Shown here: in pieces, positions 1-64,000 of the stretch
Layout of the letters: every line of letters starts with the position of its first letter
How positions within the stretch are numbered: the stretch's first letter is position 1
Assembly: GCF_014212495.1 (NCBI RefSeq)
Contig: NZ_JACKZC010000010.1
Location: 1-64,000, forward strand
DNA: 64,000 bases
DNA from: Pontibacter sp. Tf4
GTDB taxonomy: Bacteria; Bacteroidota; Bacteroidia; Cytophagales; Hymenobacteraceae
Reading direction: 5' to 3'
The notes under the pieces: generated by a model
Seen by the model: the letters and a program-made list of their open reading frames with translations, nothing else
Database searches by the model: none
What the model was told of the DNA's origin: nothing
Made by a program: the position numbers and the translations under genes

Positions 1-1249
1 ACAAAGCCGGGTTAGAAGGCATGGGCGAAAAGGCTATAGGTGCGCCATCCAACCGGAACGATGCGGCCTGCGCCGTAGGGATGACCACGTTGATGAAGTG
101 CTCGTGGATGTTGACCAGGGATTTGGAAGTGATCGTCGCTTCTGTTACCCCCTGCTCTACCGGGGCCAGCATCACGGTTTCCGGCTCCCCTTTCGTCTCA
201 TCCCAGTCGCGGTGAAAGTACTGCGCCACGGCAATGGGCTTGTCAGCTACAATATGACAGGCAGCTTCGCTGTCGAACTGGATAAACTCTCCCTGCCCGA
301 TGGTGACCGGGGCTGCGTTGTTGATGCTGACCTTGGTGTTGCAGTAGGCGGCCACCACTTTGTAGGTATGGCGGACGGCCCTGTTTAAGAGCGGCGTTGA
401 GACGTATTCCTGGCCCCACAAACGCACCGGGAAAAGTTGCTGGTGGAAACCATCTATCTCGCGGATAAAGGTCAGATTTGGCGACATGTTAAGGCTTGTA
501 GCAGTGACGGCAATCTTTTTCCGCCCATGAGTACCGTCGCTGATGGACCTGATCCTGCTGCCCGTCGGGTCTGCCTCACCCGAACCCGATCCTAAGGAAT
601 AGCTTTGCCCGGCCATCAGGCGCAGGGTGAAAGGCTGGTGGGCCGGCTGGCTTAGGGAAATACTGAAAGTTGGGGTTATCTCTACTATGGTGTTATCTTC
701 TATGGCCAGTACAGTAAAGACGCTGCGAGATACACCGGGATACTGGTAGCGAAGCTCCTGGTTCAAAGTAAAGTAATCGTACCCAAGCATAGAGGCAGGG
801 TAATGTTGTGTGATCTGATGCCTGTTGTTCCCAGCAATAGTACTGACCATCACCTCAATGGGCTTTTCAGAGGTGACATGCATATCCGATTGCTGGATCG
901 ACTGTAATGAGCCCGAACCTCGGTAATAAACTAATGGTATGGCCTTTGTTTCCCCTGCCGCAACAAAGAAAGGGGTAACATGGCCTATAGATGGAATTTC
1001 TATCTTACCGGTAGTGGCAAACGCTGATGTAACATAAAGTGTGGGGGGTTCCGTACTTGAATGCTCCCTGACAAACAACCAAAAGTCAGTACCCCCCGGA
1101 CCTGGCAGTTGCTGCGCACCGGCGAGGTAAGGTAGCAGAAACAGTAAAAGATATAATAGGCACCCTTTCCTGTTTATAGCTGCATTCAGGAAACAGGCGG
1201 GGAGCAATAAGTTTGTTTTCAAGGTTAAAAATTGCCGTTTTTTCACCAT
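1..1249 (-). CDS. IgGFc-binding-domain surface protein (C-terminus outside window)
   Basis: Open minus-strand frame from ATG at 1249 to the window edge, so the C-terminal part is missing. The N-terminus (MVKKRQFLTLKTNLLL...) is basic, then hydrophobic, and ends in LAGAQQ, a Sec signal. The next 380 residues fit the IgGFc-binding N-terminal domain: GTDFWLFV near residue 50, LYVTSAFATTGKIEIP, a PFFVAAGETKAIPL strand, DMHVTSEKPIEVMVS, and the hallmark VFTVLAIEDNTIVEITP. Known family members in Bacteroidota are large secreted or cell-surface proteins, often with gliding/T9SS sorting tails. The tail is not visible here. It lies downstream of the RHS locus on the same strand, but about 600 bp of non-coding sequence separates them, so it is probably its own unit. 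Confidence 0.8.
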   Translation of the reverse strand, partial: MVKKRQFLTLKTNLLLPACFLNAAINRKGCLLYLLLFLLPYLAGAQQLPGPGGTDFWLFVREHSSTEPPTLYVTSAFATTGKIEIPSIGHVTPFFVAAGETKAIPLVYYRGSGSLQSIQQSDMHVTSEKPIEVMVSTIAGNNRHQITQHYPASMLGYDYFTLNQELRYQYPGVSRSVFTVLAIEDNTIVEITPTFSISLSQPAHQPFTLRLMAGQSYSLGSGSGEADPTGSRIRSISDGTHGRKKIAVTATSLNMSPNLTFIREIDGFHQQLFPVRLWGQEYVSTPLLNRAVRHTYKVVAAYCNTKVSINNAAPVTIGQGEFIQFDSEAACHIVADKPIAVAQYFHRDWDETKGEPETVMLAPVEQGVTEATITSKSLVNIHEHFINVVIPTAQAASFRLDGAPIAFSPMPSNPAL

Positions 1250-1846
1250 ACAATTAAGTAAATATATTGGATGTTAGCAATCTTTATATGCTTTAGGTAA
1301 AACAGACTTTCATCACAGTGCATCTATATATTTGAGGTTAATACGTAGATATAACTTTAAGTAATTAGTCCGGCTGATCTCGGTGTTTGTTATTAAAGTT
1401 TTAAAGCTTGAAGTTGCGATGAAGGGAAGCCAGACCCAGCCAGAGGGAGAACACCCGAGAGGTGGGCTTTGTTTTTTCGCCCTCTTGCCTGAGACGTATT
1501 ATAAACTCAAAAAACATAATAGCAACAACCGTGAGGAGTACAGCAGGTTGGCAAGCATAGGCAAAAACAAGTCCGGCTAAAGGACATTTATTTAGCCTTC
1601 CTTTTGCCGGAGCGCAGTCCAGGCGAGGACACGCACGGACGCCGCTTATCTTGTCAACAGCTTTAGCTATGGTAGTCGCGGTGGCTCTAGTATGAACGGG
1701 GGAAAAGTAAAAGCCCAATCCACGATGGAAAGGACTTTTACTATGGAATAGGAGTGTGGACACTGGCTTCAAGCCCGCGCCAGCAGAGGGAGTGTCACAG
1801 AACCTGAGAATAAAAAGAATTTGCCTTCAATTATATTTACTAAATA
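1250..1846. other. Gene-poor spacer with degenerate repeat
   Basis: About 600 bp without a convincing gene. Short frames on both strands have no recognisable content. A stretch around 1668-1725 (GGTAGT, then GAACGGGGGAAAAGTAAAAG) resembles one at 3430-3480 behind the second orphan RHS tip (GAACGGCGGAAAAGTAAAAG), so the two spacers seem to share a degraded element. A plus-strand TTG...TATAACTTTAAG at about 1334-1361 resembles a promoter but has no gene behind it. Confidence 0.5.
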
Positions 1847-2323
1847 TTAATCAGGATCTCCGATAATCTTAAACCTACTCTTTGTACAATTGTAAGTAAA
1901 TGTAGGAGGATATTTGCTACTATCTTTATTCTTGTTTAGCTTATTATATACATCTACCTCTTGTTCTTCACACTGCCAATCTGGAACTAGGCCTACTTGT
2001 CTTGGAGAGAACATTTGTACTAAAATTAGTGTATCAGAAACATTGTTTTTTACAAACCAGTATGTTCTATAAAACTTATCATAATAGTCATAGTAATTGG
2101 CTTTTATTGAATTCTCAAATTGTGTAATGCATACATCTTTTTTATCTGTTTCAAGATAAAATGGTTTAACTACATATCCTATTAAATCTCCGTTATTCGT
2201 AACTTCATAGCTACCACATTCTGTCTTTGAAAGAGTAATAGTAAGATCGTTCGTATTTATAATTTTTTTTGACACACTACACGAAGCAAAAATTATTAAA
2301 ATTATTATAGCCAGTACCTTCAT
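1847..2323 (-). CDS. Small lipoprotein, candidate immunity protein
   Basis: 158 residues starting MKVLAIIILIIFASCS: a short basic/hydrophobic signal and a lipobox (FASC), so the mature protein should be a lipoprotein. The rest is polar with several aromatic residues (YYDYYDKFYRTYWFVKNN) and cysteines; I recognise no family. It begins 11 bases after the stop of the orphan RHS tip with a metallopeptidase motif. That position is where immunity genes sit in polymorphic toxin loci. A periplasm-facing lipoprotein would protect against a toxin acting in the envelope or periplasm. The immunity role is inferred from context only. Confidence 0.6.
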   Translation of the reverse strand: MKVLAIIILIIFASCSVSKKIINTNDLTITLSKTECGSYEVTNNGDLIGYVVKPFYLETDKKDVCITQFENSIKANYYDYYDKFYRTYWFVKNNVSDTLILVQMFSPRQVGLVPDWQCEEQEVDVYNKLNKNKDSSKYPPTFTYNCTKSRFKIIGDPD

Positions 2324-2334
2324 TACCTCTGATT

Positions 2335-3129
2335 TTAAAGTCCAAGAAGTGTTTGCAAAATATGAATTATAGGCATGTTAATACCTTGAGACGCAAGATT
2401 AGCAGGCAAAGGTTCTAAATTACCTTTTGCATCGAGTATATTTCCTTGAGTTACGCCATTTGCTTCATAATAAGCTGCTCGTCGTGGCAAACCATTTGCT
2501 TGACGTAGAATGTTTTCATAATACATAGCGTTATATTCATCAACACCTCTTTGATCCGGCGGAACTCCAAACCATGGATAATTTTTACCTCCTAGATTTT
2601 GCATGAACTTATGAGCCATTTCATGTCCTAAAACAACATAACTTGGCGAATAATTTGCTTGGCTACCCTCCAGTACTTTCTGAATATCACTTACAGAACC
2701 ACTGTAATAAATATTAGGATCATGCAAGGTATTATTATTGGGACTGCCTCTTTTAACATAGTGATCTTTTGTGTCTGTAGCTAAATTGGTAACTATTGTA
2801 TTGCCAAGTTTATTTCCTTGATTAGTTTTTAAATCATTAAGGACCATGTTAGAAAACTTGGTTGTCTTTCCAGTATAGGCGCTTCCATCTCTGTTATTCC
2901 AACGCTGGTTTTTTTCGTCGTAAGTAAGGTCGGCCCTCTTTCCAAAAATTCCTAAAAAGCCAGTTCTAAAACTATGTCGAATAGTATCTCCAAGTGGGTC
3001 TGAAAATCGTAACGGATTATTATCCATGCTTGCATAACCGCTTATTCTTACGTTGGGTTTAGGGTCAATTTGCCACCAACGGCCCAGTTGGGGATCAAGG
3101 ATACGGAATTTGGCTTCTAAAACATTCAA
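2335..3129 (-). CDS. Orphan RHS tip with M91/NleD-like metallopeptidase toxin
   Basis: A 5'-truncated RHS gene. Sequence homologous to the RHS core extends upstream to 3231 (HYDPWGLNLAGIERQNTPDH) and is ended by an in-frame TAG at 3232-3234. The first usable ATG (3129) falls within the core box (RILDPQLGRWWQIDP...NPLRFSDPLGD). After this conserved junction, about 210 residues form the toxin. VVLGHEMAHKF gives a HExxH zinc-protease motif, and downstream EYNAMYYENILRQANGLPRRAAYY matches the E...ENxLRxxxGLPRR pattern of M91 (NleD/HopH1-type) effector peptidases. Known M91 enzymes are zinc endopeptidases. There is no signal peptide or shell, so it is a silent cassette or a donor for recombination unless another start is used. 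The immunity candidate follows immediately. Confidence 0.75.
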   Translation of the reverse strand: MNVLEAKFRILDPQLGRWWQIDPKPNVRISGYASMDNNPLRFSDPLGDTIRHSFRTGFLGIFGKRADLTYDEKNQRWNNRDGSAYTGKTTKFSNMVLNDLKTNQGNKLGNTIVTNLATDTKDHYVKRGSPNNNTLHDPNIYYSGSVSDIQKVLEGSQANYSPSYVVLGHEMAHKFMQNLGGKNYPWFGVPPDQRGVDEYNAMYYENILRQANGLPRRAAYYEANGVTQGNILDAKGNLEPLPANLASQGINMPIIHILQTLLGL

Positions 3130-3231
3130 ATCAAGAGCATCATTTTTCTCAATGCCGTTGTACTGGAACAGGTGATCCGGTGTATTTTGCCTTTCAATGC
3201 CGGCGAGATTCAGGCCCCACGGATCGTAGTG

Positions 3232-3665
3232 CTACAGAAGGCAAGACTGTACCCGGTCGGTGCAATTTGTGTTACTAAAGATAGTGGATTTACTATATAT
3301 AATGCGTAACGGGAAATGGCAAAAAGGAGGATTTCATAGCACGAGTGAGCCGAAGGGTAGCCTAACTTTGTGGTCTGCCGTAACTAAGTGAGCAGCCACT
3401 ACCACTAAACCGCGCAATAGCATGTCTAGTGGTAGTGGCTGCTGTTCTTTTGATGAACGGCGGAAAAGTAAAAGCCAGATCCTAAAGACAAGGGCTTCTG
3501 CTGTGTTTTGCAAGCAAAATATTCACACGGACTATAAGCCCGTATTAGAGGAGGATATGGAATATCTCTTCTTATTAACTAAAAAGAACAACCAAAAGCA
3601 TAACTATCAAACCAATTAATAATATTATTAATTGGATACTACCCGCTCTTGAAAATGGATTATCA
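3232..3665. other. Spacer behind second orphan RHS tip
   Basis: About 430 bp without a supportable gene. It contains the 17-bp-arm hairpin listed separately and the degenerate repeat shared with 1668-1725. No immunity gene for the upstream orphan tip can be seen here; it may have been lost. Confidence 0.5.
3391..3443. repeat. Long perfect inverted repeat
   Basis: Arms 3391-3407 (AGCAGCCACTACCACTA) and 3427-3443 pair perfectly over 17 bp around a 19-nt loop. No T-run follows on either side, so a simple terminator is unlikely. It could be the end of a lost mobile element or a recombination hairpin between RHS cassettes. Confidence 0.7.
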
Positions 3666-4538
3666 TTATTTTTCTTCATTGAAATATTCAACTGTTTTAC
3701 TATAAATTTTATTAAACATAGTAGAGATGGTTCCTAATGCTGTTTCTTGAGTAACCTCCTGCTTAGAGTTAGTTATATTTCCAACTCTCTTAGATTGATT
3801 AATTGCTGCACCTGTTAATTTATTAGTTACAGCTCCTACAGCAACATTACTTGCCTCTTCAAGTGCTTTGTTATAATCGCCATTCGCTGTATACATTGTA
3901 GCTTTAGTCATCTTAGCAGTAGCTGAAATTCCTTCTCCAACAGGGATTAAACTAAGGGAAGCTCCTTTTGTAAAGGGAGCAGCAAGTAAGCCACCATCTG
4001 CCAGAGCTTCACCTCCTGCATCGGCCACATTAGCAGCATCTATAACCGCTTCTCGACCCAGCTCTTTCCCAGTTTCAGCAACCTTGACAGCATCTTGTGA
4101 CACACCAACTACCTTAATTATTCTTCTTGTACTCTCACCCATATTTATATTAGAGGGTGTAGAGCCTGATTTATTAGACAAAAGCCTTTGAGCAGGAGCG
4201 TGAGCCTTCTGAGCAATAGCAGAATATTTAGTATAAAGTTGTACTAATTGAAATATACAGTCAGGACAATCACCATCAGGGTCATCATACCTTATAGGAT
4301 TGTTTAAGTTTGAATTATAAGGAGTTAGGTCATAAAACTCCTCTACCATTGGATCTACCTGCCACCATCGGCCTAATTGCGGATCCAGCGTTCGGTATTT
4401 AGCCATGAGTACATTTAAACCCAAGTCTACTTGTTTCTCGATTCCGTTGTACTGGAACTTATGATCAGGGCTGCCTTGCCGTTCGATGCCTGCCAGGTTC
4501 AGGCCCCATGGATCGTAGTGCTCTAGAGCACATTCCAA
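3666..4538 (-). CDS. Orphan RHS tip, toxin type unknown
   Basis: Second 5'-truncated RHS cassette. The protein begins just before HYDPWGLNLAGIERQGSPDHKFQYNG, runs through the RHS core box (RTLDPQLGRWWQVDPMVEE...NPIRYDDPDGD, about residues 48-92), then about 200 residues unlike the other tips. That tail has a CPDC pair, a Gly/Ala-rich, mildly hydrophobic part (DAGGEALADGGLLAAPFTKGASLSLIPVG) typical of pretoxin linkers, and a charged end (YFNEEK). I see no catalytic motif. The nominal start is TTG with no clear ribosome site, so expression as written is doubtful. No immunity gene follows. Homology to the full RHS gene stops at the same HYDPWG codon as in the other orphan. Confidence 0.65.
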   Translation of the reverse strand: MECALEHYDPWGLNLAGIERQGSPDHKFQYNGIEKQVDLGLNVLMAKYRTLDPQLGRWWQVDPMVEEFYDLTPYNSNLNNPIRYDDPDGDCPDCIFQLVQLYTKYSAIAQKAHAPAQRLLSNKSGSTPSNINMGESTRRIIKVVGVSQDAVKVAETGKELGREAVIDAANVADAGGEALADGGLLAAPFTKGASLSLIPVGEGISATAKMTKATMYTANGDYNKALEEASNVAVGAVTNKLTGAAINQSKRVGNITNSKQEVTQETALGTISTMFNKIYSKTVEYFNEEK

Positions 4539-4809
4539 GGCTATAAAAGTATTTCTTTTCTTATGTAAAGATAGAAGGTAATGTCAAGCAGGCAACGGAT
4601 AATTTCTTGCGTAATTTATTACAGGGTTTTCTTATAACTATTTTCTGGACTACATGTATACGATCTTTACCTAGCGCAGCCTATTAGCAGCTGTAAGCAG
4701 CGCAAGAACTCTGCTAATCCTACCAAACACATTTGAAGGATAATGGCTTTAAAACTAGTATTCTACAAAGAAAGATACGGCCTATAACCCCAGCTAGTAC
4801 CTCTTATAA

Positions 4810-5199
4810 TTAATTAAAGTATTTATCCTTAATGGTATGAGGAACTAAAAGATAGATGCTGTCCTGCGTTACCAGATAGAAGTCTTCTTTTTGTTTATTA
4901 TAATTAGGAGGTATCACAATTATCTCGTAACTAATTGAGTCTGATCTAGTAACTAGTATGGCATTAGAACTTTCCATATCAAGCAGACGCTTTACTGAAT
5001 CAATATGTCCTTGTAGCAGGGAATCATTATAAACCTTGATTTTGCTGCTGTCTATTATCTCTTTTAGCCTTTTAGCAACTATATAATTAAAATCAGGATC
5101 TACAATAGATGCTCTACTCCTACCGCTTTCATTATTACAAGCCCAAATAATACTAGCAACTATGAATACAAGTATAGCTTTACTTAAATGATTCTTCAT
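4810..5199 (-). CDS. Lipoprotein, candidate immunity to the full-length RHS toxin
   Basis: The frame is open from 5244, but I choose ATG at 5199 (MKNHLSKAILVFIVASIIWACNNE). This gives a proper lipoprotein signal (IIWAC lipobox) and starts 7 bases after the RHS stop codon; the longer version would overlap the RHS gene and bury the signal. The mature part is about 110 residues, charged, ending YLLVPHTIKDKYFN, with no family I recognise. Position directly behind an RHS toxin tip and the lipoprotein signal fit an immunity protein. It is the same arrangement as 1847-2323 behind the other tip. Function inferred only from context. Confidence 0.65.
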   Translation of the reverse strand: MKNHLSKAILVFIVASIIWACNNESGRSRASIVDPDFNYIVAKRLKEIIDSSKIKVYNDSLLQGHIDSVKRLLDMESSNAILVTRSDSISYEIIVIPPNYNKQKEDFYLVTQDSIYLLVPHTIKDKYFN

Positions 5200-5206
5200 T
5201 TTTACT

Positions 5207-8200
5207 TTACTTAGTGAGGTGATCAAAGTATCTCGTTTCTCCATTGTAATTGTTTAAGTCAGATTTATTAATACCTGGCTGATCTTTATATACCGTATAT
5301 ACAGTTTTTGCAAACTCTTTAACAGCTGCCCTAAAGGCTTTTTCATTTGCCTTGATTGCTTTTGTATCACCAGATCTTAGAGCTTCAAAATAGCCTTTAG
5401 ATGCTTCAGCGAATTTCTCCCCATTTGAAACAGTTTGCTCCCCACCTTCAAAAATTCTTATAATTTTTGCTTCGACCTCAGTAGCAAGTTCATTGTTCTT
5501 GATAGCACCGTTGTCATCTCGACCATAAAAGCTTGCCTGCCCAGCATGATAGACTTCTTCAGCTATTGTGCCAGCATTATCTACTTTTCCTGGTCTTAAC
5601 TTTATGTAACTTTCATACTTCTCTACTAGCCCAGTCCACCCAAATAAACTGTGCATAGTGGTTCTTGAAGATTCGTAGCTCCCATTTTCTGGAACAAAGG
5701 CATTTGAGGTATATGAAATGTTGTAAGTTTCACTACTACTTTCTAATTGTGAATAAATACGATTAAATATTGAAGAACTGCTTTTTAGTTGTGATACTGC
5801 TGCATTGTATTTTTTTTGATCTTGGAGAGTCAGAAAGCTCTTAACATCATTCCCATCTGGATCAAGGAAAACAATAGGGTTATTGAGGGCATAATTATAG
5901 GAGGAATAGCTACTATATTTATCCGCCATCTGATCCACCACGTGCCACCTACCGATCTGCGCATCGTACATCCTGGCCCCGTAGTCACTCCAGTTCAAGC
6001 CCAGCTCTTGTTGCTTCTCCTTACCGTTGTACTGGAACAAATGATCTGGCGTATTCTGCCGTTCAATGCCCGCGAGATTTAGGCCCCATGGATCATAATG
6101 GTTCTCCTGCACCAGGATTCCCCGCTGGTGCTCCACTTCCAGGTCATCAAAATAGATGTCCACGTTTTCAAAAGCATCATGGCTTAACTCGATCATGACA
6201 TAACCTGCCTTTTTCATCTCAGGCACCGTCAATTCCAGCACCTGGTGCTCCTCAAGAAGTGAAGCCTGGCCGGTAACCGCAGCCTGAGCACCAACAAGTT
6301 TTGTATCACTACCTAATTCAATTCCATAGTCATCCCATACCATGTAGTTTAAACTGGCTTTAGGCAGTGTCTGTGGATCAGGCTCCACAAGGCTTGCCAC
6401 AATAGTATTGGTAACAGTATTCGTAATAACCGTTGCCCCTGCAGCATCTGTAGCGAACGAATAGCCTGGAGCATTTGTCAGTGCTGCCACAATCGCATTT
6501 GCATTTACAGTAGTACTAGGATGGCGGAGGTCCACATACTTTACATGCACCCGTGCCTTTACCTTATCACCTGGCATGACTTTTAACGTAATGCTTGGCC
6601 GTGCTATTGTGCCTGCTGCTGTGTTTAACCTTACCACTTTGGGTTGCGCATCTGTTGGATGTGCAGTTTTATTGGTGTGGTCTAGCTGAGCAATAACACT
6701 CACCCGTACATCAGGCTTGTCCTCCTGCATATTCTTATCTGGCACTCTAAAGCTGTAATCGTTAAAGTAGAAGTCCTCGTCTTCCCTCCTGTTTTCTTCC
6801 ATTGTAGCCATATATACCGTTGTTGTCGGCTCAGCGAAAGCTACCCGTGTATTACCCAGATGGTCTTTAATGTGATACTCATAGTTCCACTGGCTACCAT
6901 CAAGCAATACCCTACCTTCTGAAGTATGGGCAAACACAGTATCTTGTTGATAAACAAACGATCCTACGTAATCCATGGTAGCCTTAAGCGTCGTTGAGGT
7001 GCCGCCCGGGGCATATTCGAATACTTGTTTTCTTAACTTACGACCGTCACCTGCATAGGAATAAGTAATATAACCCTTATTCGTATTATTCTCCCGGACA
7101 TAAATCTTCGCCGGCAGGTTCATGTCGTTATAGATTACCTTATGTATTCCTTTGTTCTTATCTCTGATCATGTTGCCATTAAGGTCATAAATATACTCCA
7201 TCGTAGCAGTATCACCTTCTATATAGTTCATGATGGAACCATTATCACGGAAATCCCCGGCCGGGTTTTTACTGAGATCCAGCGGCACTACCTTATCGTT
7301 GACAACAGCCAGGCGATTGCCTTTGTAAGTATAGGTAAGGTCGTCGACCAAATCAAAGCTCATTCCATTAAAAGTGCGTCTATCGTTTGCCGAGCCTTCT
7401 TCTAATCCAAAACGCTTCATTTTGCGGATATTTCCATTGGCATCATAACCATGTTCCGGCTGTCCATTTGCATTGATGATAGTTTTAATTTCGATAGAGT
7501 ATTTTTCCTTTTCATCGGTCCAACCTGCTGTCGCTGTTTCCCTGGAACGGTATAGACCATGAGTTAGGCGATTAGCTTTATCATAAGCATAGGCATAGCC
7601 TCGCTCTATTCCGTCCCCAATGCCCTTCCAGCGCATCTCTGAGATGTTGCCATTTAACTGGGCTTGTGTTAAGTTTAACACCTGATCTTGATTGTATCTT
7701 AACTCAAGGCCAAACAAATCGCCATACGGCCCTTGTCCGCTATCATTATTTTTGTCGTCTGTTTCAGAGTCCCAACTGTTAACACTTGTTAGCCAGCCAC
7801 GTATGTTATAGCGGTAATCCACTGATTGCAAAAAAGCAGGAGTTTCATATTTTGTAGTGTAATCAGTAGAATGCAGCCCCTTGTCCACCAACTGCCCCAA
7901 CTCGTTATAGAATGAATTGGAGAGCAAAACAAAATTTGCCGGCTCTGTACCACTTCCATTCACACTGGTCCAGATTTTATGCTCTTCTATCTTTTGCCTG
8001 CCCATGTGGTCGTAGGTAAACTTCTGGCGCACAAAATGGGTGGTTGCTGCATCTTTGTGATGAGCTGTTAAGACTTCTTCTGGACTGCCGGTGAAGTTGA
8101 ACCTAGTTGTGGCTTGGTCTACTTCACCTAAGTGGTTCTTGGCCAGCACCTGAATGGGCTGATACTTCTCATCGTAAAAGGTGACAGCTTTGAGCCACTC

Positions 8201-10540
8201 ACTGTTGTCTAGCCTGCGGGTACGGGTGCCGGTCACTTGCCCTAGGAGCCTTTCATTTTTGCTCCCTAATGTGTATCCCAGCTCTGGACTAAAGTTAAAG
8301 TCAGAGTCAGTTAAGGAACCATAGCTATCATAGTAGGTTTCTGTGAGCAGCGATGGTTCAGTTACAGGAGGAAATGCTTTTCCTAACGTATAACCGATAC
8401 CCGACTCATTCCGCTTTTCAAACAGTGGAGCAGGAGCTGTCAGATCGGGCGTCGTATAATTATCAGCAGTTGCCTGCATGGTAGCCCTGTCCCTGCTGTC
8501 CGCTACCACGCCCGTCATCACCTGCCGGCCTAACTGATCATACTTAATGTACGACCAGCGCTGCGTGTTTTCAGGATTAGCAGAAGCCTGATTGGCATCC
8601 CGCGTCAGGATCACCTGGTCGCGCTTGTTATAGACCATCTCCACTTTCCCGGCCCCGGGCACCTCCTTTTCAATGATTCTTTTCCTGTTATCATACTTGT
8701 ACCGGAAACACCAGTTTTCTTTAAAGGCAGGTGTTAAGGTAACCGTACCGGTAGCTGGTAAACGGCGATGACCTTCGGGTTGTATCACCAGTACCAGGTT
8801 GCCCAGGTCATCGTATACATATTGGGTCAGCATAAAACCTGCATCTGCATGCGTGGCAGTTATTGTAGCATCTTCCTGCACTTTCCGGGCGACCACACGG
8901 CCCAATAGGTCTGTATACTGTATTGTCAGAGACTCCTGCTCGTCCCGGCTTTCTGTCACATATAAAGTATTCGGTAAATAGAAGCCTGTAGATGTGATGC
9001 CATCGGTTGCAAAATCATAGTCCCAGATCCTTACTTCATCCACAAGGTTCGTACGCCATGCCGACTTGATGGTATTGCCTGTGGCTGGTCCTGCCACGGG
9101 CTGCCATGCTGCTCCAGGGGCTCCTTGTTCCAAAATTCTGCTCAATGGCGATGCTTCATACTCGGACACAGCAAATGGGCTGTTGTCTTTGGCTATCGTA
9201 CCATCTCCAGGAGATGAAGGATCATAGAATGTTGCCTGCTCACTTACTCCATCCGGGCGATACATCCCCAGATCACCCTGCACATAAGGCAGGTAAGTTT
9301 TGTCTTTACGGCCTAGTGGGTCATATGTTACAGGTGTAACAATGTCCTGCTTTGAACGGCTAGCCCGGGTTAAAACAGTTTGTAGTACTCTTCCTAATCC
9401 ATCAAAGTACACCACTTTCTGGCGCATAGACTCCTCTGACAACAGGTTGGCCGCAGCTGTGCTGGTAATATCTTTTTCTGTTATGGTGTTTTCAATGACG
9501 TAGTTCATATCCGAAGCCATTGGCCCGGAACTTACCCCAACAGGCGCTGCTGTGTATGTGAATGTCATGCCATCAAGCATGGCTGTTACGACTACCCTAT
9601 AATACCCCCATTCTTTTACATCTATTAAAGAAGAGGCCGTTTTTCCAGTTAATGACAGCCCGTCCCGCTGCCATTGGTAACTATTGTATACTGACTGCAC
9701 CGAAAGCGACACCTGGTCCCCCGGGCCTAAGATGGTTGATCCTTCCAAAACCGTTACTACCGGCACCGTGAATACGCCAGCGGTTACAGCTTTGCGACTA
9801 CTCTCGCAGCCTTCCGGACTTACTGCCGCCACATAATATGTTTTAGTGGCAGATAAGTTCGGGGTAAAGGATGTACCGGTATGGACTAAAGTTCCGCCCG
9901 AAGCGGCATCATACCATCTGTAGGTTTGAGTAGAAAGCGCATGCTGTACTTCCAAAGCTACCGGCCCCGAACCAAAGCGCCCGTTGGATGAAATGACAGG
10001 CTGAGAAGGAATTGAGTTCATCGTTACCTGTACGCCTACAGCAGGGCCCCAGCAGCCCGTTTGATCATTTCTGCCCCGCAGGTAATAGGTTCGGGTGCCT
10101 GAAAGTGTTACTGCATAGGAGCTATTGCTATTAGCGGTACTCTCGCCGTTCGCATTGGTTCCCTGCCAGTACCAGGTTATGTTTCCACCATCAGGCAGCG
10201 CTCCCCTACTCAATGTTTTGGTACCACAGAAATTAGCAGACAAAAACGGCGTAGCTGGTGCTTCCGGTATTGGGTTTACCGTTACCGGGATAGCCATGGA
10301 AGATCCCCAGCAACCGGTAGCATTATCTTGCGCCCGGAAATAATAAGTACCTGACACCTGGACCGTGTGCGTTATAGCTCTATTCTCAATACCTGTGGCA
10401 GTTCCATTAGCATTAAGCCCCTGCCAATAGTGGGTCACCCCATCCGGGGCAGCCGGCAGGGTTACTGTTTTAGGACCGCAAGTATTTGTTGAAACAGTCG
10501 GAAACGGAACCGGCGGGAAAGACGGTTGATTGACATACAC
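5207..10540 (-). CDS. DUF6443/RHS-repeat polymorphic toxin, main part (5' end frameshifted)
   Basis: 1777 residues from the GTG at 10540; the frame is open back to a TGA at 10583-10585 and really continues the gene at 10470-11363 (see finding). Order: Ig/PKD-like repeats with CGPKTVTL and GCWGS motifs (residues 1-330); DUF6443-type region (YFDGLGRVLQTV, about 380-420); a long series of RHS/YD repeats (YDPLGR, YDDLGNLV, YDANGNIRK); the hydrophobic pre-core HYDPWGLNLAGIERQ; RHS core GARMYDAQIGRWHVVDQ...LNNPIVFLDPDGND; then a tip of about 210 residues. The tip has AEEVYHAGQ and a downstream ELATEVEAKI, laid out like a zinc metallopeptidase but with E in place of the first H. RHS shells encapsulate and release such tips. 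The lipoprotein 7 bases downstream is the likely immunity protein. Confidence 0.85.
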   Translation of the reverse strand: MYVNQPSFPPVPFPTVSTNTCGPKTVTLPAAPDGVTHYWQGLNANGTATGIENRAITHTVQVSGTYYFRAQDNATGCWGSSMAIPVTVNPIPEAPATPFLSANFCGTKTLSRGALPDGGNITWYWQGTNANGESTANSNSSYAVTLSGTRTYYLRGRNDQTGCWGPAVGVQVTMNSIPSQPVISSNGRFGSGPVALEVQHALSTQTYRWYDAASGGTLVHTGTSFTPNLSATKTYYVAAVSPEGCESSRKAVTAGVFTVPVVTVLEGSTILGPGDQVSLSVQSVYNSYQWQRDGLSLTGKTASSLIDVKEWGYYRVVVTAMLDGMTFTYTAAPVGVSSGPMASDMNYVIENTITEKDITSTAAANLLSEESMRQKVVYFDGLGRVLQTVLTRASRSKQDIVTPVTYDPLGRKDKTYLPYVQGDLGMYRPDGVSEQATFYDPSSPGDGTIAKDNSPFAVSEYEASPLSRILEQGAPGAAWQPVAGPATGNTIKSAWRTNLVDEVRIWDYDFATDGITSTGFYLPNTLYVTESRDEQESLTIQYTDLLGRVVARKVQEDATITATHADAGFMLTQYVYDDLGNLVLVIQPEGHRRLPATGTVTLTPAFKENWCFRYKYDNRKRIIEKEVPGAGKVEMVYNKRDQVILTRDANQASANPENTQRWSYIKYDQLGRQVMTGVVADSRDRATMQATADNYTTPDLTAPAPLFEKRNESGIGYTLGKAFPPVTEPSLLTETYYDSYGSLTDSDFNFSPELGYTLGSKNERLLGQVTGTRTRRLDNSEWLKAVTFYDEKYQPIQVLAKNHLGEVDQATTRFNFTGSPEEVLTAHHKDAATTHFVRQKFTYDHMGRQKIEEHKIWTSVNGSGTEPANFVLLSNSFYNELGQLVDKGLHSTDYTTKYETPAFLQSVDYRYNIRGWLTSVNSWDSETDDKNNDSGQGPYGDLFGLELRYNQDQVLNLTQAQLNGNISEMRWKGIGDGIERGYAYAYDKANRLTHGLYRSRETATAGWTDEKEKYSIEIKTIINANGQPEHGYDANGNIRKMKRFGLEEGSANDRRTFNGMSFDLVDDLTYTYKGNRLAVVNDKVVPLDLSKNPAGDFRDNGSIMNYIEGDTATMEYIYDLNGNMIRDKNKGIHKVIYNDMNLPAKIYVRENNTNKGYITYSYAGDGRKLRKQVFEYAPGGTSTTLKATMDYVGSFVYQQDTVFAHTSEGRVLLDGSQWNYEYHIKDHLGNTRVAFAEPTTTVYMATMEENRREDEDFYFNDYSFRVPDKNMQEDKPDVRVSVIAQLDHTNKTAHPTDAQPKVVRLNTAAGTIARPSITLKVMPGDKVKARVHVKYVDLRHPSTTVNANAIVAALTNAPGYSFATDAAGATVITNTVTNTIVASLVEPDPQTLPKASLNYMVWDDYGIELGSDTKLVGAQAAVTGQASLLEEHQVLELTVPEMKKAGYVMIELSHDAFENVDIYFDDLEVEHQRGILVQENHYDPWGLNLAGIERQNTPDHLFQYNGKEKQQELGLNWSDYGARMYDAQIGRWHVVDQMADKYSSYSSYNYALNNPIVFLDPDGNDVKSFLTLQDQKKYNAAVSQLKSSSSIFNRIYSQLESSSETYNISYTSNAFVPENGSYESSRTTMHSLFGWTGLVEKYESYIKLRPGKVDNAGTIAEEVYHAGQASFYGRDDNGAIKNNELATEVEAKIIRIFEGGEQTVSNGEKFAEASKGYFEALRSGDTKAIKANEKAFRAAVKEFAKTVYTVYKDQPGINKSDLNNYNGETRYFDHLTK

Positions 10541-11363
10541 AGAAACACTCTTCTGCCCAGATAGGCAGCCATAGGCACTTACTCACTGTATAATTATGCG
10601 AACCTCCTGCTAAAGTATTTGGTATTTGGTAAGTACTGCCTTCATGTAGCTGCGTTCCAGAACTATCATACCACCGAAATGTGCTGGCCCCACTCCCACT
10701 GGCGGAGAGCGAAGTGCCCTGCCCGTAACAAATGGTGCCGCCCCCAGTTACGGTCGGCACTGAAGGCACAGGGTTCACATTAATTGTAATCTCAACTGTT
10801 TTTGGACTACATCCGCTGTTAGTACCTGTTATGGTATAGGTGGTTGTCACAGTAGGTGTTACTGTTTTTGAAGAACCTGTGCCTAAGCTATGGGACCAGG
10901 AATAAGTGTTGGCGCCGGAAGCTGTCAGCGTCACCGCCGTACCCGCACAAACAGTAGTGGCTGATGCCGTAACTGAAGTAGCCGGTGCCTGAACGACATT
11001 CACATTCATAGAACCGCTGGTTAAGTACATGTTTCCATTACCATCTGGGCATCCTCCGAAGGCCATTACACTATTATTCCCAGCTTGCGTCCAGGTTACG
11101 ATAGCCTGATTCCCGTTTTGGACATAGGTGCCCCCTTCAATATTCCAAGTGGGCGTACTACATCCTCTTTCTCCATATGCTGTATACGTCTGTGTCGTAC
11201 CAACACACACGCTTGATGGTCCAGATATAGTATACACGGCCCCACCGGGAGAACCGAACTGGGCGATAGCTGAAGGCACCCAACAGAAGAATATAATGAC
11301 AAATAGAACAGTTTGCCATAACAGCGAAGTGTGGTGCTTGTAGAGGGTGTAAATATTTTTCAT
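10470..11363 (-). CDS. N-terminal part of the RHS toxin: signal peptide and Ig-like repeats (frameshifted)
   Basis: 297 residues. The true gene product reaches only to about 10586; the last 30 or so residues (KCLWLPIWAEECF...) are out-of-frame translation. It starts with a long N-region and a Sec signal (LFVIIFFCWVPSAIAQ), followed by Ig/PKD-type repeats: GPSSVCVGTTQTYTA, ASATTVCAGTAVTLTASGANTYSW, GGGTICYGQGTSLSASG. The next frame continues the same repeat without loss (VSAYGCLSGQKSVSVYVNQP), so this and 5207-10540 were one protein of about 2050 residues. It starts 16 bases after the stop of the preceding RHS shell gene, in the same operon. It may be a real break, a slippage site, or a sequence error. 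Confidence 0.75.
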   Translation of the reverse strand: MKNIYTLYKHHTSLLWQTVLFVIIFFCWVPSAIAQFGSPGGAVYTISGPSSVCVGTTQTYTAYGERGCSTPTWNIEGGTYVQNGNQAIVTWTQAGNNSVMAFGGCPDGNGNMYLTSGSMNVNVVQAPATSVTASATTVCAGTAVTLTASGANTYSWSHSLGTGSSKTVTPTVTTTYTITGTNSGCSPKTVEITINVNPVPSVPTVTGGGTICYGQGTSLSASGSGASTFRWYDSSGTQLHEGSTYQIPNTLAGGSHNYTVSKCLWLPIWAEECFCVCQSTVFPAGSVSDCFNKYLRS

Positions 11364-11379
11364 TCTGAGTTTTCTTTAG

Positions 11380-14300
11380 CTATTGGCCCTTGTAGTGGTA
11401 CTGGTAAGTTTTGAGAACTTGCCCTTGATCATCCTTTGCAGCCTGCAATCTGCCAAACCCATCATATTCATAATAGGTGGTCCGGCCATTAGCATCAGTT
11501 GACGAAGTCATCCCTACTAAAAGGTCATAAGTATAGGTTGTCATAAGTGCGCCAGGAGGAGTAATTCGCACTTCATCAATTCGCTCACCATAGCATGTAA
11601 CATTGCCGCCAGTATACTCTTCCTCTTCCCATGTCCATTTACCTGTAGCACTAGACCAACTATAGTAGGATAATTTACTGCCTGAAAGTGGTGTAAAATC
11701 CGCTGGGGGGGTAAAAGTGAAGTTCCCGATGTGGTACCTAGACCCCGTTTTGGCACCTTCGTCAGCTGTACCCGAATCTTCAAAGCTGGTATGAAAAACC
11801 TGGGAAGGCAGTGCATTCTGTACTCTTGCAATCGGCAACGTCTTATTATAGCCCCAAAGGAAAGAGTCTGTCAGATCACTTTGTTTAACAGCATGTAATA
11901 AGTTGCCTTTGTCATCATAAGGCCCCAGATTAAGCTCCACCTCATAACGGGCATCCTGCATGAATTGGTAATCGCTGTTTATATGTGAAACGGTAAAGTC
12001 CGTACTAGGCAGGGGTGCTTCTAATGGAGCCCTTAAAACACTTTGTAATTGTATTCCACCTGCAGTAGCTCCGTAGTCTTTGTATTGGTTAAAAGTAGCC
12101 CCCGTAAGCCTTTTAATACTCCCCTTTTCAATCCAACTCAGTTCTTCAATAACGGAGGCCGGCATAAAGGCATCCTGCATTTTCTTAATTAATAAGGGAA
12201 TGGGATTATTGGCTACAGCCTGATTGATTACATTTGATGCTTCCAGTTCACAGGTGTGACTTTTATTTTCAGTATCCCCATCAGGTGTTGTAAATAGCAT
12301 GCATTTATCGTAACTACTTTTATAGAGCGTTTTAAGAATGGATGAATTGTTGTAGTCAAATGGATACTTAAATTGGGCGATGTGTGTCTGTCCTTTACTA
12401 TCTATCACAGACTGCTCTGCCAATAGCTTTTGATTATTGTATGTAAACTTTTTAGTGGTAACGATCGGATTAAGACCATTAACATCGTAAATAGTTTCTG
12501 TCTCTTTAATCGGCAGATAAGAATAAGTATAGAATTTATAGGGTGTCCCTTCTTCTACAGCTGAGAGATATTCATTGCAAATAATAAAGTTTCTGGCTTT
12601 CAAAGATCTTGCATATTCATTCAGTTTATTAAATGCGATGTATTCAATCTCTTTAAGCTTGACAGGATCACCCTTAAAATTAAACTGTTCTTCTTTAACA
12701 AGTTTACCCCGCTGTTCTTCATTTGATGAATAAGGATCATATAACGTTTTTGTTGGCTGTAATATCGAAGTAACTGGTGTGACTTCATCTAATCGACCAT
12801 TATCAAAATTACTGTAGTAGTATATGGTATAGCTACCATCACTTCTCTTCTCCACTACCTCGCTATACCCTATGTGACTACCTTGACTATTACTGGAAGC
12901 TGGAAGTATAGATTGGGAGGAAAATACACTCTCCTTATACGTTGCAGGGGAATTAAAAGCCTTGGCCTCATAGTCATCATACAGGTACCTGGATTGTCCA
13001 CCTAACACACCAGATGACGGAAGGGCAGCTACATCTGATATTGTGCTGTTATAACCAGACACATAAAAATACTCCTTCTCCAGCTTAAGGGTAGGATCAT
13101 CTGTACTATAGCTACTAATCTTCCAAATTCTTACTCCTCCTGCATCTTTGTTAAAACCAGGGCTATCAACATCAGTTCTATCTTCCTTAAGATGCTTTGA
13201 ATAATCGTGTTGTTCAAACTCAAAAACAGAGGTCCCTCCAGTTGGGTAAGTTATTTGCTTTAGCATGCCAGCAAGGGCTGTAACCTTATCGCTGGTAGGT
13301 TCCCTATAACCAAAGTAAGTAACAGGATTAACATTATCTTCTGGAGGTAGTTGTCTGCCATTAAAAAAGCCCCAATGATCTGTTTTGTGTGCTAGATAAG
13401 GAGGTAATAGGTTTATATCCCTATAATTAAACTTATAGGGTGGCTTTGAATTTCCCGCAGCATCTCTTTCCTGAACTTCAAGTAGCGTTAGCCTTTGCTG
13501 ATTGCTGTTAGAGTAAGTGAACTCAAGACTTTTTATTAGTCTTTCCTTATTTTCAATCCGTATGGCTTGTAATTGTTTCCATTGTAGATTCTGCAGGCAT
13601 TCAGGAAAAGTATATGGCGCTGAATTATGCGGGTATTGTCTCTGGAGATATGGAAAATGGTTCCCTCCATAAGGATATTTATTTTTATTCCACTTCTGGA
13701 AATAAGGGTTTGGGATGGTAAAATCACTAATGTCTTCTCCGTAGCGAAGCTCATTAGTATTATCCAGTTCAAAATACACGGTACTATTAGGAGTTACAAT
13801 AGAAGCCAAATAGACCGGTGTAATTAGCTTACCTTGGTAAGCTTCATTAAGATTTAAATTTGTCACTGGCGGGCATGTTCCATTTCCGACAGATACCAAC
13901 TGATAAAGTGAAGTATACATTTGGGCAATAAAACTACCCCTGTCATAATCTAAACTTATTTCATGCCCATTTTTTATAATTTTAGTTAAATACCAGGTGT
14001 CAGCAGTCCACAGGTCATTGTTTTGATTAAAAAAGTCCATACTATACTCTATGGCATCCGTATTCCCGCCAAATACAAATATTGTCCCATCTTCTGTAGT
14101 CAGTGTAAACCCAGAAAATGTCTTTGGGTAAAAAAGCACTTGCTCTCCGGATGCAGTTGGCCTAGACAGATGTTCAAAGGGCACATCTAAAAAAGCAGAA
14201 GAAGCAATTATATCAACTTTTACAGGCTTGTTACATTTTACTTTCCATGTTCCGTCTGCCCCCCAATAAAACTTACCACTATAGCCTAGAAAATTAAAGG

Positions 14301-14802
14301 AAAATGCATCAGGCTCCGTGTCCTTATAAAAAAGACTCCTTGCTACAAACTCCACATTACCTTTATAATCCCAATATTCGCCATCTAAAATTTCATTTTG
14401 AAAATAAAATCCTGCGTAGGAGCCTAAACTATATTGTGGATCAGTATTATTGTACTCATCCGGAAGATCGTTTACCTGCCTTGAGATCGCTCCCCCTGCA
14501 TTCAGGTTCCACCCCATGCCTACCCATCCCGGATGTTGATCAGGACTGACTCCGGAGGCGTGATAACTTAATGAGATGGGAAGCGTAATACCAGCATCTT
14601 GTATAGTATACAGCGGAATATCTATAGAAGGTAGTCCAGTAAAAAAAGAAACTGGTATTTCACCAAACATTTCCAAACTTGTCGCATTCGGGCTTTGAAG
14701 GTTGTTCAGGGTCCTGTCAAGAATTAAAGGTGTTTCCTGATTCTGAGCTAAGAGTGGAATGTTAAGGCTTATTAGCAATAATAAGAGTAGAAGTCTGTTC
14801 AT
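11380..14802 (-). CDS. RHS repeat shell protein with SpvB-like N-terminus
   Basis: 1140 residues with a Sec signal (MNRLLLLLLLISLNIPLLAQ). The first 100 residues carry the pattern usual in Bacteroidota RHS partners: IDIPLYTIQDAGITLPISLSYHASG...WVGMGWNLNAGGAISRQ. The middle is beta-rich with many aromatic residues, and the end has YD repeats (YEYDGFGRLQAAKDDQGQ). There is no RHS core box and no toxin tip, so it is a structural or carrier component. It heads the operon that leads into the toxin gene 16 bases downstream. By analogy with TcB/TcC pairs it may form part of the cocoon around the toxin; that is inference. Confidence 0.8.
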   Translation of the reverse strand: MNRLLLLLLLISLNIPLLAQNQETPLILDRTLNNLQSPNATSLEMFGEIPVSFFTGLPSIDIPLYTIQDAGITLPISLSYHASGVSPDQHPGWVGMGWNLNAGGAISRQVNDLPDEYNNTDPQYSLGSYAGFYFQNEILDGEYWDYKGNVEFVARSLFYKDTEPDAFSFNFLGYSGKFYWGADGTWKVKCNKPVKVDIIASSAFLDVPFEHLSRPTASGEQVLFYPKTFSGFTLTTEDGTIFVFGGNTDAIEYSMDFFNQNNDLWTADTWYLTKIIKNGHEISLDYDRGSFIAQMYTSLYQLVSVGNGTCPPVTNLNLNEAYQGKLITPVYLASIVTPNSTVYFELDNTNELRYGEDISDFTIPNPYFQKWNKNKYPYGGNHFPYLQRQYPHNSAPYTFPECLQNLQWKQLQAIRIENKERLIKSLEFTYSNSNQQRLTLLEVQERDAAGNSKPPYKFNYRDINLLPPYLAHKTDHWGFFNGRQLPPEDNVNPVTYFGYREPTSDKVTALAGMLKQITYPTGGTSVFEFEQHDYSKHLKEDRTDVDSPGFNKDAGGVRIWKISSYSTDDPTLKLEKEYFYVSGYNSTISDVAALPSSGVLGGQSRYLYDDYEAKAFNSPATYKESVFSSQSILPASSNSQGSHIGYSEVVEKRSDGSYTIYYYSNFDNGRLDEVTPVTSILQPTKTLYDPYSSNEEQRGKLVKEEQFNFKGDPVKLKEIEYIAFNKLNEYARSLKARNFIICNEYLSAVEEGTPYKFYTYSYLPIKETETIYDVNGLNPIVTTKKFTYNNQKLLAEQSVIDSKGQTHIAQFKYPFDYNNSSILKTLYKSSYDKCMLFTTPDGDTENKSHTCELEASNVINQAVANNPIPLLIKKMQDAFMPASVIEELSWIEKGSIKRLTGATFNQYKDYGATAGGIQLQSVLRAPLEAPLPSTDFTVSHINSDYQFMQDARYEVELNLGPYDDKGNLLHAVKQSDLTDSFLWGYNKTLPIARVQNALPSQVFHTSFEDSGTADEGAKTGSRYHIGNFTFTPPADFTPLSGSKLSYYSWSSATGKWTWEEEEYTGGNVTCYGERIDEVRITPPGALMTTYTYDLLVGMTSSTDANGRTTYYEYDGFGRLQAAKDDQGQVLKTYQYHYKGQ

Positions 14803-15502
14803 GTAATAGTAAGAATTAATAACTATAGTAGTTTTAATTTAGAGAAAGAGGAATAGTCTATCAATTTATTATATCAAGTAAAACATTTTAATTTGATGCA
14901 AAATCCTTGTAAGAAAGGAAACTAAATTATTTCTAAACAGGAATGTTTATACCTAAAGGTAACTTTTATATAACAAATAATATATATTAAAATTTATATA
15001 TAAAATCTTATTCTATTCCGTTTATACCATCTTTTCAAACTATTTCTCTACAGCTTGAAAAGATTAGTAACTTTTAAAGTTAAGATTAACAAAGAGGTAG
15101 TAATTAGCACAAATAAAGTACTAGAATCTAGCAATCCAGCTCCACACTGACACAAACCGAATGATGTAAATGGATTCTTAAGAGTTTAATCTAAAAGCCT
15201 TCAGCTACTTCTCCAACATTTAGCGTCCATATTCATTGTAAGAGAAAAAGGTGCAACTCGGGCATCAAAGTTCATACCTCTTTCAACATAATAATTTCGT
15301 TCAAACACATAATGACCTTGTAACGCTCTTCTTGTTACAGGTTCGATTCCTCCTATTTATTTTGGACTTATTGCTTTCTATTAAATGTACTTGTTAAAAA
15401 GTCTATAAGAGTTTAAAAAATAAAGGCAAGCTATCTTGCTACACTTAAAATGAGCTTATAGCAGGTGTTATGTTAAATAAAAGTATAAAAGGAAGAAGCA
15501 GA
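14803..15502. other. AT-rich intergenic region between RHS operon and mobile module
   Basis: 700 bp without a gene. It must hold the RHS operon promoter on the minus strand; I could not identify a full TTG/TAnnTTTG pair. At 15338-15353 a short CAGGTTCGATTCCTCC resembles a tRNA T-arm, but no cloverleaf can be drawn around it. TGTAAC...GTTACA arms lie just before it (15319-15339), and a similar pair lies at 18181-18197. Confidence 0.5.
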
Positions 15503-15769
15503 CTAAAGTTGCTTTGTATCTATAGGTGCAACATCAGTAAATCCTACTGAGAAAAACTCAGAAAGGGTAACACCAAAATAACGGCAAACCGCTTCAAGGG
15601 TTGAAAGGGTCACATTTGAGCGCCCTGCTTCTAAGCGAGCCAAATGTATACCAGTATCATGAAAAAACACTTCGAGTGTTATTTCTCTTTCTGTTCGCAG
15701 CTGTTTAACACGCGTTGATACTGCATCAAGTAGCCGTTGGTTTTTCAGTCTCGCCATTGCAAGTGGCAA
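15503..15769 (-). CDS. XRE-family transcriptional regulator
   Basis: 88 residues. A Cro/C1 helix-turn-helix covers about residues 14-75: VSTRVKQLRTEREITLEVFFHDTGIHLARLEAGRSNVTLSTLEAVCRYFGVTLSEFF. Domain length and the LARLEAGRSNVTL recognition pattern are typical; a short acidic tail follows. It is divergent from the gene at 15863, and a 26-bp perfect palindrome lies between them. This is the usual layout for a repressor controlling itself and its neighbour. Target genes are inferred. Confidence 0.88.
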   Translation of the reverse strand: MPLAMARLKNQRLLDAVSTRVKQLRTEREITLEVFFHDTGIHLARLEAGRSNVTLSTLEAVCRYFGVTLSEFFSVGFTDVAPIDTKQL

Positions 15770-15790
15770 GCTGTAAAATCAATGAATTCT

Positions 15791-15816
15791 TTTTAATGAC
15801 ATATATGTCATTAAAA
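15791..15816. promoter_or_regulatory. 26-bp perfect palindrome, likely XRE operator
   Basis: Half-site TTTTAATGACATA followed by its exact reverse complement, with no spacer. It sits in the 93-bp gap between the divergent XRE gene and the DUF2726-like gene, 22 bases from the XRE start codon. Position and symmetry fit an operator. Confidence 0.7.
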
Positions 15817-15862
15817 TACAAATCTACTTACCTTTGCCTAGTAAACTTTTAACCGTTACTAT

Positions 15863-16669
15863 ATGCACCTTGATTGTAAAATAACATACAATGGAGAGCC
15901 ATTCAAAAATGCTGTTGCTGCTATGTACTGGACTACTTGGCCCTGGCATAGCCGGCGTTTTGGCTTTACCTATAGCATCGATACGTTGGCTCAGATGTTT
16001 CACTTAGATCATGCAAACGTCATTCAAATAGCCCTTGCTGCTAGTTCAGTAATTATAAAGTGTAAGCTTTGCAGCAATGAAATTGCTTTATCCAGTCGTG
16101 ACGAATTAGAGGAGCTACAGTACCGGTTTAACGGGTATCATGTCATGTGCACTACGTGTGAATCTGAACTACATAAACAGGCAGAAACGGTGCAATCATT
16201 ATTTAAAAAAGAACAATCATTAAGTAGAGCGCTAATTTCCCAAGCACCAGGCAGACAAGAATGCTATGAACGGTTAGTATCACTTTTCCCACGAGTTTTT
16301 GCTGCCGTAAGCCCGGTCGCCTTTATAGATTCCACGCAAGCCAGCAGGACTATGCTGGCAACATCTGAGAAAGACTTGTTTTACAGTACTCGTTTTTCAT
16401 TTATAGTGTGTGGTAATGATAATTACCCTATTGCTGCCTTAGACTATCCTGTTGTTTATTCTAAAACAGATTGGGAAAGAAAATATACTTTTAAAAAGCG
16501 CCTACTTAACACTATCAGTCTCCCCTATTATGTTTTTCCACAGGATGAGCAAAATTTCTTTAGCGAAGAAGTTGACTCCCTATTAAAAATGGAAGAACTC
16601 AGAACTAGGTTAATAAAAACGGATATGTTAGCTGCTGCAGCCTACATAACTCAGCCACCAGCCTTTTGA
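15863..16669 (+). CDS. Zinc-ribbon protein with DUF2726-like nuclease-fold C-terminus
   Basis: 268 residues. Two CxxC pairs (CKLC near residue 67, CTTC near residue 95) suggest a zinc ribbon. The C-terminal half (FSFIVCGNDNYPIAALDYPVVYSKTDWERKYTFKKRLLNTISLPYYVF, about 190-240) follows the DUF2726 pattern, a family related to restriction-endonuclease-like folds: hydrophobic strand, ALD in place of the usual IELD, a helix with K, and a final strand. No signal peptide or membrane segment. It is divergently transcribed from the XRE regulator across a strong palindrome. A DNA-acting accessory or defence role is plausible but not shown. The assignment rests on pattern reading. Confidence 0.6.
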   Translation: MHLDCKITYNGEPFKNAVAAMYWTTWPWHSRRFGFTYSIDTLAQMFHLDHANVIQIALAASSVIIKCKLCSNEIALSSRDELEELQYRFNGYHVMCTTCESELHKQAETVQSLFKKEQSLSRALISQAPGRQECYERLVSLFPRVFAAVSPVAFIDSTQASRTMLATSEKDLFYSTRFSFIVCGNDNYPIAALDYPVVYSKTDWERKYTFKKRLLNTISLPYYVFPQDEQNFFSEEVDSLLKMEELRTRLIKTDMLAAAAYITQPPAF

Positions 16670-16994
16670 TCAAGATAACTTATTTATTCCCAAGACTTAT
16701 GGTAACTACTTTACCTGTAAAATCCTTTAACTAACCCACTACCCTTCACCTTAAACAAGATCAAGTACAGTACTACTGCTAATGCAATTTCATTAACTCC
16801 TATTTATGCTTCCTAGTTAGAGGTTAAAGCGGATAGTTTTTAAAGCCTCAGGCATTGGGCTAATGCACCTGTGCAGCAAGTACAAAAACACATCAGCAAT
16901 AACGCTAATTTCCTTTTAGGCTTTAGCGTGGATTGTCTAATTGGTTTTATCCACTCAAGCCGAGCTATAAGGAGAGGCTACAAGTTGTTACCCG
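16670..16994. other. Spacer, nothing recognised
   Basis: 325 bp between the DUF2726-like gene and the 3' end of the SRAP pseudogene. No gene, repeat or terminator that I can support. Confidence 0.4.
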
Positions 16995-17687
16995 CTAAAA
17001 CAGACTCCCCTGTTCGGGTGCCGGACGCCAGAGAGCAGGCGTATTATGCGCTACAGAATTCACTAAGGCCGAGACGGGGTAGGCTTTCAGTTAAGCTGCC
17101 GGAAAGGGCTGCAGTAAATCGCGTAACTTATTGTAACCTTTATTTGCAGTTAGCCAGGTATCCTCCATTTCAGGATACAAAACTACCGGCATCCGATCGT
17201 GTGTCGGTTTTACCAGCTCGTAAGCTTGTGTGCTGATGATGGTAAAGGTGTTGAGCACCTTGCCCGTTTGCTTATCTGCCCAGGTATCCCAGAGTCCGGC
17301 AAACGAAAACAGTGCTTCGCTTTGCAGCAAGAAACGGTACGGTATTTTTCCGGCCGTAGTGTTGCGCCATTCATAAAAGCCATTGGCCGGAACCAGGCAC
17401 CGTTTGCTTGTGATTAGCTCCCGGAAGCTAGGCTTATCCAGTAGCGTTTCAGCACGTGCGTTGATAGGCTTACTGCGTGAATTTAGATCGGTAAACCAAT
17501 GCGGCACCAGGCCCCAGGAAAAAAACTGCAGCTCATCTGGTTTAGCGCCCGTAACAACCGGTAACAGGTGCGAGGGTGCGGCATTGTATCGCGCTTCCAG
17601 CTGATACTTTTACAGCAGCCGTGCTACGCGTGAAGCTTTATTATTTTTATCTTTTACTGAAATGGCTACTGAGTACCTGCCACACAT
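16995..17687 (-). pseudogene. SRAP (YedK/HMCES-like) peptidase, two in-frame TAA codons
   Basis: A 230-codon frame begins with ATG 17687 (MCGRYSVAISVKDKNN), carrying the catalytic Cys2 that crosslinks abasic sites in SRAP proteins. It continues through ARYNAAPSHLLPVV, FFSWGLVPHWF, INARAETL, CLVPANGFYEW, TIISTQA, RMPVVL and YPVSALVN to a TAG at 16995. The order is complete for the family, but TAA interrupts codon 26 (17610-17612) and again at 17091-17093. No frameshift exists elsewhere. SRAP proteins protect abasic sites in single-stranded DNA. The part between the two stops is a 138-residue open frame without the catalytic cysteine, so the gene is most likely dead. Confidence 0.85.
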
Positions 17688-18810
17688 AGTGTTCTTTTTA
17701 GTATGCTTTTATGCTTTTGATTGCAGGACGCAATTCGTGCAGTAACAAAAGGTAACGCGCTATTTTTTTGCATGTTTATGTATCCTATAAACTTAGTGCA
17801 CGTTCAACCCTTGTTAGCAAAGCTACCCTTGTTTTCAAAGGCCATTAGTTGCAGTTTGGTTACCATAAGTTACCTGCACCGAACATGTTCCGCACCTGTT
17901 AAAACTACTTAAATTTTTTTGAAGTATGGTCGAGAAAAAACTTGTCTTTCTAGCCCGTTTCGGAAAGCCTATTTCTACGCGTTACTTTATGTTACGCACT
18001 AAAAAATACCTATTCAGAAGAGAACAGTACAAGTGTATAATTACAGGTGTTTAAAGGTGCAATCTAAAGGTGGATTAAGCTTGTTACGTCCAACACTGAA
18101 GTAGTGTAGATTGGCTCATCAGCTGAGGGGCTTACCCCTAAGTATAGGCGCTAAGGTAGAACTAGCATACCTGTTATACCTGTAACCTCTTGTTACAACT
18201 TACTGGATGGCTAATAGCACTTTAAGAACGTGCCTGAAAAGACACCATAGCTACAGCCTGAAAGACCATATGCTGTTAAAACAACGCACAAAGTTTAAAC
18301 TTGAGCTAGCGCTGTTAAGGAAATTAAAGCTTGTTACTGCTCGGACAATGCTTGTTTGGCTATCCCTATTCCTAAATCTAGATCAGGCCATACAAAGGCT
18401 TTAAACACCCTTGCTCTACAATCCCAATTAAGCTCAAGAGAATGCGTTCGTATAAACCATACTTTTGTATGAACCTTAATTGATCTTGGGTAGATAAAAA
18501 AGTCTGTGCTGGATCGGCCTTTATCAAGCTATAGTGTACTCTAACCACTAAATAGGGACAGTCAGGTATGTGGCCAATACCTTAGACTTAATCTAATGGC
18601 TAATCAGGGCAGAAGCTGAAGCACAACAGGTTTAGCATCGGGTGCTGAGCCATAACATAACAAAGCGTACAATAGCCTCTTTCGTGGCCAAAGCTAAGAA
18701 GTCTGAGCCATTAAGCTCACAATTCAAGAATAGAAGTGATGCAGGTGGAAAGTAATACGAGAAGCTGAACAGGTTTAGCGCAAGTAAATACAACGGGGCT
18801 ATAAAATAAA
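17688..18810. other. Gene-poor stretch of the mobile module
   Basis: About 1.1 kb with no supportable gene on either strand. There is a TGTAAC/GTTACA inverted pair at 18181-18197, and (T)AAGCTTGTTAC recurs near 18075 and 18327. It may be decayed DNA, an untranslated RNA, or a replication/transfer region; nothing decides between these. Confidence 0.4.
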
Positions 18811-18840
18811 AACAGGATGCTCGGGCAGTAGCATCCTGTT
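18811..18840 (-). terminator. Terminator of the mobilisation-type operon
   Basis: Perfect 11-bp arms (AACAGGATGCT, 18811-18821 and 18830-18840) with an 8-nt loop, followed on the minus strand by TTTTTATTTTAT. It begins 3 bases after the stop of the small membrane protein gene. Confidence 0.85.
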
Positions 18841-18842
18841 AA

Positions 18843-19031
18843 TTACAGTTCAGGGAGTAGTCGTTTTTGGCGTGGCGGCCGCCGCTCTTGCAGGAGCAGG
18901 TAGAGCATTACCCCCACCACGACAACCCCTAGGATGACCAGCAGCCATAACAGGTCAGCCCCCTTGTTACCTTGTGTTTCAGTAGGCAGCGGCAGGGCAG
19001 CTGGCCCAAATTCAAAATCAAACTCGTCCAT
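18843..19031 (-). CDS. Small single-pass membrane protein
   Basis: 62 residues: an acidic N-terminus (MDEFDFEFGPAALPLP), one membrane helix (LLWLLVILGVVVVGVMLYLLL, about 29-49) and a basic tail (QERRPPRQKRLLPEL). The charge pattern predicts a cytoplasmic C-terminus. It follows the mobilisation-type gene by 2 bases and ends at a strong terminator, so it is co-expressed with it. No family recognised. Confidence 0.65.
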   Translation of the reverse strand: MDEFDFEFGPAALPLPTETQGNKGADLLWLLVILGVVVVGVMLYLLLQERRPPRQKRLLPEL

Positions 19032-19033
19032 AC

Positions 19034-19525
19034 TTACCTTCTTTTAAAAATGATGATATGGGTTCGGGTAGCATCGACATTGGCCCAGCCATAGGTGCCG
19101 GTATACTGCACCTGTTTGTCGCCTTCTCTGCCACCAGTTAAAAAGACATTAGCGTGGTAGTGCTTTTCTTGCAACCGAGCGACAGGAACTGGCTTAGAAC
19201 CATAGGAGGCATACAACTCTTGTAAGACCTGTTCGTTGTGCAGCACTTTAGCTAGCAGCGTAGCATAGGGCTCCTGCTTCCAGGGCGATGCCTGCGCTTG
19301 CTGCAATTGCTGCTCTACCACTTCCAGCTGCTGGGTGAGGGTTTTCAGGTGCTGGTCTGCTTGCTGCTGATCGGCCACATACTCGGTAAGCGAAAGCAGG
19401 TGGGTAATAAATTGAGCCCGGCTCATGCCCCTGCGGGCGGCCGCCTTGATGATCGCCTCGTTTTCCTCGGGGAAGATACGACACGCTACCGGCACGGTTC
19501 TTTGTGCTTTCTTTTTCATCTTCAT
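19034..19525 (-). CDS. Ribbon-helix-helix mobilisation-type protein (MobC-like)
   Basis: Frame open from 19546; I prefer the internal ATG at 19525 (MKMKKKAQRTVPVACRIFPEENEAI). The N-terminus fits a ribbon-helix-helix fold: a beta strand TVPVACRIFPEE, helix NEAIIKAAARRGMSRAQFI, then HLLSLTEYV. A long Gln-rich coiled coil follows (about 55-95, LKTLTQQLEVVEQQLQQAQ). MobC/relaxosome accessory and partition-type proteins share this plan. It stands in an integrase-bearing module with an HTH excisionase-type gene upstream. The N-terminal fold is a reasonable call; mobilisation is inferred, and no relaxase gene is in the window. Confidence 0.6.
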   Translation of the reverse strand: MKMKKKAQRTVPVACRIFPEENEAIIKAAARRGMSRAQFITHLLSLTEYVADQQQADQHLKTLTQQLEVVEQQLQQAQASPWKQEPYATLLAKVLHNEQVLQELYASYGSKPVPVARLQEKHYHANVFLTGGREGDKQVQYTGTYGWANVDATRTHIIIFKRR

Positions 19526-19601
19526 TAGGGATTTAGCGTGTAACAATTCGTAACCACATGCGCTGCCAGCTTAATGCGTAAGGTAGCAGGGGTAGATTGG
19601 C

Positions 19602-19901
19602 TTACCATTTCTTGCCTCCTTTCTTCTGGGTTCTCAAAACGGCTTCCTGCTGAATCTCATCAATGGTACGTACCGTGTTCAGGCGCATGTAGGCTTCCAG
19701 GTGGGTGCGCTCGATGTAGATGCGCTTGCCATTAGGGCGGGAATGCTTAAGCTTTAATCCCTGGATAAGCCGGTACACGGCATCTTCTGAAATGTCCAGG
19801 TACTGGGCCGCTTCAGATACATTGAAAAAGGGTTTGGTGTGGAGTGCTTGCGCTAGCAGGATGCTCTTGATCTCTTCTAGCTCCTTTTTTAAATTGGTCA
19901 T
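19602..19901 (-). CDS. Excisionase-type helix-turn-helix protein
   Basis: 99 residues. A MerR/excisionase-like winged HTH spans about residues 25-75: FFNVSEAAQYLDISEDAVYRLIQGLKLKHSRPNGKRIYIERTHLEAYM. The N-terminus (MTNLKKELEEIKSILLAQ) is a short helix common in Bacteroidota members. Such proteins act as recombination directionality factors or local regulators in integrated elements. It lies upstream of the ribbon-helix-helix gene and downstream of iteron-like repeats that could be its binding sites. Confidence 0.85.
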   Translation of the reverse strand: MTNLKKELEEIKSILLAQALHTKPFFNVSEAAQYLDISEDAVYRLIQGLKLKHSRPNGKRIYIERTHLEAYMRLNTVRTIDEIQQEAVLRTQKKGGKKW

Positions 19902-19987
19902 GTAACTGTAAATTTTGAATGGTGAATAAATTAGTACAGCACATAATTAGCACGCTGCTGCCCCCTTCACAAGCCAGGTGTAAAAAG

Positions 19988-20069
19988 CAGCCTCACTTTT
20001 GATAATTCAGCCTCACTTTTGAAGAATCAGCCTCACCTAGGAGCTTCTGAAATGACTTTTCAGCCTCAG
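19988..20069. repeat. Iteron-like direct repeats
   Basis: CAGCCTCACTTTTGA begins at 19988 and again at 20008; a third, partly changed copy (CAGCCTCACCTAG) begins at 20028, and CAGCCTCAG at 20061. The first three are spaced exactly 20 bp, about two helical turns, as is usual for protein-bound iterons. They lie between the excisionase-type gene and the unknown gene, upstream of the former. Confidence 0.75.
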
Positions 20070-20099
20070 TAAAAAAGCGTGTTGCAATTTGTTACACGC

Positions 20100-20133
20100 A
20101 AAAAAGACCGCTCCTGGCGGCCTCTTTTTTTGC
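20100..20133 (-). terminator. Terminator after the integrase operon
   Basis: On the minus strand GGCCGC CAGGA GCGGTC (one G-U pair) is flanked by A-rich sequence upstream and TTTTTT downstream, about 15 bases after the stop of the unknown gene at 20146. Confidence 0.7.
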
Positions 20134-20145
20134 TACTGCTACCCA

Positions 20146-21309
20146 TCAAATAATGTTCCTACTCCGCTCCATGACCGCCACCATATCGCTGTACCATTTC
20201 TCATGTACAAGCTGCTCGTATTTCATGCGGTTGACAGCATTATTCAATTGTTTCTTGGTAAATCTTTTTCCATCGCTGCTTCGGAAGGTACCGATAAAGC
20301 GCGGGTACAACCAACGTCCAAAGCGCCGCAGCTCCGCTTCAGAATAATCTTCTAATCCCAATTCATCTTCGACGAGTAGTATATCGTTTATAGATAGCCA
20401 GCGGAACATGTGAATGAGCCTTGCTGGTCCCTTGAGCAGTCTGATCGGAGCTGCAGGACCTGTCTTACTAAATAAACTGCCTACTACAACAGCAGGGGTT
20501 TCCTTCGCATCAATAATTTTTCCTTCCACCAGAAAAGCATGAATTTTGGCCGTAGCAGTCGATGCTGGCCCTTTATCCCAAGGAAAGCCATGGGTACGGT
20601 GCATTAAGACCTTTTTGGAGCCTGCTTTTATGTCTTCTGTAGTAGCTATATCCTCTTTAACAGCACTACCAGTAATGCCTTCTTCTGCCTCCGGCACTTG
20701 GCTTGTGCTGTTGGATGCAGCAAGTTCTTCCTTTCTGTCGCTCGGCTGATCTACTGATGATGCATTGTCTATAGGCCAAGTGGCAGTAAGCGCCTTTTCT
20801 TCCTCAAGTACTGCAGCTAGGGCTACTTTTCTTTCTTTTATTAGAGAAAGGCGAACCAGCAATTGGCATACCCCATCAACTAGATACTGTACCCGCTCCT
20901 CTAGGCGATCTACTTGTCTTAACCAGTGTAGTGCCTTCTCCGGGGTAGTACCAGATAGATAGGCCAATGCAAAGCGGTGCGCCAGCGTTTCTGGCGCTAG
21001 CTGTGCGTCCAGGTCCATAAAGGGGTTGCGGTTGCTTTTGGCTTCCATTAGGGCGATGTGCGCCTGCAACACGTCATCTAGTGTATTTAAGTAGATACCG
21101 GGGCTACCTTTCGCCCTTTGCAACCGAGAGTTCATGTCTTCTAAGGCGAGTGCTGCATTGGCCCTGCCCCCGGCCAGGCTTAGCTGCGCCACCCGTAAGA
21201 GCTCCTGTTGGATGGCTTCTCCCCCGTCTTGCCAGTGGTCGTAGTACGTGGCTAACGCCTCCCAATCCATTTGATGTGCTGCTGTATTCTTTTCCATCAC
21301 ATCCACCAT
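20146..21309 (-). CDS. Unknown protein coupled to the integrase
   Basis: 387 residues, no family recognised. The N-terminal 170 residues are helical (ALATYYDHWQDGGEAIQQELLRVAQLSLAGGRANAALALEDM..., ALHWLRQVDRLEERVQYLVDGVCQLL). A low-complexity acidic linker (about 185-235) follows. The C-terminal 150 residues are basic and end HEKWYSDMVAVMERSRNII. Its ATG overlaps the integrase stop codon (TAATG), so translation is coupled. A role in integration, excision or replication of the element follows from position only. Confidence 0.6.
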   Translation of the reverse strand: MVDVMEKNTAAHQMDWEALATYYDHWQDGGEAIQQELLRVAQLSLAGGRANAALALEDMNSRLQRAKGSPGIYLNTLDDVLQAHIALMEAKSNRNPFMDLDAQLAPETLAHRFALAYLSGTTPEKALHWLRQVDRLEERVQYLVDGVCQLLVRLSLIKERKVALAAVLEEEKALTATWPIDNASSVDQPSDRKEELAASNSTSQVPEAEEGITGSAVKEDIATTEDIKAGSKKVLMHRTHGFPWDKGPASTATAKIHAFLVEGKIIDAKETPAVVVGSLFSKTGPAAPIRLLKGPARLIHMFRWLSINDILLVEDELGLEDYSEAELRRFGRWLYPRFIGTFRSSDGKRFTKKQLNNAVNRMKYEQLVHEKWYSDMVAVMERSRNII

Positions 21310-22514
21310 TAAAATACAATCTCGGGTAGGTTATCCACTGCCTTCTCTTTTAGCGACTCCACCAGCCTAACATACTTCTGCGTCTCCACCAGGCTCGAGT
21401 GCCCTAGCAGGCCCGATACCGAGCGCACATCCGCGCCAGTTAAGAGCAGGTTGGTGCCAAACGAATGGCGGGCGCAGTGCCAGGTGACCTTCTTGCCAAT
21501 ACCGGCCTTATCGGCCCAGTTCTGCAGGTGCTTGCCACAGGTGTTGCTCGAAGGCAAGGTAAAGACTTTTGGGTTTACAGGAGCTACTGGTTGAACTGCT
21601 TTCTTGTCGATTTCCTTCTCTCCTTTTTTCGTGATTGCTTTTGTAGCTTGTTTCGGCCTATCCCCGAGCAGCTTCATAGCCGTGGTGTTCAGGTTCACGA
21701 TGACGTCTTTGCTCGTTTTTTGCTGCTTTAGGCGCATCACCGTGCCCGAAATGGATTTCCACTCCAGCTCGTTCACGTCGCAAAACCGAAGGCCTGTTAC
21801 GCAGCTAAACAAGAAGGCCCGCTTTACTTCCGGCAGGTAACAGTCTACCGAAGCCATCTTTTGTATTTCCTCCACCGAGAGCACTTCTTTTTCAATGTCT
21901 TCACTGTAGCGGTTCTCCACCTCTTCTGCCGGGTTCTGCCCGATCAGCCCGTCTTTCACGGCCTGCTTTAATACCTTTCTAAACTTTTTAAAGTAGTTAT
22001 AGGGCGTAGACCCTGAGCAACTCTGTTCCAGGTGCATACGAAAGCGCGAGCATAGCCTGACGGTCACATCCGAGAAGGGTAGCATGTCCGGCTCGCCGAC
22101 AAACTTCTTGAACTTGGCCCCCATGGCCTTGATCACGCGGGCATCTTTTTTAGGATAGGCATCGGTGTACTCGTCCAGGTAAAGCAGAAAGTTGGCTTTG
22201 CGCTGCACGGAAGCTTTTACAATCTGCGTGTTTTTCGACAGTTGCAGTTCGCGCTCGGAGCGGATACGCTCGGCCAGCAGCTGGTTGTCTTTGTTAGCCG
22301 TGCGTTCTTCTGATGTTTTAGGACTGGCAATGAGATGCAATCCTAAAAAGTCGTACTTTCGCTTACCGTTTTCCTGGTAGTCTAGGTAAAACGATTCGCC
22401 ACCGGAAGGCAAGAGGCGGGCACGCAGTTTGACTAGTTTGCCTTTCACCACCACACGGGTAGCAGGCACCTTTTCTGGAGCAGGTTTAGTAGAGGGTTTG
22501 GCCATGAAGTACAA
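21309..22514 (-). CDS. Tyrosine-type recombinase/integrase
   Basis: 401 residues. It has an Arm/SAM-like N-terminal region (LLYLDEYTDAYPKKDARVIKAMGAKFKKFVG, about 110-140) and a catalytic domain with the expected residues: R in FSCVTGLRFCDVNELEW, K in LKQQKTSKDVIV, HCARHSFGTNLLL (H-x-x-R-H), GHSSLVETQKYVRL (second H and Tyr nucleophile). Length and order fit Bacteroidota integrases of mobilisable or conjugative elements. It is first in its operon and overlaps the next gene by one base. TATCACCT repeats just upstream (22621-22696) are candidate arm sites. Confidence 0.95.
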   Translation of the reverse strand: MYFMAKPSTKPAPEKVPATRVVVKGKLVKLRARLLPSGGESFYLDYQENGKRKYDFLGLHLIASPKTSEERTANKDNQLLAERIRSERELQLSKNTQIVKASVQRKANFLLYLDEYTDAYPKKDARVIKAMGAKFKKFVGEPDMLPFSDVTVRLCSRFRMHLEQSCSGSTPYNYFKKFRKVLKQAVKDGLIGQNPAEEVENRYSEDIEKEVLSVEEIQKMASVDCYLPEVKRAFLFSCVTGLRFCDVNELEWKSISGTVMRLKQQKTSKDVIVNLNTTAMKLLGDRPKQATKAITKKGEKEIDKKAVQPVAPVNPKVFTLPSSNTCGKHLQNWADKAGIGKKVTWHCARHSFGTNLLLTGADVRSVSGLLGHSSLVETQKYVRLVESLKEKAVDNLPEIVF

Positions 22515-22730
22515 GGGTGATGTAGAGGATTATTTTACGTTTTAATTGCAACACATCAAACGTAGCAAAAACAAACCAGAGTAACAAAAAAGTAACAAAA
22601 TATATTTTAACACCCCCTTTTATCACCTTGTATCACCTACCTAAAAGTGCGATTAAACGCTGTTAACACGTTTTTACAAGTTGATTTTAGGTGATAGAAA
22701 CATGTTCAGTTCCCCTACGGACTACTGAAA
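22515..22730. promoter_or_regulatory. Integrase upstream region, candidate arm-type sites
   Basis: TATCACCT occurs at 22621-22628 and 22631-22638 and inverted at 22689-22696, with AGTAACAAAA twice near 22580-22600. Such short direct and inverted repeats beside an integrase gene usually bind integrase or excisionase. A core attachment site cannot be told from one end alone. Confidence 0.45.
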
Positions 22731-23295
22731 CATGACTCATCCCGGAGTTTGCCTTATAGACAGAAAGGGCAGCTTCCAGAGCTTGGCCAGCGCCAGGCGG
22801 ATGCGGTAAAGCGGTGCGGGAGTATTCCCGCACCGCTTTCCTGTTCTATGGGCTCCCAGACGCAGGAGGCGCTCTTTTTGTTTTTCCAGCGCCTTATCCA
22901 GCAGGAAGGCGTACACGAGCATGACGATCTGCAAGGGCTTCATGCGGTTCTCCCAAAACCATAAACGGCAACTCTCCATGCCCATTTCTGATTTATTGAA
23001 GCGGAAAGCCTGCTCTATCTGCCAGCAGCGGGCACAGGCAAAGATCAAGTGCCAGGCATCACGCTCACTTTTAACGTCTCGCCTGTGAGCAAGTACCAGG
23101 GCTGGCGGCCTTTGCGGCAGATAATCAAAGTGGGCAGTCCGGATAGTGCGGGTACAGACACGGCATCCACACCAAGCTGCGGCGATAGCTCACCTTTCGG
23201 ACCATCTCCCTGACGAAGCATGAGAAGGTGGCTTTTTGCCTAAAACAGGAAGTATGCCTCTTTCATCCCAGCCTTAAACTCCGGCATGACTCATG
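22731..23295 (-). mobile_element. Internally deleted IS with terminal inverted repeats
   Basis: Ends 22731-22750 and 23276-23295 are inverted repeats matching at 18 of 20 positions (CATGASTCATSCCGGAGTTT). Only about 565 bp lie between the outer edges, far too short for a complete IS of this transposase type. The transposase fragment inside is frameshifted. The right repeat runs into the 3' end of the peroxiredoxin gene. Confidence 0.75.
22737..23048 (-). pseudogene. DDE transposase, C-terminal fragment (IS4-type)
   Basis: Residues such as CARCWQIEQAFRFNKSEMGMESCRLWFWENRMKPLQIVMLVYAFLLD match the C-terminal YxRRWxIEexFRxxK-like block of IS4-type transposases. Upstream, in another frame, LIICRKGRQPWYLLTGETLKVS continues the same family (GRxPWYLLT), so a frameshift lies near 23070. 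Everything N-terminal of this is gone, so it cannot be active. Confidence 0.8.
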
Positions 23296-23771
23296 TCTTG
23301 CTCTTTCTTGCCGTTTATTTCTTTCAGTACCTCAATTGCATTTCTAACGTGCTCCAGCGGTTTGGTCATCGAGTTAAAAACGTAGCGCACGGTACCGCTC
23401 TTGTCTATAATATAGGTTACGCGCCCCGGCACAATACCAAACTTTTTAGGAACCCCGAACATCTTCCGCACCTGGCTCCCGATGTCGCTTAACAGCACGA
23501 ACGGCAGGCGGTAGTTTTGCTCAAACTTTTCGTGCGAGGCTACACTGTCGGAGCTGATACCTACAACCTCTGCATTATACTCTTTAAACACTTCGTACTG
23601 ATCGCGGAACTCGCAGGCCTGTCTGCTGCAGCCGGGCGTGTTATCCTTGGGGTAAAAATACAGCACCACGTTCTTTTCCTGCAGCAGGTCCTTCAGCCTG
23701 AACAAACTTCCATCGGGTTTCACCAACTCAAAATCAGGGGCTTTATTGCCTGCTTTTAATTCCTGGTTCAT
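23274..23771 (-). CDS. bcp: Thioredoxin-dependent thiol peroxidase (Bcp/PrxQ)
   Basis: 165 residues. PKDNTPGCSRQACEF gives the peroxidatic Cys48 and a second Cys53 spaced as in PrxQ enzymes; YFYPKD and VTYIIDKSG complete the fold. It reduces hydroperoxides with thioredoxin in the cytoplasm. The last residues (MSHAGV) and the TAA are encoded by the inverted repeat of the adjoining IS remnant, so the native C-terminus was probably replaced. The core domain is intact up to VLKEINGK. Confidence 0.93.
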   Translation of the reverse strand: MNQELKAGNKAPDFELVKPDGSLFRLKDLLQEKNVVLYFYPKDNTPGCSRQACEFRDQYEVFKEYNAEVVGISSDSVASHEKFEQNYRLPFVLLSDIGSQVRKMFGVPKKFGIVPGRVTYIIDKSGTVRYVFNSMTKPLEHVRNAIEVLKEINGKKEQDMSHAGV

Positions 23772-23895
23772 AGGTCATTATCGTTTAAAGTCAATACAAA
23801 CAGCGCTGTTGGCTAAAAGGTTACCGGCTGTATGTTTTACATTGTGTTTGCAAAGCTACCGCATAAATGGGCATATTTGCAGCTTAGGTTCACAC

Positions 23896-24588
23896 ATGGC
23901 ACGCATCAACGTCATTATTCCGGCTTTTAACGAAGAACAATCCATCGGCAAGGTAGTTTCGGCTATACCTGCGGGACTGGTGGATGAGGTGATCGTGGTG
24001 AACAACAACTCTACTGATGCCACACCCGAAAATGCGCGCGCTGCCGGTGCCACCGTATTGCACGAACCCCGCCCCGGCTACGGCCACGCCTGCCTGAAAG
24101 GAATTGCCTACGCAGCTGCCAAACCAGCCACCACGCGCCCGGACATCATCGTATTTCTGGATGGTGATTTTTCGGATTTCCCGCATGAGCTGCCTGTAGT
24201 TGTGCAACCTATAGTTGATGGCTCAGCGGACATGGTGATCGGGTCCAGGGTGCTGGGTAAGCGCGAAAAAGGCTCTTTGCTGCCGCAGCAACTGTTTGGT
24301 AACTGGCTGGCTACGCAACTGTTGCGCCTGCTCTACGGTGTAAACTATACTGACTTAGGGCCTTTCCGGGCTATAAAGCTGGACACGCTCCTGCACCTGA
24401 ACATGCAGGACCGCACCTATGGCTGGACCGTAGAAATGCAGGCCAAAGCAGCCAGGCAAAAGATACCGTATGCCGAAGTACCGGTCTCGTACCGCAAGCG
24501 CATTGGCAAATCCAAGGTATCCGGTACTATAAAAGGAAGCATACTTGCAGGCTATAAAATAATTTTGACGATATTTAGGTACATGTAG
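23896..24588 (+). CDS. Family 2 glycosyltransferase (dolichyl-phosphate mannosyltransferase-like)
   Basis: I start at ATG 23896 (MARINVIIPAFNEEQSIGKVV); the frame is open to 23746 but that stretch overlaps the divergent peroxiredoxin start. 230 residues: GT-A fold with VIVVNNNSTDAT, FLDGDFSDFP (metal-binding DxD type), GSRVLG, then TDLGPFRAIK, YGWTVEMQAKA. It resembles polyprenyl-phosphate glycosyltransferases without a membrane domain. It probably charges or uses a lipid carrier for the two membrane glycosyltransferases that follow on the same strand (gap 11 bp, then a 4-bp overlap). Confidence 0.88.
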   Translation: MARINVIIPAFNEEQSIGKVVSAIPAGLVDEVIVVNNNSTDATPENARAAGATVLHEPRPGYGHACLKGIAYAAAKPATTRPDIIVFLDGDFSDFPHELPVVVQPIVDGSADMVIGSRVLGKREKGSLLPQQLFGNWLATQLLRLLYGVNYTDLGPFRAIKLDTLLHLNMQDRTYGWTVEMQAKAARQKIPYAEVPVSYRKRIGKSKVSGTIKGSILAGYKIILTIFRYM

Positions 24589-24599
24589 CCCCACTTTTC

Positions 24600-26063
24600 A
24601 TGACATTGGCAGCGACCCTGGTAATAGTGATCTATAGTTTGTGCCTGGCATTTATCTTTTGCTACAGCCTGGTACAGCTTCACCTTACCTGGCTCTACCT
24701 CTACGGGACCAGACAACAACCCAAGCCAACTATAGCTTTTGATGCATGGCCTGCCGTAACTGTGCAGTTACCGGTTTACAACGAGCGTTACGTGGTGGAA
24801 CGACTGCTGGAGGCCGTAGCCGCCTTCGATTACCCAGCTGACAAGCTACAGATCCAGCTATTGGACGACTCTACCGACGACACCACCTACATCATCAGCC
24901 GGAAAATAAAAGAACTTGCTCCAACAGGCATCCAGATCGAACATATCCGGAGAAGGGAACGCACAGGTTTTAAGGCGGGCGCTCTGCAGCACGGTTTACA
25001 AACAGCCACTGGTACGTTCATTGCCATTTTTGATGCCGATTTTACCCCTGCCCCGGACTTTCTGAAACAAACTATAGTTGCCTTTACCAAACCCGAGATT
25101 GGCGTCGTGCAAACGCGCTGGGGACATCTGAACAAGAATTATTCGCTGCTTACCCGGCTACAGGCCTTTGGGCTGGATGCCCATTTTACAATAGAGCAAC
25201 AGGGCCGGAACAATGGCCATTTCTTTATGAACTTTAACGGCACGGCAGGCGTGTGGCGCAAAAGCTGTATAGTAGATGCCGGTGGCTGGCACGCCGACAC
25301 CTTAACCGAAGACCTTGACCTGAGCTACCGGGCGCAGCTGAAAGGCTGGCAGTTTGTATATCAGCAACAAACGGAAGCGCCGGCAGAGCTTCCTGCAGCG
25401 ATGGGCGCCCTTAAATCGCAGCAATACCGCTGGACCAAAGGGGCTGCTGAAACCGCCCGCAAGCACCTGGCAAACGTACTTACCTCTTCCAAAACGATTG
25501 CTCCTAAACTGCATGCCACTTTCCATTTGCTCAACAGTGGGGTGTTTATCTGTGTGCTGCTTACGGCTGTGCTTTCCATCCCGATGCTGTACATCAAACA
25601 CGATTACCCGAACTATAGCTGGCTGTTTAACCTGGGTGCTTTTCTGATCATCAGCCTGTTTTCGCTGGTTTTGTTTTACTGGATTGCGGCAGGTGTTGGT
25701 GGCAAGCGGTCTTTCCGCCAGTTTATTCCTGATTTTCTTTTGTTCCTGAGCATGTCGATGGGGATGTCGTTGCACAACAGTGTGGCGGTGCTGGAAGGAT
25801 ACCTGGGACGTAAAACGCCGTTTATCCGGACGCCGAAGTACAACATTGTGCAGGCGCAGGACAGGTGGCAGCAGAAGATCTATACCTTACCCGGCATTGG
25901 TTTGCTAAGCTGGCTCGAAGGATTGCTGGCGCTGTATTTTGTATGGGGCATCTGGCTTGGCTTCAGGCTGGGGGATTATGGGTTGCTGCCGTTCCATGTA
26001 ATGCTGGCGCTGGGGTTTGGCCTGGTGTTTTGCTATAGTTTAGTGCATAGCCGGAAAGCATGA
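24600..26063 (+). CDS. Membrane family 2 glycosyltransferase (cellulose-synthase-like)
   Basis: 487 residues. One N-terminal membrane helix, then a processive GT2 domain: LLDDSTDD (89-94), DADF (145-148), TEDLD (236-240), QQYRW (274-278), the D,D,D,QxxRW signature. Two to four membrane segments follow (GVFICVLLTAVLSIPM, FLIISLFSLVLFYWIA, LALGFGLVFCYSLV). The fold fits a glycan or glycolipid synthase exporting through the membrane. It stops in ATGA overlap with the next gene, so translation is coupled. The sugar is unknown. Confidence 0.9.
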   Translation: MTLAATLVIVIYSLCLAFIFCYSLVQLHLTWLYLYGTRQQPKPTIAFDAWPAVTVQLPVYNERYVVERLLEAVAAFDYPADKLQIQLLDDSTDDTTYIISRKIKELAPTGIQIEHIRRRERTGFKAGALQHGLQTATGTFIAIFDADFTPAPDFLKQTIVAFTKPEIGVVQTRWGHLNKNYSLLTRLQAFGLDAHFTIEQQGRNNGHFFMNFNGTAGVWRKSCIVDAGGWHADTLTEDLDLSYRAQLKGWQFVYQQQTEAPAELPAAMGALKSQQYRWTKGAAETARKHLANVLTSSKTIAPKLHATFHLLNSGVFICVLLTAVLSIPMLYIKHDYPNYSWLFNLGAFLIISLFSLVLFYWIAAGVGGKRSFRQFIPDFLLFLSMSMGMSLHNSVAVLEGYLGRKTPFIRTPKYNIVQAQDRWQQKIYTLPGIGLLSWLEGLLALYFVWGIWLGFRLGDYGLLPFHVMLALGFGLVFCYSLVHSRKA

Positions 26064-27394
26064 GCGGGGAAAGAAAAACGATAGCAGCTTACGTGCTGTT
26101 AACTATATCGGGTTTGCTGTATGTGGCCCTGGGCTATGCTACGCCCCGCCAAAATTTCACGCAGCTGCTGTTGCTGTTTGCGGGTTGCTTTGCGGTGTAT
26201 GTGTACATCATCAATATCCGGTTTAAACTATGGCATGGCATCGCAGCGGCTGTCCTTTTCAGGTTGTTGTTACTTTTCGCCACGCCCCAGCTCTCCGACG
26301 ATTATTTCCGGTTTGTATGGGACGGGCGCTTGCTGGCTGCCGGCGTAAACCCTTACCTGTATTTACCTTCTCATTTTGTGCAGCAGGGCGCAACTATAGT
26401 TTCAGGCATAACGGACTCGCTTTTTCTGCAGCTCAACTCCCCTGACTACTATAGTGTGTATCCGCCGTTGTCGCAGGCGGTTTTCTGGCTGTCGGTTAAA
26501 CTGTCTCCGGAATGTATAGCGGGCAGCGTGGTAATCATGCGTGTTATACTGCTACTGGCTGAGGTGCTGAACATGCTGCTGCTCCTGCGCCTGCTCCGTA
26601 AAACCGGCCTCCCCGATGGCTACGTGCTGCTTTATGCCCTGAACCCGCTTGTGATACTGGAACTGACCGGCAACCTGCATTTTGAGGCGCTGATGATCTC
26701 CTTTGTGCTGCTGGGCCTGTACCAGCTGTTTTACCACCGGCCGGTTTGGGCAGGTTGTGCGTTTGGGCTGGCGGTAGGTGTAAAGTTGCTGCCTTTGCTG
26801 TTTCTGCCGTTAGTATGGCGTAAACTGGGGCACCGGCAGTTCTTTTATTTTGCGGTAGCGCTGGGGCTTACGTTACTGGTTATTTCTTTCCCGCTTATCA
26901 ACGCCGAGGTTATCGGGCACATCGCCAGCAGCCTGGATCTGTACTTCCGCAAATTTGAATTCAATGCCAGCATTTATTATGTGCTGCGCTGGATCGGCAT
27001 TCAGTTTACAGGCTACAACCAGATAGCTTTTATCGGTCCCCTATTATCTATAGTTACCCTGGTGCTGGTACTATGGATGGCGGCTGTAATTAAACTGGGC
27101 TCGGTAAAACGGCTGATCGGCTATATGGGCGCGGCGCTCACGGTGTACCTACTGCTCACAACCACCGTGCATCCCTGGTACCTGACAACGCTCGTGGCCC
27201 TAACAGCTGCCAGTCTTTTCCGCTTTGCCATTGCCTGGTCGGGTCTGGCCATCCTGAGCTTTTCGGCGTACCGCACACCTACCTATTTCGAAGATACTGC
27301 CCTGATAACGCTGGAATATACGCTGATGCTGCTGTGGTTGCTGGTAGAACTATACCTGTACCGCCAGCGCCGCCAACACGCCAATTTAAAGTAG
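26060..27394 (+). CDS. GT-C type integral membrane glycosyltransferase
   Basis: 444 residues with about 11-12 membrane helices. A first periplasmic loop QLSDDYFRFVWDGRLLAAGVNPYLYLPSHF carries the acidic DD pair typical of lipid-carrier-dependent mannosyl/glucosyltransferases (GT87/DUF2029-like). Later YALNPLVILELTGNLHFE and VHPWYLTTLVALT also fit that group. It would use polyprenyl-phosphate sugars made by the first gene of the cluster. Start ATG overlaps the previous stop. Acceptor unknown. Confidence 0.8.
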   Translation: MSGERKTIAAYVLLTISGLLYVALGYATPRQNFTQLLLLFAGCFAVYVYIINIRFKLWHGIAAAVLFRLLLLFATPQLSDDYFRFVWDGRLLAAGVNPYLYLPSHFVQQGATIVSGITDSLFLQLNSPDYYSVYPPLSQAVFWLSVKLSPECIAGSVVIMRVILLLAEVLNMLLLLRLLRKTGLPDGYVLLYALNPLVILELTGNLHFEALMISFVLLGLYQLFYHRPVWAGCAFGLAVGVKLLPLLFLPLVWRKLGHRQFFYFAVALGLTLLVISFPLINAEVIGHIASSLDLYFRKFEFNASIYYVLRWIGIQFTGYNQIAFIGPLLSIVTLVLVLWMAAVIKLGSVKRLIGYMGAALTVYLLLTTTVHPWYLTTLVALTAASLFRFAIAWSGLAILSFSAYRTPTYFEDTALITLEYTLMLLWLLVELYLYRQRRQHANLK

Positions 27395-27395
27395 C

Positions 27396-28079
27396 CTACT
27401 CCTCGCCTATATCTTTCAGTGGTGCCGTCAGGAAGTCGTTGAACGGCTTCAGGTCTTTAAAGCCCTGTAATACCACATCCATGAAATCTTTGCTAAGCAC
27501 TACTTTGTCGGGTAATGGCATGGTGGCATTCCAGCTTTTAAAGCGCAGGTATTCTATGGCCGGGTTGTCTTTGTCGTAGCCTTTGGGAGTGGTTTTTAGC
27601 TGCTCGCCTTCAATGTCTCCGAATTTCTTTTTAAAATCAGGCGCCTCTACAATCTGTTTAAAATGGTCTAAACTATAGTCTATTTCCTGGCGCACGGCTT
27701 TCAGGTAATCGGCAGGTGGCATCCAGAGCCCGCCGGCCAGAAAGGAGTTGTTGTTACCGGCCAGGTGCAGGTAGTACCCCGGCAGGATAGATTTACGACC
27801 ACCTTCGGCTACATAAGCACCAAAATGATCTTTGTAAGGCCGCTTGTCGTTTGAGAAGCGCACATCGCGGTAGATCCGGAACACCAGGTCTTTGCCTTTC
27901 TGCCCGATAGCAGCCGGTTCAAAGGTTACCATGTGCTCCAGCATCTCGTCCAGGAAAGCAAGGTAGTTTTTGCGGGCTGCCTCGTAGCGGGGTTTGTTCT
28001 CGGCAAACCACTCGCGGGTGTTGTTCTTGCTGAGTTCGTTCAGGAATTGTAAAGTACTTTTATCTATAGTTGTTGCCAT
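27396..28079 (-). CDS. DUF2461 domain protein
   Basis: 227 residues covering one DUF2461 domain: FLNELSKNNTREWFAENKPRYEAARKN at the N-terminus, FRIYRDVRFSNDKRPYKDHFGAYVAEGG in the middle, GYYLHLAGNNNSFLAGGLWMP, then YLRFKSWNATMPLPDKVV. All family landmarks are present and length is normal. Function of the family is unknown. It is convergent with the glycosyltransferase cluster, one base between stops, and may be co-transcribed with the lipoprotein gene upstream (12-bp gap). Confidence 0.92.
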   Translation of the reverse strand: MATTIDKSTLQFLNELSKNNTREWFAENKPRYEAARKNYLAFLDEMLEHMVTFEPAAIGQKGKDLVFRIYRDVRFSNDKRPYKDHFGAYVAEGGRKSILPGYYLHLAGNNNSFLAGGLWMPPADYLKAVRQEIDYSLDHFKQIVEAPDFKKKFGDIEGEQLKTTPKGYDKDNPAIEYLRFKSWNATMPLPDKVVLSKDFMDVVLQGFKDLKPFNDFLTAPLKDIGEE

Positions 28080-28091
28080 TTTTATAGGTTG

Positions 28092-28976
28092 TTAATCGCC
28101 CTGCCAGTAAGCATAGCGGCTTATCTTTTTAAGTTCAAGGTTGCGTCCGTCCCAGGTCCGCTGCCGGATCAGCTTGTTAGGGTACTCCGTTGAAAACCAA
28201 TAGGAGTTCACTTTGTTGGGCGCCAGCTGCACATTTACCTGCCAGGCTTTTTCTTCCTCATCTGTTCCATTGCCAGTGGACGTACTATTTACCTGAATGG
28301 TGGCCTTGTATACAGCAGGCGCGGTGGCTTTGTTGGTTTGTTGTGTTTCGGCAATGTCGGCGTTAAAGCGTAGCCCATCCCGGAAACGCAAAGCCCGCAA
28401 ACTATAGGGCAACTGGTCTTCAAACAAAAGCGCTTTGGTAAGCTGCCGGTTACCTTCGCCCTGCCCGTCGAAATACGAATTATAGTACATGCTATAGTTG
28501 TTCCCTTCGTCGGTAACGGATTTAAAGGTATTGCCGCACCACTCCTGCGACGAGGTAGTTAACTTATGCAGCTGCCAGGGTTTGCCCCGGTGCACAAATA
28601 CAGAAGTGAGGTAATGGTAAGGATAATTATCGGTGGGGATGCGGCAGAACTCATTCACTTTCATCACCGGAAACAGGTCATCGCGGTTATAGTTGTCGGT
28701 TTTAACATTGTGTTCGCGGTTAAAATCCTCCTTCACTGTGATCAATGTAAACTCGAATTCCCGCTTTTTGCCGTACACTACCCGCTCTGCGTCGTAAATG
28801 GCCACTTCTGCCAGCCCATCGTCCCATAGTTTATCCATCGCCCAATCCGGGTTAAAATTTTCTTTTATGGCGTCGTAGGCGTTGGTTTCGGTGGCTTTGC
28901 GGTCCGGAGCGGGACCGGAGCAGGCCGAAAGCAACAGAAGCGTCAGAACCAGGGAATATAGTTTGCAAGCGTACAT
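28092..28976 (-). CDS. Lipoprotein of unknown function
   Basis: 294 residues. Signal and lipobox MYACKLYSLVLTLLLLSACSG. The mature part is a soluble beta-rich protein (FTLITVKEDFNREHNVKTDNYNRDDLFPVMKVNEFCRIPTDNYPYHY..., WYSTEYPNKLIRQRTWDGR-like repeats). I know similar septum-adjacent Cytophagales lipoproteins only as hypothetical. It precedes the DUF2461 gene on the same strand. Confidence 0.75.
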   Translation of the reverse strand: MYACKLYSLVLTLLLLSACSGPAPDRKATETNAYDAIKENFNPDWAMDKLWDDGLAEVAIYDAERVVYGKKREFEFTLITVKEDFNREHNVKTDNYNRDDLFPVMKVNEFCRIPTDNYPYHYLTSVFVHRGKPWQLHKLTTSSQEWCGNTFKSVTDEGNNYSMYYNSYFDGQGEGNRQLTKALLFEDQLPYSLRALRFRDGLRFNADIAETQQTNKATAPAVYKATIQVNSTSTGNGTDEEEKAWQVNVQLAPNKVNSYWFSTEYPNKLIRQRTWDGRNLELKKISRYAYWQGD

Positions 28977-29097
28977 ATACAGAAAAAAATTAGGTACCCT
29001 AAACGGTATTTTACCTCCAAATTAAAGCTTTTAGCTTAAAACCATACGACAGCCGGATAACTACGTACAGAAAAACAGGGCACATTACATTACGATC

Positions 29098-30234
29098 ATG
29101 GTTTACCGCTGGCTGATACTGCTGCTACTGTTGTTGCCGGGCAGGCTGTTGGCGCAACTACCGGAACCAGCATGGTTACAAACAGAGCGGCAGGCCCAAC
29201 TGATGCAGCAGGCCATCGACCTGTACAGCTGCATTTCCACTACCAATACCTGGTACACTTTGCCTGCAAACCTGCGGCTAAGCCCCGGCGATACAAACCA
29301 ATACGTGCCCAACTTACAACACAACCTGCTGCTCACCCGCGATCTGCAACCCGACTATAGTATGCCTACCACCATTTACGACACCTTGCTGGTGAGTGCC
29401 GCCATGAGGTTTCAGCAACGCCATGGCCTGAAAGCGGACGGGCGCATTGGCCCCAGAACAATTGCAGAACTGAATGTACCACCTGCCCGTCGTCTGCAAC
29501 TGCTCCGCAACAACCTGCAACGCTGGAAAAACACGACCTCCTGCGCTCCGCGGCCTGCCATTTACATCAACATACCAGCCTTTGAACTATACGTGCTGGA
29601 TACTAGCCGCGTGCTGCTACAAATGAAAGTGATCACCGGCAAGCCCGCTACGCCTACCTACCAGATCACCACCGAATTACAGTCTATAGTAGTTAACCCT
29701 ACCTGGAACCTGCCCCGCTCTATTGCCGTGAACGAGATCGTGCCCATTCTGCGGCGCAACCCTAATTACCTGAACAAACGGAACATGCGTGTTTATTTGA
29801 ATGGCCGGCAGATAAACCCCTGGCGCGTGAACTGGAAAGCCGTGAACAGCAGCAACTATAGTTACCAGATCACGCAGATGCCCGGACGGGACAATGAACT
29901 GGGCGAACTGAAGTTTTTGTATGACAGCAAAGTAAACCAGTACATGCACGACACGCCCCGCAAAGAGCTTTTCGACTATTACCCGCGCGATTTCAGCCAT
30001 GGCTGTATTAGATTGGAAAAACCCTACGAGCTTGCACTTTACTTACTGCAGTACCACAATGGTTTTTCTAAAGCAAAAGCCGAAGAACTGCTGCATACCA
30101 GGAAGCCCAACCACTACCTGCACGTGAGAAAGAACATGGCGCTATTTATACTTTACCAGACCGCCTGGGTAGACCAGCATGGCCTGGTGCAGTTCCGGAA
30201 AGATGTGTATGGTTATGAGAAGGTAAACCTATAG
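29098..30234 (+). CDS. L,D-transpeptidase (YcbB/YkuD type)
   Basis: 378 residues: Sec signal (LILLLLLLPGRLLAQ), a peptidoglycan-binding domain (about 75-127, AAMRFQQRHGLKADGRIGPRTIAELN), and a YkuD catalytic domain (153-330) with H284 in YMHDTP and the active SHGCIRL motif (H301, C303). It makes 3-3 crosslinks or attaches proteins to peptidoglycan in the periplasm. Domain order equals E. coli YcbB (LdtD) although shorter. Own transcription unit; convergent with and overlapping the arsenosugar transferase by 6 bases. Confidence 0.93.
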   Translation: MVYRWLILLLLLLPGRLLAQLPEPAWLQTERQAQLMQQAIDLYSCISTTNTWYTLPANLRLSPGDTNQYVPNLQHNLLLTRDLQPDYSMPTTIYDTLLVSAAMRFQQRHGLKADGRIGPRTIAELNVPPARRLQLLRNNLQRWKNTTSCAPRPAIYINIPAFELYVLDTSRVLLQMKVITGKPATPTYQITTELQSIVVNPTWNLPRSIAVNEIVPILRRNPNYLNKRNMRVYLNGRQINPWRVNWKAVNSSNYSYQITQMPGRDNELGELKFLYDSKVNQYMHDTPRKELFDYYPRDFSHGCIRLEKPYELALYLLQYHNGFSKAKAEELLHTRKPNHYLHVRKNMALFILYQTAWVDQHGLVQFRKDVYGYEKVNL

Positions 30235-30843
30235 TTCGTGATCTTCTCCTGTCAGCCAGTCAAAATCCACATCTTCCACATGGTCTACATCCGATAGCTC
30301 AGGCAAAAGTTTATGCGAGAGGTGCAGGCGTTCCACATCGTAAATAGTGGCAGGCAACACTTCCGAGGTGCTCCACTGTTTATCCCGGAAAAGCTCGGGG
30401 TATAGTTTGTTCATGCCCAGCAGGTAATAACCGCCATCCAGCGCCGGCCCGATCACTACTTCGTGGGTTTGCAGCGCCTCAAAAGCCTGTTCAATTATTT
30501 CCTGGGTAAGCTGCTTGCAATCGCTGCCGATAATGACAACTGAACTATAGCCAGCGGCAAAAGCCTCTTCAAACGCAGTCTGCATTTTCTGGCCCAGGTC
30601 GCCTTCGGTCTGCAAATGGTGCTGGTAGATTTGTTTCGGCCACATGCCATCGTCTACTATATTATCGGCAAAGTAAACGGCCTTGTCAGCAGCTAATTTT
30701 TCGGTTACCTGGCGGGTATGCTGCAGCAGATGGATGTAGATCTCTAAAGCTACTTCGGGGCCAACGGCTTGGGCGAGGCGGGTCTTTACTTTGCCCAGTT
30801 CAGGGGCCCGCACAAACAGCAGTAACAGGTTTTTATGGCTCAT
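30229..30843 (-). CDS. TIGR04282 arsenosugar-type glycosyltransferase
   Basis: 204 residues. DUF2064/TIGR04282 landmarks: LLLFVRAPELGKVKTRLAQAVG at the N-terminus, YSSVVIIGSDCKQL (nucleotide-sugar metal site), VVIGPALDGGYYLLGMN, LRDKQWSTSEVLP-like segment. Family members sit in arsenosugar clusters. Its start overlaps the rhodanese gene by 11 bases, making it the last gene of the four-gene operon from 32739. Confidence 0.88.
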   Translation of the reverse strand: MSHKNLLLLFVRAPELGKVKTRLAQAVGPEVALEIYIHLLQHTRQVTEKLAADKAVYFADNIVDDGMWPKQIYQHHLQTEGDLGQKMQTAFEEAFAAGYSSVVIIGSDCKQLTQEIIEQAFEALQTHEVVIGPALDGGYYLLGMNKLYPELFRDKQWSTSEVLPATIYDVERLHLSHKLLPELSDVDHVEDVDFDWLTGEDHEL

Positions 30844-31336
30844 ACACTTTCTCTCCGTTGGTTAACCAGAATCCCCAGAAATCGGAATAAGGATGTATAC
30901 GGCTGGTCCGGCCCCCGGCATCAAAAACCGGAAAGCCTTTGTTCACCCAGTTAAAGATACCGCCCTGCAGGTTATGTACATCCGTATAGCCTACATCCAG
31001 CAGTTTAACGCCTACATTGGCGCTCCTGGCTCCAACAGCACAGTAAAGTATCAGCTTTGCATCCTTCGGTATGTCTGCCAGGTCTTCCAGTTTAGACGTG
31101 TTATAGTTCACAAACCTTGCTCCCTGCAGGTGGCTTATTTCATACTCTGCGGGTGTCCGTATATCCAGCAACATATAGGGTTGTTCCAGCGCCTGCAGTT
31201 CTCCGGGTTCTATAGTTGGCACTTTTTGGTTTGCAACCATACTGGTGAGCAAACTATAGGCGTAGTGTTTTCCGGTGTCAGTTAAAAGGATGGCAGCAGC
31301 TATAAGGGCTACTAAAAGTAGTATGCGTTTGGTCAT
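30833..31336 (-). CDS. Membrane-anchored rhodanese-like protein
   Basis: 167 residues. N-terminal membrane segment (ILLLVALIAAAILLTD), then one rhodanese domain: MLLDIRTPAEYEISHLQGARFVNY, active loop LYCAVGARSA with the cysteine, LQGGIFNWVNKGFPV. It transfers sulfane sulfur or binds anions such as arsenate. Third gene of the arsenosugar operon (15 bases after ArsS, overlapping the transferase). The link to arsenic chemistry is from context. Confidence 0.88.
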   Translation of the reverse strand: MTKRILLLVALIAAAILLTDTGKHYAYSLLTSMVANQKVPTIEPGELQALEQPYMLLDIRTPAEYEISHLQGARFVNYNTSKLEDLADIPKDAKLILYCAVGARSANVGVKLLDVGYTDVHNLQGGIFNWVNKGFPVFDAGGRTSRIHPYSDFWGFWLTNGEKVYEP

Positions 31337-31351
31337 AAAGTAAATTGAGTG

Positions 31352-32401
31352 TTAAACAACTGTCTGGCCGCCGCAACTGGAACCTGCCCCTGCCGTGCAG
31401 CCATAGCAGTGCTGGTTTAGCACTATGCTGCGGTTATTCAAAGCCTGCAGGTCAAAATTGCGGATGTGTTGCGGCGCAGTTGGTGCTACGTGCAGTTCCA
31501 GCATCTGGTTAAAGTCGCAGTCGTACAGGTACCCGTCCCACCCTACCGAAATGGTATTACGACACATCACACTGGCAGCAGCAGCCGGGTTAAACGCATC
31601 CACCAGTTTCTCCATATAGCTCTCATAGTTACCACTTTGCAGCAAATACTCCAGGTAACGACTGATGGGCAGGTTGGTAATGCAGAATAATTTATTGAAA
31701 TGGACACTATAGCCAGCCAAAAGGCGACGTTTGAACTCCGCTTCCAGCGTCTGCTGGGCAGCTGGCAGAAAAGCGCCGGAAGGATTATAAACCAGATCGA
31801 GTTGCAGACCTGAGTTTTCAATGCCATAGCCCACTTCGTTCAGCATCTTCAGCGCTTTGATGGATTTTTCGAACACGCCATCGCCGCGCTGTGCATCGGT
31901 ACGGCTGGCCGCAAAGTATGGCAACGATGACACCACCTGTACCTTATGGGCTTTAAAGAATTCCGGCAGGTCGTGGTACTTCGGGTTGGCCAGGATAATG
32001 GTCAGGTTACACCTAACTATAGTTTGCCTGCCCAGTTTCGAGATCTCTTGTACAAACCACCGGAAGTCCGGGTTCATTTCAGGGGCACCGCCGGTTATGT
32101 CAACTATAGCCAGTTCCGGGTTATGCGCCAGCGCATCCAAACAAAGCTGCATGGTTTCGCGGGTCATGATCTCCCGGCGGTCCGGGCCGGCATCAACATG
32201 GCAATGGCGGCAGGCCTGGTTGCACATTTTGCCTACATTTACCTGCAGAATGGTAGTGCCTGTGGGTTTAAGGGGTAATAAGTTATGCTGTTGCAATTTA
32301 TCGGCAAAGGCCGGAAACTGTGCTCCCTGCTGCAATACAGTCAGCTGAAAACCGGCATCAGCCAGCTCATGGTGTTGTTTTTTAAGAGAAGTTACAGGCA
32401 T
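31352..32401 (-). CDS. arsS: Arsenosugar biosynthesis radical SAM protein ArsS
   Basis: 349 residues. Radical SAM cluster motif CNQACRHC (C60, C64, C67) after QVNVGKM, followed by VDITGGAPEMN (GGAP SAM motif). The C-terminal DUF3641-type region has SVGWDGYLYDCDFNQML and ends HCYGCTAGAGSSCGGQTVV with extra cysteines for a second cluster or substrate. ArsS attaches the SAM-derived deoxyadenosyl group to dimethylarsenite, the step that commits to arsenosugars. It starts 2 bases after the AhpD-like gene. Confidence 0.94.
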   Translation of the reverse strand: MPVTSLKKQHHELADAGFQLTVLQQGAQFPAFADKLQQHNLLPLKPTGTTILQVNVGKMCNQACRHCHVDAGPDRREIMTRETMQLCLDALAHNPELAIVDITGGAPEMNPDFRWFVQEISKLGRQTIVRCNLTIILANPKYHDLPEFFKAHKVQVVSSLPYFAASRTDAQRGDGVFEKSIKALKMLNEVGYGIENSGLQLDLVYNPSGAFLPAAQQTLEAEFKRRLLAGYSVHFNKLFCITNLPISRYLEYLLQSGNYESYMEKLVDAFNPAAAASVMCRNTISVGWDGYLYDCDFNQMLELHVAPTAPQHIRNFDLQALNNRSIVLNQHCYGCTAGAGSSCGGQTVV

Positions 32402-32403
32402 GC

Positions 32404-32739
32404 TTACATGGTCAGTTCTTTGATCTTGTTCATCATCTGCACGCCGTGCACCAGTGCCGCGCCGCCTTTAATAGCTGCTGCCACATGCACGGCTTCCATC
32501 ATCTGGTTCTCATCAGCGCCTTTCTCCAGGCAATCCGACGTGTAGGCGTCAATGCAATACGGGCACTGCACCGCATGCGATACCGCCAGTGCAATGAGCG
32601 CTTTTTCACGGGCAGTCAGGGCGCCTTCCTTGAACACTTCGCCGTAGTAATCAAAAAACTTGTTGCCCAGTTCCGGCTGCAGCTCGGTTATGTTGCCAAA
32701 CTTTTTCAGGTCGGCTGGGTTATAATATGTCTTTTCCAT
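32404..32739 (-). CDS. Arsenosugar-associated AhpD-like peroxidase (TIGR04169)
   Basis: 111 residues, a carboxymuconolactone decarboxylase/AhpD fold with CPYCIDAYTSDCLEKG (C59, C62), the redox pair of AhpD, but lacking the following His of true AhpD. This variant is characteristic of the arsenosugar-associated subfamily. First gene of the operon, divergent from the aldehyde dehydrogenase gene. A redox role for thiol-bound arsenic is a family inference. Confidence 0.9.
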   Translation of the reverse strand: MEKTYYNPADLKKFGNITELQPELGNKFFDYYGEVFKEGALTAREKALIALAVSHAVQCPYCIDAYTSDCLEKGADENQMMEAVHVAAAIKGGAALVHGVQMMNKIKELTM

Positions 32740-32887
32740 GAGTATAATTGCGTATGAATGGTTAAAACTGAAACGTTGCCTTTTGTTATAGCAACAGTAA
32801 AACTACACCTGTAAGCCCGGAATGTAAACTATAAATACGAAAAGCATAAGGCAACACGTCGTATATTTACTTTAAATACCTGATCCT

Positions 32888-34252
32888 ATGGCCATCCAAA
32901 CTATGAATCCGGCCACCAACGAGGTGGTTAAAACATTTAAACCGCATACTACCGAAGAAGTTATCCAGAAAATAGAAGCTGCAGATAATGGCTTCCGAAA
33001 ATGGCGCAACACACCCTTTGCCGAGCGCGCTAACCTGATGCAGAAGTGTGCCGACATTCTGGATAACGAGGCCGAAACGTATGGCCGCATCATCAGTCTT
33101 GAAATGGGCAAGCCGCTGAAGGATGGGATTGCTGAAGTGAAGAAATGCGCCCTGGCCTGCCGTTATTACGCCGAAAATGCCGAAGATTTCCTGAAGGATG
33201 AGCTGATTGAGACCAAAGCCGATAAAAGCCTCATCGCTTACCAGCCGCTGGGTGTTATTCTGGCCGTAATGCCCTGGAACTTCCCGTTCTGGCAGGTTTT
33301 CCGGTTTCTGGCGCCAGCGCTGATGGCTGGCAACACCGGTTTGCTCAAACATGCATCCAACGTACCGCAGTGCGCGCTGGCTATCGAAGAAATTGTACGT
33401 AAAGCCGGCTTCCCCGAAGATGTATTTTATACCCTGCTTATCGGCTCAAAAGAAGTGGATGCAGTCATTCAGCACCCGGCTGTAAAAGCTGTGACCCTAA
33501 CCGGAAGCGAAGGCGCCGGTGCCCACGTAGCTGCGACGGCCGGCAAAGAGATCAAGAAAACTGTGCTGGAATTAGGCGGTTCTGATCCGTTTATAGTGTT
33601 AGATGATGCCGACCTGGAACTGGCTGCTGAAAATGCGATAAAATCCAGAATGGTGAACACAGGCCAGAGCTGTATTGCCGCCAAACGGTTTATAGTGGTT
33701 GAAACTATAGCCGACGCTTTCCTGGAAAAGATGAAAGAGAAAATGGCGGCACTAAAAACCGGCGACCCGCTGAAAGACGACTGCGACTACGGTCCGATGG
33801 CACGCCCTGACTTAGCAGAAGAATTAGCAGAACAGGTTAAAAAATCCGTAGCCAAAGGCGCAGAAATAGTGCTGGATGGTGGTCAGGAGAAAAAAGGCAG
33901 CGCTTACTTTAAGCCGATGATCCTGAAAAATGTGAAGCCCGGGATGCCCGCTTACGACGAAGAAATGTTTGGCCCTGTAGCTGCCTTTATAGTTGCCAAA
34001 GACGAACAGGAAGCTATCCGCATCGCCAACGACTCCCGTTTTGGGTTAGCCGGCTCCGTCTGGACGCAGAACCAGGAACGTGGCCTGAAAGTAGCCCGTC
34101 AGGTAGAATCAGGTGCTGTGTTCGTAAATGCCATGGTAGCCTCCACCCCCGAAATGCCTTTTGGCGGCATTAAAAAATCCGGCTACGGCCGCGAGCTCTC
34201 CTACATCGGCATCCGCGAATTCGTCAACCAGAAAAGCATCTGGGTTAGTTAG
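32888..34252 (+). CDS. NAD(P)-dependent succinate-semialdehyde dehydrogenase
   Basis: 454 residues, normal for the short SSADH type. MPWNFPFWQVFR (cofactor/substrate site), LELGGSDPFIVLDDADLE with general-base E228, NTGQSCIAAKRFIV with nucleophile C262, EMFGPVAAFI, MPFGGIKKSGYGRELSYIGIREF. It oxidises succinic semialdehyde to succinate in GABA/4-hydroxybutyrate breakdown. Divergent from the arsenosugar operon. Its stop codon lies in the first half of a long inverted repeat. Confidence 0.92.
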   Translation: MAIQTMNPATNEVVKTFKPHTTEEVIQKIEAADNGFRKWRNTPFAERANLMQKCADILDNEAETYGRIISLEMGKPLKDGIAEVKKCALACRYYAENAEDFLKDELIETKADKSLIAYQPLGVILAVMPWNFPFWQVFRFLAPALMAGNTGLLKHASNVPQCALAIEEIVRKAGFPEDVFYTLLIGSKEVDAVIQHPAVKAVTLTGSEGAGAHVAATAGKEIKKTVLELGGSDPFIVLDDADLELAAENAIKSRMVNTGQSCIAAKRFIVVETIADAFLEKMKEKMAALKTGDPLKDDCDYGPMARPDLAEELAEQVKKSVAKGAEIVLDGGQEKKGSAYFKPMILKNVKPGMPAYDEEMFGPVAAFIVAKDEQEAIRIANDSRFGLAGSVWTQNQERGLKVARQVESGAVFVNAMVASTPEMPFGGIKKSGYGRELSYIGIREFVNQKSIWVS

Positions 34253-34263
34253 AAAGTTTAGAT

Positions 34264-34364
34264 GTTAGAAAGTTTAGAAGTTAAATATCTTATTTGGGTA
34301 TATGATAATTTACATCACTATTAAGATTGTTGTATAACCACTTTTAACTTCCAAACTTTCTAAC
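34264..34364. terminator. Long inverted repeat between convergent genes
   Basis: Arms 34264-34285 and 34343-34364 (GTTAGAAAGTTTRGAAGTTAAA) match at 21 of 22 positions around a 57-nt loop. A tandem part copy lies just upstream (34248 on). A CCAAACTTTCTAACT copy also occurs at 61264, so it is a dispersed repeat that may serve as a bidirectional terminator. Confidence 0.5.
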
Positions 34365-34371
34365 TTATACC

Positions 34372-35136
34372 TTAAAGATATCCCATCAGCTTATACATCA
34401 TGTAACCGGCAACTTCGTGGATGAGCAGGTGCCAGTTGTTGAAGGCGGAAATACTCGGGATGATGGTTTCGTCGGGAGTCAGGTAACGGGGGCCGGAGTA
34501 GAAATCCGTGCTGTAAGGATCTGCAGCTATACCTTGTTTGGTAAAGCAGCCTTGCGCGCGGCGCATGTGAAAAGCGGAGGTTACCAGTAGCCTGTTCTTC
34601 CACTCGGGGTGGTGCTGCAGCACTTTTGCTGTGTTTACCGCATTTTCGTGGGTGTTACGGCTATTGCTTTCCGTAATAATGTCTTCTTCCGCCACGCCGG
34701 CCATTAACAATATCTTTTCGATCTGCTCTGCTTCCGGAACGGCTGTACCTGTTACCCGTCCGTCGCCTCCTGATATCAGGAACTGGTCTATTTTGCCCAG
34801 GCGGTATAGTTGCAGCGGGTGCAGAAAGCGGTCGGCTCCTTTGTGCGTATGGATACGGTCGGCCATGTCTTCGCGGTAGCCGGTTACACCCGTCAGGATG
34901 ATGGCCACATTGTAATGCGCCACTTTACGCACAGGTGTAGCAGGCACCTCCCAGGCACGCCAGGCCTCTTTCTCTAAAAACGGATTAGAAAAAACAACAA
35001 GTATAGCTAGTGCTGATAGTAAAAACCTACGCTTGTACTTTGGCTTCTTCAGGAAAAGACTCAGAAACAAAAACAGCAGCACCCACAAAAAAGGCATCAG
35101 GAATAGGTGCAGCAGCTTGGATAACAGGAAGAACAT
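34372..35136 (-). CDS. YdcF/ElyC family protein (DUF218)
   Basis: 254 residues. Two N-terminal membrane segments (FLMPFLWVLLFLFLSLFL; FLLSALAILVVFSNP) and a DUF218 domain: VAIILTGVTGY, FLISGGDGR, EAEQIEKILLMAGVAEEDIITESNSRNTHENA, RLLVTSAFHMRRAQGCF. The family acts in envelope homeostasis (ElyC). Topology and order are typical. Monocistronic; divergent gaps on the 5' side carry two CTATAG palindromes. Confidence 0.92.
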   Translation of the reverse strand: MFFLLSKLLHLFLMPFLWVLLFLFLSLFLKKPKYKRRFLLSALAILVVFSNPFLEKEAWRAWEVPATPVRKVAHYNVAIILTGVTGYREDMADRIHTHKGADRFLHPLQLYRLGKIDQFLISGGDGRVTGTAVPEAEQIEKILLMAGVAEEDIITESNSRNTHENAVNTAKVLQHHPEWKNRLLVTSAFHMRRAQGCFTKQGIAADPYSTDFYSGPRYLTPDETIIPSISAFNNWHLLIHEVAGYMMYKLMGYL

Positions 35137-35272
35137 AAAGGGCTGAAAGTTGAAACCGTACCGCTTAAAAGCTACAACTATAGTTTCAGTCAGTTTCTGC
35201 TTCCGAAACTTGTATGACTATAGTTTCCAGGCAAGATAGGAAAGTATGGCGAAACCTTAAAACAACTATAGC

Positions 35273-35494
35273 TTAGAAGAACTTGCGGAAGAGCCACATA
35301 AGCAGCGAGAGCAGTGCGCTCAGCAGCAGCATGGTGGTAAAAGGAGCAAATATTTTCACGTTCTTTTTCTCCACGCGCACATCGCCCGGCAGGTTCCCAA
35401 ACCAGTTCAGTTTGTCGCCGGCAAACCAGACCAGCAGGCCTACCACCACTAAAATTACCCCAACTATAACAATGTATTTCCCGATTGGCTGCAT
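35273..35494 (-). CDS. DUF2905 small membrane protein
   Basis: 73 residues with two membrane helices flanking KLNWFGNLPGDVRVEKKNVKIFAPFTT, the conserved DUF2905 signature. Length is normal. Function unknown. It follows the outer-membrane protein gene with 3 bases between. Confidence 0.92.
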   Translation of the reverse strand: MQPIGKYIVIVGVILVVVGLLVWFAGDKLNWFGNLPGDVRVEKKNVKIFAPFTTMLLLSALLSLLMWLFRKFF

Positions 35495-35497
35495 CGC

Positions 35498-36112
35498 TTA
35501 AAAACTTACCCTGGCCCCCAGCGAAATGTTAACAATATCCCACAACCGAAGCGCCTCCCGCTCCTTAAACCACGATGTCGCGATCAGGTCGTATGTGCCC
35601 AGTTCGCCGTATAAGCCTATTTTATCTATACTGCTGTTACGGATATCTCTCGTGACGGATGCACCTGCAAACCCAAGTACCCGCACCTTCGGCGACCACC
35701 AGTAATAACTTTTAGGGTAATTATCGGGCCAGGAAAGCGGGTATTTGTCGTCAAAATAATAGCTGAACCCTAACCCAGCCTGTATTGGAATGACTGTGAT
35801 CTGCTTGCGCCGTTTTATTTTCCAGGGTTTGTAGGTTCCTTTTAAGGTCAGCAGGTGCTCGGCCTCATCGGAGTCAAATTTGGGTACGTAGCCATACAGC
35901 AGGTCGGCGGTCAGGCGCTCCCGGGCAAACTCGTAGCTCGGGCCAACAGCCAGCATGCCCATGTTACCGGCAAACTGCAGCACGGCTGCATCGGGCACAT
36001 ACCAAGGCGCTTCCTGCTCCAGCGTGTCGCCGGGGAAGTGCTGGGCAAACAGATTTCCGGAATAAAAAAGAGCTACGCAAAAGCAGATAACTCTCAGGAC
36101 ATGTTTTCTCAT
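35498..36112 (-). CDS. Outer-membrane beta-barrel-like protein
   Basis: 204 residues with a Sec signal (VICFCVALFYSGNLFAQ). The mature part alternates hydrophobic and polar residues and ends in an aromatic (NISLGARVSF), as in outer-membrane barrels. No named family. The start overlaps the metallophosphoesterase stop (4 bases), so the three genes 36957-35273 form one operon. Confidence 0.7.
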   Translation of the reverse strand: MRKHVLRVICFCVALFYSGNLFAQHFPGDTLEQEAPWYVPDAAVLQFAGNMGMLAVGPSYEFARERLTADLLYGYVPKFDSDEAEHLLTLKGTYKPWKIKRRKQITVIPIQAGLGFSYYFDDKYPLSWPDNYPKSYYWWSPKVRVLGFAGASVTRDIRNSSIDKIGLYGELGTYDLIATSWFKEREALRLWDIVNISLGARVSF

Positions 36113-36957
36113 CTGAAATCAGGATCTGCAGTGGATACCCGTTCAAATGTTACGCTGTTGCCGTTGGCACGCATTACAATGTATTCTTTATCCTGTGTAT
36201 CGCCTACGTTCATATATTTTGTGCCGCCCTCTTTGTACTGGTACGTCTCAAAGTTATGGCCATGCCCGTGTATGCTCATGCTTACGTTGTACTTATCCAT
36301 CAGTTCACGGTAACGCATCAGTTTATCGGCCCCAAACGAATCGTCGTGTGGTGGTATATGCGATAGCACAAATACCTGCTTATAGTTGGCACGGTCCTGC
36401 AGTTCGGTCTCCAGCCAGGCCAGGTTCGGGGCGGCTCCGTCAAACTCCCAGTTATTAGTGTTCAGGAAAATAAACTTGGCGTGTCCGGCCACAAAACTAA
36501 AATCGTAGGGGCCATACATTTCGCGGTATACCTGCTTGCCGTTGTTGGTGGCATCGTGGTTGCCTATTACCGTTACCAACGGAAACTTCAGCTTGCTTAA
36601 GCGGTCATTTATCAGTCGGTACTCTTTCAAAACTCCAAAATCTGTGATGTCGCCGTTGTGCAGTACAAACTGTACATCGTTGCGCTTGTTCAGGTGGTTA
36701 ACGGTGGCTTCCGTTTCTTTGTAAAATCCCTGGGTATCCGATATCAGCGCAAATGTGATGGTAGCATCTGCGGGTATGTTCTGTGCTTTTATACGCTCTA
36801 TGTTCTTCAGGTTCAGTTCCTTTTCGTTGTCATTCAGGCGTACTTCGTAAGGGCTGTATTCAAATTTATCGCAGGCCTGTAAAGCCATCACCGACAACAC
36901 CAGTGTGGTAAGCGTAATCTTATTCCGGTAGTTAAATTTTGTAGTTGTATGTTGCAT
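36109..36957 (-). CDS. Metallophosphoesterase lipoprotein
   Basis: 282 residues. Lipobox in VMALQACDK. Calcineurin-like metal motifs in order: ALISDTQGFY (D-x-Q variant of DxH), HNGDITD, GNHDATN, LSHIPPHDD, HGHGHN. The DTQ change at the first metal site is found in envelope members of the superfamily. A periplasm- or surface-facing phosphoesterase with unknown substrate. First gene of a three-gene operon. Confidence 0.88.
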   Translation of the reverse strand: MQHTTTKFNYRNKITLTTLVLSVMALQACDKFEYSPYEVRLNDNEKELNLKNIERIKAQNIPADATITFALISDTQGFYKETEATVNHLNKRNDVQFVLHNGDITDFGVLKEYRLINDRLSKLKFPLVTVIGNHDATNNGKQVYREMYGPYDFSFVAGHAKFIFLNTNNWEFDGAAPNLAWLETELQDRANYKQVFVLSHIPPHDDSFGADKLMRYRELMDKYNVSMSIHGHGHNFETYQYKEGGTKYMNVGDTQDKEYIVMRANGNSVTFERVSTADPDFR

Positions 36958-37053
36958 ATATTGGTACTTACAGTAGTATATACCAACAGTGCAATTATTT
37001 GTTTAGAGAAAGGGAGTAATTTTTAGCTAAAAAAGTTGCTTTGAGTCTTATAA

Positions 37054-37932
37054 TCAGATAATTCTGTAGTTTTTATACTCCCATAACCTGTAGCCTGTAA
37101 TACCTTCCACAAACCGTCTTATCCTATCTTTTAAGTTAAACCGGCGGTAGCTCAGGTCATAGTCGAACTTCCAATTGATCCTATTTACCCGCTCCTGCAT
37201 CACGGCAGGGTGCGTATCTTTAAAAAGTGCAAGTGCATCCACACCAGCATAATCAAATTCTTCGGCTTTGGGAATGTTCGTTTCGATCCATTCATCGGAA
37301 TGGTACATGCGGTTAAAGCTCAGCTGCTTGCCCTGCATAGCACGCGGGTCTCTTACCCAGCCGTAGTGGTAAATATAAGCGTCTATCAGCTTCACGTTCA
37401 GCTTCTGGTTGTCACCTTTCCGGAAACCCTGCGCATCGCGGTACGAGTAAATATCCTTTCTATTCTTTATCACACGTATCTCGCGGCGGTACCAGCGGGT
37501 GGCCTCCCCTACATAGTCGTAGGAACCATAAAAGTGTTTGTACTTAAACAGCAGGCCGTCAACTTTCGCGTTGTCCTTGTGCTGCTGCATGGCGGCTTTT
37601 ATAGTTGGCAGGTACTGTTCGTGCACTATTTCATCGCCCTGTATGTAAAAAGCCCAGTCGGCGTCCGGCGAGATGGCGGCAAACGCTTTGTCGGTTTCCT
37701 GTGCCAGCACCCGGCCGCCTTCCCGCAGACTATCGTCCCAAACGGTTTCGATGATGCGGATCTTCGGTGAATCTATACTTTGAATAAGGGCCAGCGTGTC
37801 GTCTTCGGAGTTACCAACGGCTACTACTACTTCATCGCAGATGGGCAGGATGGACCGGATTGCTTCTACTACCGGGTAGTCATATTTTATGGCATTCCGG
37901 ACAAAGGTAAAACCGCTTACTTTCATGGGCAT
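37054..37932 (-). CDS. Family 2 glycosyltransferase
   Basis: 292 residues; the start may be the second ATG at 37926 (MKVSGFTFVRNAIKYDYPVVEAI). GT-A features: DEVVVAVGNSEDDT, RVLAQETDKAF, WAFYIQGDEIVHEQ (DxE-type metal site). It has no membrane helix. Members often act in cell-envelope polysaccharide or glycoprotein synthesis. Divergent from topB; unrelated neighbours give no substrate clue. Confidence 0.85.
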   Translation of the reverse strand: MPMKVSGFTFVRNAIKYDYPVVEAIRSILPICDEVVVAVGNSEDDTLALIQSIDSPKIRIIETVWDDSLREGGRVLAQETDKAFAAISPDADWAFYIQGDEIVHEQYLPTIKAAMQQHKDNAKVDGLLFKYKHFYGSYDYVGEATRWYRREIRVIKNRKDIYSYRDAQGFRKGDNQKLNVKLIDAYIYHYGWVRDPRAMQGKQLSFNRMYHSDEWIETNIPKAEEFDYAGVDALALFKDTHPAVMQERVNRINWKFDYDLSYRRFNLKDRIRRFVEGITGYRLWEYKNYRII

Positions 37933-38034
37933 GGTTTAAGATGAAGTGGGGCGTAAAGTTACAGAAAATGCTACGAACTAACCTGCAAAAGCCGTAAATT
38001 TGAGTTCTGTTGAAGAACCAAAACATACTATAGT

Positions 38035-40482
38035 TTGAAAGTTTGCATTGCTGAAAAACCAAGTGTAGCCCGCGAGATAGCCAACGTAATTGGGGCCAGA
38101 ACCAAGAAGGACGGTTATTTTGAGGGTAACGGCTACCAGGTAACCTGGACCTTCGGGCACTTTTGCCAGCTGCGCGAGCCCGACGACTACCGCCCCGAGT
38201 GGAAGCGCTGGAGCATACACGACCTGCCCATGCTGCCGCAGCAATACGGCATAAAACTGATGCAGGACAGCGGGGTGCAGAAGCAGTTCAGGATCATAAA
38301 ACAACTACTGGACAACGCTGAAGAAGTAATAAACTGCGGGGATGCCGGCCAGGAAGGAGAAGTGATCCAGCGCTGGGTACTGACCGAAGCCAAGTACAGA
38401 AAACCTTTTAAACGCCTTTGGATCTCGTCGCTGACAGAAGAAGCTATACGCCAGGGGTTTGCTAAACTGCGCGAAGGCTCCGAGTTCGATTCGTTGTACC
38501 AGGCCGGTAAAAGCCGTGCTATCGGCGACTGGCTGCTGGGCATGAACGCTACCCGTTTGTTTACCCTGAAATACGCCAACGGCAGCCGCCAGACCTTATC
38601 GATAGGCCGTGTACAAACGCCTACGCTGGCCATGATCGTGAATCGCTACCATGAGATCATGAACTTTGTGCCGCAGCCTTACTGGGAGCTGAAGACCGTG
38701 TACCGCGAGGTAACGTTTGCCAGCACCAACGGACGTTTCCATAAAGAGGAAGATGCACAAAAGATACTGGAAGCCATTAAGCAGGCCGAGCTGACGATAA
38801 CCGATGTAGAGACCAAGAAAGGTACCGAAGCACCGCGCAACCTGTTCGACCTGACCTCGCTGCAGATAGAATGCAACAACAAACTGGGCATGTCGGCAGA
38901 CGAAACCCTGAAAACCGTGCAGAGCCTGTACGAAAAGAAAGTAGTGTCCTATCCGCGCGTTGATACTACCTACCTGCCTGATGACATTTACCCGAAGATA
39001 CCGGGCATTTTGCAGGGGCTGGACAACTATAGACAGGAAGTAGCGCCATTGCTGCAGGACAAGATCCGGAAAACCAAAAAGGTATTTAACAACAACAAAG
39101 TAACCGACCACCACGCCATTATCCCAACCGGTGCCAGTGCCGGCAGCATCTATGGCCGCGAAGCCGATGTGTACGACATCATCACACGCCGTTTTATAGC
39201 TGCTTTTTACCCGGATTGTATTGTGAGCAACACCACGGTTAATGCCGAATCTGCAGGCTATAGTTTCAGGGTTCGGGGCAAGCAGATATTGGAGCCGGGC
39301 TGGCGCGTGCTGTATGGCGCTGAGGATGTGAAGCTGGATAACACGCCAGCTAAAGAAGGCGAAGCCGAAGAAGTAATGGCCGGTGTGCTGCCGCATTTCG
39401 AGAAAGGCGAACATGGTCCGCACGAACCGCTGCTGGAAACCAAAATGACCAACCCGCCTAAAGAGTATACCGAGGCCACCCTGCTGCGCGCCATGGAAAC
39501 AGCCGGTAAACAAATGGAAGACGAAGAACTGAAGGATGCCTTGAAGGAGAACGGGATTGGCCGTCCTTCTACGCGCGCTGCTATCATCGAAACCCTTTAC
39601 AAACGCCAGTACATCCGAAAGGATAAGAAGAAGATAGTGCCTACCCAGATGGGCATTGATTTGATTGGTGTGATCAAAAACCAGACGCTGAAGTCGGCGG
39701 AGATGACGGGGCAATGGGAGAAAAAACTGCGCCAGATAGAAGGCGGCGAGTTTAAAGCCGAAGCCTTTTTGCAGGAACTCCAGAACTTTGTAATAAGCCT
39801 GGTGCAGGAAGTGAAGAACGACAACGCCCGCGTAACCATCGAACCGCAGGCCGCTGCTGCTCCGGCTCCGAAACCAGCAGGTGCTGCCAAAGAGAAAAAG
39901 GCAAAACCGGCAAAAGAGAAACCTGCAGCGCCAACGCAAGGCCTTGGCTCCTGCCCTGCTTGCCAGCAAGGCTATATTGTTAAAGGCTCGTCGGCGTATG
40001 GCTGTATCCGCTACAAAGAGGGCTGCCGCTTTTTAATACCTATTGAGCAGTATGGCAAACCTCTGAACGAAAAACAGGTAACCGCCCTGCTCACCAAAGG
40101 CAAAACACCAACTATAAAAGGACTGAAAGGCGCCGATGGTAACAGTTTTGACGGCATACTGAAACTGAACGGACAACAACTACAGGTAGAGATAGCACCT
40201 AAAAAAGCAGAAACCGACCCGTTTGCCACCTGCCCGCGCTGTAAGCAAGGCAAATTGCTGAAAGGGAATACAGCTTACGGCTGCAGTCGCTTTAGGGAGG
40301 GCTGCCAGTTTAAAGTACCGTTCGAGATCGGAAGCAAAACCTTATCTGAGAAACAGATTGCCACGCTGCTTACCAAAGGCAAAACAGGGAAGATAAAAGG
40401 CTTTATATCGCCTAAGACCGGAAACGCTTTTGAAGCTGCCCTGGCTTTAAACGATGAATGGAAGGTTGTATACCAGTTTTAA
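38035..40482 (+). CDS. topB: DNA topoisomerase III
   Basis: 815 residues. The start is a TTG right after a CTATAG palindrome; no upstream ATG is in frame. Toprim domain (KVCIAEKPSVAREIANVIG; NCGDAGQEGE), type IA core with active Tyr306 in VVSYPRVDTTYLP (the usual YPRTDS has V and T here), LQIECNNKLGMSADETL, and GIGRPSTRAAIIETL. A Lys/Ala/Pro linker leads to two C-terminal zinc modules (CPACQQGYIVKG...GCRF; CPRCKQGKLLKG...GCQF). It relaxes and decatenates single-strand-containing DNA. A strong terminator follows. Confidence 0.95.
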   Translation: MKVCIAEKPSVAREIANVIGARTKKDGYFEGNGYQVTWTFGHFCQLREPDDYRPEWKRWSIHDLPMLPQQYGIKLMQDSGVQKQFRIIKQLLDNAEEVINCGDAGQEGEVIQRWVLTEAKYRKPFKRLWISSLTEEAIRQGFAKLREGSEFDSLYQAGKSRAIGDWLLGMNATRLFTLKYANGSRQTLSIGRVQTPTLAMIVNRYHEIMNFVPQPYWELKTVYREVTFASTNGRFHKEEDAQKILEAIKQAELTITDVETKKGTEAPRNLFDLTSLQIECNNKLGMSADETLKTVQSLYEKKVVSYPRVDTTYLPDDIYPKIPGILQGLDNYRQEVAPLLQDKIRKTKKVFNNNKVTDHHAIIPTGASAGSIYGREADVYDIITRRFIAAFYPDCIVSNTTVNAESAGYSFRVRGKQILEPGWRVLYGAEDVKLDNTPAKEGEAEEVMAGVLPHFEKGEHGPHEPLLETKMTNPPKEYTEATLLRAMETAGKQMEDEELKDALKENGIGRPSTRAAIIETLYKRQYIRKDKKKIVPTQMGIDLIGVIKNQTLKSAEMTGQWEKKLRQIEGGEFKAEAFLQELQNFVISLVQEVKNDNARVTIEPQAAAAPAPKPAGAAKEKKAKPAKEKPAAPTQGLGSCPACQQGYIVKGSSAYGCIRYKEGCRFLIPIEQYGKPLNEKQVTALLTKGKTPTIKGLKGADGNSFDGILKLNGQQLQVEIAPKKAETDPFATCPRCKQGKLLKGNTAYGCSRFREGCQFKVPFEIGSKTLSEKQIATLLTKGKTGKIKGFISPKTGNAFEAALALNDEWKVVYQF

Positions 40483-40495
40483 ACAGCAGGCAACT

Positions 40496-40540
40496 ATAAA
40501 CAGAAAAGGGCACCTGCTATAGTTGCCCTTTTCTGTTTAT
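40496..40540. terminator. Bidirectional terminator between topB and a lipoprotein gene
   Basis: 17-bp perfect arms (ATAAACAGAAAAGGGCA, 40496-40512 and 40524-40540) with an 11-nt loop containing CTATAG. A/T-rich on both sides. It serves the convergent genes on either side. Confidence 0.9.
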
Positions 40541-40554
40541 AAAAATGTAGAAGT

Positions 40555-40950
40555 TTATCTTACCGTAAAGCTAACTTTCTGCTCGGCTACGTTTGTGCGG
40601 CCATCTACAGCACGAACCAGCAACTGGTAGGTTCCCGCTGAGGCGTTGCTCATGGCAATTGTAGTATCGTACTCAAAAGCTTTCTTATCCAGTGCTCTTT
40701 CAAAAGATAACACATCTGTCTCGTTCTGCTTTACTGTAAACCGGAGTGTTTTAACAAGGTCTTTATCGAACCCAGTTATAAAAATGCGCAGGCCCTGTGT
40801 TTGCTGCACATTCTGGTTTATGGTGGGGGCGTTAATGGTCAGGCTCGGTTTAGAGCCGTCTGGCTGCATATCTCCTTCTTCAAAAAGATCTTCGCAACCG
40901 GTGAGCACAGCTATGGCAAACATAGCGGCTACTGTTGTTTTCAATTTCAT
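40555..40950 (-). CDS. Lipoprotein with Ig-like fold
   Basis: 131 residues. Lipobox AVLTGCED. The mature part (PSLTINAPTINQNVQQTQGLRIFITGFD...GTYQLLVRAVDGRTNVAEQKVSFTVR) has the strand pattern of a bacterial Ig-like domain (DUF4625-like). No catalytic signs; likely a small surface protein. Own unit ending at the shared terminator. Confidence 0.75.
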   Translation of the reverse strand: MKLKTTVAAMFAIAVLTGCEDLFEEGDMQPDGSKPSLTINAPTINQNVQQTQGLRIFITGFDKDLVKTLRFTVKQNETDVLSFERALDKKAFEYDTTIAMSNASAGTYQLLVRAVDGRTNVAEQKVSFTVR

Positions 40951-41414
40951 GGTACTGTGGCTAAAAGTTTACGCTAAATAATGGCAGAGCCGGGTGGTGA
41001 TATTCTATTTCAGGCCGGCACCATTATTCAGGCGTACCAAAGTACAAAGCAATTTTTAAGCTGCAAAAGACATTGCTTACTTTTATCTAAAATTCCATCC
41101 AAAAACCACATTCATATCAACATAATCATAAACCTCACAAGCCACTGTACTTTAACACCTTGCAAAAGGCTTCTATTTATAAAAAACAATCTCACCGCAA
41201 AACCAATCATCCTATAAATGCAATTAATCCGGGTATCGAAACACTATAGTTTCAGTGCAAAAATCAGCTGCACCATCTGCAGAAAACGGGGCTCCAATAC
41301 CAGCCCTGCAGATAACTAAATGCTGTCGGTATCGTAGAAAAAAGCGTTGTGTCAATTTGTATTGGCACAGCACCAGTTAAGTATAATTTTAATCAATAAA
41401 TAAATCCAAAACCT
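40951..41414. other. Intergenic region upstream of the Gly/Ser/Tyr-rich gene
   Basis: 464 bp without a convincing gene. It holds a CTATAG site at 41244 and, before 41415, TTGGCACAGCACC...TATAATTTTAATC, which may be a promoter. Nothing else recognised. Confidence 0.4.
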
Positions 41415-42356
41415 ATGAGAAGCTATGAAAACTCGGGTTATAACCCGTACAATGACAACTACAGATCTGAGAGCAGAGGCTCTGGAAGAAATTATTACTC
41501 CGATAACTTTTCGAACAGAGGCACCAACTATGGCAGCAGCAGAAGCAGCTCTGATTTTGGATCTGGCAGAGATTACAGCGCAGGTTCAGGATACGGCAGT
41601 GGCTCTACCTATGGCCGCTCAGCTGGTACCACCGGCAACTATGGCTCATCGTCAGGTTACGGTTCTTCTTCCGGATATGGATCTTCATCGGGCTACGGCT
41701 CATCAAACTATAACAGAAGTTACGGCTCTTCCAGCCCGCGCTATGGCAGCGATTACGACCGCAGCAACCGCGATACCTGGAGCCGCACCGGAGACAGAAT
41801 AGAGAACGCCTGGGATCGCACTAAAAACCGTGTATCCAACGCCTGGGACCGCATGACAGATGACGACGACAACAGATATAACAGAGGCTCTTACGGTTCA
41901 TCGTCGAACTATGGCAACCGTTACGGATCGGGCAACAACTATGGCTCGTCCAACTATGGTTCTGGTTATGGCAGCAGCGGTATGGGTTCATCTAACTATG
42001 GCTCATCTAACTATAACACCGGCAGCTATAGTTCAGGCAACTATGGCCGTGGCACTTATGGCAGCTCTATGGGCACATCAGGTTATGGCTCCGGCAGCTA
42101 CAACCGCTCATCCAGCGATTACGACCGCGACCGTTACGGAAACGAAGACCGTGGCTTTTTTGACCGTGCCGGCGATGAGATAAAGTCATGGTTTGGTGAT
42201 GAAGAAGCAGAGCGCCGCAGAAGAATGGACGAAATGCGCGACCGTGAAAACGACAACGACTATAACCGTTATGGGAGCAGCAGCCGGTCATCAGGGACCT
42301 ATAGCGGACCTCCCTACTCTTACGGATCGTCTTCGCGAAGAGACTATGAATGGTAG
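41415..42356 (+). CDS. Gly/Ser/Tyr-rich low-complexity protein with SWFGD tail
   Basis: 313 residues. Residues 1-120 and 155-235 are almost only G, S, Y, N, R with repeated GYGSSS and NYGSS units, close in composition to FUS-type prion-like domains. Between them lies an amphipathic tandem (DRIENAWDRTKNRVSNAWDRMTDDDDNR). Near the C-terminus is RGFFDRAGDEIKSWFGDEEAERRRRMDEMRD, the short conserved motif found in bacterial stress-related proteins. No signal peptide. Likely intracellular; the function is not known. The motif assignment is good, condensate formation is inference. Confidence 0.8.
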   Translation: MRSYENSGYNPYNDNYRSESRGSGRNYYSDNFSNRGTNYGSSRSSSDFGSGRDYSAGSGYGSGSTYGRSAGTTGNYGSSSGYGSSSGYGSSSGYGSSNYNRSYGSSSPRYGSDYDRSNRDTWSRTGDRIENAWDRTKNRVSNAWDRMTDDDDNRYNRGSYGSSSNYGNRYGSGNNYGSSNYGSGYGSSGMGSSNYGSSNYNTGSYSSGNYGRGTYGSSMGTSGYGSGSYNRSSSDYDRDRYGNEDRGFFDRAGDEIKSWFGDEEAERRRRMDEMRDRENDNDYNRYGSSSRSSGTYSGPPYSYGSSSRRDYEW

Positions 42357-42431
42357 AACTAACTACCGGCGGCCGTATAGTTACGGTTACCAGTGGTAAT
42401 TCTCCGATTGGATAGTGGATGGAACTCCACA

Positions 42432-42464
42432 AAAAATGCCCCGCTGTTGCAGCGGGGCATTTTT
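42432..42464 (+). terminator. Rho-independent terminator
   Basis: 14-bp arms AAAAATGCCCCGCT / AGCGGGGCATTTTT with a 5-nt loop, 75 bases after the Gly/Ser/Tyr-rich gene. Confidence 0.92.
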
Positions 42465-42560
42465 ATTTGCACATTTGCTCTCTTTTAAAAACGGCAGGCA
42501 GCTATCGTTTACTTGCCTGTTATGTCTAATTGATTTTCAGCCAATTACTTATACTTTATC

Positions 42561-43172
42561 ATGAAAAGAATTTTACTTCTGATCTGTTTCTTCTCTTTTG
42601 CGCTTGGCGTATCGGCACAGCAGCTGGGCGTAAAGGCCGGCGCTACTTATGCTACCTTTAGAGGCGCCGACGCTAAAAACTATGACCACCGCTTAGGTTA
42701 TTCGGCCGGTTTATTTTACCAGCAGCACATCAACGACCTGATCGGGATACAGATAGAAGCCCTGTATACCTCGCGTGGCGCTAAAGTAGAGAATGTATCC
42801 TCAACAGGTGTGAAGACTGAGGACAAGTTCAGAATGAATTATGTGGATGTGCCCTTGTTGCTGCACTTTTCGGCAGGTGGCCTGTTCTTTGACTTAGGTC
42901 CGCAGGCAAGCTTTATTGCCAAAGCGCGTCGCATCATCGAGACCACGTCGGCAGATGGCAACACTACTACTACCAAGGAGAACAACATTACCGACCATCC
43001 TTATACTGTTGACCTGGGCTATGCAGCAGGCATTGGCTACCGTGGCGCCAGCAACATTGGCCTGGAAGTACGCTACACCGGCGGCCTGAAAGACATAGAC
43101 GACGAAGGCCCGTTTGTGAACCAGGAGCGCCATAACTCCACTATTTTCCTGATGCTGAGCTACCTGTTTTAA
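42561..43172 (+). CDS. Porin-family/PorT-like outer-membrane beta-barrel protein
   Basis: 203 residues. Sec signal (LLLICFFSFALGVSAQ), then QLGVKAGATYATFRGAD, YSAGLFYQQHINDLIGIQIEALYTSRGAKVE, NYVDVPLLLHFSAGGLFFDLGPQASF, and a terminal aromatic strand (IFLMLSYLF). This is the PorT-family eight-strand barrel pattern of Bacteroidota. A strong terminator follows, so it is monocistronic. Its precise role is not visible. Confidence 0.9.
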   Translation: MKRILLLICFFSFALGVSAQQLGVKAGATYATFRGADAKNYDHRLGYSAGLFYQQHINDLIGIQIEALYTSRGAKVENVSSTGVKTEDKFRMNYVDVPLLLHFSAGGLFFDLGPQASFIAKARRIIETTSADGNTTTTKENNITDHPYTVDLGYAAGIGYRGASNIGLEVRYTGGLKDIDDEGPFVNQERHNSTIFLMLSYLF

Positions 43173-43195
43173 GAAGCAGTAACTATAGTTTATAA

Positions 43196-43224
43196 AAAAG
43201 CCCCGGCCAGCAGCCGGGGCTTTT
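43196..43224. terminator. Bidirectional terminator
   Basis: 12-bp arms AAAAGCCCCGGC / GCCGGGGCTTTT with a 5-nt loop, between the convergent PorT-like and carbonic anhydrase genes. Confidence 0.92.
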
Positions 43225-43243
43225 GTTTGGTATGTAGCTTATT

Positions 43244-43927
43244 TTAAACTGATAAAGACGCAGGTTCCTCTATTACACTATAAATATGCTCGTAACGCTT
43301 AAACCCCTGTACATCAACTTTCAGGTCGCGTAGCAAGCCTTCCTTAATGTCGTAAACCAGCCCATACAACCTTGGCGGGTTATCCGATAGCATGGCATTC
43401 TGGATGATGGATGTTTTGGACAGATTATGCACCTGCTCGATCACGTTCAGTTCTACCATGCGGCGCAGCCGGGCTTCTTCATCGTATATGCTCATCACTT
43501 CGCGCTCGTGCTGCCTGATCACATCTTTAATGTTGCGCAACCAGTTATCGATCAATCCATATTGTTTATTGCCTGCCGCAGCCGCAACCCCACCGCAACC
43601 ATAGTGGCCGCAAACTATAATATCTTTCACTTTCAGCACTTCCACGGCATACTGCAGTACCGAAAGCAGGTTCATGTCGGTGTGTACTACCAGGTTGGCA
43701 ATGTTGCGGTGCACAAACATTTCGCCGGGGCCTGTTCCGGTAATCGCCGAGGATGGCACACGGCTATCGGAGCAGCCGATAAACAGGTAGCGCGGCTCCT
43801 GGCCCAGGGCAAGCTTGTTAAAGTAATCCGGGTCTTCATTCAGTTTATCCGCAACCCACTTGCGGTTATTCTCCATTATCTTTCTCATATCTGTCGTTGT
43901 TACTCGGTTTTTAATTTTTCGCTTCAA
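43244..43927 (-). CDS. Beta-class carbonic anhydrase
   Basis: 227 residues. Zinc and catalytic residues: C52, D54, R56 (FIGCSDSRVP), H108 and C111 (VCGHYGCGG). An alternative start is M14 or M18. It interconverts CO2 and bicarbonate in the cytoplasm. It follows the SulP transporter with 12 bases between, and pairing of SulP permeases with carbonic anhydrases is known for bicarbonate uptake. Confidence 0.95.
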   Translation of the reverse strand: MKRKIKNRVTTTDMRKIMENNRKWVADKLNEDPDYFNKLALGQEPRYLFIGCSDSRVPSSAITGTGPGEMFVHRNIANLVVHTDMNLLSVLQYAVEVLKVKDIIVCGHYGCGGVAAAAGNKQYGLIDNWLRNIKDVIRQHEREVMSIYDEEARLRRMVELNVIEQVHNLSKTSIIQNAMLSDNPPRLYGLVYDIKEGLLRDLKVDVQGFKRYEHIYSVIEEPASLSV

Positions 43928-43939
43928 TTTTATACCTGG

Positions 43940-45511
43940 TTAGTGAACATTCAGCGCCGCTACTTCCGGTACGTTCAGCACCTCTGCCACAATGTTTCGT
44001 TCGTGGGCGGTTTGCTTAAACTCCTGGATCGCTTCCAGCACATCGTAATCTATAAATTCAGAGTTCTCACCGTCTATGATCACATGGCTGTTGCCCGGCA
44101 GGTGTTCGAGGGTCAGCACAATACTGGCCTTGTTCAGAAACGAGACGTGCTCACTTAACCTTAACCGGATGATATCCTTTTCCCGCTGCTCCTCTTTATG
44201 GTAAAAGTATGGCGATCTATAGTTGGCTTTCAGGATAAAGAAGATACCCACGGCAAGTCCCACGCAGATACCTATCAGCAGGTCGGTGAACAGGATGGCC
44301 AGGATGGTAACCGCAAACGGTATAAATTGCTCGGAACCTAGCCTGAACTGTGATTTGAACAAGGTTGGTTTGGTTAGCTTATAGCCCACCACCAGCAGCA
44401 CCGCCGCCAGCGCCGACAACGGCACCTGGTTCAGGAAACCCGCCAGAAACAGCACTGATAATAGCAGAAACAAGCCATGTATAAAGCTGGACATTCTGGT
44501 TTCGCCGCCGGCTACAATGTTGGCAGAGCTGCGTACAATTACCGCCGTCATGGGCAGGCCGCCCAGCAAACCACTGATGATATTCCCAACTCCCTGCGCT
44601 TTTAGCTCGCGGTTGGTAGGCGTGCGGCGCTTGTGCGGGTCCAGTTTATCTACTGCCTCCACGCTCAGCAGGGTCTCTAAGCTGGCAACTATAGCAATGG
44701 TAAAGGCCACTACATAAAGCGATGGATTGGAAAAGACGCTGAAATCGGGCAGCTGTAACTGATTCCCGAGGTCGGCAGCGCTGGAGATGAATGGCAGGTT
44801 AACCAGGTGGCTCGATGTGATCTGCAAAGCAGGAAAATAAGTCCCGAACAGGGCATTGATACCTACCGAAACCAATACCACAATTAGGGCGCCCGGTACA
44901 AACTTAAACAGTTTAATACGCTTTACCGGTTCGGTATCCCAGAGCACCAGGATGACCAGCGACACAGCTCCAACTATAAAAGCACCTACGTTTATGCTGG
45001 ACAAAGCACTGGTGATACCCGAAAAGGTGTTCTTGCCATCGGCCTGCGCAAAATACAGGCTCCCGAAAAAGTCATCATCGGCACCTAAAAAATGCGGAAT
45101 CTGCTTCAGGATGAGGATAAGGCCGATGGCTGCCAGCATACCACGGATAACCGACGAAGGAAAGTACAGCCCGATCACCCCGGCCTTCAGGAAACCAAGT
45201 ACCAGCTGCAATACACCGGCCAGCACTACTGCCAGCAGAAAGGCTTCGTACGTCTGTAGTGTTTCTATACCGTTCAGTACAATTACTGTCAGCCCGGCGG
45301 CCGGGCCGCTTACACTCAGGCTCGACCCGCTTAACCACGATACCACCACACCACCAACTATACCGGTGATCAAACCTGCAAAAAGGGGTGCCCCCGAAGC
45401 TAAGGATATACCTAGGCAAAGCGGCAGGGCCACTAAAAATACCACCAGACCAGCCGGAAAGTCTTTTCCTAAGCTGGCAAAAGCTGTTTTTGTTCTCTCT
45501 TCTGAGCGCAT
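43940..45511 (-). CDS. SulP family anion (bicarbonate-type) transporter with STAS domain
   Basis: 523 residues. About 10-12 membrane helices starting FPAGLVVFLVALPLCLGISLASGAPLFAGLITGIVGG and LSGSSLSVSGPAAGLTVIVLNGI; a SulP signature ANIVAGGETRMSSFIHG; short C-terminal STAS part (FLNKASIVLTLEHLPGNSHVIIDGENSEFIDYDVLEAI, about 450-500). The substrate may be bicarbonate, given the carbonic anhydrase that follows in the same operon. First gene of that two-gene unit. Confidence 0.92.
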   Translation of the reverse strand: MRSEERTKTAFASLGKDFPAGLVVFLVALPLCLGISLASGAPLFAGLITGIVGGVVVSWLSGSSLSVSGPAAGLTVIVLNGIETLQTYEAFLLAVVLAGVLQLVLGFLKAGVIGLYFPSSVIRGMLAAIGLILILKQIPHFLGADDDFFGSLYFAQADGKNTFSGITSALSSINVGAFIVGAVSLVILVLWDTEPVKRIKLFKFVPGALIVVLVSVGINALFGTYFPALQITSSHLVNLPFISSAADLGNQLQLPDFSVFSNPSLYVVAFTIAIVASLETLLSVEAVDKLDPHKRRTPTNRELKAQGVGNIISGLLGGLPMTAVIVRSSANIVAGGETRMSSFIHGLFLLLSVLFLAGFLNQVPLSALAAVLLVVGYKLTKPTLFKSQFRLGSEQFIPFAVTILAILFTDLLIGICVGLAVGIFFILKANYRSPYFYHKEEQREKDIIRLRLSEHVSFLNKASIVLTLEHLPGNSHVIIDGENSEFIDYDVLEAIQEFKQTAHERNIVAEVLNVPEVAALNVH

Positions 45512-45656
45512 AAATTAATCTGTATTCTAATCCGGTAAAGCAATTGCCCCGCCCCAAAACGGGACAGGGGCAAAAGCCATTAGTCTCACCTAATGCTCCA
45601 AAAGTATAGTGGCGGCATTAAGGCGGAATTAAAACGAGATTAAAAAGAGATTAAAA

Positions 45657-47048
45657 TCAGGAATGAGCTGTTGGAGCGCCATTGGCCTGTGGCAGGGTAA
45701 GCATAACTTCGGTGCCCTGGTTAATCTGTGACTTTACGACAATTGAACCACGATGCAGCTTAAGAATCCGCTCAGACAGCGGTAACCCTATGCCATGGCC
45801 AGTGATGCTGCGTACGTTCTCTGCCCTGAAGAAAGGCACAAAAACGTGCTTCAGGTCTTCTTCGGCAATACCGAGGCCTCGGTCCTGTACCAGCAAATGC
45901 ACATCCTTTTTATCTACCACAATAAGCACCGAAGCACTTTTGCCCGACGGCGAAAACTTAATGGCGTTCTCGATGACATTAACTATAGCTATCAGCAACA
46001 ATGCTTCGTTGCCTTTCACAACCAACCGGTTTTCGTCTTCCGGAAAATCAGCGAAGTTGATGTGTATCTGTGCCTCCGGCTGGCGTTTCAGCACCTGGTC
46101 ATGCGCCATCCACACCAGTTCATCAATGCGCAGGTGCTGCCGGGTAATTTTTGACTGATCGATGCTGGCCTGGGCAATCTGGAGCAACCCATTGGAAAGT
46201 TCGGTAAGCAGGCGTACATCATCCAGGGTAGAATGTAACACACGCTGGTATTCTTCCGGTGTACGGGGCTTCATCAGGGCCACTTCCAGTTCGCCCATCA
46301 TGGTAGTAAGCGGCGTGCGCAGCTCATGCGAGGCACTGGAAACAAAGGTGCTCTGCATTTCAAATGCCAGTTCCAGACGCTCCAGCATTTTATTAAAGGT
46401 CTGCGAAAGCTGTGATATCTCGTCTTTGCCATCGGCATCGCTCACGCGCATATGCAGGTCCGAAGCCGTAATTTTCTCTACTTCGCTTACTACTTTAGTG
46501 ATGGGCCGCAAAGCCGCCTTGGCAAAAAACCAGCTTGCCGCCAGCACCACTACCAGCGAGCCCAGCAAGCCAACTATAAGTATCACCTTCAGGTGCTCCA
46601 GTTTTTTTAAACTATAGGCATCTATAGATGAAGCCAGGACAACATACTGCCCTTCAGAAGTAGTGTAAAGGATACCAACAACCTGCCTGATATCCTGCTC
46701 ATAATGTACTTCCTTTTCGGTACGTATGCGCTGCAACAGCTCCGGGCTGATCTCCAGGTCGCCGGTGCCCTCTGTAAATATACGCCGGCCACGTTCATCA
46801 AAAATGTTTACCACCTCGTATGGCAATGCCTGGTAGTAACGTATCTGGTTCCGACGGCGGGTCTCGGTATCAGCCTGTGTGTTTTCCAGCGCATAGCGGG
46901 CTACTGCCTGGGCACGTACTCGTATGCGGTCATAAAAATCTTCCTGCCGGTAAATAGACGTAAAGTAGTAGATCACCAGCGAGAACAACACCAGTATAAG
47001 CGCAAAAACACCAGCAAACTGCAGCGTTAATCGGGTTCTGATCTTCAT
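45657..47048 (-). CDS. Sensor histidine kinase
   Basis: 463 residues. Two membrane helices (about 10-30 and 155-175) enclose a 125-residue periplasmic domain. HAMP 176-230, HisKA with H241 in SSASHELRTPLTTMMGEL, HATPase with NVIENAIKFSPSGK (N box), DRGLGIAEEDL (G1) and GHGIGLPLSERILKLH (G2). It phosphorylates the response regulator encoded upstream. The two genes overlap by 4 bases. A heavy-metal sensor type is suggested by the CDF exporter divergent from the pair, but that is inference. Confidence 0.94.
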   Translation of the reverse strand: MKIRTRLTLQFAGVFALILVLFSLVIYYFTSIYRQEDFYDRIRVRAQAVARYALENTQADTETRRRNQIRYYQALPYEVVNIFDERGRRIFTEGTGDLEISPELLQRIRTEKEVHYEQDIRQVVGILYTTSEGQYVVLASSIDAYSLKKLEHLKVILIVGLLGSLVVVLAASWFFAKAALRPITKVVSEVEKITASDLHMRVSDADGKDEISQLSQTFNKMLERLELAFEMQSTFVSSASHELRTPLTTMMGELEVALMKPRTPEEYQRVLHSTLDDVRLLTELSNGLLQIAQASIDQSKITRQHLRIDELVWMAHDQVLKRQPEAQIHINFADFPEDENRLVVKGNEALLLIAIVNVIENAIKFSPSGKSASVLIVVDKKDVHLLVQDRGLGIAEEDLKHVFVPFFRAENVRSITGHGIGLPLSERILKLHRGSIVVKSQINQGTEVMLTLPQANGAPTAHS

Positions 47049-47728
47049 GCGTCGTGCTGCTCTTTTAATACATACCCCATCCCTACTAATGTATGGATAA
47101 GCTTGTTCGGGTGGTCTTTGTCTATCTTTTTGCGCAGAAAATTAATGTATACATCAATTACGTTGCTGCCGGTATCAAACGATGTTTCCCAGACCTGCTC
47201 TATAATATCTACCCTGGATACCACACGTTCCTTGTTGCGCAACAGGTAATACAGCAGGGCAAATTCGCGGGCAGTTAAGTTTACCGGTTTCCCTCCGCGG
47301 TTTACTGTTTTCTTTGCCAAATCCATCTCCAGGTCGGCTATGCTTAGCTTTTCGCTGGTAGCATTGTCGGTGCCACGACGGGTAAGCGCCCTGATGCGGG
47401 CCAGCAGCTCTTTAAACTCAAAAGGTTTGGTCAGGTAATCGTCGGCGCCGGCATCCAGGCCGGTTATTTTATCGTCGGTGGCGCCAAGGGCGGTAAGCAT
47501 CAGTATAGGCACAAGCTGGTTCTGCAACCTGATCTCGCGGCACACTTCCAGGCCATTGCGGTTCGGCAGAATCACATCCAGTATGATCAGGTCGTACTCG
47601 TTCTGCAGGGCCAGCTTTATGCCGAAGGTACCATCGTATGCCTGTTCTACTTCATAGGTCTGTTCTTCCAGCCCGCGCTTAATGAAGGAGGCTACTTTGG
47701 GGTCATCTTCTACCAGCAGTACTTTCAT
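47045..47728 (-). CDS. OmpR-family response regulator
   Basis: 227 residues. Receiver domain (1-120) with phospho-acceptor D51 in LIILDVILPNRNG, LTALGA and K near 101; OmpR/PhoB winged helix (130-225) with VNLTAREFALLYYLLRNKERVVSRVDIIEQVW. Forms a standard pair with the kinase (ATG overlap). Divergent from the CDF transporter, with 121 bp between starts, so it may control that gene. Confidence 0.95.
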   Translation of the reverse strand: MKVLLVEDDPKVASFIKRGLEEQTYEVEQAYDGTFGIKLALQNEYDLIILDVILPNRNGLEVCREIRLQNQLVPILMLTALGATDDKITGLDAGADDYLTKPFEFKELLARIRALTRRGTDNATSEKLSIADLEMDLAKKTVNRGGKPVNLTAREFALLYYLLRNKERVVSRVDIIEQVWETSFDTGSNVIDVYINFLRKKIDKDHPNKLIHTLVGMGYVLKEQHDA

Positions 47729-47849
47729 ACAGGTTTTTGCTTCTCTTGCTTTTTTGCTTCAACTTTGGCTACAAGGCATTTGTTTACAGCCGCGAGCTTT
47801 TGCAAAGGTACGCGCAATATCTAAAAGAGCCACGCAACGTTTTACTACT

Positions 47850-48764
47850 ATGGCACATTCGCATCACCACTGGCATGATCATCACCATCATGGAGGCAGC
47901 AATATAAAGCTGGCTTTTTTCCTGAATCTGGGCTTTACTATTATTGAGTTTATCGGCGGATTCTGGATAAACAGCGTGGCCATTATGTCGGATGCCCTGC
48001 ACGATCTCGGTGACTCGCTCTCGCTGGGGCTGGCCTGGTATTTCGAAAAGCTATCCAAAAAAGGCAGCGACAGCACGTTCTCGTATGGGTACAAGCGGTT
48101 CTCGTTGCTCGGCGCTGTTATCAATTCGGTTATCCTGCTGGTTGGTTCGTTCTTTATCCTTTCAGAGGCTATTCCGCGCATCTGGAACCCCGAAGCGGTA
48201 GATGCTGCCGGTATGATTGGTTTTGCAGTGCTGGGAATTATTGTGAACGGGGCGGCTTTTCTGCGGCTGAACAGTGATAACTCTATAAACGAACGGGTGG
48301 TACGGCTGCACCTGCTGGAAGATGTGCTGGGCTGGGTAGCGGTGCTGGTGGGTGGCGTAGTACTTTACTTCTTCGACTGGCCTGTGATCGACCCGCTCTT
48401 ATCCATCGGGATTACTTTGTTTGTACTATATAATGTCATAAAGAACCTGCGCCAGAGCCTTACCATTTTGCTGCAGGGAACACCACCCGAACTGGATACC
48501 GAAGCCATACAACAGCGCATTACCAGCATTCCGGCCGTAGACTCCATACACGACCTGCACATCTGGACGCTGGATGGCAGCTACAACGTGCTTACTTTAC
48601 ACGCCGTGGTAGCCGACGACCTGCAGCTGCACGAAGCCGAAAACATAAAACAACAGATACGCCACCTGCTGACAGATGTAGGTGTGCAGCATATTACCAT
48701 AGAACTGGAAGTACCCGGCTACGCCTGCGAACACGCAGACTGCGGCAATCCTAATTCTGGTTAA
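47850..48764 (+). CDS. CDF family divalent-metal exporter
   Basis: The frame opens at 47682, but the protein starts at ATG 47850 (MAHSHHHWHDHHHHGG), giving a His-rich N-terminus typical of CDF/ZitB proteins. 304 residues with six membrane helices. Metal-site motifs: D48/H51/D52 in SDALHDLGDS, and HLLEDVLGW in helix 5. A C-terminal cytoplasmic domain (LDTEAIQQRITSIPAVDSIHDLHIWTLDG) is present. It exports Zn/Cd/Co from the cytoplasm by proton antiport. Confidence 0.93.
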   Translation: MAHSHHHWHDHHHHGGSNIKLAFFLNLGFTIIEFIGGFWINSVAIMSDALHDLGDSLSLGLAWYFEKLSKKGSDSTFSYGYKRFSLLGAVINSVILLVGSFFILSEAIPRIWNPEAVDAAGMIGFAVLGIIVNGAAFLRLNSDNSINERVVRLHLLEDVLGWVAVLVGGVVLYFFDWPVIDPLLSIGITLFVLYNVIKNLRQSLTILLQGTPPELDTEAIQQRITSIPAVDSIHDLHIWTLDGSYNVLTLHAVVADDLQLHEAENIKQQIRHLLTDVGVQHITIELEVPGYACEHADCGNPNSG

Positions 48765-49110
48765 GCAGCACAGCTTCGCGTATCAGCTCGGCAAAATAGG
48801 TTTCGTCAATATCTTCGGAAGTACGGATCTTGATGTGGTAGGGCTGGCCGTTGCGGCTCACCAGCCGGCGGGCAGGGTCAGAGAGCTCTTTGCCCCTGAA
48901 AAAGCCGAAATGAATGCCACTGCGGGAAGAAGCGAAGTAACAAACAGGACCATAGAAAAAATAACACGGGTTATCCCAGCGTACACATTCTTCCAGGTGT
49001 GCCACCGAGCCATTTATGATACGCCTGATCTCCTGTGCCAGCACAATCTTTTCAGGGCTCAGTTTTTCGATGTACTCGTCCACCTGGTTGGTTGTAGCTT
49101 TCGTTCTCAT
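48751..49110 (-). CDS. DUF1801 (YdhG-like) protein
   Basis: 119 residues. DUF1801 landmarks: VDEYIEKLSPEKIVLAQEIRRII, ECVRWDNPCYFF, CYFASSRSGIHFGFFRGKEL, YHIKIRTSEDIDETYFAELIREAV. Normal length. Family structure resembles a frataxin/SCP-like fold of unknown role. It overlaps the 3' end of the exporter gene by 14 bases, convergent. Confidence 0.9.
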   Translation of the reverse strand: MRTKATTNQVDEYIEKLSPEKIVLAQEIRRIINGSVAHLEECVRWDNPCYFFYGPVCYFASSRSGIHFGFFRGKELSDPARRLVSRNGQPYHIKIRTSEDIDETYFAELIREAVLLNQN

Positions 49111-50123
49111 AGTTCAGATATGCTTTCAGCAAGTTAATCGCTAAATATACAATTTATTTAATGTTCAAGCGAGTAGCACCTATTTTATTTGCTGATTGTC
49201 CGGATCAGGATTTCCAGGATTGGGCTGCTGGTTTAGTTAGATGCTATAGTTTTATAGTTGAGGAATTACACATCCCTACCCCTCTCAAGAGGGGAATCTC
49301 TGTCCTTGCTATAGTTTGAGTTATAGTTTTATAGTTGCTGTTGGTCATTCTCCTTCAAAGGTGGACTTTTAGACATAGCTATGGTTGCAGCTATAGTTCT
49401 ATAGTTGCGCTGGTCCAACCACCCCTGCCCCTCAGAGCTACGCTCGCTACCTTCGAAATCACTTCTCGGTAGTCCAAGGAGGGGAGTTTAGGTTACTGCT
49501 ATGTTAACAGCTATAGTTCTATAATTATAGTTTTAACACCCCTGCAGTCCCCTCAAGGGGACAATCTCTGCCTTTACCAGCTTAATAACTATGTTTTATA
49601 GTTTCAGCCCACGGGCAGGGCAGGTTTACCTGTCCCTATGGAAATACAACCACGAGAAAAACAGATCTGCCTTAACCAAGAATGAAAAAGGAAACCATAG
49701 CTACATCATATACTATCGAGTATGATTTCAGTCTTTGGGTTGAGCGCCTTGTAGATTTCCGGTGCTGAAAGCATTGCGAGGCACGAGCAAAGGAAATGTA
49801 CACCGCGCGATGCCCGAAGACGGGGCCTCCCGGCCCGGGAGGGAGCCGAGCTAACTATAGAACGATAGGCTCATAGAGCTCCCAGGATTAGTGGAAACTA
49901 TAGAATAACGGCTTGTCTCCAGTTGCAATTGGCCTCAACTATAGCACCAGACACTCACAGGAGCTGTGCACACTGTGAGGTCTTAAGCAACTATAGTCTG
50001 AGATAGATTTCTCGCTGCACTCGAAATGACAATAGTGGGAACTATAAGACACAAAGATCCTTCAAAGCTAAGCCGACCGAATTCGACTCACGTCTCAGCC
50101 ATGCTCGGAATGACAACAGTAAA
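49111..50123. repeat. Intergenic repeat block rich in CTATAG and dispersed-repeat pieces
   Basis: 1 kb without a gene. Tandem arrangements such as GCTATAGTTCTATAGTTG (49391) and GCTATAGTTTTATAGTTG (49243) recur, with at least nine CTATAG cores in all. Three related units with CCCCT...AGGGG arms lie near 49270-49295, 49420-49490 and 49540-49562. TTTCTCGCTGCACTCGAAATGAC (50008 on) and a shorter relative, CATGCTCGGAATGACAA near 50100, look like pieces of a dispersed Bacteroidota repeat. This is a landing zone for repeats, not coding DNA. Confidence 0.7.
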
Positions 50124-50774
50124 CTATAATACTACTACCCCTTGCCTCAACCGCTCTAACAACCTCGTTTCCAGTTCAGGTAGCTGACAGAAGCCTTTAG
50201 AGATAAGCTCGGTGCCCTGACGCGTGCGGAGGTACACGCTTGGAAAATTGGTTGCGCCCAGGGCGGCAGTAGCTTCAAACTCGTCGTCTAATTGCTGCAT
50301 CACCTCATCCGACTCAAAAAGGGCCAGAAAAAGGTTCTCTGAAACGCCGAACAGGCCTGCTATTTTAACCAGCACTGCAGTATCGGTCAGGTCCTGCCCG
50401 TCGGCAAAGAAAGCGGAATGCATAGCGCGAAGCACTTCTAACGTTAGTACCGGGCGTAACAGGCGCATACACAGCAAGGCACGGCAGGCAGGTTCGGTGG
50501 AAAACACATAGTTCTTCTGCAGAAAGAAACGGAAATCGAAGGGCAGATGCGTGCGCTGTTGCACCCAGTGCCAGTTGGTGGCGAGCCGCTCCCGTTCTTC
50601 GCGTTTCAGGGGTTCGGTATTGTAAGCCTGCAAATTTCCTAACTGCACCTGTACCTGTAAGCGCCCCTGCCATAAGGCAGCCAGCCGGCGTACCACATAG
50701 GTAAAACCGTAGCACCAGGCGCACATTGGGTTGGTAATATAAAAAATAGTAGGCGTATTTGGAGACTGTACCAT
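50124..50774 (-). CDS. DsbA-family (FrnE-like) protein
   Basis: 216 residues, no signal peptide. Thioredoxin-fold N-terminus IFYITNPMCAWCYGFTYVVRRLAALW with the redox pair C18/C21; helical insertion in the middle; C-terminal TNFPSVYLRTRQGTELISKGFC (cis-Pro loop after FPS). Cytoplasmic DsbA/FrnE-type oxidoreductase; substrate unknown. Own unit downstream of the SDR gene. Confidence 0.88.
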   Translation of the reverse strand: MVQSPNTPTIFYITNPMCAWCYGFTYVVRRLAALWQGRLQVQVQLGNLQAYNTEPLKREERERLATNWHWVQQRTHLPFDFRFFLQKNYVFSTEPACRALLCMRLLRPVLTLEVLRAMHSAFFADGQDLTDTAVLVKIAGLFGVSENLFLALFESDEVMQQLDDEFEATAALGATNFPSVYLRTRQGTELISKGFCQLPELETRLLERLRQGVVVL

Positions 50775-50874
50775 TTGTAGCCGCTTGGGTTTAACTATAG
50801 TTTACAGGTGCCAGGCGTTTCAGGTTGTTCGTTATTGATTGATTGCTGATTGTTGATAGTTCTTAAGAGTCTGC

Positions 50875-50983
50875 ATTCATAATTCATAATTCATAATTCA
50901 TAATTCATAATTCATAATTCATAATTCATAATTCATAATTCATAATTCATAATTCATAATTCATAATTCATAATTCATAATTC
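50875..50983. repeat. Heptamer tandem repeat (AATTCAT)
   Basis: 14 complete copies of AATTCAT (50881-50978) with partial units on both sides. The array ends exactly at the stop codon of the SDR gene. Seven bp is not a multiple of three, but it is non-coding. Length polymorphism by slippage is expected. Confidence 0.97.
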
Positions 50984-51765
50984 TAATGATAGATCATCTT
51001 CACGGTCATCCCGCCATCTATAGTTAAACTTTGGCCCGTAATAAAACCTGCCTTCTCAGAACATAAGAATAACGCTGCTTCTGCAATATCTTCCGGTTTA
51101 CCCACACGGCCGACCGGGTGCTGCTCCTTATCTTCTCTGGTGTGCGACGGGGTGTACTTCTGGCTTTTCTTCTGCCACTCCCCTGTTTCTATCCAGCCCG
51201 GAGCAATGGCATTCACTCTGATCTTATCTTTTGCCAGGCTCACTGCCAGCGAATGCGTAAGTGCTTCCAGCCCGCCTTTAGAGGCAGAATAGGCAAATGT
51301 ATCGGGCTCCGACATAAAAGCCCGTGTGCTGGTAATGTTCAGGATGGCAGGATGTAAGGACTTACGCAACAAGGGCAAACTATATTTACTGCAGAGCAAA
51401 GGCCCCCGCAGGTTCACGGCCAGCACACGATCAAAGTCCTTCATCTGCAGTTCATCCAGGTTCCCCATAAAAGGATCCGCAATCCCGGCATTGTTGATGA
51501 GGACATCCAGTTGGCCATGCTTCTCACGCACGTACTGCAGCAAATCAATAACCTGCTGCTCAGAACTCACATCGCAGGCGATAAAGTCTATTGTTAAATT
51601 TTCTTTGGAAAGTCTCGCTACAGCTTCCTGTCTGGCTTCTTTATCAGCATCTGCTATCAATACATATGCCCCGGCTTTTGCAAACGCCTGAGCCATACCC
51701 AGGCCAATACCTTGGGCACCCCCCGTTATTAAAACAACTTTGCCTTTATAGTATGTATCTGCCAT
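50983..51765 (-). CDS. SDR-family oxidoreductase
   Basis: 260 residues. NAD(P) site GGAQGIGLG (TGxxxGxG type), NNAG in DVLINNAGIADP, catalytic S in LNITSTRAFM, Y-x-x-x-K in FAYSASKGGLEAL, and PGWIETG. A classical short-chain dehydrogenase close to FabG/glucose dehydrogenase types. The substrate cannot be told. It ends in the heptamer tandem array. Confidence 0.93.
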   Translation of the reverse strand: MADTYYKGKVVLITGGAQGIGLGMAQAFAKAGAYVLIADADKEARQEAVARLSKENLTIDFIACDVSSEQQVIDLLQYVREKHGQLDVLINNAGIADPFMGNLDELQMKDFDRVLAVNLRGPLLCSKYSLPLLRKSLHPAILNITSTRAFMSEPDTFAYSASKGGLEALTHSLAVSLAKDKIRVNAIAPGWIETGEWQKKSQKYTPSHTREDKEQHPVGRVGKPEDIAEAALFLCSEKAGFITGQSLTIDGGMTVKMIYH

Positions 51766-51808
51766 TTAATTACCATTAACGAACTGCTTAAGATAGAAAG
51801 TAAAAATA

Positions 51809-51850
51809 AAACCCGCTGCCAGTTGCTGATTGCACTCCGGCAGCGGGTTT
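51809..51850. terminator. Terminator after the ribosome-associated protein gene
   Basis: 12-bp arms AAACCCGCTGCC / GGCAGCGGGTTT around an 18-nt loop, 18 bases beyond the stop of the minus-strand HPF-like gene. Confidence 0.85.
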
Positions 51851-51868
51851 ATAGTGATCAAACTATAG

Positions 51869-52180
51869 TTATCGTTTATCCAGTTGGCGTTTCAACTTTT
51901 CTGAAACATTATCCAGCAGCTGGTACCAGTTATCGCCTTCATCATGGGCAAACACATCGTTGCCAGGCACACCCACGCGCATGCGCACACTTTTCTGGTT
52001 TGTGGCCTGGTTTGCTTCCTCTTTAAAATAAACATCCACCGAGTCTATTTTGGTACCATGGCGCTTCAACTTTGTAATTATCTCGCGGATGTTCTGCTGG
52101 ATGGTGTCGGGAATTTCAATGTCTACCGCTTGTATGTCTAATTTAATGCCTTCAAAGTTCTCTGTGTAGTTCATATGCAT
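51869..52180 (-). CDS. HPF/RaiA-family ribosome-associated protein
   Basis: 103 residues (M3 is an alternative start). Core IKLDIQAVDIEIPDTIQQNIREIITKLKRHGTKIDSVDVYFKEE...VRMRVGVPGNDVFAHDEGDNWYQLLDNVSEKLKRQL follows the beta-alpha-beta-beta-beta-alpha pattern of HPF, with the FAHDEGDNWYQLLD segment conserved. Short type without the dimerisation tail. It hibernates or stabilises ribosomes. Confidence 0.88.
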   Translation of the reverse strand: MHMNYTENFEGIKLDIQAVDIEIPDTIQQNIREIITKLKRHGTKIDSVDVYFKEEANQATNQKSVRMRVGVPGNDVFAHDEGDNWYQLLDNVSEKLKRQLDKR

Positions 52181-52341
52181 TTGTTTTCATAAGTGATGCC
52201 GGCAATTTTACCGGCTTTATTTGTGTAAAATTAAACGTACAGGCACGGCTTAGGTTCTTGCGGTATGGCTATAGTTTTGTGCTGTTCGGGCAGGTTATAT
52301 TCACAACATAAAATATTTTACTCATTTTTCAGACCAACTAC

Positions 52342-52382
52342 TTGACTTTACGTAAACCGTTATTAACTTTGAAACTCAAAGT
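52342..52382 (+). promoter_or_regulatory. Bacteroidota promoter with overlapping palindromic operator
   Basis: -33 TTG at 52342-52344 and -7 TAACTTTG at 52364-52371, spacing 19, the phylum consensus. The palindrome ACTTTGA-AAC-TCAAAGT (52366-52382) covers the -7 box and its downstream side, so a bound protein would block the promoter. AAAGTACTTT (52378-52387) extends it. The gene starts at 52391. Confidence 0.75.
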
Positions 52383-52390
52383 ACTTTATT

Positions 52391-53014
52391 ATGAACCAAC
52401 AGCAAGACCAGTTAGCTACCCTGCACGAGATCCGGAACATCATGGATCGTTCTTCCCGGTTTATTTCGCTTAGTGGACTTTCGGGTGTGGCGGCAGGCGT
52501 ATCGGCGCTAATAGGTGCAGCTGTCGTAAAATGGTACCTGGTAACAAACAATATCGTTTACAATGAGATTTATGGCCTTACGCTAACCAGAGAGGCTATT
52601 ATCTTTATACTATCGGTTGCAGCCTTGGTATTTATACTCGCCCTGTCTTCGGCTACCTATTTTACGGCACGCAATGCCAAGAAGAAGAGCCATCGTGTAT
52701 GGGACAGCAAAACAGAGCGCATGCTGATCAACCTGTTTATACCCCTGGCAGCTGGAGGCATTTTCTGCGCTATACTGATGTATCATGGCCTGTTTTATTT
52801 GGTGGCACCGGTAATGCTTATTTTTTATGGTTGCGCCTTACTAAATGCCAGCAAGTATACACTGAGCGATATCCGGTACCTGGGCATTATTGAGATTGCA
52901 CTGGGGCTTGTCGCCAGCTTTTTTGTGGGGTATGGTTTATTAGCCTGGACGTTGGGGTTTGGAGTGCTGCACATTGTGTACGGTACACTGGTGTATTTTA
53001 AATACGAACGCTAA
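52391..53014 (+). CDS. Membrane protein paired with a winged-helix regulator
   Basis: 207 residues, about five membrane helices (from FISLSGLSGVAAGVSALIGAAVV to LLAWTLGFGVLHIVYGTLVYF). A short cytoplasmic N-terminus MNQQQDQLATLHEIRNIMDRSSR is the conserved part of this Bacteroidota family. The regulator gene follows after 7 bases. Unknown function; the constant pairing suggests that the membrane protein senses or transmits a state to the regulator. Confidence 0.75.
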   Translation: MNQQQDQLATLHEIRNIMDRSSRFISLSGLSGVAAGVSALIGAAVVKWYLVTNNIVYNEIYGLTLTREAIIFILSVAALVFILALSSATYFTARNAKKKSHRVWDSKTERMLINLFIPLAAGGIFCAILMYHGLFYLVAPVMLIFYGCALLNASKYTLSDIRYLGIIEIALGLVASFFVGYGLLAWTLGFGVLHIVYGTLVYFKYER

Positions 53015-53021
53015 CAGGCAC

Positions 53022-53330
53022 GTGAAAGATTACCTTGAAAATATAAATAAAGCCTTCGAAAGCAGGGCGCGGTTAGGCATTATGTCGGTACTGATGGTGG
53101 AAGAGAAAACCGATTTTAACACCCTGAAAGAGACGCTGCAGCTAACAGACGGTAACCTGGCAAGTCACCTGCGTGCACTCGAAGATGCCAACTACCTGCA
53201 CGTAGAAAAGCAGTTTGTAGGTCGTAAGCCAAACACTACTTACCAGGCTACCGATGCGGGCCGCGAAGCTTTCAAGAGCCACCTGGACGCACTGGAGCAG
53301 TTAATTTTAAATAACCGGAACGGCATCTAA
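53022..53330 (+). CDS. Winged-helix transcriptional regulator (HTH_34/ArsR-like)
   Basis: I choose GTG 53022 (VKDYLENINKAFESRARLGIMSVL), 7 bases after the previous stop; the longer frame overlaps the membrane gene. 102 residues: LGIMSVLMVEEKTDFNTLKETLQLTDGNLASHLRALEDANYLHVEKQFVGRKPNTTYQATDAGREAFKSHL is a complete HTH_34-type winged helix. It most likely binds the ACTTTGA/TCAAAGT palindrome seen in front of its own operon and of the next one. Confidence 0.88.
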   Translation: MKDYLENINKAFESRARLGIMSVLMVEEKTDFNTLKETLQLTDGNLASHLRALEDANYLHVEKQFVGRKPNTTYQATDAGREAFKSHLDALEQLILNNRNGI

Positions 53331-53346
53331 ATTTTTTTATCCATCA

Positions 53347-53363
53347 ACTTTGAAACTCAAAGT
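53347..53363 (+). promoter_or_regulatory. Second copy of the palindromic operator
   Basis: ACTTTGA-AAC-TCAAAGT, identical over 17 bp to the site at 52366-52382 and again followed by ACTTT (AAAGTACTTT, 53359-53368). It lies 34 bases before the ATG of the small membrane protein gene at 53397, at the head of the operon that leads to exosortase N. A canonical -7 TA is replaced by CA here. Confidence 0.75.
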
Positions 53364-53396
53364 ACTTTAAAGGAAAAAATTAAAATTTTATAAACG

Positions 53397-53732
53397 ATGA
53401 CACATCAAAGCGAAATACACAATCAGCCTGTTCATCCGGCTCCTGTAGGGAAGCGGATGTTGCTGGGCGCAGGAATAGGTTTGCTGCTTATCTCCTTTTT
53501 CCTGATCGGGGCAACAAAGGCGCCTGAGTGGCCAACCTACTGGTGGATCAGACCCTTGCTGGTGGTACCAGCAGCTGGTGCACTGGGCGGGCTGTTCTTT
53601 TATAACATGGATCACCTGCGCAGCCAGGGCGGCTGGAGAACCGGACTTGCAAATGTACTGAGCCTGCTCGTGTTTATAGTTGTGCTGTGGTTGGGCACTG
53701 TTTTAGGCCTTGCTGGCACTTTGTGGGATTAA
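53397..53732 (+). CDS. Small membrane protein (misleadingly called KefB-like in annotations)
   Basis: 111 residues, three membrane helices: MLLGAGIGLLLISFFLIGA, LLVVPAAGALGGLFFYN, VLSLLVFIVVLWLGTVLGLAGTLWD. The end GTVLGLAGTLWD and MDHLRSQGGWRTG are the conserved parts of this Bacteroidota family; it lacks any exchanger domain, so the potassium-transporter label sometimes used is not supported. First gene behind the second operator. Confidence 0.75.
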   Translation: MTHQSEIHNQPVHPAPVGKRMLLGAGIGLLLISFFLIGATKAPEWPTYWWIRPLLVVPAAGALGGLFFYNMDHLRSQGGWRTGLANVLSLLVFIVVLWLGTVLGLAGTLWD

Positions 53733-53786
53733 GAAAACCTGAACAGCAATTGAGAATCAAAATCTGAAACTATAAACTATAGCAAC

Positions 53787-54116
53787 ATGACTGAAAGAAA
53801 CGAATACCAGGGCGAAGTGGCCAAGAACGACGGCTCTACGGCCCTCACCATCATCAGCTGGATTTTTGGGCTGGCTTTTTTTGCGATCGGCATCGTGAAC
53901 ACGTTCTGGGGAGGCGATACCGGCTTCGGAATTTTTATAGTGCTGCTCTCGCTGGTCTATTTTCTTCCGGCAAACGAGATCTTCCATAAAGTAACGGGCT
54001 ACCGGCTTCCCCAATTCAGATTACTAAAGATCCTGCTCGGCATCTTCATTATTTGGGCAGCTATGGGCGTTGGCGAACTATTCGACAAGATCGAAATGAT
54101 GACACAAAGCTTTTAG
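53787..54116 (+). CDS. Small membrane protein, paralogue of the gene at 54510
   Basis: 109 residues. Three membrane helices with the plan shared with 54510-54800: TIISWIFGLAFFAIGIVNTFW / FIVLLSLVYFLPANEIFHKVTGY / LLKILLGIFIIWAAMGVGELFDKI. No catalytic residues. Fits an operon member of unknown function, 54 bases after its neighbour. Confidence 0.7.
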   Translation: MTERNEYQGEVAKNDGSTALTIISWIFGLAFFAIGIVNTFWGGDTGFGIFIVLLSLVYFLPANEIFHKVTGYRLPQFRLLKILLGIFIIWAAMGVGELFDKIEMMTQSF

Positions 54117-54168
54117 TAAAAAATGTAACTATCACATAATAGATCAATTAACTTAAAAACTAAATTTT

Positions 54169-54459
54169 ATGGTAACTCAAAACAAAAGACTTATTGGTAT
54201 TGTGCTCGGAGTAGCGCTTATCCTTTCTATTCCCTTAATAGCCATGCAGTTTACAAATGAAGTAGACTGGAAGCTGTTCGACTTTGTGATCATGGGTGTA
54301 CTGCTGCTCGGCACAGGTCTGCTATGCGAACTGCTGATCAGAAAAGTAAGGAACATGAATTACCGCATCGGCCTGATTGCTCTGGCACTGGTAGTGCTTT
54401 TCCTGATCTGGGCTGAACTGGCCGTGGGCATTTTCGGGACGCCATTTGCCGGTAGTTAA
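54169..54459 (+). CDS. Small membrane protein (AELAVGIFG family)
   Basis: 96 residues with three membrane helices (RLIGIVLGVALILSIPLIAMQF, LFDFVIMGVLLLGTGLLCELLI, IGLIALALVVLFLIWAELAVGIFGTPFAGS). The last block is widely conserved in Bacteroidota proteins of unknown function. Same operon. Confidence 0.75.
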   Translation: MVTQNKRLIGIVLGVALILSIPLIAMQFTNEVDWKLFDFVIMGVLLLGTGLLCELLIRKVRNMNYRIGLIALALVVLFLIWAELAVGIFGTPFAGS

Positions 54460-54509
54460 GCAGCCAAACTATAGTAAGAGAGGATAAATAAAACTTAAAC
54501 GAATCAGTG

Positions 54510-54800
54510 ATGGAAAACAAAACAACAATGCCAAACAAGTCAACCATCTGGACTATAGGCGCATGGGCATTCAGTATACTGGTGATACTGATCGGGATAC
54601 TGAACCTGTTTCTGGTGCACCCGGTTCCGGGAATTGCTTACCTGCTTATTTCGCTGGTATTTCTTCCGCCTTCCAATACCTGGTTCAGGAGGAAATTCGG
54701 CTTTTCCTTTCCGTTACTTATCAAGATTGTGCTGGGCGTGGTGCTGATCATGTTTACGCTTGGTGTCAGCGACATCGGCGACATGATTGACAAGCTGTAA
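54510..54800 (+). CDS. Small membrane protein, paralogue of the gene at 53787
   Basis: Start is ATG 54510; a GTG one codon upstream is less likely. 96 residues (MENKTTMPNKSTIWTIGAWAFSILVILIGILNLFL...PPSNTWFRRKFGFSF...IVLGVVLIMFTLGVSDIGDMIDKL). It aligns with 53787-54116 in helix order, the PPSN/PANE loop and the terminal ELFDKI/DMIDKL. A duplication within the operon. Confidence 0.7.
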   Translation: MENKTTMPNKSTIWTIGAWAFSILVILIGILNLFLVHPVPGIAYLLISLVFLPPSNTWFRRKFGFSFPLLIKIVLGVVLIMFTLGVSDIGDMIDKL

Positions 54801-54847
54801 TTCTGACATAGCAACTATAGCTTAATCCGGCAATAAATACATCAGCC

Positions 54848-56092
54848 ATGAAAAACGAAATACTAACCCACCTGAACGATCCGGGCCGGCTAGAAAAACT
54901 ATACCGAAGCAACAAAGCGCCTTTTACGCAGGAGTTCAGAGCCATTTACCCCGACCTGAAAGGCAACCCACTTGCAGAGTTCTGGAACGAACGCCTGCGC
55001 TACGAGAGCGACGACATTTCGTGGGGCACCAGTCGGGATCTGCTGCTGGTAGTACTGGCGTCGCTGGTGGCAGGGTTCATTGCTAAAATACCGGCTTACC
55101 TGCCTGTGGAGGAAGAATTTTTCTATCCCCGCAACATCGGCTTCATTGTTTTCCCGCTGCTGACGGCTTATTTTGCCTGGAAGAACAAGTTGCAGGCTTA
55201 CAAAACAGCGCTGCTCGGTGCCATCATGCTCGTATCGCTGGTGTACATCAACCTGCTGCCTGGCACTACCACAACCGACACCTTGGTATTGGCCTGCCTG
55301 CACCTGCCTTTGCTGCTTTGGGCTGTGCTGGGCGCGGCCTTCACCGGTAACGACTTCAACAACTATAGCCGTCGACTCGGGTACCTCCGCTTTAACGGCG
55401 ACCTGCTCGTTATGACCGCCCTGCTGGTGATTGCCGGCGTGATCATGACAGGCATTACCATCGGTTTGTTCGCCATTATCGGGCTGCAGATAGAGCAATT
55501 TTATGCGGAGTATATTGGTGTTTTCGGGGCGGCGGCCATTCCTATAGTTGCTACGCACCTTACCCAAACCAACCCGCAACTGGTAAACAAGGTTTCGCCT
55601 GTCATTGCCAAAATATTCAGCCCGCTCGTGCTGATCATGCTTACCATTTACCTGATCGCAATCCCCTTCTCCGGCAAAGACCCTTATAACGACCGCGATT
55701 TCCTGATCCTATTTAACATCCTGCTGATCGGGGTAATGGCGCTTATCTTTTTCTCTATTGCCGATAATTCCCGGAAAGAGCAGGACGCCACCAGTACCTG
55801 GATCCTGTTGCTGCTGGCTATAGTTACCATTGTGGTAAACAGCATTGCCTTGTCGGCCATTATGTTCCGGATAGCCGAATGGGGCATTACACCAAACAGG
55901 CTGGCCGTTTTAGGCAGCAACATCCTGATACTGTTTAACCTGATTCTGGTTACCGGTTCACTTTTCAGGTCAATTACTAAAAAATCTGACATCACAGCAT
56001 TAGGCAGATCGATAGCCGCTTACCTGCCGGTGTATTTTATCTGGGTAGTTATCGTGGTGTTCCTGTTCCCGGTGCTGTTCGGGTTTAAGTAA
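54848..56092 (+). CDS. DUF4153-type membrane protein
   Basis: 414 residues, about 10 membrane helices after a soluble N-terminus (RLEKLYRSNKAPFTQEFRAIYPDLKGNPLAEFWNERL). The C-terminal RIAEWGITPNRLAVLGSNILIL is the DUF4153 signature (R-x-x-E-x-G-I-T-P-N-R). Function of the family is unknown. It lies between the small membrane proteins and the XrtN-system protein (gap 87 bases). Confidence 0.85.
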   Translation: MKNEILTHLNDPGRLEKLYRSNKAPFTQEFRAIYPDLKGNPLAEFWNERLRYESDDISWGTSRDLLLVVLASLVAGFIAKIPAYLPVEEEFFYPRNIGFIVFPLLTAYFAWKNKLQAYKTALLGAIMLVSLVYINLLPGTTTTDTLVLACLHLPLLLWAVLGAAFTGNDFNNYSRRLGYLRFNGDLLVMTALLVIAGVIMTGITIGLFAIIGLQIEQFYAEYIGVFGAAAIPIVATHLTQTNPQLVNKVSPVIAKIFSPLVLIMLTIYLIAIPFSGKDPYNDRDFLILFNILLIGVMALIFFSIADNSRKEQDATSTWILLLLAIVTIVVNSIALSAIMFRIAEWGITPNRLAVLGSNILILFNLILVTGSLFRSITKKSDITALGRSIAAYLPVYFIWVVIVVFLFPVLFGFK

Positions 56093-56179
56093 ACAGCAGC
56101 CTCTTACATTCTCTTTTCAAAAAATATCCATCTATCCGGCACTCAAGTGGTGGGGTGCCGGAACTATGTCTAAAATAAA

Positions 56180-58690
56180 ATGAAAACACTGATAAAAACG
56201 CCTGTTAAAACCGAGCTCAACCTGAAGCTTATCGGTGTAGGGCTGATTATAGTTTCCTTCCTGTTGTTTATGCTTCCGGAGTGGGGCGTCGGGGCAACCG
56301 ATGAGGCTTCGTTTGGACTCTTCTGGATGAACTATAGCCTGACTGCCGTTTACTTTGTTGTGATGTTATCCAAGGGAGTATTTTCCTTTAAACGGCCTTT
56401 CCGGCACTTGGAATACCTTTATCTCTACCTGGTACTTTTTATCATCAGTTGTTACGCGCTTAACCGCCAGATGAGCATTTTCCAGGATTCTGTTCCCTGG
56501 CTCGAAGCTTTTATCACACTTTTCTGCGTAACCCTGATGGCCTATAGTTTCCGGGAGCTGTTACCGAAAAAACTGAACCAGGTGCTGCTCTTTGTACTTG
56601 GCGCCGGATCTGTGCTGTGGTTATACTATGCCATTTACCTGTTGCCACTTTACATCATCAGTATTTTCGGGGTGCTGGCCTTGGGCATGTCGTTACACAC
56701 CTATGTTCCGCTTTGGGTTGCAATATGCCTGGGAGTTGGGGTATATAAAGCCGCAACTGAGGACAGGCAATACCTGCGCACTTTTGTGGCTGGTGCCGCT
56801 TTCCCTGTTCTTTTCGGCATCTTTTACATCTGGCAATGGCAAAACCGTAACGAGCAGCTCGCCTTTAGCGGTAACGATTATGTGATTCAGGAAGATGAAA
56901 CGCTGCCACGCTGGGTAAAATTAAGCCAGCAGTTACCAGCCGATTACCTGACCGAACGCATATTAAAGACCGACCTTGTTTACCAGGTTCCTACTGGTGA
57001 GTTCAGTATGTGGGATATGCCCCGAGAGAATTTTGAGGAAGTAAAACGCCACGACCCACTTGTGAGTTTAGCGGTGCTGTTGCTGGGCGAACCAAACCTG
57101 GACAGGAAAGAGAAGATTAAAATACTGGAAAGCATATACGACGCGCGGCACCAGGCCGAGGAGCGGCTTTGGTCGGGTAATAACCTGAAAACAGCCAATG
57201 TAGTGTCGCAGGTGCGCATTTACCCGAACTATAGACTTGCCTACACAGAGAAGGTGCTAAGCGTGCATAACAACATGGCGCACAGCAATAACCAGCAGGA
57301 AGCAATCTATACCTTTTTCCTGCCCGAAGGCAGCGTAGTGACGTCGCTCTCGCTCTGGATAAACGGCCGAGAAGAGAAAGGCTACCTCACTACCAAAAGC
57401 AAAGCACAAACCGCTTACAAAACTATAGTTGGCGTTGAAGCCCGCGACCCATCGGTAGTGCATTGGCAGGAAGGCAACAGGGTATCGGTAAGAGTTTTTC
57501 CGTGCACCCCGGAAGAAAACCGCCAGTTTAAGATTGGGATTACCTCTCCCCTTCAGCAGCAGGGCGAAGCGCTTGTTTACCAGAACATTTACTTTACCGG
57601 ACCAAGCACACTGGGCGCTACTGAAACATCTGTGGTGTATCTGGATGAGAATGTAAACGGCCTTGAATTACCCTCAAACTATAAACTTACGCGCAGCAAC
57701 ACATACAAACGCCAGGGAAACTATAGCCAGGACTGGAGCCTGCGATTTAACGCTCCTGCCTTAGCGAACAGCAGTTTCAGCTTTGCCGGCAACAACTATA
57801 GTTTAACCGAACTGCCGCAACAGCTTGTACCATTTGAGCCACAGCAACTCTACCTGGACATAAACACCAGTTGGTCGGAGAATGAATTTGAGCAGGTATG
57901 GGATATGGCAAAACAAAAGCCGGTGTATGTGTGGGATGGGAAAATGGTGCAACTGAACGAGCAGAACAGGGCAGAACTATTTAGCCTGCTGCAACAGCAA
58001 CGCTACTCCCTCTTCCCGCTACACATGATCAAAAACCCGGAGCAGGCACTGGTCATCAGTAAAAGTAACGGTGTATCTCCTAACCTCAGCGACCTGAAAG
58101 ATACCCCATTTGCAGAACAGATGGCAGAAATTTTGCCGCAACATGCAACTATAAGCGTGTTCTCGCTTGGCGAAAAGTTATCGCCCTACTTTAAGAGCCT
58201 GAAAGAATTACGGGTAATTGCTCCTTTGCACGGCGACACTAAACAACTGGCTACACTACTGCAGAACAAGCAGTTTATCAACACAACTATAGATCATAAC
58301 ACCGTTCGCCTGGGACAGTCCGGGCTGGCTATAGTTAAAACAAATGCAACTATAGCCGGCGGCACAGCGCCAGACCATGTTCTGCGGCTGTTTGCTTATA
58401 ACCACGTGCTGCAGCAGATCGGGGCACGGTATTTCAGTAAGGATTTTATAGAAGATGCGCTGATCGCAGAAGCCACCCAGGCCAATATTGTAAGTCCGGT
58501 ATCCAGCCTGATCGTGCTGGAAACACAGGCAGATTACGAGCGCTTCGATATCCAGAAAAGTAAAGCCAGCCTGGGCAATGCCAGCATGAACGGCTCGGGT
58601 GCGGTACCGGAACCGGAAGAATGGGCACTCATTATCCTGGCTGCACTGATCATTGGGTATTTCACCTTAAAACCATACTTCCTGAGATGA
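56180..58690 (+). CDS. XrtN-system VIT domain protein with PEP-CTERM tail
   Basis: 836 residues. Seven or so N-terminal membrane helices (1-225), then a VIT-type domain (about 335-470, RLAYTEKVLSVHNNMAHSNNQQEAIYTFFLPEGSVVTSLSLWINGREEKGYL; VSVRVFPCTPEENRQFKIGI) and a beta-rich remainder. The C-terminus VPEPEEWALIILAALIIGYFTLKPYFLR is a PEP-CTERM sorting signal: PEP box, hydrophobic helix and basic end. Known pairing: this protein and exosortase N form a dedicated two-gene system. Its stop overlaps the exosortase start (ATGA). Confidence 0.9.
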   Translation: MKTLIKTPVKTELNLKLIGVGLIIVSFLLFMLPEWGVGATDEASFGLFWMNYSLTAVYFVVMLSKGVFSFKRPFRHLEYLYLYLVLFIISCYALNRQMSIFQDSVPWLEAFITLFCVTLMAYSFRELLPKKLNQVLLFVLGAGSVLWLYYAIYLLPLYIISIFGVLALGMSLHTYVPLWVAICLGVGVYKAATEDRQYLRTFVAGAAFPVLFGIFYIWQWQNRNEQLAFSGNDYVIQEDETLPRWVKLSQQLPADYLTERILKTDLVYQVPTGEFSMWDMPRENFEEVKRHDPLVSLAVLLLGEPNLDRKEKIKILESIYDARHQAEERLWSGNNLKTANVVSQVRIYPNYRLAYTEKVLSVHNNMAHSNNQQEAIYTFFLPEGSVVTSLSLWINGREEKGYLTTKSKAQTAYKTIVGVEARDPSVVHWQEGNRVSVRVFPCTPEENRQFKIGITSPLQQQGEALVYQNIYFTGPSTLGATETSVVYLDENVNGLELPSNYKLTRSNTYKRQGNYSQDWSLRFNAPALANSSFSFAGNNYSLTELPQQLVPFEPQQLYLDINTSWSENEFEQVWDMAKQKPVYVWDGKMVQLNEQNRAELFSLLQQQRYSLFPLHMIKNPEQALVISKSNGVSPNLSDLKDTPFAEQMAEILPQHATISVFSLGEKLSPYFKSLKELRVIAPLHGDTKQLATLLQNKQFINTTIDHNTVRLGQSGLAIVKTNATIAGGTAPDHVLRLFAYNHVLQQIGARYFSKDFIEDALIAEATQANIVSPVSSLIVLETQADYERFDIQKSKASLGNASMNGSGAVPEPEEWALIILAALIIGYFTLKPYFLR

Positions 58691-60039
58691 AGTTAACTGC
58701 TGTAAGGCCTACAGAGCAATGGCTGATTCCGCTGCTGGTCATGAGTCTGTATTTGCTGGCTGGTGGTTTTCTGCTGGGCGAGTACCTGCTCTGGGACAGC
58801 CAATGGTTACTGGCCTTGGTACTTGTGCCTTTTGTAGCGCAGGTACAGCCGCAAAAGGCACTCTCCTCATCGCTGTTGATTGCAACTATAGTTCTGGCCA
58901 TTGTTGCCACCACGCTGCAAAACAGCACCTTATATTTCTTTGCATTTGTAGCAGCACTCTGGTGTGGCGCGCAGCTTATAGTTGGCAGAATCTCCATTTA
59001 TCCCGTGCTTTTGCTTGCAGTAGCCTCGCCTATCTTTAAGTACATCGCCAACATCATCAGTTTCCCGCTCCGGATGGAGTTAACTACCTGGGCTGTGTGC
59101 ATCCTTAACACGATGGAGAAACAGGCCGAAGCTGCCGGTAACATCATCCTGGTAAATGGTGAAGAGTTCTCTGTAGATCCGGCTTGTGCTGGTTTGTCGA
59201 TGCTGTCGCTGGCCCTGATCCTGGCTGTTTTTATTTTGGCGCACCTGCAGAAGACCTATCAGAGAAAATTTCCGCTCTGGTTTATTGGCCTGATGCTGGG
59301 CTTTATGTTGTTCCTGAACCTGGTATCAAACTTACTGCGCATCCTGTTGCTGGTTTGGTTTAAGATCCTGCCCGGAAACCCGCTTCACGATGTGATAGGC
59401 TTGCTTTGCTTGCTGGCTTATGCACTGGTGCCCTTTTATTTCACGGCAAAAAGGCTGCAACAATACCTATCTGAAACAACTACAAATGCAGCGCGGAAGT
59501 CAACTGTCAGTTTAAGAGGCTCCTTACTGCTGAACTATCTGCTACTGCTTTTGATGACCGGAATTGGGCTGACAGTAAAACGAGATAAACCCGAGATGGT
59601 ACTGGAACAAACTATGCCGCAGCTAAACGGTTTTCAGGTAGCCACGCTGGGGAACGGGGTTACCAAATACAGCAACGAAAACGTATTGGTCTACCTGAAA
59701 CCGGTGCAGGCTTTTTACTCTACGGAACATCACCCGTTAATCTGTTGGGAAGGAAGCGGCTACAAGTTCAGACATGTGCAGCAGCGGCAGGTGGGCAACT
59801 ATACCGTGTATGTGGGCGAGTTACAAAAAGGGAACGACACCCTTTACACGGCATGGTGGATGGATAACGGGCAACACAAAACGATAGACCAATGGGACTG
59901 GCGCACGCGCATGCTGAAAGGGGAAGCGAAGTTCAGGCTGGTAAATGTTACGGTTGCGCAAAAAAAAGAACTGCCCGAAGCTATAGTTACTGTTATAGAA
60001 AGCCAAAACAACTATAGCCACGCAAGCACAATGCAATAA
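58687..60039 (+). CDS. xrtN: Exosortase N (XrtN)
   Basis: Start ATG 58687 overlaps the VIT gene; the frame extends to 58621 but inside that gene. 450 residues, about 9 helices. Catalytic residues of exosortases: C167 in DPACAGLSM, R218 in SNLLRILLL, H234 in NPLHDVIGLL. A periplasmic C-terminal extension of about 150 residues follows (from KRDKPEMVLEQTMPQLNGF), as in the N type. It cleaves and processes the PEP-CTERM tail of the neighbouring VIT protein. Last gene of the long operon. Confidence 0.93.
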   Translation: MKLTAVRPTEQWLIPLLVMSLYLLAGGFLLGEYLLWDSQWLLALVLVPFVAQVQPQKALSSSLLIATIVLAIVATTLQNSTLYFFAFVAALWCGAQLIVGRISIYPVLLLAVASPIFKYIANIISFPLRMELTTWAVCILNTMEKQAEAAGNIILVNGEEFSVDPACAGLSMLSLALILAVFILAHLQKTYQRKFPLWFIGLMLGFMLFLNLVSNLLRILLLVWFKILPGNPLHDVIGLLCLLAYALVPFYFTAKRLQQYLSETTTNAARKSTVSLRGSLLLNYLLLLLMTGIGLTVKRDKPEMVLEQTMPQLNGFQVATLGNGVTKYSNENVLVYLKPVQAFYSTEHHPLICWEGSGYKFRHVQQRQVGNYTVYVGELQKGNDTLYTAWWMDNGQHKTIDQWDWRTRMLKGEAKFRLVNVTVAQKKELPEAIVTVIESQNNYSHASTMQ

Positions 60040-60135
60040 GCCTCCCAAAACTATTCTCAACTATAGGCACCAAGTTTCTGCAGAAATTTCAGACCTTTGC
60101 TGCCGAATTTATCTAACCTATAGTTTCTTACATCA

Positions 60136-60930
60136 ATGGCATTTAACGCGCTTAAAAAATTACTGCTGGTGGGTTTGTTCCTATATCTGCCGCTTCAGGG
60201 TATGGCCTGGGGCATGCTGGGGCACCGCGTAGTAGGCGAAATTGCAGAACGTAACCTGAGCTGCAAGGCAAAAAAACAAGTAAAGAAAATCCTGGGCACC
60301 GAGTCGGTAGCCATGGCCAGCAACTGGGCCGACTTCGTAAAATCGGAGCCGAGCTACAAGTACCTGGACACATGGCACTACGTAAACTTTAAGTCCGGCA
60401 TGAACAAGGACGAGTTTACCGCCGCCCTGATGGCCGATACCACGACCAACATACACACCAAACTGAACATGCTGGTAGCTGAGCTGAAGAAAAAAGACCT
60501 CCCAAAAGACAAAGCCCAGATGTACCTGCGCCTGGTGATCCACATGGTAGGCGATATTCACCAGCCGATGCACACTGGCCGTCCCGATGACCTGGGTGGT
60601 AACCGTGTAAAACTGTTCTGGTTCGGAGAGCCGACCAACCTGCACCGCCTCTGGGACAGCGACCTAATCGAATCGCAGGATCTGAGCTATACTGAGTACA
60701 GCACGCACCTGAACCACACGACCAAAGCCCAGCGCAAAGCCTGGATGAAACAGCCGGTAAGCGAGTGGTTATACGAATCGTACCTGGTGAGCAACAAGAT
60801 CTATAGCGAAGTGCAGCCGGAACAAAAACTGAGCTACCGCTACAACTACGACAACGTTGATACCCTGAACCAGCAACTACTGAAAGGTGGTATTCACCTG
60901 GCCGGTCTGCTGAACGATATCTTCGGTTAA
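60136..60930 (+). CDS. S1/P1 nuclease
   Basis: 264 residues. Sec signal ending GMAWGMLGHRVVGEIA; the mature Trp and His give the first zinc ligands. HMVGDIHQPMHTGRPDDLGGNRV (H..D..H and H..D), WHYVNF and NLHRLWDSDLIE complete the trinuclear zinc site. It degrades single-stranded DNA/RNA in the periplasm or outside. Own unit ending in a terminator. Confidence 0.95.
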   Translation: MAFNALKKLLLVGLFLYLPLQGMAWGMLGHRVVGEIAERNLSCKAKKQVKKILGTESVAMASNWADFVKSEPSYKYLDTWHYVNFKSGMNKDEFTAALMADTTTNIHTKLNMLVAELKKKDLPKDKAQMYLRLVIHMVGDIHQPMHTGRPDDLGGNRVKLFWFGEPTNLHRLWDSDLIESQDLSYTEYSTHLNHTTKAQRKAWMKQPVSEWLYESYLVSNKIYSEVQPEQKLSYRYNYDNVDTLNQQLLKGGIHLAGLLNDIFG

Positions 60931-60950
60931 AATAGTTTACCTGAAACTAT

Positions 60951-60987
60951 AAAAAGCCTTTCTGCTATAGTTGCAGGAAGGCTTTTT
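60951..60987 (+). terminator. Terminator of the S1/P1 nuclease gene
   Basis: 15-bp arms AAAAAGCCTTTCTGC and GCAGGAAGGCTTTTT with one G-U pair and a T-run, 20 bases after the stop. A CTATAG lies in the loop. Confidence 0.9.
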
Positions 60988-61020
60988 TGTTCTGTAACTA
61001 TAGTCCAGTCTACTTTTGCT

Positions 61021-61150
61021 GTTCCGGATTTGCAATCCGGAACCTATTAGCTGCGGATTTGTAATAAGTATGTTTGCTATTCGAGAAGGCCTTTACAATT
61101 GCGGATTACAAATCCGCGGTTACTATACTTTCGGATTGCAAATCCGAAAG
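61021..61150. repeat. Cluster of three REP-like hairpins
   Basis: Hairpins GTTCCGGATT-TGC-AATCCGGAAC (61021-61043), GCGGATT-ACA-AATCCGC (61101-61117), CTTTCGGATT-GCA-AATCCGAAAG (61128-61150). All share CGGATT/AATCCG and three-base loops. They look like repetitive extragenic palindromes. Confidence 0.8.
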
Positions 61151-61210
61151 AGCGAAAGCCGTAAACTTTGATAAGCAGTTTGTATGGTTTGAAGCTATAG
61201 TTCCATAGCT

Positions 61211-61232
61211 GAGACGCAACGTATTGCGTCTC
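61211..61232. repeat. Short inverted repeat GAGACGCAA/TTGCGTCTC
   Basis: 9-bp perfect arms with a 4-nt loop (CGTA), in the same intergenic region as the REP-like cluster. Similar AGACGCAAT elements are dispersed in Bacteroidota genomes. The next 60 bp hold CCAAACTTTCTAACT, related to the repeat at 34264-34364. Confidence 0.65.
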
Positions 61233-61334
61233 CACATTCCCCAACTTTATAACTTTTTAACCTCCAAACTTTCTAACTCTCCAAATCCTTCCTGCGTTTA
61301 ATACAGCAAGTTTAAACCATTAAAGTTGAAGGCT

Positions 61335-62054
61335 ATGAACACCCTACCCGTCAACTGGCTTACCGAAGGACTCATCGACTTTGAGTATAAAAAGTACCTG
61401 CTGCTGGCTTACCTGCAGGCAGCAAAAACCGAGTTTGGCCAACAACGCCTCTACCCGGTATTTTCAGACCTGATCATGCATTACCGCAACCTGAAGCAGG
61501 TTAAAGAGCACAAACAGCTGGTTTACGAGCAGTTTCCGCAGCGCATCAGCCGCGCCGATTTTGAGAAGCTGGAGCTGGTATACCAGAAAATCGTGGAAGA
61601 CGACGAAACTATGCAGCAGATCGAGGAGATCATTCAGTATGCCACGCCACTGTTCACCCAAACCCTGGAAGAAGGCAAGGAACTATACGAGTTTGTGGAG
61701 AGTAATCTCGAAATCAGTCCGGTAGGCATTACGCCCATGTACCACGACGAAGGCTACCTGTTCCTGGATGCTTTTCCGGGCAAGGAGACACAGGTGTACC
61801 TGTACCGCATCACGGTGTTTAAAAACACATACGAGCAGTACCGCGGCATCAATACCGAGCATGTGCAAACCGTGCGCCGAAGCCTGGCCCTCACCCACGA
61901 AAACCTGAAAGTACAACTACTGAAGGAGAACAAAGAGCTGCCCAACCCTGCCACTTTTGCAGTTATAGCGCGGGTGCCGGTACCGCTGGAGCACAGCCTG
62001 CTGCCTATTGCCAAGCGCTCGCTGGTAAAATATGTAGCAAAATTAAGCGCCTGA
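61335..62054 (+). CDS. Conserved protein of unknown function
   Basis: 239 residues from ATG 61335 (MNTLPVNWLTEGLIDFEYKKYLLLAYLQAA); a TTG nine bases upstream is less likely. Soluble, helical N-terminal 120 residues rich in charged residues, then a beta-rich second half (GYLFLDAFPGKETQVYLYRITVFKNTYEQYRG) and LPNPATFAVIARVPVPLEHSLLPIAKRSLVKYV. I do not recognise the family. Own unit; convergent with the OsmC gene with one base between. Confidence 0.75.
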   Translation: MNTLPVNWLTEGLIDFEYKKYLLLAYLQAAKTEFGQQRLYPVFSDLIMHYRNLKQVKEHKQLVYEQFPQRISRADFEKLELVYQKIVEDDETMQQIEEIIQYATPLFTQTLEEGKELYEFVESNLEISPVGITPMYHDEGYLFLDAFPGKETQVYLYRITVFKNTYEQYRGINTEHVQTVRRSLALTHENLKVQLLKENKELPNPATFAVIARVPVPLEHSLLPIAKRSLVKYVAKLSA

Positions 62055-62055
62055 A

Positions 62056-62469
62056 CTATAGCAGCTCCAGCGTATAGTTTATGGTGGATGTTTTGTACAG
62101 CACCATGGCTACAGAGCAGTATTTTTCCAGCGACAGCTCGATGGCGCGGCGAACTTTGTCTTCGGGCAGGTTGCCGCCAAGCATAAAGTGCAGGTTAATG
62201 TTGCGGAATTCGGTATGCTCGTTTACAGGTTCGCGATCGGCTGTAACTTTTATATCAAACGAAGTAGCTTCCAGGCGCTGCTTCTTCAGGATCATGATCA
62301 CGTCGATGGCGCTGCAGCCACCCAGGCCCATCAGCAGCATCTCCATTGGGCGGGCGCCCTGGTTGTGTCCGCCAATTTCTGGGTTTGCGTCCATGTGCAC
62401 TGCCACACCAGATGCCCCGGTAGCAGCAAAATGAAAGTCCTGGTCCAGGCGGGTAAGGTTAATTTCCAT
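62056..62469 (-). CDS. OsmC-family protein
   Basis: 137 residues. RPMEMLLMGLGGCSAIDVIMILKKQRLE contains the catalytic Glu and Cys spaced as in OsmC/Ohr; the ending EKYCSVAMVLYKTSTINYTLELL has the second cysteine. It reduces organic hydroperoxides. Length is normal. Confidence 0.93.
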   Translation of the reverse strand: MEINLTRLDQDFHFAATGASGVAVHMDANPEIGGHNQGARPMEMLLMGLGGCSAIDVIMILKKQRLEATSFDIKVTADREPVNEHTEFRNINLHFMLGGNLPEDKVRRAIELSLEKYCSVAMVLYKTSTINYTLELL

Positions 62470-62850
62470 GAGTTTTAATTTTACACGAAAGTATAAACTC
62501 TGCCCTTCCGGTCAAAATGCGTTATCCGTTGGTCGTTAATCGTTGTTTGCAGACACTTTCATTTTAATTAAATAAAAGAATGCTCCGGCCATTTAAACTA
62601 TAGTTTCATAGCAGACTTGCCGATTATTTTTCCCCTTGGGTTTTACAGCGAGCAACCAGCAACAGACAACGACCAACAATACTTAAAACATCGACCAAAA
62701 TCTCATCGGTTTCTTATGCCTTTTTATATAGAAATGCGGTGCATTGGTATAATCTGTTTTAGCAGGTCGCAAATGCTCTGTTTCTTTGTAGTGTGGAGTT
62801 CGAAGTACCCCGCGTGGTTGGATTTTTAAGAACATTTCCGATAAAAAACT
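62470..62850. other. Intergenic region with one full palindrome and ACAACGACCAAC repeats
   Basis: 380 bp. AACTATAGTT at 62596-62605. A pair of related low-complexity pieces, CGTTGGTCGTTAATCGTTG (62527) and ACAGACAACGACCAACAA (62662), face each other and look like dispersed-repeat remnants. The receptor promoter should lie in the last 100 bp, but no consensus stands out. Confidence 0.45.
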
Positions 62851-64000
62851 ATGAAGAGACACGTATTATTGTTAGCCCTTGGCCTGTCGTCGGCCACTGC
62901 ATTTGCGCAGGGGCAGGCAGCACCCCAGGGTCGTGCGGCACAGCAGCCGGCAGCTACCATGCCGGGCGCAACTATAGCCAAAGGTAACGCCAAAATAAGC
63001 GGTGTGGTGTTAGATGCCGACACCAAAAGCCCGGTAGAATTTGCTACTGTAGCCCTTGTAAGCGTAGCTACCGGCAAACCTGTAGATGGCACCATGGCCG
63101 ATGAGAAAGGCCGTTTCACGATTCAGAAGGTAGGTGCCGGCAACTATAAGCTGCTGGTTTCCTTTATCGGGTATGAGCAGAAAACACTGGCCGCGTTTAC
63201 CGTTAAGTCTGACAACGACGATGTGAACCTGGGCAGCATTACCCTAACCTCCAGTGCTCAGAAACTGACCGAAGTAGTGGTGACCGGCGACAAGCCGCTG
63301 GTAGAAGAGAAAATAGACCGCACCGTTTACAACGCCGAAAAAGACATTACCAACGCCGGTGGCAACGCCGCCGATGTACTGCAGAAAGTACCGTCGCTGT
63401 CGCTGGATAACGATGGCAACGTGCAGCTGCGCGGTAGCTCCAACGTGCGTGTGCTTATCAACAACAAGCCTTCTGCTATCATGGCCGGCAGCATCGCCGA
63501 TGCCCTGAAGCAGATCCCGGCCGACCAGATCAAATCGGTGGAAGTGATCACATCGCCATCTGCCAAGTACGATGCCGAAGGTACAGCCGGTATCATCAAC
63601 ATCATCACTAAAAAAGACGGTGGCCTGCAGGGTGTTACAGGATCGGTAGCACTTACGGCCGGTACCCGTGCCAGCAACGGCAATGCCAGCGTAAATGTGC
63701 GCCGCGGCAAGCTAGGCATTAATGCCAACATCGGAGCGCACACGTTCTACAACAAAGGCGATATGACCAACGTGACAGCTGCACCGGGTTATGTAACGCC
63801 ATCCGTTGACCGCCGCGTTACCAGCCAGTCCGGCGATACGCAGATAAACGGAAGATTCCTGAACGGCCAGTTCGGATTTGATTACGACTTTACGCCTAAG
63901 AACACCCTGTCGGGTAGCATACGCAGCAACGGTGGTCGGTTTAATATGGAAAATGACCAGCAACAACTGGTAACCAAGGGCGGTGTTGAGGATGCTGTAA
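62851..64000 (+). CDS. TonB-dependent receptor, outer-membrane beta-barrel family (C-terminus outside window)
   Basis: Frame from ATG 62851 open to the window edge. Sec signal MKRHVLLLALGLSSATAFAQ, carboxypeptidase-regulatory-like domain (about 50-130, ISGVVLDADTKSPVEFATVALVS...YKLLVSFIGYEQKT), then a plug with TGDKPLVEEKIDRTVYNAEKDITNAGGNAADVLQKVPSLSLDNDGNVQLRGSSNVRVLINNKPSAI and VEVITSPSAKYDAEGTAGIINIITKK. This is the barrel family (PF14905-type) of Bacteroidota receptors that lack the SusC partner. Substrate unknown. Confidence 0.92.
   Translation, partial: MKRHVLLLALGLSSATAFAQGQAAPQGRAAQQPAATMPGATIAKGNAKISGVVLDADTKSPVEFATVALVSVATGKPVDGTMADEKGRFTIQKVGAGNYKLLVSFIGYEQKTLAAFTVKSDNDDVNLGSITLTSSAQKLTEVVVTGDKPLVEEKIDRTVYNAEKDITNAGGNAADVLQKVPSLSLDNDGNVQLRGSSNVRVLINNKPSAIMAGSIADALKQIPADQIKSVEVITSPSAKYDAEGTAGIINIITKKDGGLQGVTGSVALTAGTRASNGNASVNVRRGKLGINANIGAHTFYNKGDMTNVTAAPGYVTPSVDRRVTSQSGDTQINGRFLNGQFGFDYDFTPKNTLSGSIRSNGGRFNMENDQQQLVTKGGVEDAV

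What the first reader, a model, noticed from the sequence alone, without database searches (positions are those of the whole stretch)
23900..64000. Highly iterated palindrome AACTATAGTT / CTATAG throughout the core chromosome
Reading by eye I count about 80 CTATAG cores in the last 40 kb. A random hexamer would be expected about 10 times. At least twelve are the complete 10-bp palindrome AACTATAGTT (for example 25070, 26392, 29854, 32015, 35176, 43181, 50793, 51861, 57421, 57794, 58884, 62596); a given 10-mer is expected about 0.04 times. They fall in genes in different frames (T-I-V, N-Y-S), in intergenic DNA and in terminator loops. Half-sites (TATAGTT) are also common. This resembles HIP1 in cyanobacteria, and I know of no described equivalent here. 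It could be a nucleoid-protein or methylation site, or a mutation/repair-driven motif.
Basis: partly seen in the sequence, partly recalled or inferred. Interest (0 to 1): 0.85.

Follow-up and report, generated by a model that had tools for sequence, protein, structure and literature searches.

The report
Genome-wide DNA word with dialects
This bacterium repeats one short DNA word more than ten thousand times across its chromosome, and related species repeat the same word with one or two letters changed, like dialects; this looks like a DNA self-recognition tag, but the protein that would read it has not been found.

Summary
The count is right, but the palindrome is not the unit. The window is Pontibacter (Bacteroidota). 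AACTATAGTT occurs 1,477 times in its 4.45-Mb genome against 4 for the reversed control. The repeated unit is the non-palindromic AACTATA(A/G): 11,475 copies on both strands against 355 for its control. AACTATAGTT is two overlapping units.

Codon usage does not explain it (418 sense, 209 antisense copies in 261 genes against 63 and 16 after codon shuffling). Intergenic DNA carries 3-5 times more. Chromosome-wide strand polarity was not seen. In one aligned stretch, coding sites are kept between species about three times more often than other 7-mers.

New here: the word has dialects. Of 50 Pontibacter genomes, 39 carry thousands of AACTATAR (4), AAGTATAR (20), AGGTATAR (12) or AAC and AAG mixed (3). 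Dialects largely follow two single-gene trees, and some sites change dialect in place; 11 genomes have little or none.

The closest analogue is DNA-uptake-sequence dialects, but no type IV pilus motor was found. Methylase or Chi origins fit worse. My best reading, at 0.4, is a self-recognition word kept by weak drive, most likely for DNA uptake or exchange. The reader protein is unknown.

The parts
25070..25079 (.). AACTATAGTT: two overlapping AACTATA units on opposite strands
   Evidence: exact match
26392..26401 (.). AACTATAGTT double site
29854..29863 (.). AACTATAGTT double site; shared with P. burrus (L010), absent in P. fetidus (L009) and P. populi (L033)
32015..32024 (.). AACTATAGTT double site inside a minus-strand ORF; shared with P. 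burrus, one mismatch in P. fetidus, unlike sequence in P. populi and in the aligned species of other dialects
35176..35185 (.). AACTATAGTT double site, outside ORFs of 150 aa or more
43181..43190 (.). AACTATAGTT double site, outside ORFs of 150 aa or more
50793..50802 (.). AACTATAGTT double site
51861..51870 (.). AACTATAGTT double site
57421..57430 (.). AACTATAGTT double site
57794..57803 (.). AACTATAGTT double site
58884..58893 (.). AACTATAGTT double site
62596..62605 (.). AACTATAGTT double site
33703..33709 (+). AACTATA in the aldehyde dehydrogenase gene. The same place reads AACTATA in L010, L009 and L033, AAGTATA in all seven aligned AAG-dialect species shown, and AGGTATA in both aligned AGG-dialect species shown: a dialect switch in place
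   Evidence: Pfam Aldedh
39259..39265 (-). AACTATA on the minus strand within the topoisomerase gene; also in L010. AAGTATA in L009 (an AAC species), L014 and L019, AGGTATA in L021 and L032, and no intact word in L033, L011, L028, L017, L027 and L073: a partial dialect switch
   Evidence: Pfam Topoisom_bac
49240..50100 (-). stretch without an ORF of 150 aa or more: REP-like G+C-rich inverted repeats (read by eye) with spacers rich in AACTATA units
23900..64000 (.). motif-bearing chromosome: 128 both-strand AACTATA instances
1..23899 (.). motif-poor stretch (5 AACTATA both strands, no AACTATAGTT)

Best explanation
Shown: the window genome carries about 11,500 copies of the non-palindromic word AACTATA(A/G), one dialect of a word A-[A/G]-[C/G]-TATA-[A/G] that 39 of 50 Pontibacter genomes carry in thousands of copies. 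Copies lie on both strands without a chromosome-wide polarity, are enriched in genes independently of codon usage, are densest between genes, are kept in place inside genes between species where this was tested, and differ from clade to clade at positions 2 and 3. Inferred: a sequence-specific DNA-recognising protein of the lineage reads the word, and DNA carrying it is favoured slightly each time DNA is taken up or exchanged within the species. That weak drive (an 18-fold, nearly all-or-none preference at the genome level) accumulates copies wherever proteins and promoters allow. I therefore take it as a functional analogue of DNA-uptake-sequence dialects in a genus without type IV pili. The reader protein and the uptake step are not shown.
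For: Whole-genome counts over 50 genomes with reversed controls. Dialects largely follow two single-gene trees: in the named-species TopB tree AAC is one clade (100/99) and AGG one clade (100/100); in the ATPase tree AAC plus mixed is one clade (100/100), and 10 of 11 genomes labelled AGG fall, with G028 and G067 (both AGG), in one 100/100 clade. Near all-or-none specificity: perfect word 17.9x, single-mismatch words 0.6-3.1x in the AAC set. Not codon use. Tandem intergenic regions: 91 copies with, 88 against the genes. G030 intergenic sample: 218 leading, 205 lagging without palindromes. Position retained in genes in one 21.6-kb stretch: 26/36, 18/30 and 16/30 alignable sites against 0.24, 0.20 and 0.18 for all coding 7-mers and 0.15-0.16 for flanks. 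Dialect switch in place at 33703 and, in part, 39259. AAC and AAG evenly mixed in G026 and G032. Motif-poor stretches, as Neisseria integrative elements stand out by their DUS content (PMC7371117, abstract). Dialects with a fixed core that follow phylogeny: PMC3630211 (passages). Transformation in a Bacteroidota species with several proteins unlike known machinery: PMC8459023 (passages, sections 19 and 21). ComEC in 50 of 50 genomes.
Against: No convincing type IV pilus/T2S ATPase in 50 genomes: every genome has a weak PF00437 match, but of only 38-66 profile positions and at most 25.9 bits, three of them just over the cut-off. So the known uptake-sequence machinery seems absent. ComEC is also present in all 11 motif-poor genomes and its frame holds a stop in two motif-rich ones (G009, G021). 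The DUF5689 gene tried as a receptor candidate does not track the motif. Density between genes (6.5/kb even outside repeats) is higher than an uptake signal would seem to need. Sites are over-dispersed among genes (1.96 and 2.04 in G000 and G030; 1.25 and 1.33 in the AAG and AGG sets), not evenly spaced. In contig C1 0-150 kb the intergenic copies do favour one strand (52 to 110 without palindromes). Aligned intergenic sites are not conserved above background. The dialect is not strictly clade-bound: G036 (AGG-like) and G006 (AAG) lie apart from their groups in the ATPase tree. No Pontibacter transformation data were found in the searches.
Confidence: 0.4

Rival explanations
1. Binding site of an abundant, lineage-specific nucleoid protein. 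Thousands of weakly selected sites organise the chromosome, and the dialects are changes in that protein's DNA contacts.
For: Density in the AAC set is 2.93/kb, denser than an uptake signal seems to need. Enrichment lies outside genes; direct-repeat spacings of 7-8, 12 and 19-21 bp are favoured; near-misses are little enriched; every one of 25 sampled 20-kb tiles of G030 holds copies (11 to 87).
Against: The spacing peaks seem to come largely from one repeated spacer pattern in REP-like mosaics (by eye). No candidate protein was found, and none of the nucleoid-protein families was searched. Loss of the motif in 11 of 50 genomes needs repeated loss of a global chromatin protein. Specificity is sharper than I would expect of nucleoid proteins (my judgement).
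Confidence: 0.27
2. Chi-like recombination signal read by AddAB; changes in AddB change the dialect.
For: An AddB-like PDDEXK protein of 967-1,018 aa is found in 50 of 50 genomes. Chi words are short, non-palindromic and species-specific (recalled). In contig C1 0-150 kb intergenic copies favour the strand that GC skew suggests is leading (110 to 52 without palindromes).
Against: No polarity in the chromosome-wide intergenic sample of G030 (218:205 without palindromes, 273:263 with), nor in C1 200-300 kb. The AddB-like protein is also present in the motif-poor genomes, in which no replacement word was found in the sampled DNA. Denser between genes than in them.
Confidence: 0.12
3. HIP1-type mutational or repair bias tied to a DNA methylase that recognises the word, as proposed for cyanobacterial HIPs (PMC4390886).
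For: Style resembles HIP sequences; some cyanobacterial genomes have replaced HIP1 by another word (PMC4390886, section 14 parts 1-2).
Against: The word is non-palindromic and 7-8 bp. Among the seven AAC-bearing genomes PF01555 has no match in G000, G030, G032, G060 and G066 (matches in G026 and G065), and PF07669 has a strong match (E below 1e-20) only in G000 and G065; in the genus PF07669 is strong in 24 of 50 (47 of 50 have some match) and PF01555 is present in 31 of 50. Site positions are retained in genes. Other methylase families were not searched.
Confidence: 0.08
4. A by-product of codon usage or of one dispersed intergenic repeat family.
For: Sense copies exceed antisense in G000 genes (418 to 209); intergenic DNA near repeats carries more copies (13.3/kb) and REP-like mosaics are rich in them.
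Against: Codon-shuffle null gives 62.5 sense and 16.2 antisense; repeat-free intergenic DNA still has 6.5/kb; flanks carry at most 0.03 bit.
Confidence: 0.03

Closest known systems
DNA uptake sequence (DUS) dialects of Neisseriaceae (PMC3630211, passages read)
   Same: Short word in thousands of copies; dialects that differ at a few positions around a fixed core (CTG there, TATA here) and follow the species tree; relatives without it. Mobile elements stand out by atypical DUS content (PMC7371117, abstract).
   Different: 7-8 bp here, 10 bp or more there; more copies per genome here (about 3,100-11,500 in the motif-rich genomes, against 2,245 and 3,269 given there for two genomes); no type IV pilus motor found in the genus, hence no ComP-type receptor expected; uptake not demonstrated.
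HIP1 and alternate HIPs of cyanobacteria (PMC4390886, abstract and section 14 parts 1-2 of 3 read)
   Same: Highly iterated short word, replaced by other words in some relatives.
   Different: HIPs are palindromic and tied to methylases of matching specificity; here the unit is non-palindromic and neither methylase family searched tracks it.
Chi sites of RecBCD/AddAB (recalled)
   Same: Short, species-specific, over-represented, non-palindromic.
   Different: No chromosome-wide replication-strand polarity here; denser between genes.
TAACTGA direct repeats in Beggiatoaceae and some Bacteroidetes (PMC4679880, abstract and passages read)
   Same: 7-mer, tandem copies between genes, patchy distribution.
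   Different: There 169 sets of direct repeats in one genome, most just upstream of start codons; here more than 10,000 copies, in genes too.

Membership tests
DNA uptake sequence | short non-palindromic word, thousands of copies, both strands | tested here: met
DNA uptake sequence | dialects with a conserved core that follow phylogeny | tested here: met
   exceptions G036 and G006 in the single-gene tree
DNA uptake sequence | enriched between genes, often as inverted pairs at terminators (recalled) | tested here: inconclusive
   intergenic enrichment met; terminator-flanking pairs seen by eye, but inverted pairs other than the 10-bp palindrome are mostly fewer than simulated
DNA uptake sequence | scarce in recently acquired DNA | tested here: inconclusive
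   two motif-poor stretches, not independently shown to be mobile
DNA uptake sequence | type IV pilus with a word-specific minor pilin | tested here: not met
   no convincing PF00437 ATPase in 50 genomes (weak partial matches only, 3 of 50 just over cut-off); minor pilins were not searched
DNA uptake sequence | word-dependent uptake of DNA | not testable with these tools
   needs transformation assays
HIP sequence | palindromic unit | tested here: not met
HIP sequence | methylase of matching specificity in every carrier genome | tested here: inconclusive
   PF01555 and PF07669 do not track the word; PF00145, PF02086 and PF02384 were not searched
Chi site | replication-strand polarity (recalled) | tested here: not met
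   218 leading, 205 lagging intergenic sites in 500 kb sampled over the chromosome of G030; but a local bias of 110 to 52 in C1 0-150 kb of G000
Chi site | RecBCD/AddAB-type nuclease present | tested here: met
   PF12705 in an ORF of 967-1,018 aa in 50 of 50; not shown to be AddB

The most novel reading that the evidence does not exclude
Pontibacter has a DNA self-recognition code made of a 7-8-letter word with dialects, read by an unknown protein in a genus without type IV pili. It would be the first uptake- or exchange-type signal system in Bacteroidota, with genomes caught in the act of switching dialect (AAG to mixed AA[C/G] to AAC) and several independent losses. Some Hymenobacter genomes may run related codes on CTAG-centred words.
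Probability: 0.35. Interest if true: 0.92.

Novelty: new variant of a known kind. Interest (0 to 1): 0.82.

Why it matters
A word in more than 10,000 copies that shapes intergenic DNA and holds 15-17% of ATA codons in the gene sets tested is a large, apparently undescribed force on these genomes. The dialects, intermediates and losses within one genus make the old question of how such words arise, switch and decay directly testable. If the word is an uptake tag, it would give a sequence barrier to gene exchange in Bacteroidota and a way to find the receptor. If it is a chromatin word, it would reveal a major nucleoid protein.

Tried and rejected
Palindrome as unit: rejected. One-off variants of the 10-mer that keep TATAGTT remain enriched, variants in the shared TATA fall to 0-6 copies against about 1 expected, and sister clades use non-palindromic AGGTATAGC.

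Type IV pilus uptake: PF00437 gives only weak partial matches in all 50 genomes, 3 of 50 just over the cut-off. Methylases PF07669 and PF01555: do not track. ComEC PF03772: 50 of 50, so not discriminating. DUF5689 PF18942 (a Riemerella competence protein carries this domain, PMC8459023): 22 of 50, in a 413-450-aa ORF in 12 and a 1,099-1,299-aa ORF in 10. In G000 the short gene lies beside SusD, PLD, calcineurin-like, GDPD and GDSL genes; the one long protein scanned (G001) looks like a secreted nuclease, and the long form also occurs in motif-poor genomes G002, G007, G024, G033 and G064. Rejected as reader. AddB-like PF12705: 50 of 50; comparing its residues with dialect was planned and could not be done.

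Motif-poor lineages were searched for a word of their own in six pools (22 to 127 kb): best scores 4.1-11.9 against 54.7 and 90.9 for the AGG and AAG reference sets by the same method. A weaker word could be missed.

Even spacing expected of a repair or uptake rule: not seen, dispersion 1.25-2.04.

Wrong labels and counts corrected: G028 was first called motif-free from 23 kb. Its whole genome has 5,567 AGGTATAR, so it is AGG. It stayed in the 'NONE' pool (20 kb of 295 kb) and in the 'NONE' group. G010, G014, G023 and G027 gave too little sequence; class all 50 genomes.

AACTATAGTT literature search: 33 papers, 20 listed; the 20 titles are nearly all malaria drug-resistance studies, which I take to be primer matches.
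Full report
WHAT WAS CLAIMED AND WHAT IS THERE. The exact numbers are 81 and 12, at the listed coordinates, against 8.15 and 0.04 under a first-order Markov model. Genome-wide AACTATAGTT occurs 1,477 times in 4,452,287 bases, the reversed pattern 4 times. In one search, 4 of 37 genus genomes have a clear excess of it (G000 1,477, G030 1,164, G026 330, G032 232); the other 33 have 0-28. The organism is a Pontibacter (Bacteroidota, Hymenobacteraceae): the nearest TopB proteins among 80 named loci are P. fetidus and P. populi (92%) and P. burrus (90%).

THE UNIT IS NOT THE PALINDROME. Given its own sub-words the 10-mer is not in excess. In 440 kb of this genome (400 kb of contig C1 plus the window core), TATAGTT has 1,254 both-strand copies against 65 expected. 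With a left side that shares no position with AAC it still has 345 against 27.3. The preferred next base is a purine (AACTATAG 775, AACTATAA 339 of 1,254). AACTATAGTT is what two overlapping units on opposite strands look like. My estimate is that independent enrichment of each unit predicts about the observed fraction of double sites (inference).

DIALECTS. Scanning the 80 named loci without a preset word, 27 of 34 Pontibacter loci show a relative of the word: AACTATA in 3 (P. fetidus, P. burrus, P. populi); AAGTATA in 14, among them P. arcticus, P. mucosus, P. chinhatensis and P. flavimaris, with P. harenae weak; AGGTATA(GC) in 10, among them P. lucknowensis, P. indicus, P. ramchanderi and P. 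amylolyticus. Six show none (P. ummariensis, P. qinzhouensis, P. beigongshangensis, P. silvestris, P. diazotrophicus, P. pamirensis) and one (E15-1) has GGTATAA. Whole-genome counts in 50 genus genomes (forward plus reverse against the reversed control), with a cut at a ratio of 9 that I chose after seeing the counts, give AACTATAR in 7, AAGTATAR in 23, AGGTATAR in 12. Three (G026, G032, G065) are in both of the first two, so 39 of 50 carry a dialect: 4 AAC only, 3 mixed, 20 AAG only, 12 AGG. Examples: G000 11,475 AACTATAR against 355; G013 9,637 AAGTATAR against 178; G009 6,872 AGGTATAR against 228; weakest G032, 4,582 AACTATAR against 484. Below the cut there are secondary excesses: about 5x AAGTATAR in the AAC genomes (G000 1,373 against 280), 4.8x AACTATAR in G071, 6-8x AGGTATAR in G026, G031, G032 and G071. 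The other 11 are G002, G007, G023, G024, G025, G027, G033, G036, G064, G068 and G069; of these G036 has a weak AGG excess (1,825 against 252) and G007 a weak AAG one (2,019 against 421). In 390 genomes of the order (19 Pontibacter, 371 others), ARSTATAR is strongly enriched only in Pontibacter. The highest ratio that I saw by eye among the others was about 2.4, in a 1.2-Mb genome (G087), against 14.6 for G000 and 4.9 for the weakest motif-rich Pontibacter in that sample (G011).

PHYLOGENY. In the TopB tree of named species the AAC species form one clade (100/99) next to an AAG species, and AGG one clade (100/100). Species without the word fall in several places. In a 50-genome tree of one ATPase the seven AAC and mixed genomes form one clade (100/100), with G026 beside G060 and G000, and G032 and G065 beside G030 and G066. 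Ten of the eleven genomes labelled AGG, with G028 and G067 (both AGG), form another clade (100/100); the eleventh, G036, lies elsewhere. AAG is not one clade (G006 lies apart), as expected if it is ancestral. Both are single-gene trees. In G026 and G032 both AAC and AAG words are spread through the sampled 100 kb in 5-kb steps, so these look like intermediate or relaxed genomes, not mosaics.

IT IS A DNA-LEVEL FEATURE. Shuffling synonymous codons within 261 sampled G000 genes leaves 62.5 sense and 16.2 antisense copies against 418 and 209 observed; the AAG and AGG sets behave alike (158 and 200 against 23.8 and 19.1; 75 and 141 against 5.8 and 18.9). Density in G000 is 1.85/kb in genes, 7.5/kb in tandem, 6.0/kb in divergent and 16.4/kb in convergent intergenic regions; in tandem regions 91 copies point with and 88 against the genes. 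Part of the intergenic excess sits in mosaics of REP-like G+C-rich inverted repeats with word-rich spacers (window 49,240-50,100, by eye). Near repeats the density is 13.3/kb, away from them still 6.5/kb. Other dialects have the same pattern: AAG 1.55 in genes and 4.75 between, AGG 1.22 and 4.30. In 500 kb sampled over the single-contig genome G030 the intergenic copies show no leading-strand bias (218 to 205 without palindromes, 273 to 263 with). Against this, contig C1 of G000 at 0-150 kb has a local bias (52 to 110 without palindromes), which is gone at 200-300 kb (51 to 52); one-sided repeat mosaics may be the cause (not tested). My gene calls are greedy open reading frames, not annotations.

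SPECIFICITY AND STRENGTH. Comparing dialect sets with each other removes shared codon use. The perfect word is 17.9x (AAC), 9.9x (AAG) and 6.8x (AGG) over the reference sets. Single-mismatch words are 0.6-3.1x in AAC. In AAG the variant AAGTATG (5.4x) and in AGG the variant AGGTATG (3.5x) are also raised. An 18-fold excess corresponds to a scaled advantage of about 3 (inference): a weak, near-neutral drive or selection acting on thousands of sites.

CONSERVATION. Of the coding sites that could be aligned between the window (27.5-49.1 kb) and P. burrus, P. fetidus and P. populi, 26/36, 18/30 and 16/30 keep the exact word; sites without alignment were dropped. All coding 7-mers are kept at 0.24, 0.20 and 0.18, and 7-mers just beside the sites at 0.15-0.16. 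Aligned intergenic sites are not kept clearly above background (3/11, 2/10, 2/10 against 0.29, 0.14, 0.19). At window 33703 (aldehyde dehydrogenase) the word reads AAC, AAG or AGG according to dialect in all twelve aligned species shown; at 39259 (topoisomerase) it does so in part, with L009 (AAC) reading AAG and six species without an intact word. In AGG species 2-3 of 21-23 aligned window sites hold AGGTATA; in AAG species 2-3 of 12-22 hold AAGTATA, and one of them (L019) holds AACTATA at 6 of 20. Most sites are thus not shared between dialects, so turnover is real as well. About 15-17% of ATA codons lie inside the word in each dialect set tested, against 3 of 589 in species without it.

MECHANISM. 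A lineage-specific reader protein is inferred, not found. The nearest precedent is Neisseriaceae DUS dialects: fixed core, dialects that follow the tree, relatives without them (PMC3630211, passages read). Against simple membership, no convincing type IV pilus motor was found in 50 genomes. Bacteroidota can transform: in Riemerella anatipestifer ComEC, DprA, ComF, RecA and four proteins without counterparts in known machinery are essential (PMC8459023, passages and sections 19 and 21 read). ComEC is in 50 of 50 Pontibacter, so it does not separate motif-rich from motif-poor genomes, and its frame holds a stop in two motif-rich ones. DUF5689 did not track. I keep uptake or exchange as the likeliest use (0.4), a nucleoid protein second (0.27), Chi-like third (0.12) and methylase-linked HIP fourth (0.08).

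WIDER. With a test that needs both sense and antisense excess and adds intergenic excess (score above 11, my choice), 7 of 34 Hymenobacter loci (about 22 kb each, a few shorter) show their own words: CTAGGCC, ACCTAGC, ACCTAGG, CCCTAGG, GCTAGCC, GGGCCCC and, marginally, CTACCCC. Five of the seven contain CTAG; GCTAGCC has only one intergenic copy. One of 12 loci of neighbouring genera passes (AAATATT in L041). Whether this is the same system is unknown.

LITERATURE. No paper describing this word or an equivalent in Pontibacter or Hymenobacter was found with the searches (listings only), in an open-access library that lacks most subscription papers.

Noticed in passing
L064, L074, L075, L078, L081, L084, L063 (Hymenobacter): Seven of 34 Hymenobacter loci have their own over-abundant words on both strands, five of them containing CTAG (ACCTAGG, CTAGGCC, CCCTAGG, GCTAGCC, ACCTAGC).
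   Followed up: partly
window 50875-50987: About sixteen nearly perfect head-to-tail copies of the 7-mer ATTCATA.
   Followed up: no
window 49240-50100 and many C1 and G030 intergenic regions: Mosaics of REP-like G+C-rich inverted repeats, some with AACTATA copies at offsets 0, 8 and 20 in the spacers.
   Followed up: partly
window 1-23899: Motif-poor stretch with long ORFs (1,777 and 1,140 aa), possibly an acquired island; not annotated here.
   Followed up: no
G009:C76:160505-161305, G021:C1:2771217-2771876: A stop codon inside the ComEC match in two motif-rich genomes.
   Followed up: no
L241 (G000:C3) 4838-15543: SusD-like gene followed by DUF5689, PLD, calcineurin-like, GDPD and GDSL genes and preceded by a 1,081-aa ORF (its counterparts in L243 and L247 are SusC-like): a likely phosphodiester-scavenging cluster.
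   Followed up: partly
L159 (G039:C1:1-20000): 218 both-strand copies of GAGTACTC in 20 kb, probably an array of an unidentified repeat.
   Followed up: no
L057 (Hymenobacter lucidus): Five copies of TACGCGCGTA in 22 kb, all intergenic.
   Followed up: no
L041 (Adhaeribacter rhizoryzae): AATATT 58 against 16.6 expected in 22 kb.
   Followed up: no
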